A stretch of DNA of 64,000 bases, taken from Oasisia sp. SBJ-2009 (lineage: Eukaryota > Annelida > Polychaeta > Sabellida > Siboglinidae). The translations under genes were made by a program, and so were the position numbers. The stretch lies in NCBI GenBank assembly GCA_964017155.1, contig OZ024867.1, forward strand, positions 16,626,262 through 16,690,261. The letters run 5' to 3'. This document shows positions 1-64,000 of this stretch, in pieces; position 1 is the first letter of the stretch; each line of letters opens with the position of its first letter. The notes beneath the pieces were generated by a model that saw only the letters and a list, made by a program, of their open reading frames with translations, was not told where the DNA came from and searched no databases.

Positions 1-3000
1 GATGTGTAAGACTTGATGTGTAAGACTTGGTGTGTAAGACTTGATTTGTATGACTTGGTGTGAAACACTTGATGTGTAAGACTTGATGTGTAAGACTTGG
101 TGTGTAAGACTTGGTGTGTAAGACTTGGTGTGTAAGACATGGTGTGTTATACTTGATGTGTAAGATTTGATGTGTAAGACAGGGTGTGAAAGACATGGTG
201 TGTAAGACTTGGTGTGTAAGACATGGTGTGTAAGACTTGATGTGTAAGACATGGTGTGTAAGACTAGGTGTATAAGACATGGTGTGTACGACATGGTGTG
301 TTAGACTTGGTGTGTAACTCATGGTGTGTAAGACTTGGTGTGTAAGACATGGTGTGTAGGACATGGTGTGTAGGACATGGTGTGTAAGACTTGGTGTGTA
401 AAACTTGGTGTGTAAGACATGGTGTGTAAGACCTGGTGTGTAAGACATGGTGTGTAAGACCTGGTGTGTAAGACATGGTGTGTAAGACTTGATGTGTAAG
501 ACCTGGTGTGTAAGACTTTGTGTGTATGACATGGTGTGTAATACTTGATGTGTAAGACTTGATGTGTACGACATTGTGTGTAAGCCCTGGTGTGTAAGAC
601 ATGGTGTGTAAGACCTGGTGTGTAAGACATGGTGTGTAAGACTTGGTTTGTAAGACTTAGTGTGTAAGACATGGTGTTTAAGACATGGTGTGTAAGACAT
701 GGTGTGTAAGACTTGGTGTGAAAGACTTGATGTTTAAGACTTGATGTGTAAGACTTGGCGTGTAAGACTTGGTGTGTAAGACATGGTGTGTAAGACTTGG
801 TGTGTAAGACTTGGTGTGAAAGACTTGATGTGTAAGACTTGATGTGTAAGACTTGATGTGTAAGACTTGGTGTGTAAGACTTGATGTGTAAGACTTGGTG
901 TGAAACACTTGATATGTAAGACTTGATGTGTAAGACTTGGTGTGTAAGACATGGTGTGTAAGACTTGGTGTGTAAGACTCGGTGTGTAAGACATGGTGTG
1001 TAAGACTTGGTGTGTAAGTCTTAGTGTGTAAGACATGGTGTTTAAGACATGGTGTGTAGGACATGGTGTGTAAGACTTGGTGTGTAAAACTTGGTGTGTA
1101 AGACATGGTTTGTAAGACCTGGTGTGTAAGACATGGTGTGTAAGACCTGGTGTGTAAGATATGGTGTGTAAGACTTGATGTGTAAGACCTGGTGTGTAAG
1201 ACTTGGTGTGTAAGACATGGTGTGTAATACTTGATGTGTCAGACTTGATGTGTACGACATGGTGTGTAAGCCCTGGTGTGTAAGACATGGTGTGTAAGAC
1301 ATGGTGTGTAAGACTTGGTGTGTAAGACTTGGTGTGTAAGACTTGGTGTGTAAGCCCTGGTGTGTAAGACATGGTGTGTAAGACCTGGTGTGTAAGACAT
1401 GGTGTGTAAGACTTGGTGTGTAAGACTTAGTGTGGAAGACATGGTGTTTAAGACATGGTGTGTAAGACATGGTGTGTAAGACTTGGTGTGAAAGACTTGA
1501 TGTGTAAGACTTGATGTGTAAGATTTGGTGTGTAAGACTTGGTGTGTAAAACATGGTGTATAAGACATGGTGTGTAAGACTTGGTGTTTAAGACTTGTTG
1601 TGTACGACATGGTGTGTAAGACTTGGTGTGTAAGACATGGTGTGTAAGACTTGGTGTGTAAGACATGGTGTGTAAGACTTGGTGTGTAAGACTTGTTGTG
1701 AAAGACTTGATGTGTAAGACTTGATGTGTAAGACTTGATGTGTAAGACTTGGTGTGTAAGACTTGATTTGTATGACTTGGTGTGAAACACTTGATGTGTA
1801 AGACTTGATGTGTAAGACTTGGTGTGTAAGACTTGGTGTGTAAGACTTGGTGTGTAAGACATGGTGTGTTATACTTGATGTGTAAGATTTGATGTGTAAG
1901 ACAGGGTGTGAAAGACATGGTGTGTAAGACTTGGTGTGTAAGACATGGTGTGTAAGACTTGATGTGTAAGACATGGTGTGTAAGACTAGGTGTATAAGAC
2001 ATGGTGTGTACGACATGGTGTGTAAGACTTGGTGTGTAACTCATGGTGTGTAAGACTTGGTGTGTAAGACATGGTGTGTAGGACATGGTGTGTAGGACAT
2101 GGTGTGTAGGACATGGTGTGTAGGACATGGTGTGTAAGACATGGTGTGTAAGACCTGGTGTGTAAGACATGGTGTGTAAGACCTGGTGTGTAAGACATGG
2201 TGTGTAAGACTTGATGTGTAAGACCTGGTGTGTAAGACTTTGTGTGTATGACATGGTGTGTAATACTTGATGTGTAAGACTTGATGTGTACGACATTGTG
2301 TGTAAGCCCTGGTGTGTAAGACATGGTGTGTAAGACCTGGTGTGTAAGACATGGTGTGTAAGACTTGGTGTGTAAGACTTAGTGTGTAAGACATGGTGTT
2401 TAAGACATGGTGTGTAAGACATGGTGTGTAAGACTTGGTGTGAAAGACTTGATGTTTAAGACTTGATGTGTAAGACTTGGTGTGTAAGACTTGGTGTGTA
2501 AGACATGGTGTGTAAGACTTGGTGTGTAAGACTTGGTGTGAAAGACTTGATGTGTAAGACTTGATGTGTAAGACTTGATGTGTAAGACTTGGTGTGTAAG
2601 ACTTGATGTGTAAGACTTGGTGTGAAACACTTGATATGTAAGACTTGATGTGTAAGACTTGGTGTGTAAGACATGGTGTGTAAGACTTGGTGTGTAAGAC
2701 TCGGTGTGTAAGACATGGTGTGTAAGACTTGGTGTGTAAGTCTTAGTGTGTAAGACATGGTGTTTAAGACATGGTGTGTAGGACATGGTGTGTAAGACTT
2801 GGTGTGTAAAACTTGGTGTGTAAGACATGGTTTGTAAGACCTGGTGTGTAAGACATGGTGTGTAAGACCTGGTGTGTAAGACATGGTGTGTAAGACTTGA
2901 TGTGTAAGACCTGGTGTGTAAGACTTGGTGTGTAAGACATGGTGTGTAATACTTGATGTGTCAGACTTGATGTGTACGACATGGTGTGTAAGCCCTGGTG

Positions 3001-4620
3001 TGTAAGACATGGTGTGTAAGACCTGGTGTGTAAGACATGGTGTGTAAGACTTGGTGTGTAAGACTTGGTGTGTAAGACTTGGTGTGTAAGCCCTGGTGTG
3101 TAAGACATGGTGTGTAAGACCTGGTGTGTAAGACATGGTGTGTAAGACTTGGTGTGTAAGACTTAGTGTGGAAGACATGGTGTTTAAGACATGGTGTGTA
3201 AGACATGGTGTGTAAGACTTGGTGTGAAAGACTTGATGTGTAAGACTTGATGTGTAAGATTTGGTGTGTAAGACTTGGTGTGTAAAACATGGTGTATAAG
3301 ACATGGTGTGTAAGACTTGGTGTTTAAGACTTGGTGTGAAAGACTTGATGTGTAAGACTTGATGTGTAAGACTTGGTGTGTAAGACATGGTGTGTTATAC
3401 TTGATGTGTAAGATTTGATGTGTAAGACATGGTGTGTAAGACATGGTGTGTAAGACTTGGTGTGTAAGACATGGTGTGTAAGACTTGATGTGTAAGACAT
3501 TGTGTGTAAGACTTGGTGTGTAAGACATGGTGTGTAAGACTTGGTGTGTAAGACTCGGTGTGTAAGACATGGTGTGTAAGACATGGTGTGTAAGACTTGG
3601 TGTGAAAGACTTGATGTTTAAGACTTGATGTGTAAGACTTGGCGTGTAAGACTTGGTGTGTAAGACATGGTGTGTAAGACTTGGTGTGTAAGACTTGGTG
3701 TGAAAGACTTGATGTGTAAGACTTGATGTGTAAGACTTGATGTGTAAGACTTGGTGTGTAAGACTTGATGTGTAAGACTTGGTGTGAAACACTTGATATG
3801 TAAGACTTGATGTGTAAGACTTGGTGTGTAAGACATGGTGTGTAAGACTTGGTGTGTAAGACTCGGTGTGTAAGACATGGTGTGTAAGACTTGGTGTGTA
3901 AGTCTTAGTGTGTAAGACATGGTGTTTAAGACATGGTGTGTAGGACATGGTGTGTAAGACTTGGTGTGTAAAACTTGGTGTGTAAGACATGGTTTGTAAG
4001 ACCTGGTGTGTAAGACATGGTGTGTAAGACCTGGTGTGTAAGACATGGTGTGTAAGACTTGATGTGTAAGACCTGGTGTGTAAGACTTGGTGTGTAAGAC
4101 ATGGTGTGTAATACTTGATGTGTCAGACTTGATGTGTACGACATGGTGTGTAAGCCCTGGTGTGTAAGACATGGTGTGTAAGACCTGGTGTGTAAGACAT
4201 GGTGTGTAAGACTTGGTGTGTAAGACTTGGTGTGTAAGACTTGGTGTGTAAGCCCTGGTGTGTAAGACATGGTGTGTAAGACCTGGTGTGTAAGACATGG
4301 TGTGTAAGACTTGGTGTGTAAGACTTAGTGTGGAAGACATGGTGTTTAAGACATGGTGTGTAAGACATGGTGTGTAAGACTTGGTGTGAAAGACTTGATG
4401 TGTAAGACTTGATGTGTAAGATTTGGTGTGTAAGACTTGGTGTGTAAAACATGGTGTATAAGACATGGTGTGTAAGACTTGGTGTTTAAGACTTGTTGTG
4501 TACGACATGGTGTGTAAGACTTGGTGTGTAAGACATGGTGTGTAAGACTTGGTGTGTAAGACATGGTGTGTAAGACTTGGTGTGTAAGACTTGTTGTGAA
4601 AGACTTGATGTGTAAGACTT
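1..4620. repeat. Higher-order repeat, 4620 bp, copy 1
   Basis: This block contains 330 units. It matches 4621-9240 base for base in all lines I compared. Inside, 1-1587 is homologous to 1723-3323 (offset 1722, growing to 1736 after a one-unit difference near 1290) and 734-1722 is homologous to 3618-4620 (offset 2884, then 2898). A 294-bp connector at 3324-3617 does not fit this scheme and resembles sequence near 25450-25640. The period therefore arose by nested partial duplication rather than repetition of one simple block. Confidence 0.92.
3324..3617. repeat. Connector block inside the 4620-bp repeat
   Basis: These 21 units have a variant order not found in the flanking sub-blocks: GTTATACTT, ATTTGATG, a CATTGTG unit and ACTCGG. 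Copies recur at 7944-8237 and 11794-12087. Similar order appears in the mosaic region near 25440-25640 and 33000-33130, so the connector links the ordered and mosaic parts of the array. Confidence 0.75.
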
Positions 4621-7600
4621 GATGTGTAAGACTTGATGTGTAAGACTTGGTGTGTAAGACTTGATTTGTATGACTTGGTGTGAAACACTTGATGTGTAAG
4701 ACTTGATGTGTAAGACTTGGTGTGTAAGACTTGGTGTGTAAGACTTGGTGTGTAAGACATGGTGTGTTATACTTGATGTGTAAGATTTGATGTGTAAGAC
4801 AGGGTGTGAAAGACATGGTGTGTAAGACTTGGTGTGTAAGACATGGTGTGTAAGACTTGATGTGTAAGACATGGTGTGTAAGACTAGGTGTATAAGACAT
4901 GGTGTGTACGACATGGTGTGTTAGACTTGGTGTGTAACTCATGGTGTGTAAGACTTGGTGTGTAAGACATGGTGTGTAGGACATGGTGTGTAGGACATGG
5001 TGTGTAAGACTTGGTGTGTAAAACTTGGTGTGTAAGACATGGTGTGTAAGACCTGGTGTGTAAGACATGGTGTGTAAGACCTGGTGTGTAAGACATGGTG
5101 TGTAAGACTTGATGTGTAAGACCTGGTGTGTAAGACTTTGTGTGTATGACATGGTGTGTAATACTTGATGTGTAAGACTTGATGTGTACGACATTGTGTG
5201 TAAGCCCTGGTGTGTAAGACATGGTGTGTAAGACCTGGTGTGTAAGACATGGTGTGTAAGACTTGGTTTGTAAGACTTAGTGTGTAAGACATGGTGTTTA
5301 AGACATGGTGTGTAAGACATGGTGTGTAAGACTTGGTGTGAAAGACTTGATGTTTAAGACTTGATGTGTAAGACTTGGCGTGTAAGACTTGGTGTGTAAG
5401 ACATGGTGTGTAAGACTTGGTGTGTAAGACTTGGTGTGAAAGACTTGATGTGTAAGACTTGATGTGTAAGACTTGATGTGTAAGACTTGGTGTGTAAGAC
5501 TTGATGTGTAAGACTTGGTGTGAAACACTTGATATGTAAGACTTGATGTGTAAGACTTGGTGTGTAAGACATGGTGTGTAAGACTTGGTGTGTAAGACTC
5601 GGTGTGTAAGACATGGTGTGTAAGACTTGGTGTGTAAGTCTTAGTGTGTAAGACATGGTGTTTAAGACATGGTGTGTAGGACATGGTGTGTAAGACTTGG
5701 TGTGTAAAACTTGGTGTGTAAGACATGGTTTGTAAGACCTGGTGTGTAAGACATGGTGTGTAAGACCTGGTGTGTAAGATATGGTGTGTAAGACTTGATG
5801 TGTAAGACCTGGTGTGTAAGACTTGGTGTGTAAGACATGGTGTGTAATACTTGATGTGTCAGACTTGATGTGTACGACATGGTGTGTAAGCCCTGGTGTG
5901 TAAGACATGGTGTGTAAGACATGGTGTGTAAGACTTGGTGTGTAAGACTTGGTGTGTAAGACTTGGTGTGTAAGCCCTGGTGTGTAAGACATGGTGTGTA
6001 AGACCTGGTGTGTAAGACATGGTGTGTAAGACTTGGTGTGTAAGACTTAGTGTGGAAGACATGGTGTTTAAGACATGGTGTGTAAGACATGGTGTGTAAG
6101 ACTTGGTGTGAAAGACTTGATGTGTAAGACTTGATGTGTAAGATTTGGTGTGTAAGACTTGGTGTGTAAAACATGGTGTATAAGACATGGTGTGTAAGAC
6201 TTGGTGTTTAAGACTTGTTGTGTACGACATGGTGTGTAAGACTTGGTGTGTAAGACATGGTGTGTAAGACTTGGTGTGTAAGACATGGTGTGTAAGACTT
6301 GGTGTGTAAGACTTGTTGTGAAAGACTTGATGTGTAAGACTTGATGTGTAAGACTTGATGTGTAAGACTTGGTGTGTAAGACTTGATTTGTATGACTTGG
6401 TGTGAAACACTTGATGTGTAAGACTTGATGTGTAAGACTTGGTGTGTAAGACTTGGTGTGTAAGACTTGGTGTGTAAGACATGGTGTGTTATACTTGATG
6501 TGTAAGATTTGATGTGTAAGACAGGGTGTGAAAGACATGGTGTGTAAGACTTGGTGTGTAAGACATGGTGTGTAAGACTTGATGTGTAAGACATGGTGTG
6601 TAAGACTAGGTGTATAAGACATGGTGTGTACGACATGGTGTGTAAGACTTGGTGTGTAACTCATGGTGTGTAAGACTTGGTGTGTAAGACATGGTGTGTA
6701 GGACATGGTGTGTAGGACATGGTGTGTAGGACATGGTGTGTAGGACATGGTGTGTAAGACATGGTGTGTAAGACCTGGTGTGTAAGACATGGTGTGTAAG
6801 ACCTGGTGTGTAAGACATGGTGTGTAAGACTTGATGTGTAAGACCTGGTGTGTAAGACTTTGTGTGTATGACATGGTGTGTAATACTTGATGTGTAAGAC
6901 TTGATGTGTACGACATTGTGTGTAAGCCCTGGTGTGTAAGACATGGTGTGTAAGACCTGGTGTGTAAGACATGGTGTGTAAGACTTGGTGTGTAAGACTT
7001 AGTGTGTAAGACATGGTGTTTAAGACATGGTGTGTAAGACATGGTGTGTAAGACTTGGTGTGAAAGACTTGATGTTTAAGACTTGATGTGTAAGACTTGG
7101 TGTGTAAGACTTGGTGTGTAAGACATGGTGTGTAAGACTTGGTGTGTAAGACTTGGTGTGAAAGACTTGATGTGTAAGACTTGATGTGTAAGACTTGATG
7201 TGTAAGACTTGGTGTGTAAGACTTGATGTGTAAGACTTGGTGTGAAACACTTGATATGTAAGACTTGATGTGTAAGACTTGGTGTGTAAGACATGGTGTG
7301 TAAGACTTGGTGTGTAAGACTCGGTGTGTAAGACATGGTGTGTAAGACTTGGTGTGTAAGTCTTAGTGTGTAAGACATGGTGTTTAAGACATGGTGTGTA
7401 GGACATGGTGTGTAAGACTTGGTGTGTAAAACTTGGTGTGTAAGACATGGTTTGTAAGACCTGGTGTGTAAGACATGGTGTGTAAGACCTGGTGTGTAAG
7501 ACATGGTGTGTAAGACTTGATGTGTAAGACCTGGTGTGTAAGACTTGGTGTGTAAGACATGGTGTGTAATACTTGATGTGTCAGACTTGATGTGTACGAC

Positions 7601-9240
7601 ATGGTGTGTAAGCCCTGGTGTGTAAGACATGGTGTGTAAGACCTGGTGTGTAAGACATGGTGTGTAAGACTTGGTGTGTAAGACTTGGTGTGTAAGACTT
7701 GGTGTGTAAGCCCTGGTGTGTAAGACATGGTGTGTAAGACCTGGTGTGTAAGACATGGTGTGTAAGACTTGGTGTGTAAGACTTAGTGTGGAAGACATGG
7801 TGTTTAAGACATGGTGTGTAAGACATGGTGTGTAAGACTTGGTGTGAAAGACTTGATGTGTAAGACTTGATGTGTAAGATTTGGTGTGTAAGACTTGGTG
7901 TGTAAAACATGGTGTATAAGACATGGTGTGTAAGACTTGGTGTTTAAGACTTGGTGTGAAAGACTTGATGTGTAAGACTTGATGTGTAAGACTTGGTGTG
8001 TAAGACATGGTGTGTTATACTTGATGTGTAAGATTTGATGTGTAAGACATGGTGTGTAAGACATGGTGTGTAAGACTTGGTGTGTAAGACATGGTGTGTA
8101 AGACTTGATGTGTAAGACATTGTGTGTAAGACTTGGTGTGTAAGACATGGTGTGTAAGACTTGGTGTGTAAGACTCGGTGTGTAAGACATGGTGTGTAAG
8201 ACATGGTGTGTAAGACTTGGTGTGAAAGACTTGATGTTTAAGACTTGATGTGTAAGACTTGGCGTGTAAGACTTGGTGTGTAAGACATGGTGTGTAAGAC
8301 TTGGTGTGTAAGACTTGGTGTGAAAGACTTGATGTGTAAGACTTGATGTGTAAGACTTGATGTGTAAGACTTGGTGTGTAAGACTTGATGTGTAAGACTT
8401 GGTGTGAAACACTTGATATGTAAGACTTGATGTGTAAGACTTGGTGTGTAAGACATGGTGTGTAAGACTTGGTGTGTAAGACTCGGTGTGTAAGACATGG
8501 TGTGTAAGACTTGGTGTGTAAGTCTTAGTGTGTAAGACATGGTGTTTAAGACATGGTGTGTAGGACATGGTGTGTAAGACTTGGTGTGTAAAACTTGGTG
8601 TGTAAGACATGGTTTGTAAGACCTGGTGTGTAAGACATGGTGTGTAAGACCTGGTGTGTAAGACATGGTGTGTAAGACTTGATGTGTAAGACCTGGTGTG
8701 TAAGACTTGGTGTGTAAGACATGGTGTGTAATACTTGATGTGTCAGACTTGATGTGTACGACATGGTGTGTAAGCCCTGGTGTGTAAGACATGGTGTGTA
8801 AGACCTGGTGTGTAAGACATGGTGTGTAAGACTTGGTGTGTAAGACTTGGTGTGTAAGACTTGGTGTGTAAGCCCTGGTGTGTAAGACATGGTGTGTAAG
8901 ACCTGGTGTGTAAGACATGGTGTGTAAGACTTGGTGTGTAAGACTTAGTGTGGAAGACATGGTGTTTAAGACATGGTGTGTAAGACATGGTGTGTAAGAC
9001 TTGGTGTGAAAGACTTGATGTGTAAGACTTGATGTGTAAGATTTGGTGTGTAAGACTTGGTGTGTAAAACATGGTGTATAAGACATGGTGTGTAAGACTT
9101 GGTGTTTAAGACTTGTTGTGTACGACATGGTGTGTAAGACTTGGTGTGTAAGACATGGTGTGTAAGACTTGGTGTGTAAGACATGGTGTGTAAGACTTGG
9201 TGTGTAAGACTTGTTGTGAAAGACTTGATGTGTAAGACTT
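4621..9240. repeat. Higher-order repeat, 4620 bp, copy 2
   Basis: This is the second 330-unit copy, directly abutting the first. Rare markers recur at exactly +4620: GATTTGTATGACTT at 4663 and 6385, the GTGTTAGAC variant at 4919 and the GGCGTG variant near 5378. I found no difference from copy 1 in the lines compared, which suggests very recent duplication or ongoing homogenisation. Confidence 0.92.
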
Positions 9241-12200
9241 GATGTGTAAGACTTGATGTGTAAGACTTGGTGTGTAAGACTTGATTTGTATGACTTGGTG
9301 TGAAACACTTGATGTGTAAGACTTGATGTGTAAGACTTGGTGTGTAAGACTTGGTGTGTAAGACTTGGTGTGTAAGACATGGTGTGTTATACTTGATGTG
9401 TAAGATTTGATGTGTAAGACAGGGTGTGAAAGACATGGTGTGTAAGACTTGGTGTGTAAGACATGGTGTGTAAGACTTGATGTGTAAGACATGGTGTGTA
9501 AGACTAGGTGTATAAGACATGGTGTGTACGACATGGTGTGTAAGACTTGGTGTGTAACTCATGGTGTGTAAGACTTGGTGTGTAAGACATGGTGTGTAGG
9601 ACATGGTGTGTAGGACATGGTGTGTAGGACATGGTGTGTAGGACATGGTGTGTAAGACATGGTGTGTAAGACCTGGTGTGTAAGACATGGTGTGTAAGAC
9701 CTGGTGTGTAAGACATGGTGTGTAAGACTTGATGTGTAAGACCTGGTGTGTAAGACTTTGTGTGTATGACATGGTGTGTAATACTTGATGTGTAAGACTT
9801 GATGTGTACGACATTGTGTGTAAGCCCTGGTGTGTAAGACATGGTGTGTAAGACCTGGTGTGTAAGACATGGTGTGTAAGACTTGGTGTGTAAGACTTAG
9901 TGTGTAAGACATGGTGTTTAAGACATGGTGTGTAAGACATGGTGTGTAAGACTTGGTGTGAAAGACTTGATGTTTAAGACTTGATGTGTAAGACTTGGTG
10001 TGTAAGACTTGGTGTGTAAGACATGGTGTGTAAGACTTGGTGTGTAAGACTTGGTGTGAAAGACTTGATGTGTAAGACTTGATGTGTAAGACTTGATGTG
10101 TAAGACTTGGTGTGTAAGACTTGATGTGTAAGACTTGGTGTGAAACACTTGATATGTAAGACTTGATGTGTAAGACTTGGTGTGTAAGACATGGTGTGTA
10201 AGACTTGGTGTGTAAGACTCGGTGTGTAAGACATGGTGTGTAAGACTTGGTGTGTAAGTCTTAGTGTGTAAGACATGGTGTTTAAGACATGGTGTGTAGG
10301 ACATGGTGTGTAAGACTTGGTGTGTAAAACTTGGTGTGTAAGACATGGTTTGTAAGACCTGGTGTGTAAGACATGGTGTGTAAGACCTGGTGTGTAAGAC
10401 ATGGTGTGTAAGACTTGATGTGTAAGACCTGGTGTGTAAGACTTGGTGTGTAAGACATGGTGTGTAATACTTGATGTGTCAGACTTGATGTGTACGACAT
10501 GGTGTGTAAGCCCTGGTGTGTAAGACATGGTGTGTAAGACCTGGTGTGTAAGACATGGTGTGTAAGACTTGGTGTGTAAGACTTGGTGTGTAAGACTTGG
10601 TGTGTAAGCCCTGGTGTGTAAGACATGGTGTGTAAGACCTGGTGTGTAAGACATGGTGTGTAAGACTTGGTGTGTAAGACTTAGTGTGGAAGACATGGTG
10701 TTTAAGACATGGTGTGTAAGACATGGTGTGTAAGACTTGGTGTGAAAGACTTGATGTGTAAGACTTGATGTGTAAGATTTGGTGTGTAAGACTTGGTGTG
10801 TAAAACATGGTGTGTAAGACATGGTGTGTAAGACTTGGTGTGTAAGACTTAGTGTGTAAGACATGGTGTTTAAGACATGGTGTGTAAGACATGGTGTGTA
10901 AGACTTGGTGTGAAAGACTTGATGTTTAAGACTTGATGTGTAAGACTTGGTGTGTAAGACTTGGTGTGTAAGACATGGTGTGTAAGACTTGGTGTGTAAG
11001 ACTTGGTGTGAAAGACTTGATGTGTAAGACTTGATGTGTAAGACTTGATGTGTAAGACTTGGTGTGTAAGACTTGATGTGTAAGACTTGGTGTGAAACAC
11101 TTGATATGTAAGACTTGATGTGTAAGACTTGGTGTGTAAGACATGGTGTGTAAGACTTGGTGTGTAAGACTCGGTGTGTAAGACATGGTGTGTAAGACTT
11201 GGTGTGTAAGTCTTAGTGTGTAAGACATGGTGTTTAAGACATGGTGTGTAGGACATGGTGTGTAAGACTTGGTGTGTAAAACTTGGTGTGTAAGACATGG
11301 TTTGTAAGACCTGGTGTGTAAGACATGGTGTGTAAGACCTGGTGTGTAAGACATGGTGTGTAAGACTTGATGTGTAAGACCTGGTGTGTAAGACTTGGTG
11401 TGTAAGACATGGTGTGTAATACTTGATGTGTCAGACTTGATGTGTACGACATGGTGTGTAAGCCCTGGTGTGTAAGACATGGTGTGTAAGACCTGGTGTG
11501 TAAGACATGGTGTGTAAGACTTGGTGTGTAAGACTTGGTGTGTAAGACTTGGTGTGTAAGCCCTGGTGTGTAAGACATGGTGTGTAAGACCTGGTGTGTA
11601 AGACATGGTGTGTAAGACTTGGTGTGTAAGACTTAGTGTGGAAGACATGGTGTTTAAGACATGGTGTGTAAGACATGGTGTGTAAGACTTGGTGTGAAAG
11701 ACTTGATGTGTAAGACTTGATGTGTAAGATTTGGTGTGTAAGACTTGGTGTGTAAAACATGGTGTATAAGACATGGTGTGTAAGACTTGGTGTTTAAGAC
11801 TTGGTGTGAAAGACTTGATGTGTAAGACTTGATGTGTAAGACTTGGTGTGTAAGACATGGTGTGTTATACTTGATGTGTAAGATTTGATGTGTAAGACAT
11901 GGTGTGTAAGACATGGTGTGTAAGACTTGGTGTGTAAGACATGGTGTGTAAGACTTGATGTGTAAGACATTGTGTGTAAGACTTGGTGTGTAAGACATGG
12001 TGTGTAAGACTTGGTGTGTAAGACTCGGTGTGTAAGACATGGTGTGTAAGACATGGTGTGTAAGACTTGGTGTGAAAGACTTGATGTTTAAGACTTGATG
12101 TGTAAGACTTGGCGTGTAAGACTTGGTGTGTAAGACATGGTGTGTAAGACTTGGTGTGTAAGACTTGGTGTGAAAGACTTGATGTGTAAGACTTGATGTG

Positions 12201-13090
12201 TAAGACTTGATGTGTAAGACTTGGTGTGTAAGACTTGATGTGTAAGACTTGGTGTGAAACACTTGATATGTAAGACTTGATGTGTAAGACTTGGTGTGTA
12301 AGACATGGTGTGTAAGACTTGGTGTGTAAGACTCGGTGTGTAAGACATGGTGTGTAAGACTTGGTGTGTAAGTCTTAGTGTGTAAGACATGGTGTTTAAG
12401 ACATGGTGTGTAGGACATGGTGTGTAAGACTTGGTGTGTAAAACTTGGTGTGTAAGACATGGTTTGTAAGACCTGGTGTGTAAGACATGGTGTGTAAGAC
12501 CTGGTGTGTAAGACATGGTGTGTAAGACTTGATGTGTAAGACCTGGTGTGTAAGACTTGGTGTGTAAGACATGGTGTGTAATACTTGATGTGTCAGACTT
12601 GATGTGTACGACATGGTGTGTAAGCCCTGGTGTGTAAGACATGGTGTGTAAGACCTGGTGTGTAAGACATGGTGTGTAAGACTTGGTGTGTAAGACTTGG
12701 TGTGTAAGACTTGGTGTGTAAGCCCTGGTGTGTAAGACATGGTGTGTAAGACCTGGTGTGTAAGACATGGTGTGTAAGACTTGGTGTGTAAGACTTAGTG
12801 TGGAAGACATGGTGTTTAAGACATGGTGTGTAAGACATGGTGTGTAAGACTTGGTGTGAAAGACTTGATGTGTAAGACTTGATGTGTAAGATTTGGTGTG
12901 TAAGACTTGGTGTGTAAAACATGGTGTATAAGACATGGTGTGTAAGACTTGGTGTTTAAGACTTGTTGTGTACGACATGGTGTGTAAGACTTGGTGTGTA
13001 AGACATGGTGTGTAAGACTTGGTGTGTAAGACATGGTGTGTAAGACTTGGTGTGTAAGACTTGTTGTGAAAGACTTGATGTGTAAGACTT
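9241..13090. repeat. Shortened higher-order repeat, 3850 bp, copy 3
   Basis: This block begins like the 4620-bp copies but is 770 bp (55 units) shorter. Markers after about 10870 sit at +3850 relative to copy 2 (7804 to 11654, 8238 to 12088, 9504 to 13354). It also holds a 952-bp (68-unit) step between homologous segments at 9918 and 10870. Near 9541-9660 it carries four consecutive TAGGACAT units and TAAGAC, the state of the inner 1723-type sub-block, instead of the two such units and TTAGAC found at the start of copies 1 and 2. This is the pattern of unequal exchange out of register. Confidence 0.88.
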
Positions 13091-14700
13091 GATGTGTAAG
13101 ACTTGATGTGTAAGACTTGGTGTGTAAGACTTGATTTGTATGACTTGGTGTGAAACACTTGATGTGTAAGACTTGATGTGTAAGACTTGGTGTGTAAGAC
13201 TTGGTGTGTAAGACTTGGTGTGTAAGACATGGTGTGTTATACTTGATGTGTAAGATTTGATGTGTAAGACAGGGTGTGAAAGACATGGTGTGTAAGACTT
13301 GGTGTGTAAGACATGGTGTGTAAGACTTGATGTGTAAGACATGGTGTGTAAGACTAGGTGTATAAGACATGGTGTGTACGACATGGTGTGTAAGACTTGG
13401 TGTGTAACTCATGGTGTGTAAGACTTGGTGTGTAAGACATGGTGTGTAGGACATGGTGTGTAGGACATGGTGTGTAGGACATGGTGTGTAGGACATGGTG
13501 TGTAAGACATGGTGTGTAAGACCTGGTGTGTAAGACATGGTGTGTAAGACCTGGTGTGTAAGACATGGTGTGTAAGACTTGATGTGTAAGACCTGGTGTG
13601 TAAGACTTTGTGTGTATGACATGGTGTGTAATACTTGATGTGTAAGACTTGATGTGTACGACATTGTGTGTAAGCCCTGGTGTGTAAGACATGGTGTGTA
13701 AGACCTGGTGTGTAAGACATGGTGTGTAAGACTTGGTGTGTAAGACTTAGTGTGTAAGACATGGTGTTTAAGACATGGTGTGTAAGACATGGTGTGTAAG
13801 ACTTGGTGTGAAAGACTTGATGTTTAAGACTTGATGTGTAAGACTTGGTGTGTAAGACTTGGTGTGTAAGACATGGTGTGTAAGACTTGGTGTGTAAGAC
13901 TTGGTGTGAAAGACTTGATGTGTAAGACTTGATGTGTAAGACTTGATGTGTAAGACTTGGTGTGTAAGACTTGATGTGTAAGACTTGGTGTGAAACACTT
14001 GATATGTAAGACTTGATGTGTAAGACTTGGTGTGTAAGACATGGTGTGTAAGACTTGGTGTGTAAGACTCGGTGTGTAAGACATGGTGTGTAAGACTTGG
14101 TGTGTAAGTCTTAGTGTGTAAGACATGGTGTTTAAGACATGGTGTGTAGGACATGGTGTGTAAGACTTGGTGTGTAAAACTTGGTGTGTAAGACATGGTT
14201 TGTAAGACCTGGTGTGTAAGACATGGTGTGTAAGACCTGGTGTGTAAGACATGGTGTGTAAGACTTGATGTGTAAGACCTGGTGTGTAAGACTTGGTGTG
14301 TAAGACATGGTGTGTAATACTTGATGTGTCAGACTTGATGTGTACGACATGGTGTGTAAGCCCTGGTGTGTAAGACATGGTGTGTAAGACCTGGTGTGTA
14401 AGACATGGTGTGTAAGACTTGGTGTGTAAGACTTGGTGTGTAAGACTTGGTGTGTAAGCCCTGGTGTGTAAGACATGGTGTGTAAGACCTGGTGTGTAAG
14501 ACATGGTGTGTAAGACTTGGTGTGTAAGACTTAGTGTGGAAGACATGGTGTTTAAGACATGGTGTGTAAGACATGGTGTGTAAGACTTGGTGTGAAAGAC
14601 TTGATGTGTAAGACTTGATGTGTAAGATTTGGTGTGTAAGACTTGGTGTGTAAAACATGGTGTATAAGACATGGTGTGTAAGACTTGGTGTTTAAGACTT
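13091..14700. repeat. Partial higher-order repeat, copy 4
   Basis: This is the start of a further copy (GATTTGTATGACTT marker at 13133). It follows the first-family pattern for about 1.6 kb and then passes into the second unit family near 14701. At that point the expected GTGTACGAC or GTGTTAT continuation is replaced by units containing GGTGAGTAAG at 14757. It marks the end of the regular 4620-bp organisation. Confidence 0.85.
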
Positions 14701-16471
14701 GGTGTGAAAGACTTGATGTGTAAGACTTGATGTGTAAGACTTGATGTGTATGACTTGGTGAGTAAGACTTGGTGTGTAAGACTTGGTGTGTAAGACAGGG
14801 TGTGAAAGACATGGTGTGTAAGACTTGGTGTGTAAAACATGGTGTGTAAGACTTGGTGTGTAAGACATGGTGTGTAAGACATGGTGTGTAAGACCTGGTG
14901 TGTAAGACATGGTGTGTAAGACTTGATGTGTAAGACCTGGAGTGTAAGACTTGGTGTGTAAGACATGGTGTGTAATACTTGATGTGTCAGACTTGATGTG
15001 TACGACATGGTGTGTAAGCCCTGGTGTGTAAGACATGGTGTGTAAGACCTGCTGTGTAAGACATGGTGTGTAAGACTTGGTGTGTAAGACTTGATGTGTA
15101 AGACTTGGTGTGTAAGACTTGGTGTGTAAGACTTGGTGTGTAAGACATGGTGTGTTATACTTGATGTGTAAGATTTGATGTGTAAGACAGGGTGTGAAAG
15201 ACATGGTGTGTAAGACTTGGTGTGTAAGTCATGGTGTGTAAGACTTGGTGTGTAAGACATGGTGTGTAAGATATGGTGTGTAAGACTTGGTGTGTAACAC
15301 ATGGTGTGTAAGACTTGGTGTGTAAGACATGGTGTGTAGGACATGGTGTGTAGGACATGGTGTGTAAGACTTGGTGTGTAAAACTTGGTGTGTAAGACTA
15401 GGTGTGTAAGACTTGGTGTGTAAGACATGGTGTGTAAGACTTGGTGTGTAACACATGGTGTGTAAGACATGGTGTGTAAGACTTGGTGAGTAACACATGG
15501 TGTGTAAGACTTGGTGTGTAAGACTTGGTATGTAAAACTTGGTGTGTAAGACATGGTGTGTAAGACCTGGTGTGTAAGACATGGTGTGTAAGACCTGGTG
15601 TGTAAGACATGGTGTGTAAGACTTGATGTGTAAGACCTGGTGTGTAAGACTTGGTGTGTAAGACATGGTGTGTAATACTTGATGTGTCAGACTTGATGTG
15701 TACGACATGGTGTGTAAGCCCTGGTGTGTAAGACATGGTGTGTAAGACCTGGTGTGTAAGACATGGTGTGTAAGACTTGGTGTGTAAGACTTGGTGTGTA
15801 AGACTTGGTGTGTAAGCCCTGGTGTGTAAGACATGGTGTGTAAGACCTGGTGTGTAAGACATGGTGTGTAAGACTTGGTGTGTAAGACTTAGTGTGGAAG
15901 ACATGGTGTTTAAGACATGGTGTGTAAGACATGGTGTGTAAGACTTGGTGTGAAAGACTTGATGTGTAAGATTTGGTGTGTAAGACTTGGTGTGTAAAAC
16001 ATGGTGTATAAGACATGGTGTGTAAGACTCTTGGTGTTTAAGACTTGGTGTGAAAGACTTGATGTGTAAGACTTGATGTGTAAGACTTGATGTGTAAGAC
16101 TTGGTGAGTAAGACTTGGTGTGTAAGACTTGGTGTGTAAGACAGGGTGTGAAAGACATGGTGTGTAAGACCTGGTGTGTAAGACATGGTGTGTAAGACTT
16201 GGTGTGTAAGACTTGGTGTGTAAGACTTGGTGTGTAAGCCCTGGTGTGTAAGACATGGTGTGTAAGACCTGGTGTGTAAGACATGGTGTGTAAGACTTGG
16301 TGTGTAAGACTTAGTGTGGAAGACATGGTGTTTAAGACATGGTGTGTAAGACATGGTGTGTAAGACTTGGTGTGAAAGACTTGATGTGTAAGACTTGATG
16401 TGTAAGATTTGGTGTGTAAGACTTGGTGTGTAAAACATGGTGTATAAGACATGGTGTGTAAGACTTGGTGT
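14701..16471. repeat. Second unit family block
   Basis: These are still 14-bp units in phase, but with variants absent from 1-14700: GGTGAGTAAG (14757), CCTGGAGTG, CCTGCTGTG, GTAAGTCATGG, GTAAGATATGG, CTAGGTGTGTAAG and GGTATGTAAAAC. A 2-bp insertion lies at about 16029. Related blocks occur at about 18147, 20756, 27364, 31158 and 36000. A precise copy lies at 53415-55185. Confidence 0.82.
16029..16030. other. 2-bp phase-shifting insertion
   Basis: The string GTAAGACTCTTGGTG replaces GTAAGACTTGGTG, adding two bases and shifting the 14-bp phase by 2 from here on. The exact pair inserted is ambiguous (TC or CT). Confidence 0.9.
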
Positions 16472-18146
16472 TTAAGACTTGTTGTGTACGACATGGTGTG
16501 TAAGACTTGGTGTGTAAGACATGGTGTGTAAGACTTGGTGTGTAAGACATGGTGTGTAAGACTTGGTGTGTAAGACTTGTTGTGAAAGACTTGATGTGTA
16601 AGACTTGATGTGTAAGACTTGATGTGTAAGACTTGGTGTGTAAGACTTGATTTGTATGACTTGGTGTGAAACACTTGATGTGTAAGACTTGATGTGTAAG
16701 ACTTGATGTGTAAGACTTGGTGTGTAAGACTTGGTGTGTAAGACTTGGTGTGTAAGACATGGTGTGTTATACTTGATGTGTAAGATTTGATGTGTAAGAC
16801 AGGGTGTGAAAGACATGGTGTGTAAGACTTGGTGTGTAAGACATGGTGTGTAAGACTTGATGTGTAAGACATGGTGTGTAAGACTAGGTGTATAAGACAT
16901 GGTGTGTACGACATGGTGTGTAAGACTTGGTGTGTAACTCATGGTGTGTAAGACTTGGTGTGTAAGACATGGTGTGTAGGACATGGTGTGTAGGACATGG
17001 TGTGTAGGACATGGTGTGTAGGACATGGTGTGTAAGACATGGTGTGTAAGACCTGGTGTGTAAGACATGGTGTGTAAGACCTGGTGTGTAAGACATGGTG
17101 TGTAAGACTTGATGTGTAAGACCTGGTGTGTAAGACTTTGTGTGTATGACATGGTGTGTAATACTTGATGTGTAAGACTTGATGTGTACGACATTGTGTG
17201 TAAGCCCTGGTGTGTAAGACATGGTGTGTAAGACCTGGTGTGTAAGACATGGTGTGTAAGACTTGGTGTGTAAGACTTAGTGTGTAAGACATGGTGTTTA
17301 AGACATGGTGTGTAAGACATGGTGTGTAAGACTTGGTGTGAAAGACTTGATGTTTAAGACTTGATGTGTAAGACTTGGTGTGTAAGACTTGGTGTGTAAG
17401 ACATGGTGTGTAAGACTTGGTGTGTAAGACTTGGTGTGAAAGACTTGATGTGTAAGACTTGATGTGTAAGACTTGATGTGTAAGACTTGGTGTGTAAGAC
17501 TTGATGTGTAAGACTTGGTGTGAAACACTTGATATGTAAGACTTGATGTGTAAGACTTGGTGTGTAAGACATGGTGTGTAAGACTTGGTGTGTAAGACTC
17601 GGTGTGTAAGACATGGTGTGTAAGACTTGGTGTGTAAGTCTTAGTGTGTAAGACATGGTGTTTAAGACATGGTGTGTAGGACATGGTGTGTAAGACTTGG
17701 TGTGTAAAACTTGGTGTGTAAGACATGGTTTGTAAGACCTGGTGTGTAAGACATGGTGTGTAAGACCTGGTGTGTAAGACATGGTGTGTAAGACTTGATG
17801 TGTAAGACCTGGTGTGTAAGACTTGGTGTGTAAGACATGGTGTGTAATACTTGATGTGTCAGACTTGATGTGTACGACATGGTGTGTAAGCCCTGGTGTG
17901 TAAGACATGGTGTGTAAGACCTGGTGTGTAAGACATGGTGTTTAAGACTTGGTGTGTAAGACTTGGTGTGTAAGACTTGGTGTGTAAGCCCTGGTGTGTA
18001 AGACATGGTGTGTAAGACCTGGTGTGTAAGACATGGTGTGTAAGACTTGGTGTGTAAGACTTAGTGTGGAAGACATGGTGTTTAAGACATGGTGTGTAAG
18101 ACATGGTGTGTAAGACTTGGTGTGAAAGACTTGATGTGTAAGACTT
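16472..18146. repeat. Return of first-family block
   Basis: After the second-family block the order matches 1588 onward, with the GATTTGTATGACTT marker at 16649. One extra GATGTGTAAGACTT unit is present near 16681-16720 relative to 61-100. The segment runs into GGTGAGTAAG at 18147. This is the last first-family block before a gap of about 16.8 kb; the next GATTTGTATGACTT marker is at 33463. Confidence 0.82.
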
Positions 18147-21100
18147 GGTGAGTAAGACTTGGTGTGTAAGACTTGGTGTGTAAGACAGGGTGTGAAAGAC
18201 ATGGTGTGTAAGACTTGGTGTGTAAAACATGGTGTGTAAGACTTGGTGTGTAAGACATGGTGTGTAAGACATGGTGTGTAAGACCTGGTGTGTAAGACAT
18301 GGTGTGTAAGACTTGATGTGTAAGACCTGGAGTGTAAGACTTGGTGTGTAAGACATGGTGTGTAATACTTGATGTGTCAGACTTGATGTGTACGACATGG
18401 TGTGTAAGCCCTGGTGTGTAAGACATGGTGTGTAAGACCTGCTGTGTAAGACATGGTGTGTAAGACTTGGTGTGTAAGACTTGATGTGTAAGACTTGGTG
18501 TGTAAGACTTGGTGTGTAAGACTTGGTGTGTAAGACATGGTGTGTTATACTTGATGTGTAAGATTTGATGTGTAAGACAGGGTGTGAAAGACATGGTGTG
18601 TAAGACTTGGTGTGTAAGTCATGGTGTGTAAGACTTGGTGTGTAAGACATGGTGTGTAAGATATGGTGTGTAAGACTTGGTGTGTAACACATGGTGTGTA
18701 AGACTTGGTGTGTAAGACATGGTGTGTAGGACATGGTGTGTAGGACATGGTGTGTAATACTTGGTGTGTAAAACTTGGTGTGTAAGACTAGGTGTGTAAG
18801 ACTTGGTGTGTAAGACATGGTGTGTAAGACTTGGTGTGTAACACATGGTGTGTAAGACATGGTGTGTAAGACTTGGTGAGTAACACATGGTGTGTAAGAC
18901 TTGGTGTGTAAGACTTGGTATGTAAAACTTGGTGTGTAAGACATGGTGTGTAAGACCTGGTGTGTAAAACATGGTGTGTAAGACCTGGTGTGTAAGACAT
19001 GGTGTGTAAGACTTGATGTGTAAGACCTGGTGTGTAAGACTTGGTGTGTAAGACATGTTGTGTAATACTTGATGTGTCAGACTTGATGTGTACGACTTGG
19101 TGTGTAAGCCCTGGTGTGTAAGACATGGTGTGTAAGACCTGGTGTGTAAGACATGGTGTGTAAGACTTGGTGTGTAAGACTTGGTGTGTAAGACTTGGTG
19201 TGTAAGCCCTGGTGTGTAAGACATGGTGTGTAAGACCTGGTGTGTAAGACATGGTGTGTAAGACTTGGTGTGTAAGACTTAGTGTGGAAGACATGGTGTT
19301 TAAGACATGGTGTGTAAGACATGGTGTGTAAGACTTGGTGTGAAAGACTTGATGTGTAAGATTTGGTGTGTAAGACTTGGTGTGTAAAACATGGTGTATA
19401 AGACATGGTGTGTAAGACTTGGTGTTTAAGACTTGGTGTGAAAGACTTGATGTGTAAGACTTGATGTGTAAGACTTGATGTGTAAGACTTGGTGAGTAAG
19501 ACTTGGTGTGTAAGACTTGGTGTGTAAGACAGGGTGTGAAAGACATGGTGTGTAAGACTTGGTGTGTAAAACATGGTGTGTAAGACTTGGTGTGTAAGAC
19601 ATGGTGTGTAAGACATGGTGTGTAAGACCTGGTGTGTAAGACATGGTGTGTAAGACTTGATGTGTAAGACCTGGAGTGTAAGACTTGGTGTGTAAGACAT
19701 GGTGTGTAATACTTGATGTGTCAGACTTGATGTGTACGACATGGTGTGTAAGCCCTGGTGTGTAAGACATGGTGTGTAAGACCTGCTGTGTAAGACATGG
19801 TGTGTAAGACTTGGTGTGTAAGACTTGGTGTGTAAGACTTGGTGTGTAAGCCCTGGTGTGTAAGACATGGTGTGTAAGACCTGGTGTGTAAGACATGGTG
19901 TGTAAGACTTGGTGTGTAAGACTTAGTGTGTAAGACATGGTGTTTAAGACATGGTGTGTAAGACATGGTGTGTAAGACTTGGTGTGTAAGACTTAGTGTG
20001 TAAGACATGGTGTTTAAGACATGGTGTGTAAGACATGGTGTGTAAGACTTGGTGTGAAAGACTTGATGTGTAAGACTTGTTGTGTAAGATTTGGTGTGTA
20101 AGACTTGGTGTGTAAGACTTGGTGTGTAAGACTCGGTGTGTAAGACATGGTGTGTAAGACTTGGTGTGTAAGTCTTAGTGTGTAAGACATGGTGTTTAAG
20201 ACATGGTGTGTAGGACATGGTGTGTAAGACTTGGTGTGTAAAACTTGGTGTGTAAGACATGGTTTGTAAGACCTGGTGTGTAAGACATGGTGTGTAAGAC
20301 CTGGTGTGTAAGACATGGTGTGTAAGACTTGATGTGTAAGACCTGGTGTGTAAGACTTGGTGTGTAAGACATGGTGTGTAATACTTGATGTGTCAGACTT
20401 GATGTGTACGACATGGTGTGTTAGCCCTGGTGTGTAAGACATGGTGTGTAAGACCTGGTGTGTAAAACATGGTGTGTAAGACTTGGTGTGTAAGACTTGG
20501 TGTGTAAGACTTGGTGTGTAAGCCCTGGTGTGTAAGACATGGTGTGTAAGACCTGGTGTGTAAGACATGGTGTGTAAGACTTGGTGTGTAAGACTTAGTG
20601 TGGAAGACATGGTGTTTAAGACATGGTGTGTAAGACATGGTGTGTAAGACTTGGTGTGAAAGACTTGATGTGTAAGATTTGATGTGTAAGATTTGGTGTG
20701 TAAGACTTGGTGTGTAAAACATGGTGTATAAGACATGGTGTGTAAGACTTGGTGTTTAAGACTTGGTGTGAAAGACTTGATGTGTAAGACTTGATGTGTA
20801 AGACTTGATGTGTAAGACTTGGTGAGTAAGACTTGGTGTGTAAGACTTGGTGTGTAAGACAGGGTGTGAAAGACATGGTGTGTAAGACTTGGTGTGTAAA
20901 ACATGGTGTGTAAGACTTGGTGTGTAAGACATGGTGTGTAAGACATGGTGTGTAAGACCTGGTGTGTAAGACATGGTGTGTAAGACTTGATGTGTAAGAC
21001 CTGGAGTGTAAGACTTGGTGTGTAAGACATGGTGTGTAATACTTGATGTGTCAGACTTGATGTGTACGACATGGTGTGTAAGCCCTGGTGTGTAAGACAT

Positions 21101-24100
21101 GGTGTGTAAGACCTGCTGTGTAAGACATGGTGTGTAAGACTTGGTGTGTAAGACTTGATGTGTAAGACTTGGTGTGTAAGACTTGGTGTGTAAGACTTGG
21201 TGTGTAAGACATGGTGTGTTATACTTGATGTGTAAGATTTGATGTGTAAGACAGGGTGTGAAAGACATGGTGTGTAAGACTTGGTGTGTAAGTCATGGTG
21301 TGTAAGACTTGGTGTGTAAGACATGGTGTGTAAGATATGGTGTGTAAGACTTGGTGTGTAACACATGGTGTGTAAGACTTGGTGTGTAAGACATGGTGTG
21401 TAGGACATGGTGTGTAGGACATGGTGTGTAAGACTTGGTGTGTAAAACTTGGTGTGTAAGACTAGGTGTGTAAGACTTGGTGTGTAAGACATGGTGTGTA
21501 AGACTTGGTGTGTAACACATGGTGTGTAAGACATGGTGTGTAAGACTTGGTGAGTAACACATGGTGTGTAAGACTTGGTGTGTAAGACTTGGTATGTAAA
21601 ACTTGGTGTGTAAGACATGGTGTGTAAGACCTGGTGTGTAAGACATGGTGTGTAAGACCTGGTGTGTAAGACATGGTGTGTAAGACTTGATGTGTAAGAC
21701 CTGGTGTGTAAGACTTGGTGTGTAAGACATGGTGTGTAATACTTGATGTGTCAGACTTGATGTGTACGACATGGTGTGTAAGCCCTGGTGTGTAAGACAT
21801 GGTGTGTAAGACCTGGTGTGTAAGACATGGTGTGTAAGACTTGGTGTGTAAGACTTGGTGTGTAAGACTTGGTGTGTAAGCCCTGGTGTGTAAGACATGG
21901 TGTGTAAGACCTGGTGTGTAAGACATGGTGTGTAAGACTTGGTGTGTAAGACTTAGTGTGGAAGACATGGTGTTTAAGACATGGTGTGTAAGACATGGTG
22001 TGTAAGACTTGGTGTGAAAGACTTGATGTGTAAGATTTGGTGTGTAAGACTTGGTGTGTAAAACATGGTGTATAAGACATGGTGTGTAAGACTTGGTGTT
22101 TAAGACTTGGTGTGAAAGACTTGATGTGTAAGACTTGGTGAGTAAGACTTGGTGTGTAAGACTTGGTGTGTAAGACAGGGTGTGAAAGACATGGTGTGTA
22201 AGACTTGGTGTGTAAAACATGGTGTGTAAGACTTGGTGTGTAAGACATGGTGTGTAAGACATGGTGTGTAAGACCTGGTGTGTAAGACATGGTGTGTAAG
22301 ACTTGATGTGTAAGACCTGGAGTGTAAGACTTGGTGTGTAAGACATGGTGTGTAATACTTGATGTGTCAGACTTGATGTGTACGACATGGTGTGTAAGCC
22401 CTGGTGTGTAAGACATGGTGTGTAAGACCTGCTGTGTAAGACATGGGGTGTAAGACTTGGTGTGTAAGACTTGGTGTGTAAGACTTGGTGTGTAAGCCCT
22501 GGTGTGTAAGACATGGTGTGTAAGACCTGGTGTGTAAGACATGGTGTGTAAGACTTGGTGTGTAAGACTTAGTGTGTAAGACATGGTGTTTAAGACATGG
22601 TGTGTAAGACATGGTGTGTAAGACTTGGTGTGTAAGACTTAGTGTGTAAGACATGGTGTTTAAGACATGGTGTGTAAGACATGGTGTGTAAGACTTGGTG
22701 TGTAAGACTTAGTGTGTAAGACATGGTGTTTAAGACATGGTGTGTAAGACATGGTGTGTAAGACTTGGTGTGAAAGACTTGATGTGTAAGACTTGTTGTG
22801 TAAGATTTGGTGTGTAAGACTTGGTTTGTAAAACATGGTGTGTAAGACATGGTGTGTAAGACTTGGTGTGAAAGACTTGATGTGTAAGACTTGATGTGTA
22901 AGACTTGATGTGTAAGACTTGATGTGTAAGACTTGATGTGTAAGACTTGGTGAGGAAGACTTGATGTGTAAGACTTGGTGTGTAAGACATGGTGTGTAAG
23001 ACTTGGTGTGTAAGACATGGTGTGTAAGACTTGGTGTGTAAGACATGGTGTGTAAGACATGGTGTGTAAGACTTGGTGTGTAACACATGGTGTGTAAGAC
23101 TTGGTGTGTAAGACATGGTGTGTAGGACATGGTGTGTAGGACATGGTGTGTAGGACATGGTGTGTAAGACTTGGTGTGTAAAAATTGGTGTGTAAGACAT
23201 GGTGTGTAAGCCCTGGTGTGTAAGACTTGATGTGTAAGACTTGATGTGTATGACTTGGTGTGTAAGACTTGGTGTGTAAGACATGGTGTGTTATACTTGA
23301 TGTGTAAGATTTGATGTGTAAGACATGGTGTGTAAGACATGGTGTGTAAGACTTGGTGTGTAAGACTTGGTGTGTAAGACTCGGTGTGTAAGACATGGTG
23401 TGTAAGACATGGTGTGTAAGACATGGTGTGGAAGACCTGGTGTGTAAGACATGGTGTGTAAGACATGGTGTGTAAGACTTGGTGTGTAAGACTTAGTGTG
23501 GAAGACATGGTGTTTAAGACATGGTGTGTAAGACATGGTGTGTAAGACTTGGTGTGAAAGACTTGATGTGTAAGATTTGGTGTGTAAGACTTGGTGTGTA
23601 AAACATGGTGTATAAGACATGGTGTGTAAGACTTGGTGTGTAAGACTTGGTGTGAAAGACTTGATGTGTAAGATTTGGTGTGTAAGACTTGGTGTGTAAA
23701 ACATGGTGTATAAGACATGGTGTGTAAGACTTGGTGTTTAAGACTTGGTGTGAAAGACTTGATGTGTAAGACTTGATGTGTAAGACTTGATGTGTAAGAC
23801 TTGGTGAGTAAGACTTGGTGTGTAAGACTTGGTGTGTAAGACAGGGTGTGAAAGACATGGTGTGTAAGACTTGGTGTGTAAAACATGGTGTGTAAGACTT
23901 GGTGTGTAAGACATGGTGTGTAAGACATGGTGTGTAAGACCTGGTGTGTAAGACATGGTGTGTAAGACTTGATGTGTAAGACCTGGAGTGTAAGACTTGG
24001 TGTGTAAGACATGGTGTGTAATACTTGATGTGTCAGACTTGATGTGTACGACATGGTGTGTAAGCCCTGGTGTGTAAGACATGGTGTGTAAGACCTGCTG

Positions 24101-25500
24101 TGTAAGACATGGTGTGTAAGACTTGGTGTGTAAGACTTAGTGTGTAAGACATGGTGTGTAAGCCCTGGTGTGTAAGACATGGTGTGTAAGACCTGGTGTG
24201 TAAGACATGGTGTGTAAGACTTGGTGTGTAAGACTTAGTGTGTAAGACATGGTGTGTAAGACTTGGTGTGAAAGACTTGATGTGTAAGACTTGGTGTGTA
24301 AGACTTAGTGTGTAAGACATGGTGTTTAAGACATGGTGTGTAAGACATGGTGTGTAAGACTTGGTGTGAAAGACTTGATGTGTAAGACTTGTTGTGTAAG
24401 ATTTGGTGTGTAAGACTTGGTGTGTAAGACTTGGTGTGTAAGACTCGGTGTGTAAGACATGGTGTGTAAGACTTGGTGTGTAAGTCTTAGTGTGTAAGAC
24501 ATGGTGTTTAAGACATGGTGTGTAGGACATGGTGTGTAAGACTTGGTGTGTAAAACTTGGTGTGTAAGACATGGTTTGTAAGACCTGGTGTGTAAGACAT
24601 GGTGTGTAAGACCTGGTGTGTAAGACATGGTGTGTAAGACTTGATGTGTAAGACCTGGTGTGTAAGACTTGGTGTGTAAGACATGGTGTGTAATACTTGA
24701 TGTGTCAGACTTGATGTGTACGACATGGTGTGTAAGCCCTGGTGTGTAAGACATGGTGTGTAAGACCTGGTGTGTAAGACATGGTGTGTAAGACTTGGTG
24801 TGTAAGACTTGGTGTGTAAGACTTGGTGTGTAAGCCCTGGTGTGTAAGACATGGTGTGTAAGACCTGGTGTGTAAGACATGGTGTGTAAGACTTGGTGTG
24901 TAAGACTTAGTGTGGAAGACATGGTGTTTAAGACATGGTGTGTAAGACATGGTGTGTAAGACTTGGTGTGAAAGACTTGATGTGTAAGACTTGATGTGTA
25001 AGATTTGGTGTGTAAGACTTGGTGTGTAAAACATGGTGTATAAGACATGGTGTGTAAGACTTGGTGTTTAAGACTTGGTGTGTAAGACTTGATGTGTAAG
25101 ACTTGATGTGTAAGACTTGGTGAGGAAGACTTGATGTGTAAGACTTGGTGTGTAAGACATGGTGTGTAAGACTTGGTGTGTAAGACATGGTGTGTAAGAC
25201 TTGGTGTGTAAGACATGGTGTGTAAGACATGGTGTGTAAGACTTGGTGTGTAACACATGGTGTGTAAGACTTGGTGTGTAAGACATGGTGTGTAGGACAT
25301 GGTGTGTAGGACATGGTGTGTAAGACTTGGTGTGTAAAAATTGGTGTGTAAGACATGGTGTGTAAGCCCTGGTGTGTAAGACTTGATGTGTAAGACTTGA
25401 TGTGTATGACTTGGTGTGTAAGACTTGGTGTGTAAGACATGGTGTGTTATACTTGATGTGTAAGATTTGATGTGTAAGACATGGTGTGTAAGACATGGTG
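18147..25500. repeat. Mosaic array region, left part
   Basis: This region is a patchwork of the second family and a third variant set (GGTGAGGAAG near 22950, AAAAATTGG near 23183, GGAAGACCTGG near 23430). About 18082-19430 repeats at 20756-22110 (offset 2674 bp, 191 units). Sequence around 24033-25030 repeats at 26329-27330 (offset 2296 bp, 164 units). It also contains a five-unit local triplication at 22571-22780. There is no non-repeat sequence. Confidence 0.8.
22571..22780. repeat. Five-unit (70-bp) local triplication
   Basis: AGTGTGTAAG starts at 22571, 22641 and 22711, and the intervening units are the same: ACATGGTGTTTAAG followed by two GGTGTGTAAGACAT units. The same 70-bp motif is doubled at 19931/20001, 26533/26603 and 30313/30383, and tripled at 28661/28731/28801. 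Confidence 0.88.
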
Positions 25501-26476
25501 TGTAAGACTTGGTGTGTAAGACATGGTGTGTAAGACTTGATGTGTAAGACATTGTGTGTAAGACTTGGTGTGTAAGACATGGTGTGTAAGACTTGGTGTG
25601 TAAGACTCGGTGTGTAAGACATGGTGTGTAAGACATGGTGTGTAAGACATGGTGTGGAAGACCTGGTGTGTAAGACATGGTGTGTAAGACCTCGTGTGTA
25701 AGACTTGGTGTGTAAGACTTGATGTGTAAGACTTGATGTGTAAGACATGGTGTGTAAGACATGGTGTGTAAGACTTGGTGTGTAAGACTTGGTGTGTAAG
25801 ACTTGGTGTGTAAGCCCTGGTGTGTAAGACATGGTGTGTAAGACCTGGTGTGTAAGACATGATGTGTAAGACTTGGTGTGTAAGACTTAGTGTGGAAGAC
25901 ATGGTGTTTAAGACATGGTGTGTAAGACATGGTGTGTAAGACTTGGTGTGAAAGACTTGATGTGTAAGATTTGGTGTGTAAGACTTGGTGTGTAAAACAT
26001 GGTGTATAAGACATGGTGTGTAAGACTTGGTGTTTAAGACTTGGTGTGAAAGACTTGATGTGTAAGACTTGATGTGTAAGACTTGATGTGTAAGACTTGG
26101 TGAGTAAGACTTGGTGTGTAAGACTTGGTGTGTAAGACAGGGTGTGAAAGACATGGTGTGTAAGACTTGGTGTGTAAAACATGGTGTGTAAGACTTGGTG
26201 TGTAAGACATGGTGTGTAAGACATGGTGTGTAAGACCTGGTGTGTAAGACATGGTGTGTAAGACTTGATGTGTAAGACCTGGAGTGTAAGACTTGGTGTG
26301 TAAGACATGGTGTGTAATACTTGATGTGTCAGACTTGATGTGTACGACATGGTGTGTAAGCCCTGGTGTGTAAGACATGGTGTGTAAGACCTGCTGTGTA
26401 AGACATGGTGTGTAAGACTTGGTGTGTAAGACTTGGTGTGTAAGACTTGGTGTGTAAGCCCTGGTGTGTAAGACAT
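24326..26476 (-). other. Longest open frame, 716 codons; not supported as a gene
   Basis: The reverse complement of the unit has no stop codon in any frame. Three units (42 bp) give 14 residues of the form K/M/R-S-Y-T-P-S/C/G-L-T-H-Q/H-V-L-H-T. Here no stop-making variant (TTA, CTA or TCA on the + strand) falls in frame for 2151 bp. There is no signal peptide, no recognisable domain and no non-repetitive flank, and other - strand frames are open in parallel. Similar frames of 698 codons (34168-36264), 677 codons (31695-33728) and 576 codons (13824-15554 and 52538-54268) exist. I read these as a by-product of repeat composition. A transcribed low-complexity peptide cannot be excluded from sequence alone. 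Confidence 0.85.
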
Positions 26477-28118
26477 GGTGTGTAAGACCTGGTGTGTAAG
26501 ATATGGTGTGTAAGACTTGGTGTGTAAGACTTAGTGTGTAAGACATGGTGTTTAGGACATGGTGTGTAAGACATGGTGTGTAAGACTTGGTGTGTAAGAC
26601 TTAGTGTGTAAGACATGGTGTTTAAGACATGGTGTGTAAGACATGGTGTGTAAGACTTGGTGTGAAAGACTTGATGTGTAAGACTTGTTGTGTAAGATTT
26701 GGTGTGTAAGACTTGGTGTGTAAGACTTGGTGTGTAAGACTCGGTGTGTAAGACATGGTGTGTAAGACTTGGTGTGTAAGTCTTAGTGTGTAAGACATGG
26801 TGTTTAAGACATGGTGTGTAGGACATGGTGTGTAAGACTTGGTGTGTAAAACTTGGTGTGTAAGACATGGTTTGTAAGACCTGGTGTGTAAGACATGGTG
26901 TGTAAGACCTGGTGTGTAAGACATGGTGTGTAAGACTTGATGTGTAAGACCTGGTGTGTAAGACTTGGTGTGTAAGACATGGTGTGTAATACTTGATGTG
27001 TCAGACTTGATGTGTACGACATGGTGTGTAAGCCCTGGTGTGTAAGACATGGTGTGTAAGACCTGGTGTGTAAGACATGGTGTGTAAGACTTGGTGTGTA
27101 AGACTTGGTGTGTAAGACTTGGTGTGTAAGCCCTGGTGTGTAAGACATGGTGTGTAAGACCTGGTGTGTAAGACATGGTGTGTAAGACTTGGTGTGTAAG
27201 ACTTAGTGTGGAAGACATGGTGTTTAAGACATGGTGTGTAAGACATGGTGTGTAAGACTTGGTGTGAAAGACTTGATGTGTAAGACTTGATGTGTAAGAT
27301 TTGGTGTGTAAGACTTGGTGTGTAAAACATGGTGTATAAGACATGGTGTGTAAGACTTGGTGTTTAAGACTTGGTGTGAAAGACTTGATGTGTAAGACTT
27401 GATGTGTAAGACTTCATGTGTAAGACTTGGTGAGTAAGACTTGGTGTGTAAGACTTGGTGTGTAAGACAGGGTGTGAAAGACATGGTGTGTAAGACTTGG
27501 TGTGTAAAACATGGTGTGTAAGACTTGGTGTGTAAGACATGGTGTGTAAGACATGGTGTGTAAGACCTGGTGTGTAAGACATGGTGTGTAAGACTTGATG
27601 TGTAAGACCTGGAGTGTAAGACTTGGTGTGTAAGACATGGTGTGTAATACTTGATGTGTCAGACTTGATGTGTACGACATGGTGTGTAAGCCCTGGTGTG
27701 TAAGACATGGTGTGTAAGACCTGCTGTGTAAGACATGGTGTGTAAGACTTGGTGTGTAAGACTTGATGTGTAAGACTTGGTGTGTAAGACTTGGTGTGTA
27801 AGACTTGGTGTGTAAGACATGGTGTGTTATACTTGATGTGTAAGATTTGATGTGTAAGACAGGGTGTGAAAGACATGGTGTGTAAGACTTGGTGTGTAAG
27901 TCATGGTGTGTAAGACTTGGTGTGTAAGACATGGTGTGTAAGATATGGTGTGTAAGACTTGGTGTGTAACACATGGTGTGTAAGACTTGGTGTGTAAGAC
28001 ATGGTGTGTAGGACATGGTGTGTAGGACATGGTGTGTAAGACTTGGTGTGTAAAACTTGGTGTGTAAGACTAGGTGTGTAAGACTTGGTGTGTAAGACAT
28101 GGTGTGTAAGACTTGGTG
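25500..28118. repeat. Internal duplication, copy 1 (3780-bp offset)
   Basis: This block matches 29280-31912 at +3780 bp (270 units), changing to +3794 after one extra GATGTGTAAGACTT unit near 31079. Base differences include 25747 (A here, C at 29527) and 25862 (A here, G at 29642). Both copies contain CCTCGTGTG and GGAAGACCTGG markers. The boundaries are approximate; left of 25500 the match continues with a two-unit slip. Confidence 0.78.
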
Positions 28119-29279
28119 TGTAAGACTTGGTGTGTAAGACTTGGTGTGTAAAACATGGTGTATAAGACATGGTGTGTAAGACTTGGTGTTTAAGACTTGG
28201 TGTGAAAGACTTGATGTGTAAGACTTGGTGAGTAAGACTTGGTGTGTAAGACTTGGTGTGTAAGACAGGGTGTGAAAGACATGGTGTGTAAGACTTGGTG
28301 TGTAAAACATGGTGTGTAAGACTTGGTGTGTAAGACATGGTGTGTAAGACATGGTGTGTAAGACCTGGTGTGTAAGACATGGTGTGTAAGACTTGATGTG
28401 TAAGACCTGGAGTGTAAGACTTGGTGTGTAAGACATGGTGTGTAATACTTGATGTGTCAGACTTGATGTGTACGACATGGTGTGTAAGCCCTGGTGTGTA
28501 AGACATGGTGTGTAAGACCTGCTGTGTAAGACATGGTGTGTAAGACTTGGTGTGTAAGACTTGGTGTGTAAGACTTGGTGTGTAAGCCCTGGTGTGTAAG
28601 ACATGGTGTGTAAGACCTGGTGTGTAAGACATGGTGTGTAAGACTTGGTGTGTAAGACTTAGTGTGTAAGACATGGTGTTTAAGACATGGTGTGTAAGAC
28701 ATGGTGTGTAAGACTTGGTGTGTAAGACTTAGTGTGTAAGACATGGTGTTTAAGACATGGTGTGTAAGACATGGTGTGTAAGACTTGGTGTGTAAGACTT
28801 AGTGTGTAAGACATGGTGTTTAAGACATGGTGTGTAAGACATGGTGTGTAAGACTTGGTGTGAAAGACTTGATGTGTAAGACTTGTTGTGTAAGATTTGG
28901 TGTGTAAGACTTGGTGTGTAAAACATTATGTGTAAGACATGGTGTGTAAGACTTGGTGTGAAAGACTTGATGTGTAAGACTTGATGTGTAAGACTTGATG
29001 TGTAAGACTTGATGTGTAAGACTTGATGTGTAAGACTTGGTGAGGAAGACTTGATGTGTAAGACTTGGTGTGTAAGACATGGTGTGTAAGACATGGTGTG
29101 TAGGACATGGTGTGTAGGACATGGTGTGTAAGACTTGGTGTGTAAAAATTGGTGTGTAAGACATGGTGTGTAAGCCCTGGTGTGTAAGACTTGATGTGTA
29201 AGACTTGATGTGTATGACTTGGTGTGTAAGACTTGGTGTGTAAGACATGGTGTGTTATACTTGATGTGTAAGATTTGAT

Positions 29280-31912
29280 GTGTAAGACTTGGTGTGTAAG
29301 ACATGGTGTGTAAGACTTGATGTGTAAGACATTGTGTGTAAGACTTGGTGTGTAAGACATGGTGTGTAAGACTTGGTGTGTAAGACTCGGTGTGTAAGAC
29401 ATGGTGTGTAAGACATGGTGTGTAAGACATGGTGTGGAAGACCTGGTGTGTAAGACATGGTGTGTAAGACCTCGTGTGTAAGACTTGGTGTGTAAGACTT
29501 GATGTGTAAGACTTGATGTGTAAGACCTGGTGTGTAAGACATGGTGTGTAAGACTTGGTGTGTAAGACTTGGTGTGTAAGACTTGGTGTGTAAGCCCTGG
29601 TGTGTAAGACATGGTGTGTAAGACCTGGTGTGTAAGACATGGTGTGTAAGACTTGGTGTGTAAGACTTAGTGTGGAAGACATGGTGTTTAAGACATGGTG
29701 TGTAAGACATGGTGTGTAAGACTTGGTGTGAAAGACTTGATGTGTAAGATTTGGTGTGTAAGACTTGGTGTGTAAAACATGGTGTATAAGACATGGTGTG
29801 TAAGACTTGGTGTTTAAGACTTGGTGTGAAAGACTTGATGTGTAAGACTTGATGTGTAAGACTTGATGTGTAAGACTTGGTGAGTAAGACTTGGTGTGTA
29901 AGACTTGGTGTGTAAGACAGGGTGTGAAAGACATGGTGTGTAAGACTTGGTGTGTAAAACATGGTGTGTAAGACTTGGTGTGTAAGACATGGTGTGTAAG
30001 ACATGGTGTGTAAGACCTGGTGTGTAAGACATGGTGTGTAAGACTTGATGTGTAAGACCTGGAGTGTAAGACTTGGTGTGTAAGACATGGTGTGTAATAC
30101 TTGATGTGTCAGACTTGATGTGTACGACATGGTGTGTAAGCCCTGGTGTGTAAGACATGGTGTGTAAGACCTGCTGTGTAAGACATGGTGTGTAAGACTT
30201 GGTGTGTAAGACTTGGTGTGTAAGACTTGGTGCGTAAGCCCTGGTGTGTAAGACATGGTGTGTAAGACTTGGTGTGTAAGACATGGTGTGTAAGACTTGG
30301 TGTGTAAGACTTAGTGTGTAAGACATGGTGTTTAAGACATGGTGTGTAAGACATGGTGTGTAAGACTTGGTGTGTAAGACTTAGTGTGTAAGACATGGTG
30401 TTTAAGACATGGTGTGTAAGACATGGTGTGTAAGACTTGGTGTGAAAGACTTGATGTGTAAGACTTGTTGTGTAAGATTTGGTGTGTAAGACTTGGTGTG
30501 TAAGACTTGGTGTGTAAGACTCGGTGTGTAAGACATGGTGTGTAAGACTTGGTGTGTAAGTCTTAGTGTGTAAGACATGGTGTTTAAGACATGGTGTGTA
30601 GGACATGGTGTGTAAGACTTGGTGTGTAAAACTTGGTGTGTAAGACATGGTTTGTAAGACCTGGTGTGTAAGACATGGTGTGTAAGACCTGGTGTGTAAG
30701 ACATGGTGTGTAAGACTTGATGTGTAAGACCTGGTGTGTAAGACTTGGTGTGTAAGACATGGTGTGTAATACTTGATGTGTCAGACTTGATGTGTACGAC
30801 ATGGTGTGTAAGCCCTGGTGTGTAAGACATGGTGTGTAAGACCTGGTGTGTAAGACATGGTGTGTAAGACTTGGTGTGTAAGACTTGGTGTGTAAGACTT
30901 GGTGTGTAAGCCCTGGTGTGTAAGACATGGTGTGTAAGACCTGGTGTGTAAGACATGGTGTGTAAGACTTGGTGTGTAAGACTTAGTGTGGAAGACATGG
31001 TGTTTAAGACATGGTGTGTAAGACATGGTGTGTAAGACTTGGTGTGAAAGACTTGATGTGTAAGACTTGATGTGTAAGACTTGATGTGTAAGATTTGGTG
31101 TGTAAGACTTGGTGTGTAAAACATGGTGTATAAGACATGGTGTGTAAGACTTGGTGTTTAAGACTTGGTGTGAAAGACTTGATGTGTAAGACTTGATGTG
31201 TAAGACTTGATGTGTAAGACTTGGTGAGTAAGACTTGGTGTGTAAGACTTGGTGTGTAAGACAGGGTGTGAAAGACATGGTGTGTAAGACTTGGTGTGTA
31301 AAACATGGTGTGTAAGACTTGGTGTGTAAGACATGGTGTGTAAGACATGGTGTGTAAGACCTGGTGTGTAAGACATGGTGTGTAAGACTTGATGTGTAAG
31401 ACCTGGAGTGTAAGACTTGGTGTGTAAGACATGGTGTGTAATACTTGATGTGTCAGACTTGATGTGTACGACATGGTGTGTAAGCCCTGGTGTGTAAGAC
31501 ATGGTGTGTAAGACCTGCTGTGTAAGACATGGTGTGTAAGACTTGGTGTGTAAGACTTGATGTGTAAGACTTGGTGTGTAAGACTTGGTGTGTAAGACTT
31601 GGTGTGTAAGACATGGTGTGTTATACTTGATGTGTAAGATTTGATGTGTAAGACAGGGTGTGAAAGACATGGTGTGTAAGACTTGGTGTGTAAGTCATGG
31701 TGTGTAAGACTTGGTGTGTAAGACATGGTGTGTAAGATATGGTGTGTAAGACTTGGTGTGTAACACATGGTGTGTAAGACTTGGTGTGTAAGACATGGTG
31801 TGTAGGACATGGTGTGTAGGACATGGTGTGTAAGACTTGGTGTGTAAAACTTGGTGTGTAAGACTAGGTGTGTAAGACTTGGTGTGTAAGACATGGTGTG
31901 TAAGACTTGGTG
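29280..31912. repeat. Internal duplication, copy 2 (3780-bp offset)
   Basis: This is the second copy of about 25500-28118. It carries one additional unit near 31079 and a GGTGCGTAAG variant at about 30230 that I did not see in the other copy. The two copies part near 28118 and 31912, where this one continues with GTAACACATGG units. Confidence 0.78.
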
Positions 31913-34900
31913 TGTAACACATGGTGTGTAAGACATGGTGTGTAAGACTTGGTGAGTAACACATGGTGTGTAAGACTTGGTGTGTAAGACTTGGTATGTA
32001 AAACTTGGTGTGTAAGACATGGTGTGTAAGACCTGGTGTGTAAGACATGGTGTGTAAGACCTGGTGTGTAAGACATGGTGTGTAAGACTTGATGTGTAAG
32101 ACCTGGTGTGTAAGACTTGGTGTGTAAGACATGGTGTGTAATACTTGATGTGTCAGACTTGATGTGTACGACATGGTGTGTAAGCCCTGGTGTGTAAGAC
32201 ATGGTGTGTAAGACCTGGTGTGAAAGACATGGTGTGTAAGACTTGATGTGTAAGACCTGGTGTGTAAGACTTTGTGTGTATGACATGGTGTGTAATACTT
32301 GATGTGTAAGACTTGATGTGTACGACATTGTGTGTAAGCCCTGGTGTGTAAGACATGGTGTGTAAGACCTGGTGTGTAAGACATGGTGTGTAAGACTTGG
32401 TGTGTAAGACTTAGTGTGTAAGACATGGTGTTTAAGACATGGTGTGTAAGACATGGTGTGTAAGACTTGGTGTGAAAGACTTGATGTTTAAGACTTGATG
32501 TGTAAGACTTGGTGTGTAAGACTTGGTGTGTAAGACATGGTGTGTAAGACTTGGTGTTTAAGACTTGGTGTGAAAGACTTGATGTGTAAGACTTGATGTG
32601 TAAGACTTGATGTGTAAGACTTGGTGAGTAAGACTTGGTGTGTAAGACTTGGTGTGTAAGGCAGGGTGTGAAAGACATGGTATGTAAGACTTGGTGTGTA
32701 AGACATGGTGTGTAAGACTTGGTGTGTAAGACATGGTGTGTAAGACTTGGTGTGTAAGACATGGTGTGTAAGACATGGTGTGTAAGACTTGGTGTGTAAC
32801 ACATGGTGTGTAAGACTTGGTGTGTAAGACATGGTGTGTAGGACATGGTGTGTAGGACATGGTGTGTAAGACTTGGTGTGTAAGACTTGATGTGTAAGAC
32901 TTGATGTGTATGATTTGGTGTGTAAGACTTGGTGTGTAAGACATGGTGTGTTATACTTGATGTGTAAGATTTGATGTGTAAGACATGGTGTGTAAGACAT
33001 GGTGTGTAAGACTTGGTGTGTAAGACATGGTGTGTAAGACTTGATGTGTAAGACATTGTGTGTAAGACTTGGTGTGTAAGACATGGTGTGTAAGACTTGG
33101 TGTGTAAGACTCGGTGTGTAAGACATGGTGTGTAAGACATGGTGTGTAAGACATGGTGTGGAAGACCTGGTGTGTAAGACATGGTGTGTAAGACCTCGTG
33201 TGTAAGACTTGGTGTGTAAGACTTGATGTGTAAGACTTGATGTGTAAGACTTGGTGTGTAAGACCAGGTGTGTAAGACTTGGTGTGTAAGACTTGTTGTG
33301 TACGCCATGGTGTGTAAGACTTGGTGTGTAAGACATGGTGTGTAAGACTTGGTGTGTAAGACATGGTGTGTAAGACTTGGTGTGTAAGACTTGTTGTGAA
33401 AGACTTGATGTGTAAGACTTGATGTGTAAGACTTGATGTGTAAGACTTGGTGTGTAAGACTTGATTTGTATGACTTGGTGTGAAACACTTGATGTGTAAG
33501 ACTTGATGTGTAAGACTTGATGTGTAAGACTTGGTGTGTAAGACTTGGTGTGTAAGACTTGGTGTGTAAGACATGGTGTGTTATACTTGATGTGTAAGAT
33601 TTGATGTGTAAGACAGGGTGTGAAAGACATGGTGTGTAAGACTTGGTGTGTAAGACATGGTGTGTAAGACTTGATGTGTAAGACATGGTGTGTAAGACTA
33701 GGTGTATAAGACATGGTGTGTACGACATGGTGTGTAAGACTTGGTGTGTAACTCATGGTGTGTAAGACTTGGTGTGTAAGACATGGTGTGTAGGACATGG
33801 TGTGTAGGACATGGTGTGTAAGACTTGGTGTGTAAAACTTGGTGTGTAAGACATGGTGTGTAAGACCTGGTGTGTAAGACATGGTGTGTAAGACCTGGTG
33901 TGAAAGACATGGTGTGTAAGACTTGATGTGTAAGACCTGGTGTGTAAGACTTTGTGTGTATGACATGGTGTGTAATACTTGATGTGTAAGACTTGATGTG
34001 TACGACATTGTGTGTAAGCCCTGGTGTGTAAGACATGGTGTGTAAGACCTGGTGTGTAAGACATGGTGTGTAAGACTTGGTGTGTAAGACTTAGTGTGTA
34101 AGACATGGTGTTTAAGACATGGTGTGTAAGACATGGTGTGTAAGACTTGGTGTGAAAGACTTGATGTTTAAGACTTGATGTGTAAGACTTGGTGTGTAAG
34201 ACTTGGTGTGTAAGACATGGTGTGTAAGACTTGGTGTGTAAGACTTGGTGTGAAAGACTTGATGTGTAAGACTTGATGTGTAAGACTTGATGTGTAAGAC
34301 TTGGTGTGTAAGACTTGATGTGTAAGACTTGGTGTGAAACACTTGATATGTAAGACTTGATGTGTAAGACTTGGTGTGTAAGACATGGTGTGTAAGACTT
34401 GGTGTGTAAGACTCGGTGTGTAAGACATGGTGTGTAAGACTTGGTGTGTAAGTCTTAGTGTGTAAGACATGGTGTTTAAGACATGGTGTGTAGGACACGG
34501 TGTGTAAGACTTGGTGTGTAAAACTTGGTGTGTAAGACATGGTTTGTAAGACCTGGTGTGTAAGACATGGTGTGTAAGACCTGGTGTGTAAGACATGGTG
34601 TGTAAGACTTGATGTGTAAGACCTGGTGTGTAAGACTTGGTGTGTAAGACATGGTGTGTAATACTTGATGTGTCAGACTTGATGTGTACGACATGGTGTG
34701 TAAGCCCTGGTGTGTAAGACATGGTGTGTAAGACCTGGTGTGTAAGACATGGTGTGTAAGACTTGGTGTGTAAGACTTGGTGTGTAAGACATGGTGTGTT
34801 ATACTTGATGTGTAAGATTTGATGTGTAAGACAGGGTGTGAAAGACATGGTGTGTAAGACTTGGTGTGTAAGACATGGTGTGTAAGACTTGATGTGTAAG

Positions 34901-35252
34901 ACATGGTGTGTAGGACATGGTGTGTAAGACTTGGTGTGTAAAACGTGGTGTGTAAGACATGGTGTGTAAGACCTGGTGTGTAAGACATGGTGTGTAAGAC
35001 CTGGTGTGAAAGACATGGTGTGTAAGACTTGATGTGTAAGACCTGGTGTGTAAGACTTTGTGTGTATGACATGGTGTGTAATACTTGATGTGTAAGACTT
35101 GATGTGTACGACATTGTGTGTAAGCCCTGGTGTGTAAGACATGGTGTGTAAGACATGGTGTGTAAGACTTGGTGTGAAAGACTTGATGTGTAAGATTTGG
35201 TGTGTAAGACTTGGTGTGTAAAACATGGTGTATAAGACATGGTGTGTAAGAC

Positions 35253-35254
35253 TC
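35253..35254. other. 2-bp phase-shifting insertion, related copy
   Basis: The same GACTCTTGG change occurs here with matching flanks (GTATAAGACATGG upstream, GTGTTTAAG downstream). This indicates a copied event rather than an independent one. Confidence 0.9.
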
Positions 35255-37580
35255 TTGGTGTTTAAGACTTGGTGTGAAAGACTTGATGTGTAAGACTTGA
35301 TGTGTAAGACTTGATGTGTAAGACTTGGTGAGTAAGACTTGGTGTGTAAGACTTGGTGTGTAAGACAGGGTGTGAAAGACATGGTGTGTAAGACCTGGTG
35401 TGTAAGACATGGTGTGTAAGACTTGGTGTTTAAGACTTGGTGTGTAAGACTTGGTGTGTAAGCCCTGGTGTGTAAGACATGGTGTGTAAGACCTGGTGTG
35501 TAAGACATGGTGTGTAAGACTTGGTGTGTAAGACTTAGTGTGGAAGACATGGTGTTTAAGACATGGTGTGTAAGACATGGTGTGTAAGACTTGGTGTGAA
35601 AGACTTGATGTGTAAGACTTGATGTGTAAGATTTGGTGTGTAAGACTTGGTGTGTAAAACATGGTGTATAAGACATGGTGTGTAAGACTTGGTGTTTAAG
35701 ACTTGTTGTGTACGACATGGTGTGTAAGACTTGGTGTGTAAGACATGGTGTGTAAGACTTGGTGTGTAAGACATGGTGTGTAAGACTTGGTGTGTAAGAC
35801 TTGTTGTGAAAGACTTGATGTGTAAGACTTGATGTGTAAGACTTGATGTGTAAGACTTGGTGTGTAAGACTTGATTTGTATGACTTGGTGTGAAACACTT
35901 GATGTGTAAGACTTGATGTGTAAGACTTGATGTGTAAGACTTGGTGTGTAAGACCTGGTGTGTAAGACATGGTGTGTAAGACTTGATGTGTAAGACCTGG
36001 AGTGTAAGACTTGGTGTGTAAGACATGGTGTGTAATACTTGATGTGTCAGACTTGATGTGTACGACATGGTGTGTAAGCCCTGGTGTGTAAGACATGGTG
36101 TGTAAGACCTGCTGTGTAAGACATGGTGTGTAAGACTTGGTGTGTAAGACTTGATGTGTAAGACTTGGTGTGTAAGACTTGGTGTGTAAGACTTGGTGTG
36201 TAAGACATGGTGTGTTATACTTGATGTGTAAGATTTGATGTGTAAGACAGGGTGTGAAAGACATGGTGTGTAAGACTTGGTGTGTAAGTCATGGTGTGTA
36301 AGACTTGGTGTGTAAGACATGGTGTGTAAGATATGGTGTGTAAGACTTGGTGTGTAACACATGGTGTGTAAGACTTGGTGTGTAAGACATGGTGTGTAGG
36401 ACATGGTGTGTAGGACATGGTGTGTAAGACTTGGTGTGTAAAACTTGGTGTGTAAGACTAGGTGTGTAAGACTTGGTGTGTAAGACATGGTGTGTAAGAC
36501 TTGGTGTGTAACACATGGTGTGTAAGACATGGTGTGTAAGACTTGGTGAGTAACACATGGTGTGTAAGACTTGGTGTGTAAGACTTGGTATGTAAAACTT
36601 GGTGTGTAAGACATGGTGTGTAAGACCTGGTGTGTAAGACATGGTGTGTAAGACCTGGTGTGTAAGACATGGTGTGTAAGACTTGATGTGTAAGACCTGG
36701 TGTGTAAGACTTGGTGTGTAAGACATGGTGTGTAATACTTGATGTGTCAGACTTGATGTGTACGACATGGTATGTAAGCCCTGGTGTGTAAGACATGGTG
36801 TGTAAGACCTGGTGTGTAAGACATGGTGTGTAAGACTTGGTGTGTAAGACTTGGTGTGTAAGACTTGGTGTGTAAGCCCTGGTGTGTAAGACATGGTGTG
36901 TAAGACCTGGTGTGTAAGACATGGTGTGTAAGACTTGGTGTGTAAGACTTAGTGTGGAAGACATGGTGTTTAAGACATGGTGTGTAAGACATGGTGTGTA
37001 AGACTTGGTGTGAAAGACTTGATGTGTAAGATTTGGTGTGTAAGACTTGGTGTGTAAAACATGGTGTATAAGACATGGTGTGTAAGACTTGGTGTTTAAG
37101 ACTTGGTGTGAAAGACTTGATGTGTAAGACTTGATGTGTAAGACTTGATGTGTAAGACTTGGTGAGTAAGACTTGGTGTGTAAGACTTGGTGTGTAAGAC
37201 AGGGTGTGAAAGACATGGTGTGTAAGACTTGGTGTGTAAAACATGGTGTGTAAGACTTGGTGTGTAAGACATGGTGTGTAAGACATGGTGTGTAAGACCT
37301 GGTGTGTAAGACATGGTGTGTAAGACTTGATGTGTAAAACCTGGAGTGTAAGGCTTGGTGTGTAAGACATGGTGTGTAATACTTGATGTGTCAGACTTGA
37401 TGTGTACGACATGGTGTGTAAGCCCTGGTGTGTAAGACATGGTGTGTAAGACCTGCTGTGTAAGACATGGTGTGTAAGACTTGGTGTGTAAGACTTGGTG
37501 TGTAAGACTTGGTGTGTAAGCCCTGGTGTGTAAGACATGGTGTGTAAGACCTGGTGTGTAAGACATGGTGTGTAAGACTT

Positions 37581-37594
37581 TTGGTATAAGACTT
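37581..37594. other. Unique rearranged unit
   Basis: The unit reads TTGGTATAAGACTT in place of GGTGTGTAAGACTT. It is still 14 bp, and is best read as a 2-bp gain followed by a 2-bp loss in the same unit plus a substitution. I saw it only here. Confidence 0.8.
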
Positions 37595-38714
37595 AGTGTG
37601 TAAGACATGGTGTTTAAGACATGGTGTGTAAGACCTGGTGTGTAAGACTTGGTGTGTAAGACTTAGTGTGTAAGACATGGTGTTTAAGACATGGTGTGTA
37701 AGACATGGTGTGTAAGACTTGGTGTGAAAGACTTGATGTGTAAGACTTGTTGTGTAAGATTTGGTGTGTAAGACTTGGTGTGTAAAACATGGTGTGTAAG
37801 ACATGGTGTGTAAGACTTGGTGTGAAAGACTTGATGTGTAAGACTTGATGTGTAAGACTTGATGTGTAAGACTTGGTGAGGAAGACTTGGTGTGTAAGAC
37901 TTGGTGTGTAAGGCAGGGTGTGAAAGACATGGTATGTAAGACTTGGTGTGTAAGACATGGTGTGTAAGACTTGGTGTGTAAGACATGGTGTGTAAGACTT
38001 GGTGTGTAAGACATGGTGTGTAAGACATGGTGTGTAAGACTTGGTGTGTAACACATGGTGTGTAAGACTTGGTGTGTAAGACATGGTGTGTAGGACATGG
38101 TGTGTAGGACATGGTGTGTAAGACTTGGTGTGTAAAACTTGGTGTGTAAGACATGGTGTGTAAGCCCTGGTGTGTAAGACTTGATGTGTAAGACTTGATG
38201 TGTATGACTTGGTGTGTAAGACTTGGTGTGTAAGACATGGTGTGTTATACTTGATGTGTAAGATTTGATGTGTAAGACATGGTGTGTAAGACATGGTGTG
38301 TAAGACTTGGTGTGTAAGACATGGTGTGTAATACTTGATGTGTAAGACATTGTGTGTAAGACTTGGTGTGTAAGACATGGTGTGTAAGACTTGGTGTGTA
38401 AGACTCGGTGTGTAAGACATGGTGTGTAAGACATGGTGTGTAAGACATGGTGTGGAAGACCTGGTGTGTAAGACATGGTGTGTAAGACCTCGTGTGTAAG
38501 ACTTGGTGTGTAAGACTTGATGTGTAAGACTTGATGTGTAAGACTTGGTGTGTAAGACCAGGTGTGTAAGACTTGGTGTGTAAGACTTGTTGTGTACGAC
38601 ATGGTGTGTAAGACTTGGTGTGTAAGACATGGTGTGTAAGACTTGGTGTGTAAGACATGGTGTGTAAGACTTGGTGTGTAAGACTTGTTGTGAAAGACTT
38701 GATGTGTAAGACTT

Positions 38715-41700
38715 GATGTGTAAGACTTGATGTGTAAGACTTGGTGTGTAAGACTTGATTTGTATGACTTGGTGTGAAACACTTGATGTGTAAGACTTGA
38801 TGTGTAAGACTTGGTGTGTAAGACTTGGTGTGTAAGACTTGGTGTGTAAGACATGGTGTGTTATACTTGATGTGTAAGATTTGATGTGTAAGACAGGGTG
38901 TGAAAGACATGGTGTGTAAGACTTGGTGTGTAAGACATGGTGTGTAAGACTTGATGTGTAAGACATGGTGTGTAAGACTAGGTGTATAAGACATGGTGTG
39001 TACGACATGGTGTGTTAGACTTGGTGTGTAACTCATGGTGTGTAAGACTTGGTGTGTAAGACATGGTGTGTAGGACATGGTGTGTAGGACATGGTGTGTA
39101 AGACTTGGTGTGTAAAACTTGGTGTGTAAGACATGGTGTGTAAGACCTGGTGTGTAAGACATGGTGTGTAAGACCTGGTGTGTAAGACATGGTGTGTAAG
39201 ACTTGATGTGTAAGACCTGGTGTGTAAGACTTTGTGTGTATGACATGGTGTGTAATACTTGATGTGTAAGACTTGATGTGTACGACATTGTGTGTAAGCC
39301 CTGGTGTGTAAGACATGGTGTGTAAGACCTGGTGTGTAAGACATGGTGTGTAAGACTTGGTTTGTAAGACTTAGTGTGTAAGACATGGTGTTTAAGACAT
39401 GGTGTGTAAGACATGGTGTGTAAGACTTGGTGTGAAAGACTTGATGTTTAAGACTTGATGTGTAAGACTTGGCGTGTAAGACTTGGTGTGTAAGACATGG
39501 TGTGTAAGACTTGGTGTGTAAGACTTGGTGTGAAAGACTTGATGTGTAAGACTTGATGTGTAAGACTTGATGTGTAAGACTTGGTGTGTAAGACTTGATG
39601 TGTAAGACTTGGTGTGAAACACTTGATATGTAAGACTTGATGTGTAAGACTTGGTGTGTAAGACATGGTGTGTAAGACTTGGTGTGTAAGACTCGGTGTG
39701 TAAGACATGGTGTGTAAGACTTGGTGTGTAAGTCTTAGTGTGTAAGACATGGTGTTTAAGACATGGTGTGTAGGACATGGTGTGTAAGACTTGGTGTGTA
39801 AAACTTGGTGTGTAAGACATGGTTTGTAAGACCTGGTGTGTAAGACATGGTGTGTAAGACCTGGTGTGTAAGATATGGTGTGTAAGACTTGATGTGTAAG
39901 ACCTGGTGTGTAAGACTTGGTGTGTAAGACATGGTGTGTAATACTTGATGTGTCAGACTTGATGTGTACGACATGGTGTGTAAGCCCTGGTGTGTAAGAC
40001 ATGGTGTGTAAGACATGGTGTGTAAGACTTGGTGTGTAAGACTTGGTGTGTAAGACTTGGTGTGTAAGCCCTGGTGTGTAAGACATGGTGTGTAAGACCT
40101 GGTGTGTAAGACATGGTGTGTAAGACTTGGTGTGTAAGACTTAGTGTGGAAGACATGGTGTTTAAGACATGGTGTGTAAGACATGGTGTGTAAGACTTGG
40201 TGTGAAAGACTTGATGTGTAAGACTTGATGTGTAAGATTTGGTGTGTAAGACTTGGTGTGTAAAACATGGTGTATAAGACATGGTGTGTAAGACTTGGTG
40301 TTTAAGACTTGTTGTGTACGACATGGTGTGTAAGACTTGGTGTGTAAGACATGGTGTGTAAGACTTGGTGTGTAAGACATGGTGTGTAAGACTTGGTGTG
40401 TAAGACTTGTTGTGAAAGACTTGATGTGTAAGACTTGATGTGTAAGACTTGATGTGTAAGACTTGGTGTGTAAGACTTGATTTGTATGACTTGGTGTGAA
40501 ACACTTGATGTGTAAGACTTGATGTGTAAGACTTGGTGTGTAAGACTTGGTGTGTAAGACTTGGTGTGTAAGACATGGTGTGTTATACTTGATGTGTAAG
40601 ATTTGATGTGTAAGACAGGGTGTGAAAGACATGGTGTGTAAGACTTGGTGTGTAAGACATGGTGTGTAAGACTTGATGTGTAAGACATGGTGTGTAAGAC
40701 TAGGTGTATAAGACATGGTGTGTACGACATGGTGTGTAAGACTTGGTGTGTAACTCATGGTGTGTAAGACTTGGTGTGTAAGACATGGTGTGTAGGACAT
40801 GGTGTGTAGGACATGGTGTGTAGGACATGGTGTGTAGGACATGGTGTGTAAGACATGGTGTGTAAGACCTGGTGTGTAAGACATGGTGTGTAAGACCTGG
40901 TGTGTAAGACATGGTGTGTAAGACTTGATGTGTAAGACCTGGTGTGTAAGACTTTGTGTGTATGACATGGTGTGTAATACTTGATGTGTAAGACTTGATG
41001 TGTACGACATTGTGTGTAAGCCCTGGTGTGTAAGACATGGTGTGTAAGACCTGGTGTGTAAGACATGGTGTGTAAGACTTGGTGTGTAAGACTTAGTGTG
41101 TAAGACATGGTGTTTAAGACATGGTGTGTAAGACATGGTGTGTAAGACTTGGTGTGAAAGACTTGATGTTTAAGACTTGATGTGTAAGACTTGGTGTGTA
41201 AGACTTGGTGTGTAAGACATGGTGTGTAAGACTTGGTGTGTAAGACTTGGTGTGAAAGACTTGATGTGTAAGACTTGATGTGTAAGACTTGATGTGTAAG
41301 ACTTGGTGTGTAAGACTTGATGTGTAAGACTTGGTGTGAAACACTTGATATGTAAGACTTGATGTGTAAGACTTGGTGTGTAAGACATGGTGTGTAAGAC
41401 TTGGTGTGTAAGACTCGGTGTGTAAGACATGGTGTGTAAGACTTGGTGTGTAAGTCTTAGTGTGTAAGACATGGTGTTTAAGACATGGTGTGTAGGACAT
41501 GGTGTGTAAGACTTGGTGTGTAAAACTTGGTGTGTAAGACATGGTTTGTAAGACCTGGTGTGTAAGACATGGTGTGTAAGACCTGGTGTGTAAGACATGG
41601 TGTGTAAGACTTGATGTGTAAGACCTGGTGTGTAAGACTTGGTGTGTAAGACATGGTGTGTAATACTTGATGTGTCAGACTTGATGTGTACGACATGGTG

Positions 41701-43334
41701 TGTAAGCCCTGGTGTGTAAGACATGGTGTGTAAGACCTGGTGTGTAAGACATGGTGTGTAAGACTTGGTGTGTAAGACTTGGTGTGTAAGACTTGGTGTG
41801 TAAGCCCTGGTGTGTAAGACATGGTGTGTAAGACCTGGTGTGTAAGACATGGTGTGTAAGACTTGGTGTGTAAGACTTAGTGTGGAAGACATGGTGTTTA
41901 AGACATGGTGTGTAAGACATGGTGTGTAAGACTTGGTGTGAAAGACTTGATGTGTAAGACTTGATGTGTAAGATTTGGTGTGTAAGACTTGGTGTGTAAA
42001 ACATGGTGTATAAGACATGGTGTGTAAGACTTGGTGTTTAAGACTTGGTGTGAAAGACTTGATGTGTAAGACTTGATGTGTAAGACTTGGTGTGTAAGAC
42101 ATGGTGTGTTATACTTGATGTGTAAGATTTGATGTGTAAGACATGGTGTGTAAGACATGGTGTGTAAGACTTGGTGTGTAAGACATGGTGTGTAAGACTT
42201 GATGTGTAAGACATTGTGTGTAAGACTTGGTGTGTAAGACATGGTGTGTAAGACTTGGTGTGTAAGACTCGGTGTGTAAGACATGGTGTGTAAGACATGG
42301 TGTGTAAGACTTGGTGTGAAAGACTTGATGTTTAAGACTTGATGTGTAAGACTTGGCGTGTAAGACTTGGTGTGTAAGACATGGTGTGTAAGACTTGGTG
42401 TGTAAGACTTGGTGTGAAAGACTTGATGTGTAAGACTTGATGTGTAAGACTTGATGTGTAAGACTTGGTGTGTAAGACTTGATGTGTAAGACTTGGTGTG
42501 AAACACTTGATATGTAAGACTTGATGTGTAAGACTTGGTGTGTAAGACATGGTGTGTAAGACTTGGTGTGTAAGACTCGGTGTGTAAGACATGGTGTGTA
42601 AGACTTGGTGTGTAAGTCTTAGTGTGTAAGACATGGTGTTTAAGACATGGTGTGTAGGACATGGTGTGTAAGACTTGGTGTGTAAAACTTGGTGTGTAAG
42701 ACATGGTTTGTAAGACCTGGTGTGTAAGACATGGTGTGTAAGACCTGGTGTGTAAGACATGGTGTGTAAGACTTGATGTGTAAGACCTGGTGTGTAAGAC
42801 TTGGTGTGTAAGACATGGTGTGTAATACTTGATGTGTCAGACTTGATGTGTACGACATGGTGTGTAAGCCCTGGTGTGTAAGACATGGTGTGTAAGACCT
42901 GGTGTGTAAGACATGGTGTGTAAGACTTGGTGTGTAAGACTTGGTGTGTAAGACTTGGTGTGTAAGCCCTGGTGTGTAAGACATGGTGTGTAAGACCTGG
43001 TGTGTAAGACATGGTGTGTAAGACTTGGTGTGTAAGACTTAGTGTGGAAGACATGGTGTTTAAGACATGGTGTGTAAGACATGGTGTGTAAGACTTGGTG
43101 TGAAAGACTTGATGTGTAAGACTTGATGTGTAAGATTTGGTGTGTAAGACTTGGTGTGTAAAACATGGTGTATAAGACATGGTGTGTAAGACTTGGTGTT
43201 TAAGACTTGTTGTGTACGACATGGTGTGTAAGACTTGGTGTGTAAGACATGGTGTGTAAGACTTGGTGTGTAAGACATGGTGTGTAAGACTTGGTGTGTA
43301 AGACTTGTTGTGAAAGACTTGATGTGTAAGACTT
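38715..43334. repeat. Higher-order repeat 4620 bp, in large copy 2
   Basis: Equivalent of 1-4620 at +38714, with markers at 38757 and 40479. Inner sub-blocks and the connector (42038-42331) keep their positions. Confidence 0.9.
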
Positions 43335-46300
43335 GATGTGTAAGACTTGATGTGTAAGACTTGGTGTGTAAGACTTGATTTGTATGACTTGGTGTGAAAC
43401 ACTTGATGTGTAAGACTTGATGTGTAAGACTTGGTGTGTAAGACTTGGTGTGTAAGACTTGGTGTGTAAGACATGGTGTGTTATACTTGATGTGTAAGAT
43501 TTGATGTGTAAGACAGGGTGTGAAAGACATGGTGTGTAAGACTTGGTGTGTAAGACATGGTGTGTAAGACTTGATGTGTAAGACATGGTGTGTAAGACTA
43601 GGTGTATAAGACATGGTGTGTACGACATGGTGTGTTAGACTTGGTGTGTAACTCATGGTGTGTAAGACTTGGTGTGTAAGACATGGTGTGTAGGACATGG
43701 TGTGTAGGACATGGTGTGTAAGACTTGGTGTGTAAAACTTGGTGTGTAAGACATGGTGTGTAAGACCTGGTGTGTAAGACATGGTGTGTAAGACCTGGTG
43801 TGTAAGACATGGTGTGTAAGACTTGATGTGTAAGACCTGGTGTGTAAGACTTTGTGTGTATGACATGGTGTGTAATACTTGATGTGTAAGACTTGATGTG
43901 TACGACATTGTGTGTAAGCCCTGGTGTGTAAGACATGGTGTGTAAGACCTGGTGTGTAAGACATGGTGTGTAAGACTTGGTTTGTAAGACTTAGTGTGTA
44001 AGACATGGTGTTTAAGACATGGTGTGTAAGACATGGTGTGTAAGACTTGGTGTGAAAGACTTGATGTTTAAGACTTGATGTGTAAGACTTGGCGTGTAAG
44101 ACTTGGTGTGTAAGACATGGTGTGTAAGACTTGGTGTGTAAGACTTGGTGTGAAAGACTTGATGTGTAAGACTTGATGTGTAAGACTTGATGTGTAAGAC
44201 TTGGTGTGTAAGACTTGATGTGTAAGACTTGGTGTGAAACACTTGATATGTAAGACTTGATGTGTAAGACTTGGTGTGTAAGACATGGTGTGTAAGACTT
44301 GGTGTGTAAGACTCGGTGTGTAAGACATGGTGTGTAAGACTTGGTGTGTAAGTCTTAGTGTGTAAGACATGGTGTTTAAGACATGGTGTGTAGGACATGG
44401 TGTGTAAGACTTGGTGTGTAAAACTTGGTGTGTAAGACATGGTTTGTAAGACCTGGTGTGTAAGACATGGTGTGTAAGACCTGGTGTGTAAGATATGGTG
44501 TGTAAGACTTGATGTGTAAGACCTGGTGTGTAAGACTTGGTGTGTAAGACATGGTGTGTAATACTTGATGTGTCAGACTTGATGTGTACGACATGGTGTG
44601 TAAGCCCTGGTGTGTAAGACATGGTGTGTAAGACATGGTGTGTAAGACTTGGTGTGTAAGACTTGGTGTGTAAGACTTGGTGTGTAAGCCCTGGTGTGTA
44701 AGACATGGTGTGTAAGACCTGGTGTGTAAGACATGGTGTGTAAGACTTGGTGTGTAAGACTTAGTGTGGAAGACATGGTGTTTAAGACATGGTGTGTAAG
44801 ACATGGTGTGTAAGACTTGGTGTGAAAGACTTGATGTGTAAGACTTGATGTGTAAGATTTGGTGTGTAAGACTTGGTGTGTAAAACATGGTGTATAAGAC
44901 ATGGTGTGTAAGACTTGGTGTTTAAGACTTGTTGTGTACGACATGGTGTGTAAGACTTGGTGTGTAAGACATGGTGTGTAAGACTTGGTGTGTAAGACAT
45001 GGTGTGTAAGACTTGGTGTGTAAGACTTGTTGTGAAAGACTTGATGTGTAAGACTTGATGTGTAAGACTTGATGTGTAAGACTTGGTGTGTAAGACTTGA
45101 TTTGTATGACTTGGTGTGAAACACTTGATGTGTAAGACTTGATGTGTAAGACTTGGTGTGTAAGACTTGGTGTGTAAGACTTGGTGTGTAAGACATGGTG
45201 TGTTATACTTGATGTGTAAGATTTGATGTGTAAGACAGGGTGTGAAAGACATGGTGTGTAAGACTTGGTGTGTAAGACATGGTGTGTAAGACTTGATGTG
45301 TAAGACATGGTGTGTAAGACTAGGTGTATAAGACATGGTGTGTACGACATGGTGTGTAAGACTTGGTGTGTAACTCATGGTGTGTAAGACTTGGTGTGTA
45401 AGACATGGTGTGTAGGACATGGTGTGTAGGACATGGTGTGTAGGACATGGTGTGTAGGACATGGTGTGTAAGACATGGTGTGTAAGACCTGGTGTGTAAG
45501 ACATGGTGTGTAAGACCTGGTGTGTAAGACATGGTGTGTAAGACTTGATGTGTAAGACCTGGTGTGTAAGACTTTGTGTGTATGACATGGTGTGTAATAC
45601 TTGATGTGTAAGACTTGATGTGTACGACATTGTGTGTAAGCCCTGGTGTGTAAGACATGGTGTGTAAGACCTGGTGTGTAAGACATGGTGTGTAAGACTT
45701 GGTGTGTAAGACTTAGTGTGTAAGACATGGTGTTTAAGACATGGTGTGTAAGACATGGTGTGTAAGACTTGGTGTGAAAGACTTGATGTTTAAGACTTGA
45801 TGTGTAAGACTTGGTGTGTAAGACTTGGTGTGTAAGACATGGTGTGTAAGACTTGGTGTGTAAGACTTGGTGTGAAAGACTTGATGTGTAAGACTTGATG
45901 TGTAAGACTTGATGTGTAAGACTTGGTGTGTAAGACTTGATGTGTAAGACTTGGTGTGAAACACTTGATATGTAAGACTTGATGTGTAAGACTTGGTGTG
46001 TAAGACATGGTGTGTAAGACTTGGTGTGTAAGACTCGGTGTGTAAGACATGGTGTGTAAGACTTGGTGTGTAAGTCTTAGTGTGTAAGACATGGTGTTTA
46101 AGACATGGTGTGTAGGACATGGTGTGTAAGACTTGGTGTGTAAAACTTGGTGTGTAAGACATGGTTTGTAAGACCTGGTGTGTAAGACATGGTGTGTAAG
46201 ACCTGGTGTGTAAGACATGGTGTGTAAGACTTGATGTGTAAGACCTGGTGTGTAAGACTTGGTGTGTAAGACATGGTGTGTAATACTTGATGTGTCAGAC

Positions 46301-47954
46301 TTGATGTGTACGACATGGTGTGTAAGCCCTGGTGTGTAAGACATGGTGTGTAAGACCTGGTGTGTAAGACATGGTGTGTAAGACTTGGTGTGTAAGACTT
46401 GGTGTGTAAGACTTGGTGTGTAAGCCCTGGTGTGTAAGACATGGTGTGTAAGACCTGGTGTGTAAGACATGGTGTGTAAGACTTGGTGTGTAAGACTTAG
46501 TGTGGAAGACATGGTGTTTAAGACATGGTGTGTAAGACATGGTGTGTAAGACTTGGTGTGAAAGACTTGATGTGTAAGACTTGATGTGTAAGATTTGGTG
46601 TGTAAGACTTGGTGTGTAAAACATGGTGTATAAGACATGGTGTGTAAGACTTGGTGTTTAAGACTTGGTGTGAAAGACTTGATGTGTAAGACTTGATGTG
46701 TAAGACTTGGTGTGTAAGACATGGTGTGTTATACTTGATGTGTAAGATTTGATGTGTAAGACATGGTGTGTAAGACATGGTGTGTAAGACTTGGTGTGTA
46801 AGACATGGTGTGTAAGACTTGATGTGTAAGACATTGTGTGTAAGACTTGGTGTGTAAGACATGGTGTGTAAGACTTGGTGTGTAAGACTCGGTGTGTAAG
46901 ACATGGTGTGTAAGACATGGTGTGTAAGACTTGGTGTGAAAGACTTGATGTTTAAGACTTGATGTGTAAGACTTGGCGTGTAAGACTTGGTGTGTAAGAC
47001 ATGGTGTGTAAGACTTGGTGTGTAAGACTTGGTGTGAAAGACTTGATGTGTAAGACTTGATGTGTAAGACTTGATGTGTAAGACTTGGTGTGTAAGACTT
47101 GATGTGTAAGACTTGGTGTGAAACACTTGATATGTAAGACTTGATGTGTAAGACTTGGTGTGTAAGACATGGTGTGTAAGACTTGGTGTGTAAGACTCGG
47201 TGTGTAAGACATGGTGTGTAAGACTTGGTGTGTAAGTCTTAGTGTGTAAGACATGGTGTTTAAGACATGGTGTGTAGGACATGGTGTGTAAGACTTGGTG
47301 TGTAAAACTTGGTGTGTAAGACATGGTTTGTAAGACCTGGTGTGTAAGACATGGTGTGTAAGACCTGGTGTGTAAGACATGGTGTGTAAGACTTGATGTG
47401 TAAGACCTGGTGTGTAAGACTTGGTGTGTAAGACATGGTGTGTAATACTTGATGTGTCAGACTTGATGTGTACGACATGGTGTGTAAGCCCTGGTGTGTA
47501 AGACATGGTGTGTAAGACCTGGTGTGTAAGACATGGTGTGTAAGACTTGGTGTGTAAGACTTGGTGTGTAAGACTTGGTGTGTAAGCCCTGGTGTGTAAG
47601 ACATGGTGTGTAAGACCTGGTGTGTAAGACATGGTGTGTAAGACTTGGTGTGTAAGACTTAGTGTGGAAGACATGGTGTTTAAGACATGGTGTGTAAGAC
47701 ATGGTGTGTAAGACTTGGTGTGAAAGACTTGATGTGTAAGACTTGATGTGTAAGATTTGGTGTGTAAGACTTGGTGTGTAAAACATGGTGTATAAGACAT
47801 GGTGTGTAAGACTTGGTGTTTAAGACTTGTTGTGTACGACATGGTGTGTAAGACTTGGTGTGTAAGACATGGTGTGTAAGACTTGGTGTGTAAGACATGG
47901 TGTGTAAGACTTGGTGTGTAAGACTTGTTGTGAAAGACTTGATGTGTAAGACTT
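43335..47954. repeat. Higher-order repeat 4620 bp, in large copy 2
   Basis: Equivalent of 4621-9240. It abuts the previous copy with no spacer, and the GTGTTAGAC state recurs near 43633. Confidence 0.9.
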
Positions 47955-50900
47955 GATGTGTAAGACTTGATGTGTAAGACTTGGTGTGTAAGACTTGATT
48001 TGTATGACTTGGTGTGAAACACTTGATGTGTAAGACTTGATGTGTAAGACTTGGTGTGTAAGACTTGGTGTGTAAGACTTGGTGTGTAAGACATGGTGTG
48101 TTATACTTGATGTGTAAGATTTGATGTGTAAGACAGGGTGTGAAAGACATGGTGTGTAAGACTTGGTGTGTAAGACATGGTGTGTAAGACTTGATGTGTA
48201 AGACATGGTGTGTAAGACTAGGTGTATAAGACATGGTGTGTACGACATGGTGTGTAAGACTTGGTGTGTAACTCATGGTGTGTAAGACTTGGTGTGTAAG
48301 ACATGGTGTGTAGGACATGGTGTGTAGGACATGGTGTGTAGGACATGGTGTGTAGGACATGGTGTGTAAGACATGGTGTGTAAGACCTGGTGTGTAAGAC
48401 ATGGTGTGTAAGACCTGGTGTGTAAGACATGGTGTGTAAGACTTGATGTGTAAGACCTGGTGTGTAAGACTTTGTGTGTATGACATGGTGTGTAATACTT
48501 GATGTGTAAGACTTGATGTGTACGACATTGTGTGTAAGCCCTGGTGTGTAAGACATGGTGTGTAAGACCTGGTGTGTAAGACATGGTGTGTAAGACTTGG
48601 TGTGTAAGACTTAGTGTGTAAGACATGGTGTTTAAGACATGGTGTGTAAGACATGGTGTGTAAGACTTGGTGTGAAAGACTTGATGTTTAAGACTTGATG
48701 TGTAAGACTTGGTGTGTAAGACTTGGTGTGTAAGACATGGTGTGTAAGACTTGGTGTGTAAGACTTGGTGTGAAAGACTTGATGTGTAAGACTTGATGTG
48801 TAAGACTTGATGTGTAAGACTTGGTGTGTAAGACTTGATGTGTAAGACTTGGTGTGAAACACTTGATATGTAAGACTTGATGTGTAAGACTTGGTGTGTA
48901 AGACATGGTGTGTAAGACTTGGTGTGTAAGACTCGGTGTGTAAGACATGGTGTGTAAGACTTGGTGTGTAAGTCTTAGTGTGTAAGACATGGTGTTTAAG
49001 ACATGGTGTGTAGGACATGGTGTGTAAGACTTGGTGTGTAAAACTTGGTGTGTAAGACATGGTTTGTAAGACCTGGTGTGTAAGACATGGTGTGTAAGAC
49101 CTGGTGTGTAAGACATGGTGTGTAAGACTTGATGTGTAAGACCTGGTGTGTAAGACTTGGTGTGTAAGACATGGTGTGTAATACTTGATGTGTCAGACTT
49201 GATGTGTACGACATGGTGTGTAAGCCCTGGTGTGTAAGACATGGTGTGTAAGACCTGGTGTGTAAGACATGGTGTGTAAGACTTGGTGTGTAAGACTTGG
49301 TGTGTAAGACTTGGTGTGTAAGCCCTGGTGTGTAAGACATGGTGTGTAAGACCTGGTGTGTAAGACATGGTGTGTAAGACTTGGTGTGTAAGACTTAGTG
49401 TGGAAGACATGGTGTTTAAGACATGGTGTGTAAGACATGGTGTGTAAGACTTGGTGTGAAAGACTTGATGTGTAAGACTTGATGTGTAAGATTTGGTGTG
49501 TAAGACTTGGTGTGTAAAACATGGTGTGTAAGACATGGTGTGTAAGACTTGGTGTGTAAGACTTAGTGTGTAAGACATGGTGTTTAAGACATGGTGTGTA
49601 AGACATGGTGTGTAAGACTTGGTGTGAAAGACTTGATGTTTAAGACTTGATGTGTAAGACTTGGTGTGTAAGACTTGGTGTGTAAGACATGGTGTGTAAG
49701 ACTTGGTGTGTAAGACTTGGTGTGAAAGACTTGATGTGTAAGACTTGATGTGTAAGACTTGATGTGTAAGACTTGGTGTGTAAGACTTGATGTGTAAGAC
49801 TTGGTGTGAAACACTTGATATGTAAGACTTGATGTGTAAGACTTGGTGTGTAAGACATGGTGTGTAAGACTTGGTGTGTAAGACTCGGTGTGTAAGACAT
49901 GGTGTGTAAGACTTGGTGTGTAAGTCTTAGTGTGTAAGACATGGTGTTTAAGACATGGTGTGTAGGACATGGTGTGTAAGACTTGGTGTGTAAAACTTGG
50001 TGTGTAAGACATGGTTTGTAAGACCTGGTGTGTAAGACATGGTGTGTAAGACCTGGTGTGTAAGACATGGTGTGTAAGACTTGATGTGTAAGACCTGGTG
50101 TGTAAGACTTGGTGTGTAAGACATGGTGTGTAATACTTGATGTGTCAGACTTGATGTGTACGACATGGTGTGTAAGCCCTGGTGTGTAAGACATGGTGTG
50201 TAAGACCTGGTGTGTAAGACATGGTGTGTAAGACTTGGTGTGTAAGACTTGGTGTGTAAGACTTGGTGTGTAAGCCCTGGTGTGTAAGACATGGTGTGTA
50301 AGACCTGGTGTGTAAGACATGGTGTGTAAGACTTGGTGTGTAAGACTTAGTGTGGAAGACATGGTGTTTAAGACATGGTGTGTAAGACATGGTGTGTAAG
50401 ACTTGGTGTGAAAGACTTGATGTGTAAGACTTGATGTGTAAGATTTGGTGTGTAAGACTTGGTGTGTAAAACATGGTGTATAAGACATGGTGTGTAAGAC
50501 TTGGTGTTTAAGACTTGGTGTGAAAGACTTGATGTGTAAGACTTGATGTGTAAGACTTGGTGTGTAAGACATGGTGTGTTATACTTGATGTGTAAGATTT
50601 GATGTGTAAGACATGGTGTGTAAGACATGGTGTGTAAGACTTGGTGTGTAAGACATGGTGTGTAAGACTTGATGTGTAAGACATTGTGTGTAAGACTTGG
50701 TGTGTAAGACATGGTGTGTAAGACTTGGTGTGTAAGACTCGGTGTGTAAGACATGGTGTGTAAGACATGGTGTGTAAGACTTGGTGTGAAAGACTTGATG
50801 TTTAAGACTTGATGTGTAAGACTTGGCGTGTAAGACTTGGTGTGTAAGACATGGTGTGTAAGACTTGGTGTGTAAGACTTGGTGTGAAAGACTTGATGTG

Positions 50901-51804
50901 TAAGACTTGATGTGTAAGACTTGATGTGTAAGACTTGGTGTGTAAGACTTGATGTGTAAGACTTGGTGTGAAACACTTGATATGTAAGACTTGATGTGTA
51001 AGACTTGGTGTGTAAGACATGGTGTGTAAGACTTGGTGTGTAAGACTCGGTGTGTAAGACATGGTGTGTAAGACTTGGTGTGTAAGTCTTAGTGTGTAAG
51101 ACATGGTGTTTAAGACATGGTGTGTAGGACATGGTGTGTAAGACTTGGTGTGTAAAACTTGGTGTGTAAGACATGGTTTGTAAGACCTGGTGTGTAAGAC
51201 ATGGTGTGTAAGACCTGGTGTGTAAGACATGGTGTGTAAGACTTGATGTGTAAGACCTGGTGTGTAAGACTTGGTGTGTAAGACATGGTGTGTAATACTT
51301 GATGTGTCAGACTTGATGTGTACGACATGGTGTGTAAGCCCTGGTGTGTAAGACATGGTGTGTAAGACCTGGTGTGTAAGACATGGTGTGTAAGACTTGG
51401 TGTGTAAGACTTGGTGTGTAAGACTTGGTGTGTAAGCCCTGGTGTGTAAGACATGGTGTGTAAGACCTGGTGTGTAAGACATGGTGTGTAAGACTTGGTG
51501 TGTAAGACTTAGTGTGGAAGACATGGTGTTTAAGACATGGTGTGTAAGACATGGTGTGTAAGACTTGGTGTGAAAGACTTGATGTGTAAGACTTGATGTG
51601 TAAGATTTGGTGTGTAAGACTTGGTGTGTAAAACATGGTGTATAAGACATGGTGTGTAAGACTTGGTGTTTAAGACTTGTTGTGTACGACATGGTGTGTA
51701 AGACTTGGTGTGTAAGACATGGTGTGTAAGACTTGGTGTGTAAGACATGGTGTGTAAGACTTGGTGTGTAAGACTTGTTGTGAAAGACTTGATGTGTAAG
51801 ACTT
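47955..51804. repeat. Shortened higher-order repeat 3850 bp, in large copy 2
   Basis: Equivalent of 9241-13090, with the same 55-unit deficit and the same four-fold TAGGACAT run near 48310-48360. Confidence 0.88.
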
Positions 51805-53414
51805 GATGTGTAAGACTTGATGTGTAAGACTTGGTGTGTAAGACTTGATTTGTATGACTTGGTGTGAAACACTTGATGTGTAAGACTTGATGTGTAAGAC
51901 TTGGTGTGTAAGACTTGGTGTGTAAGACTTGGTGTGTAAGACATGGTGTGTTATACTTGATGTGTAAGATTTGATGTGTAAGACAGGGTGTGAAAGACAT
52001 GGTGTGTAAGACTTGGTGTGTAAGACATGGTGTGTAAGACTTGATGTGTAAGACATGGTGTGTAAGACTAGGTGTATAAGACATGGTGTGTACGACATGG
52101 TGTGTAAGACTTGGTGTGTAACTCATGGTGTGTAAGACTTGGTGTGTAAGACATGGTGTGTAGGACATGGTGTGTAGGACATGGTGTGTAGGACATGGTG
52201 TGTAGGACATGGTGTGTAAGACATGGTGTGTAAGACCTGGTGTGTAAGACATGGTGTGTAAGACCTGGTGTGTAAGACATGGTGTGTAAGACTTGATGTG
52301 TAAGACCTGGTGTGTAAGACTTTGTGTGTATGACATGGTGTGTAATACTTGATGTGTAAGACTTGATGTGTACGACATTGTGTGTAAGCCCTGGTGTGTA
52401 AGACATGGTGTGTAAGACCTGGTGTGTAAGACATGGTGTGTAAGACTTGGTGTGTAAGACTTAGTGTGTAAGACATGGTGTTTAAGACATGGTGTGTAAG
52501 ACATGGTGTGTAAGACTTGGTGTGAAAGACTTGATGTTTAAGACTTGATGTGTAAGACTTGGTGTGTAAGACTTGGTGTGTAAGACATGGTGTGTAAGAC
52601 TTGGTGTGTAAGACTTGGTGTGAAAGACTTGATGTGTAAGACTTGATGTGTAAGACTTGATGTGTAAGACTTGGTGTGTAAGACTTGATGTGTAAGACTT
52701 GGTGTGAAACACTTGATATGTAAGACTTGATGTGTAAGACTTGGTGTGTAAGACATGGTGTGTAAGACTTGGTGTGTAAGACTCGGTGTGTAAGACATGG
52801 TGTGTAAGACTTGGTGTGTAAGTCTTAGTGTGTAAGACATGGTGTTTAAGACATGGTGTGTAGGACATGGTGTGTAAGACTTGGTGTGTAAAACTTGGTG
52901 TGTAAGACATGGTTTGTAAGACCTGGTGTGTAAGACATGGTGTGTAAGACCTGGTGTGTAAGACATGGTGTGTAAGACTTGATGTGTAAGACCTGGTGTG
53001 TAAGACTTGGTGTGTAAGACATGGTGTGTAATACTTGATGTGTCAGACTTGATGTGTACGACATGGTGTGTAAGCCCTGGTGTGTAAGACATGGTGTGTA
53101 AGACCTGGTGTGTAAGACATGGTGTGTAAGACTTGGTGTGTAAGACTTGGTGTGTAAGACTTGGTGTGTAAGCCCTGGTGTGTAAGACATGGTGTGTAAG
53201 ACCTGGTGTGTAAGACATGGTGTGTAAGACTTGGTGTGTAAGACTTAGTGTGGAAGACATGGTGTTTAAGACATGGTGTGTAAGACATGGTGTGTAAGAC
53301 TTGGTGTGAAAGACTTGATGTGTAAGACTTGATGTGTAAGATTTGGTGTGTAAGACTTGGTGTGTAAAACATGGTGTATAAGACATGGTGTGTAAGACTT
53401 GGTGTTTAAGACTT
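51805..53414. repeat. Partial higher-order repeat, in large copy 2
   Basis: Equivalent of 13091-14700, ending at the switch to the second unit family (GGTGAGTAAG near 53471). Confidence 0.85.
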
Positions 53415-56400
53415 GGTGTGAAAGACTTGATGTGTAAGACTTGATGTGTAAGACTTGATGTGTATGACTTGGTGAGTAAGACTTGGTGTGTAAGACTTGG
53501 TGTGTAAGACAGGGTGTGAAAGACATGGTGTGTAAGACTTGGTGTGTAAAACATGGTGTGTAAGACTTGGTGTGTAAGACATGGTGTGTAAGACATGGTG
53601 TGTAAGACCTGGTGTGTAAGACATGGTGTGTAAGACTTGATGTGTAAGACCTGGAGTGTAAGACTTGGTGTGTAAGACATGGTGTGTAATACTTGATGTG
53701 TCAGACTTGATGTGTACGACATGGTGTGTAAGCCCTGGTGTGTAAGACATGGTGTGTAAGACCTGCTGTGTAAGACATGGTGTGTAAGACTTGGTGTGTA
53801 AGACTTGATGTGTAAGACTTGGTGTGTAAGACTTGGTGTGTAAGACTTGGTGTGTAAGACATGGTGTGTTATACTTGATGTGTAAGATTTGATGTGTAAG
53901 ACAGGGTGTGAAAGACATGGTGTGTAAGACTTGGTGTGTAAGTCATGGTGTGTAAGACTTGGTGTGTAAGACATGGTGTGTAAGATATGGTGTGTAAGAC
54001 TTGGTGTGTAACACATGGTGTGTAAGACTTGGTGTGTAAGACATGGTGTGTAGGACATGGTGTGTAGGACATGGTGTGTAAGACTTGGTGTGTAAAACTT
54101 GGTGTGTAAGACTAGGTGTGTAAGACTTGGTGTGTAAGACATGGTGTGTAAGACTTGGTGTGTAACACATGGTGTGTAAGACATGGTGTGTAAGACTTGG
54201 TGAGTAACACATGGTGTGTAAGACTTGGTGTGTAAGACTTGGTATGTAAAACTTGGTGTGTAAGACATGGTGTGTAAGACCTGGTGTGTAAGACATGGTG
54301 TGTAAGACCTGGTGTGTAAGACATGGTGTGTAAGACTTGATGTGTAAGACCTGGTGTGTAAGACTTGGTGTGTAAGACATGGTGTGTAATACTTGATGTG
54401 TCAGACTTGATGTGTACGACATGGTGTGTAAGCCCTGGTGTGTAAGACATGGTGTGTAAGACCTGGTGTGTAAGACATGGTGTGTAAGACTTGGTGTGTA
54501 AGACTTGGTGTGTAAGACTTGGTGTGTAAGCCCTGGTGTGTAAGACATGGTGTGTAAGACCTGGTGTGTAAGACATGGTGTGTAAGACTTGGTGTGTAAG
54601 ACTTAGTGTGGAAGACATGGTGTTTAAGACATGGTGTGTAAGACATGGTGTGTAAGACTTGGTGTGAAAGACTTGATGTGTAAGATTTGGTGTGTAAGAC
54701 TTGGTGTGTAAAACATGGTGTATAAGACATGGTGTGTAAGACTCTTGGTGTTTAAGACTTGGTGTGAAAGACTTGATGTGTAAGACTTGATGTGTAAGAC
54801 TTGATGTGTAAGACTTGGTGAGTAAGACTTGGTGTGTAAGACTTGGTGTGTAAGACAGGGTGTGAAAGACATGGTGTGTAAGACCTGGTGTGTAAGACAT
54901 GGTGTGTAAGACTTGGTGTGTAAGACTTGGTGTGTAAGACTTGGTGTGTAAGCCCTGGTGTGTAAGACATGGTGTGTAAGACCTGGTGTGTAAGACATGG
55001 TGTGTAAGACTTGGTGTGTAAGACTTAGTGTGGAAGACATGGTGTTTAAGACATGGTGTGTAAGACATGGTGTGTAAGACTTGGTGTGAAAGACTTGATG
55101 TGTAAGACTTGATGTGTAAGATTTGGTGTGTAAGACTTGGTGTGTAAAACATGGTGTATAAGACATGGTGTGTAAGACTTGGTGTTTAAGACTTGTTGTG
55201 TACGACATGGTGTGTAAGACTTGGTGTGTAAGACATGGTGTGTAAGACTTGGTGTGTAAGACATGGTGTGTAAGACTTGGTGTGTAAGACTTGTTGTGAA
55301 AGACTTGATGTGTAAGACTTGATGTGTAAGACTTGATGTGTAAGACTTGGTGTGTAAGACTTGATTTGTATGACTTGGTGTGAAACACTTGATGTGTAAG
55401 ACTTGATGTGTAAGACTTGATGTGTAAGACTTGGTGTGTAAGACTTGGTGTGTAAGACTTGGTGTGTAAGACATGGTGTGTTATACTTGATGTGTAAGAT
55501 TTGATGTGTAAGACAGGGTGTGAAAGACATGGTGTGTAAGACTTGGTGTGTAAGACATGGTGTGTAAGACTTGATGTGTAAGACATGGTGTGTAAGACTA
55601 GGTGTATAAGACATGGTGTGTACGACATGGTGTGTAAGACTTGGTGTGTAACTCATGGTGTGTAAGACTTGGTGTGTAAGACATGGTGTGTAGGACATGG
55701 TGTGTAGGACATGGTGTGTAGGACATGGTGTGTAGGACATGGTGTGTAAGACATGGTGTGTAAGACCTGGTGTGTAAGACATGGTGTGTAAGACCTGGTG
55801 TGTAAGACATGGTGTGTAAGACTTGATGTGTAAGACCTGGTGTGTAAGACTTTGTGTGTATGACATGGTGTGTAATACTTGATGTGTAAGACTTGATGTG
55901 TACGACATTGTGTGTAAGCCCTGGTGTGTAAGACATGGTGTGTAAGACCTGGTGTGTAAGACATGGTGTGTAAGACTTGGTGTGTAAGACTTAGTGTGTA
56001 AGACATGGTGTTTAAGACATGGTGTGTAAGACATGGTGTGTAAGACTTGGTGTGAAAGACTTGATGTTTAAGACTTGATGTGTAAGACTTGGTGTGTAAG
56101 ACTTGGTGTGTAAGACATGGTGTGTAAGACTTGGTGTGTAAGACTTGGTGTGAAAGACTTGATGTGTAAGACTTGATGTGTAAGACTTGATGTGTAAGAC
56201 TTGGTGTGTAAGACTTGATGTGTAAGACTTGGTGTGAAACACTTGATATGTAAGACTTGATGTGTAAGACTTGGTGTGTAAGACATGGTGTGTAAGACTT
56301 GGTGTGTAAGACTCGGTGTGTAAGACATGGTGTGTAAGACTTGGTGTGTAAGTCTTAGTGTGTAAGACATGGTGTTTAAGACATGGTGTGTAGGACATGG

Positions 56401-59400
56401 TGTGTAAGACTTGGTGTGTAAAACTTGGTGTGTAAGACATGGTTTGTAAGACCTGGTGTGTAAGACATGGTGTGTAAGACCTGGTGTGTAAGACATGGTG
56501 TGTAAGACTTGATGTGTAAGACCTGGTGTGTAAGACTTGGTGTGTAAGACATGGTGTGTAATACTTGATGTGTCAGACTTGATGTGTACGACATGGTGTG
56601 TAAGCCCTGGTGTGTAAGACATGGTGTGTAAGACCTGGTGTGTAAGACATGGTGTTTAAGACTTGGTGTGTAAGACTTGGTGTGTAAGACTTGGTGTGTA
56701 AGCCCTGGTGTGTAAGACATGGTGTGTAAGACCTGGTGTGTAAGACATGGTGTGTAAGACTTGGTGTGTAAGACTTAGTGTGGAAGACATGGTGTTTAAG
56801 ACATGGTGTGTAAGACATGGTGTGTAAGACTTGGTGTGAAAGACTTGATGTGTAAGACTTGGTGAGTAAGACTTGGTGTGTAAGACTTGGTGTGTAAGAC
56901 AGGGTGTGAAAGACATGGTGTGTAAGACTTGGTGTGTAAAACATGGTGTGTAAGACTTGGTGTGTAAGACATGGTGTGTAAGACATGGTGTGTAAGACCT
57001 GGTGTGTAAGACATGGTGTGTAAGACTTGATGTGTAAGACCTGGAGTGTAAGACTTGGTGTGTAAGACATGGTGTGTAATACTTGATGTGTCAGACTTGA
57101 TGTGTACGACATGGTGTGTAAGCCCTGGTGTGTAAGACATGGTGTGTAAGACCTGCTGTGTAAGACATGGTGTGTAAGACTTGGTGTGTAAGACTTGATG
57201 TGTAAGACTTGGTGTGTAAGACTTGGTGTGTAAGACTTGGTGTGTAAGACATGGTGTGTTATACTTGATGTGTAAGATTTGATGTGTAAGACAGGGTGTG
57301 AAAGACATGGTGTGTAAGACTTGGTGTGTAAGTCATGGTGTGTAAGACTTGGTGTGTAAGACATGGTGTGTAAGATATGGTGTGTAAGACTTGGTGTGTA
57401 ACACATGGTGTGTAAGACTTGGTGTGTAAGACATGGTGTGTAGGACATGGTGTGTAGGACATGGTGTGTAAGACTTGGTGTGTAAAACTTGGTGTGTAAG
57501 ACTAGGTGTGTAAGACTTGGTGTGTAAGACATGGTGTGTAAGACTTGGTGTGTAACACATGGTGTGTAAGACATGGTGTGTAAGACTTGGTGAGTAACAC
57601 ATGGTGTGTAAGACTTGGTGTGTAAGACTTGGTATGTAAAACTTGGTGTGTAAGACATGGTGTGTAAGACCTGGTGTGTAAAACATGGTGTGTAAGACCT
57701 GGTGTGTAAGACATGGTGTGTAAGACTTGATGTGTAAGACCTGGTGTGTAAGACTTGGTGTGTAAGACATGTTGTGTAATACTTGATGTGTCAGACTTGA
57801 TGTGTACGACTTGGTGTGTAAGCCCTGGTGTGTAAGACATGGTGTGTAAGACCTGGTGTGTAAGACATGGTGTGTAAGACTTGGTGTGTAAGACTTGGTG
57901 TGTAAGACTTGGTGTGTAAGCCCTGGTGTGTAAGACATGGTGTGTAAGACCTGGTGTGTAAGACATGGTGTGTAAGACTTGGTGTGTAAGACTTAGTGTG
58001 GAAGACATGGTGTTTAAGACATGGTGTGTAAGACATGGTGTGTAAGACTTGGTGTGAAAGACTTGATGTGTAAGATTTGGTGTGTAAGACTTGGTGTGTA
58101 AAACATGGTGTATAAGACATGGTGTGTAAGACTTGGTGTTTAAGACTTGGTGTGAAAGACTTGATGTGTAAGACTTGATGTGTAAGACTTGATGTGTAAG
58201 ACTTGGTGAGTAAGACTTGGTGTGTAAGACTTGGTGTGTAAGACAGGGTGTGAAAGACATGGTGTGTAAGACTTGGTGTGTAAAACATGGTGTGTAAGAC
58301 TTGGTGTGTAAGACATGGTGTGTAAGACATGGTGTGTAAGACCTGGTGTGTAAGACATGGTGTGTAAGACTTGATGTGTAAGACCTGGAGTGTAAGACTT
58401 GGTGTGTAAGACATGGTGTGTAATACTTGATGTGTCAGACTTGATGTGTACGACATGGTGTGTAAGCCCTGGTGTGTAAGACATGGTGTGTAAGACCTGC
58501 TGTGTAAGACATGGTGTGTAAGACTTGGTGTGTAAGACTTGGTGTGTAAGACTTGGTGTGTAAGCCCTGGTGTGTAAGACATGGTGTGTAAGACCTGGTG
58601 TGTAAGACATGGTGTGTAAGACTTGGTGTGTAAGACTTAGTGTGTAAGACATGGTGTTTAAGACATGGTGTGTAAGACATGGTGTGTAAGACTTGGTGTG
58701 TAAGACTTAGTGTGTAAGACATGGTGTTTAAGACATGGTGTGTAAGACATGGTGTGTAAGACTTGGTGTGAAAGACTTGATGTGTAAGACTTGTTGTGTA
58801 AGATTTGGTGTGTAAGACTTGGTGTGTAAGACTTGGTGTGTAAGACTCGGTGTGTAAGACATGGTGTGTAAGACTTGGTGTGTAAGTCTTAGTGTGTAAG
58901 ACATGGTGTTTAAGACATGGTGTGTAGGACATGGTGTGTAAGACTTGGTGTGTAAAACTTGGTGTGTAAGACATGGTTTGTAAGACCTGGTGTGTAAGAC
59001 ATGGTGTGTAAGACCTGGTGTGTAAGACATGGTGTGTAAGACTTGATGTGTAAGACCTGGTGTGTAAGACTTGGTGTGTAAGACATGGTGTGTAATACTT
59101 GATGTGTCAGACTTGATGTGTACGACATGGTGTGTTAGCCCTGGTGTGTAAGACATGGTGTGTAAGACCTGGTGTGTAAAACATGGTGTGTAAGACTTGG
59201 TGTGTAAGACTTGGTGTGTAAGACTTGGTGTGTAAGCCCTGGTGTGTAAGACATGGTGTGTAAGACCTGGTGTGTAAGACATGGTGTGTAAGACTTGGTG
59301 TGTAAGACTTAGTGTGGAAGACATGGTGTTTAAGACATGGTGTGTAAGACATGGTGTGTAAGACTTGGTGTGAAAGACTTGATGTGTAAGATTTGATGTG

Positions 59401-62400
59401 TAAGATTTGGTGTGTAAGACTTGGTGTGTAAAACATGGTGTATAAGACATGGTGTGTAAGACTTGGTGTTTAAGACTTGGTGTGAAAGACTTGATGTGTA
59501 AGACTTGATGTGTAAGACTTGATGTGTAAGACTTGGTGAGTAAGACTTGGTGTGTAAGACTTGGTGTGTAAGACAGGGTGTGAAAGACATGGTGTGTAAG
59601 ACTTGGTGTGTAAAACATGGTGTGTAAGACTTGGTGTGTAAGACATGGTGTGTAAGACATGGTGTGTAAGACCTGGTGTGTAAGACATGGTGTGTAAGAC
59701 TTGATGTGTAAGACCTGGAGTGTAAGACTTGGTGTGTAAGACATGGTGTGTAATACTTGATGTGTCAGACTTGATGTGTACGACATGGTGTGTAAGCCCT
59801 GGTGTGTAAGACATGGTGTGTAAGACCTGCTGTGTAAGACATGGTGTGTAAGACTTGGTGTGTAAGACTTGATGTGTAAGACTTGGTGTGTAAGACTTGG
59901 TGTGTAAGACTTGGTGTGTAAGACATGGTGTGTTATACTTGATGTGTAAGATTTGATGTGTAAGACAGGGTGTGAAAGACATGGTGTGTAAGACTTGGTG
60001 TGTAAGTCATGGTGTGTAAGACTTGGTGTGTAAGACATGGTGTGTAAGATATGGTGTGTAAGACTTGGTGTGTAACACATGGTGTGTAAGACTTGGTGTG
60101 TAAGACATGGTGTGTAGGACATGGTGTGTAGGACATGGTGTGTAAGACTTGGTGTGTAAAACTTGGTGTGTAAGACTAGGTGTGTAAGACTTGGTGTGTA
60201 AGACATGGTGTGTAAGACTTGGTGTGTAACACATGGTGTGTAAGACATGGTGTGTAAGACTTGGTGAGTAACACATGGTGTGTAAGACTTGGTGTGTAAG
60301 ACTTGGTATGTAAAACTTGGTGTGTAAGACATGGTGTGTAAGACCTGGTGTGTAAGACATGGTGTGTAAGACCTGGTGTGTAAGACATGGTGTGTAAGAC
60401 TTGATGTGTAAGACCTGGTGTGTAAGACTTGGTGTGTAAGACATGGTGTGTAATACTTGATGTGTCAGACTTGATGTGTACGACATGGTGTGTAAGCCCT
60501 GGTGTGTAAGACATGGTGTGTAAGACCTGGTGTGTAAGACATGGTGTGTAAGACTTGGTGTGTAAGACTTGGTGTGTAAGACTTGGTGTGTAAGCCCTGG
60601 TGTGTAAGACATGGTGTGTAAGACCTGGTGTGTAAGACATGGTGTGTAAGACTTGGTGTGTAAGACTTAGTGTGGAAGACATGGTGTTTAAGACATGGTG
60701 TGTAAGACATGGTGTGTAAGACTTGGTGTGAAAGACTTGATGTGTAAGATTTGGTGTGTAAGACTTGGTGTGTAAAACATGGTGTATAAGACATGGTGTG
60801 TAAGACTTGGTGTTTAAGACTTGGTGTGAAAGACTTGATGTGTAAGACTTGGTGAGTAAGACTTGGTGTGTAAGACTTGGTGTGTAAGACAGGGTGTGAA
60901 AGACATGGTGTGTAAGACTTGGTGTGTAAAACATGGTGTGTAAGACTTGGTGTGTAAGACATGGTGTGTAAGACATGGTGTGTAAGACCTGGTGTGTAAG
61001 ACATGGTGTGTAAGACTTGATGTGTAAGACCTGGAGTGTAAGACTTGGTGTGTAAGACATGGTGTGTAATACTTGATGTGTCAGACTTGATGTGTACGAC
61101 ATGGTGTGTAAGCCCTGGTGTGTAAGACATGGTGTGTAAGACCTGCTGTGTAAGACATGGGGTGTAAGACTTGGTGTGTAAGACTTGGTGTGTAAGACTT
61201 GGTGTGTAAGCCCTGGTGTGTAAGACATGGTGTGTAAGACCTGGTGTGTAAGACATGGTGTGTAAGACTTGGTGTGTAAGACTTAGTGTGTAAGACATGG
61301 TGTTTAAGACATGGTGTGTAAGACATGGTGTGTAAGACTTGGTGTGTAAGACTTAGTGTGTAAGACATGGTGTTTAAGACATGGTGTGTAAGACATGGTG
61401 TGTAAGACTTGGTGTGTAAGACTTAGTGTGTAAGACATGGTGTTTAAGACATGGTGTGTAAGACATGGTGTGTAAGACTTGGTGTGAAAGACTTGATGTG
61501 TAAGACTTGTTGTGTAAGATTTGGTGTGTAAGACTTGGTTTGTAAAACATGGTGTGTAAGACATGGTGTGTAAGACTTGGTGTGAAAGACTTGATGTGTA
61601 AGACTTGATGTGTAAGACTTGATGTGTAAGACTTGATGTGTAAGACTTGATGTGTAAGACTTGGTGAGGAAGACTTGATGTGTAAGACTTGGTGTGTAAG
61701 ACATGGTGTGTAAGACTTGGTGTGTAAGACATGGTGTGTAAGACTTGGTGTGTAAGACATGGTGTGTAAGACATGGTGTGTAAGACTTGGTGTGTAACAC
61801 ATGGTGTGTAAGACTTGGTGTGTAAGACATGGTGTGTAGGACATGGTGTGTAGGACATGGTGTGTAGGACATGGTGTGTAAGACTTGGTGTGTAAAAATT
61901 GGTGTGTAAGACATGGTGTGTAAGCCCTGGTGTGTAAGACTTGATGTGTAAGACTTGATGTGTATGACTTGGTGTGTAAGACTTGGTGTGTAAGACATGG
62001 TGTGTTATACTTGATGTGTAAGATTTGATGTGTAAGACATGGTGTGTAAGACATGGTGTGTAAGACTTGGTGTGTAAGACTTGGTGTGTAAGACTCGGTG
62101 TGTAAGACATGGTGTGTAAGACATGGTGTGTAAGACATGGTGTGGAAGACCTGGTGTGTAAGACATGGTGTGTAAGACATGGTGTGTAAGACTTGGTGTG
62201 TAAGACTTAGTGTGGAAGACATGGTGTTTAAGACATGGTGTGTAAGACATGGTGTGTAAGACTTGGTGTGAAAGACTTGATGTGTAAGATTTGGTGTGTA
62301 AGACTTGGTGTGTAAAACATGGTGTATAAGACATGGTGTGTAAGACTTGGTGTGTAAGACTTGGTGTGAAAGACTTGATGTGTAAGATTTGGTGTGTAAG

Positions 62401-64000
62401 ACTTGGTGTGTAAAACATGGTGTATAAGACATGGTGTGTAAGACTTGGTGTTTAAGACTTGGTGTGAAAGACTTGATGTGTAAGACTTGATGTGTAAGAC
62501 TTGATGTGTAAGACTTGGTGAGTAAGACTTGGTGTGTAAGACTTGGTGTGTAAGACAGGGTGTGAAAGACATGGTGTGTAAGACTTGGTGTGTAAAACAT
62601 GGTGTGTAAGACTTGGTGTGTAAGACATGGTGTGTAAGACATGGTGTGTAAGACCTGGTGTGTAAGACATGGTGTGTAAGACTTGATGTGTAAGACCTGG
62701 AGTGTAAGACTTGGTGTGTAAGACATGGTGTGTAATACTTGATGTGTCAGACTTGATGTGTACGACATGGTGTGTAAGCCCTGGTGTGTAAGACATGGTG
62801 TGTAAGACCTGCTGTGTAAGACATGGTGTGTAAGACTTGGTGTGTAAGACTTAGTGTGTAAGACATGGTGTGTAAGCCCTGGTGTGTAAGACATGGTGTG
62901 TAAGACCTGGTGTGTAAGACATGGTGTGTAAGACTTGGTGTGTAAGACTTAGTGTGTAAGACATGGTGTGTAAGACTTGGTGTGAAAGACTTGATGTGTA
63001 AGACTTGGTGTGTAAGACTTAGTGTGTAAGACATGGTGTTTAAGACATGGTGTGTAAGACATGGTGTGTAAGACTTGGTGTGAAAGACTTGATGTGTAAG
63101 ACTTGTTGTGTAAGATTTGGTGTGTAAGACTTGGTGTGTAAGACTTGGTGTGTAAGACTCGGTGTGTAAGACATGGTGTGTAAGACTTGGTGTGTAAGTC
63201 TTAGTGTGTAAGACATGGTGTTTAAGACATGGTGTGTAGGACATGGTGTGTAAGACTTGGTGTGTAAAACTTGGTGTGTAAGACATGGTTTGTAAGACCT
63301 GGTGTGTAAGACATGGTGTGTAAGACCTGGTGTGTAAGACATGGTGTGTAAGACTTGATGTGTAAGACCTGGTGTGTAAGACTTGGTGTGTAAGACATGG
63401 TGTGTAATACTTGATGTGTCAGACTTGATGTGTACGACATGGTGTGTAAGCCCTGGTGTGTAAGACATGGTGTGTAAGACCTGGTGTGTAAGACATGGTG
63501 TGTAAGACTTGGTGTGTAAGACTTGGTGTGTAAGACTTGGTGTGTAAGCCCTGGTGTGTAAGACATGGTGTGTAAGACCTGGTGTGTAAGACATGGTGTG
63601 TAAGACTTGGTGTGTAAGACTTAGTGTGGAAGACATGGTGTTTAAGACATGGTGTGTAAGACATGGTGTGTAAGACTTGGTGTGAAAGACTTGATGTGTA
63701 AGACTTGATGTGTAAGATTTGGTGTGTAAGACTTGGTGTGTAAAACATGGTGTATAAGACATGGTGTGTAAGACTTGGTGTTTAAGACTTGGTGTGTAAG
63801 ACTTGATGTGTAAGACTTGATGTGTAAGACTTGGTGAGGAAGACTTGATGTGTAAGACTTGGTGTGTAAGACATGGTGTGTAAGACTTGGTGTGTAAGAC
63901 ATGGTGTGTAAGACTTGGTGTGTAAGACATGGTGTGTAAGACATGGTGTGTAAGACTTGGTGTGTAACACATGGTGTGTAAGACTTGGTGTGTAAGACAT
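53415..64000. repeat. Second-family and mosaic region, in large copy 2
   Basis: Equivalent of 14701-25286. It includes the 2-bp insertion at about 54743, the return of first-family order at 55186-56860, the five-unit triplication at about 61285-61490 and the GGGG variant at 61159-61162. It is cut by the window edge. Confidence 0.85.
54743..54744. other. 2-bp phase-shifting insertion, large-copy-2 equivalent
   Basis: This is the counterpart of 16029 at +38714, with identical flanks. Confidence 0.9.

Follow-up and report, generated by a model that had tools for sequence, protein, structure and literature searches.

The window, by which we mean the whole 64,000-bp stretch of DNA considered here (positions 16,626,262-16,690,261 of contig C14, in an assembly of 764,102,534 bp and 33 contigs), consists of a 14-bp satellite throughout. 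Unit parsing divided it into 4,570 units, 4,567 of them 14 bp and three of them 16 bp in length, which fell into 78 types with TGTGTAAGACTTGG as the commonest; TRF run on positions 1-20,000 concurred, and the 14-bp satellite reported in the initial annotation was thus confirmed. Self-identity of the window at lag 14 was 0.884. This is a satellite DNA array, a long head-to-tail array of a single short unit; nothing that we found implies centromere identity. We also retrieved the flanking DNA, 80 kb on the left and 120 kb on the right of the window, so that 264 kb was analysed, and positions below 1 or above 64,000 refer to DNA outside the window.

Genome-wide, a 26-bp satellite pattern gave 40,022 forward and 1,949 reverse matches, and among the matches listed the places begin at C14:14,783,502. 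Extrapolation from the density in the fetched forward part, with equal density assumed, gave an array of ~1.71 Mb forward and ~0.084 Mb reverse. We sampled 17 places of 2 kb each from 15.0 to 18.0 Mb; eight of them, spanning 15.0 to 16.4 Mb, were satellite, and the non-satellite samples were those at 15.38, 16.10 and 16.25 Mb and all six from 16.85 Mb on. The orientation of the satellite flips from forward to reverse, within ~50 bp, at C14 ~16,785,450. Two other tandem repeats were seen near the array, a GC-rich one (0.66) at 16,900,001-16,902,000, whose self-likeness is 0.95 at lags including 480 and 624, and one with a 10-bp unit at 18,000,001-18,002,000.

The window contains 126 open reading frames of at least 150 amino acids, and all of those listed are on the minus strand. 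They encode a 14-residue repeat and arise mechanically, because the common units have no stop codon on that strand; we did not accept them as genes, but as a product of the repeat itself. Gene finders could misname such frames. One minus-strand frame matched a protein, P0001 (256 amino acids, on a 222,119-bp contig), with 62% identity over 50% of the query. This protein starts with the same kind of 14-residue repeat and looks like the 14-bp repeat read through into other sequence; as it comes from another record, it suggests that a related 14-bp satellite may exist elsewhere. P0001 had no match among solved structures. Short repeat patterns had no match in genome_contigs or viral_contigs, and window positions 1-8,000 had none in plasmids by megablast, whose low-complexity filter may mask such a query. 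The satellite was not found in print by motif-string or phrase searches, from which subscription journals are largely absent: in one of the papers matched by motif string, the string was part of a PCR primer, and the phrase matches, judged by their listings, concerned DNA recorders and barcoding.

The features of the region are as follows, in window coordinates unless C14 is named.
-6,528 to 32,185 (in the window, 1-32,185), + strand: copy 1 of the 38,714-bp duplication, from the bounded lag-38,714 match; starts at C14:16,619,733, 6,529 bases before the window
32,186-70,899 (in the window, 32,186-64,000), + strand: copy 2, from the lag-38,714 match; ends at C14:16,697,160
32,186-32,222, + strand: 37-bp stretch that holds the duplication junction and also stands at the left and right edges; from match length minus period and the edge sequences
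1-9,541, + strand: nested exact tandem duplication, period 4,620, with 435 bp of homology at the join; exact match of 5,055 bp; begins 134 bases to the left of the window; recurs in copy 2 from 38,581
6,958-14,663, + strand: nested exact tandem duplication, period 3,850; exact match of 3,856 bp; in copy 2 from 45,672
9,856-11,765, + strand: nested exact tandem duplication, period 952; exact match of 958 bp; in copy 2 from 48,570
16,019-16,034, + strand: 16-bp unit TGTGTAAGACTCTTGG, a 2-bp phase step, from unit parsing
18,758 (C14:16,645,019), + strand: difference between copies, T in copy 1 (the odd, derived base) and G at 57,472 in copy 2
26,555 (C14:16,652,816), + strand: difference from the lag comparison, G in copy 1 and A in copy 2 (partner 65,269, beyond the window)
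28,927-28,928 (C14:16,655,188-9), + strand: difference from the lag comparison, TA in copy 1 and GG in copy 2 (partner 67,641-67,642, beyond the window)
35,243-35,258, + strand: second 16-bp unit, from unit parsing
36,410, + strand: difference from the lag comparison, G in copy 2 and A in its copy 1 partner at C14:16,623,957 (before the window)
54,733-54,748, + strand: third 16-bp unit, the copy 2 partner of the 16,019 unit, from unit parsing
C14:16,692,890-16,730,270 (window 66,629 onward): second large tandem duplication, period 19,362, directly downstream and overlapping the end of copy 2; without substitution in 18,032 compared bases (10,180 + 7,852)

The initial annotation had reported that positions 1-25,286 and 38,715-64,000 agree except for one substitution, 18,758 T against 57,472 G, and comparison of all 25,286 comparable positions at lag 38,714 bore this out. 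Across the flanking DNA, identity at this lag was near 1.0 only over C14:16,619,733-16,658,483, a match of 38,751 bp that reaches beyond the window at both ends and holds five differing bases at four places; outside it, identity dropped to ~0.88 and the comparison then went off phase. Chance likeness within a repetitive array was ruled out, since the full duplicated segment was 0.99987 identical at lag 38,714 and at most 0.886 identical (median 0.806) at 799 other lags in steps of 14 around it. Within the window, no other lag from 1 to 59,999 exceeded 0.895 identity. The period equals 2,763 x 14 + 2 x 16.

Because the match exceeds the period by just 37 bp (38,751 - 38,714), the segment represents one tandem duplication in two copies rather than a higher-order repeat of many copies. 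The "exceptionally large and recent higher-order repeat" first proposed was accordingly correct as to size and recency, with five differing bases in 38,751, and unsupported in so far as it implied many copies: on the evidence of the flanks we rejected a many-copy repeat of 38.7 kb, since there are two copies of the unit and the match stops at either end. With a match about as long as its period, and the same 37 bp at both of its edges and at the junction, the locus is an adjacent segmental (tandem) duplication, whose two copies and both boundaries can be read directly from the bases.

The junction can be read in the same way and lies within 32,186-32,222, not at 38,715 as annotated at first. 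Beyond the 37 bp, the left flank was 0.878 identical to the end of the copy and the right flank 0.880 identical to its start (1 kb each), which is the usual in-register likeness of the 14-bp satellite. The 100-bp string across the junction (window ~32,154-32,253) was unique on both strands of the 264 kb. In the genome, a 55-bp junction pattern had one forward and 11 reverse matches; nine of these 11 fell in the fetched DNA, and were 0.96-0.99 identical over 200 bp on the left side and only 0.85-0.875 on the right.

These features bear on the other explanation raised in the initial annotation, a false duplication, in which an assembler would have written one 38.7-kb segment twice, by placing haplotypes end to end or by misjoining noisy reads, and the four differences would be heterozygous sites or consensus errors. 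We consider this unlikely. The near-perfect identity and the few differences fit it, the longest exact stretch, at 21,061 bp, may be beyond the length of the underlying reads, and a misjoin of noisy reads at 88% identity could arise with neither a gap nor a long near-identical overlap. Nor does the 14-bp register argue against it, because an aligner working on satellite that is 88% alike would keep register too. However, the flanks are 88% alike and match exactly over 37 bp at the join, and the 264 kb contain no N, so that neither a gap nor a long near-identical overlap was found there. Assemblers of accurate reads require a long near-identical overlap, which this join does not have, and an assembly error is for this reason the less likely reading; HiCanu, for example, is described as discarding overlaps below 99.97% identity. 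Furthermore, exact duplications of 1-5 kb, short enough for a single long read, lie inside both copies. The second large exact duplication adjoining copy 2 might itself be a sign of a tangled assembly. On balance, we infer that the assembly is correct here.

The differences between the copies are also of interest for the age of the duplication. The unit TGTGTAATACTTGG at 18,758 occurs once in the window, and the related contexts listed have G. At all four places the odd base was in copy 1, while copy 2 carried the base of the related contexts listed; this one-sidedness counts against a real duplication, although it says little because the two-sided p is 0.125. Four difference events are what would be expected of two copies starting to diverge, and this supports a real duplication. 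The difference sites are up to 21,062 bp apart, so that shorter reads could not have distinguished middle copies, and collapse of long exact repeats is the usual assembler error; a real array of at least three 38.7-kb copies might thus have been reduced to two. We regard such a collapse as very unlikely, since nothing in the assembly indicates it and the unit occurs twice in 264 kb.

The two copies have diverged by four events over 38,751 bp, for which the 95% interval is 2.8e-5 to 2.6e-4 per bp. Assuming, for scale, 3e-9 changes per site per generation, a rate that is not this organism's own, the duplication would be ~17,000 generations old. At the rate given for human centromeres, 1.01e-7 (PMC12240836), which is likewise not this organism's own, it would be ~500 generations old. 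We also counted once-only changes, defined as those found once among at least three like contexts with 40 bp matched on each side. There were 103 in all: three in the 100 kb of 16,626,262-16,726,261, 45 in the preceding 80 kb, 53 in the 50 kb from 16,736,262, and two between. The duplicated neighbourhood is young as a whole, although this measure is lowered by the duplication itself, because an older change is doubled along with the rest. When the matched context was lengthened to 70 bp per side, 88 once-only changes were found, including one at 16,691,477 in copy 2, which is not a post-duplication change because copy 1 carries the same base.

Within the 38.7-kb unit, smaller exact duplications form a mosaic, and the 63,951 50-mers of the window include only 5,382 different ones. 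Such nesting is a direct observation, and it orders the events: the 952-, 3,850- and 4,620-bp duplications predate the 38,714-bp one (unless they were made twice), because they are present in both copies. Their periods are additive (2,898 + 952 = 3,850; 2,898 + 1,722 = 4,620). Stepwise collapse of exact adjacent duplications with units of at least 42 bp took the unit from 38,714 to 29,726 bp in seven steps and thus derived it only in part; the remaining redundancy was dispersed.

The halves of the neighbouring 19,362-bp duplication differ by 1,372 bp (98 units, in register), with 13 bp common to the ends of this segment. We read the difference as a probable deletion in the second half, because the 1,372-bp segment does not repeat the adjacent sequence in tandem. 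Against this reading, ~400 bp near 16,702,400 match at a distance of 1,372 bp, with identities of 1.0 and 0.995; elsewhere in the scanned 4 kb, likeness was 0.84-0.905. Stretches of 2.7-4.6 kb from C14:16,610,086 onward were also found to match those from ~16,706,624 and 16,724,614 onward with zero to two mismatches, at lags of 96,538 and 114,528, and these may be traces of an older, larger duplication. With copy 2 removed, these older matches sit 57.8 and 75.8 kb apart.

A search of the 264 kb with 400-bp seeds, which is blind to register, returned 13 distinct tandem periods (18 rows). All 13 keep the 14-bp register, another feature read directly from the sequence: 12 are multiples of 14, and 38,714 is too after its two 16-bp units are set aside. 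The period of 19,362, also a multiple of 14, is outside this list owing to its indel.

Taken together, the bounded match, the flank identity, the nested duplications, the 19,362-bp neighbour, the register of all 13 periods and the scarcity of once-only changes count for a real duplication. We think it probable that the locus is a real, recent tandem duplication of 38,714 bp within a very long 14-bp satellite array, formed via in-register repair. On this view, a stalled fork or a break close to the segment's right-hand end would have been repaired from the in-register position 38.7 kb back, either by break-induced replication starting behind the fork or by unequal sister-chromatid exchange, and the point of repair would have been the 37 bp of exact homology in DNA otherwise ~88% alike. 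The event would be one step of a local burst, with the 0.95-, 3.85- and 4.6-kb duplications earlier and the 19.4-kb one directly downstream. Circular satellite DNA exists, and reinsertion of a 38.7-kb circle would be expected to produce the junction and the two copies seen here; no result calls for a circle, however, and as a single exchange explains the same facts we regard this route as extremely improbable.

The joins offer some guidance as to the repair that made them. At the eight mismatch-free joins, exact homology measured 435 bp (period 4,620), 37 bp (38,714), 29 bp (19,362), 18 bp (1,484), 6 bp (3,850), 6 bp (952), 5 bp (406) and 0 bp (462). In-register positions drawn at random 20,000 times, with pairs 0.84-0.93 alike, had a median of 11 bp, with at least 29 bp in 0.072 and at least 37 bp in 0.034 of draws. 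Five of the eight joins are therefore in the ordinary range, and the two largest duplications are in the upper tail; the 435-bp join points to an exchange between stretches that were identical beforehand. When single mismatches were allowed, periods 3,220, 2,408, 1,890, 1,680, 1,386 and 896 overshot by 2,237, 215, 223, 190, 58 and 15 bp, respectively. It is possible that longer, imperfect homology was used at these six, which would argue against a reading by chance homology alone. Repair that tolerates mismatches and keeps register, whether break-induced replication or unequal sister exchange, would fit all of the joins. The register kept in 13 of 13 periods is as break-induced replication predicts, and unequal exchange predicts the same, so that the two pathways are not separable here; it is a pathway of this general kind that we infer.

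More tentatively, the array may be in a live burst of growth, in which duplications of ~1 to nearly 40 kb in a zone of ~110 kb outpace single-base mutations, each made in the 14-bp register even though several of the cleanest joins show exact homology that does not exceed the chance length in this DNA. We hold this to be possible, with the balance somewhat against it. If it were true, register, and not long identity, would set where repair restarts, and the steps could be ordered and dated singly.

Duplication of this sort is a recognised route by which repeat arrays expand. Large adjacent duplications in centromeric repeats are already known, as are whole-unit gains and losses in humans, and the present locus would appear to be a larger, young example in a 14-bp satellite. 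As described for maize centromere 10 (PMC4806543), a 22.7-kb adjacent segmental duplication of ~121,000 years also comprises two adjacent direct copies tens of kb long; it too is recent, lies in repeat-rich DNA and carries one short sequence at its two edges and again at its junction (5 nt in maize, 37 bp here). The maize segment is made of retrotransposon pieces, whereas the whole segment here is 14-bp satellite; homology-guided repair is likelier than end joining here because the joined flanks are in-register relatives. In human centromeric satellite arrays, 150 transmissions yielded 18 de novo structural changes, and the events in higher-order arrays measured 680 to 12,228 bp (PMC12240836). 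These are likewise whole-unit gains and losses in satellite, although they were seen in parents and children, whereas the 38,714-bp event, in a basic unit of 14 bp, comes from one assembly. Saltatory amplification, as presented for human centromeres (PMC11062924), resembles the present case in its young amplified blocks within older satellite and its nested structure; human higher-order repeats recur many times, however, and the 38.7-kb unit only twice.

Unequal exchange and break-induced replication have both been described for satellites (PMC8997354), and either would predict in-register, nested duplications of varied length; they are cited here as models, not step-tested at this locus. The same review treats the route of array growth (unequal exchange, break-induced replication or end joining) as open. 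If real, the locus would be a young duplication of large size, within a satellite built purely of short units, in which the edges, the junction and the order relative to smaller duplications are readable to the base, and its short junction string would provide a cheap handle for testing the assembly. A set of young junctions from one such array, with their sizes, register and homology lengths, could separate the models of satellite growth.
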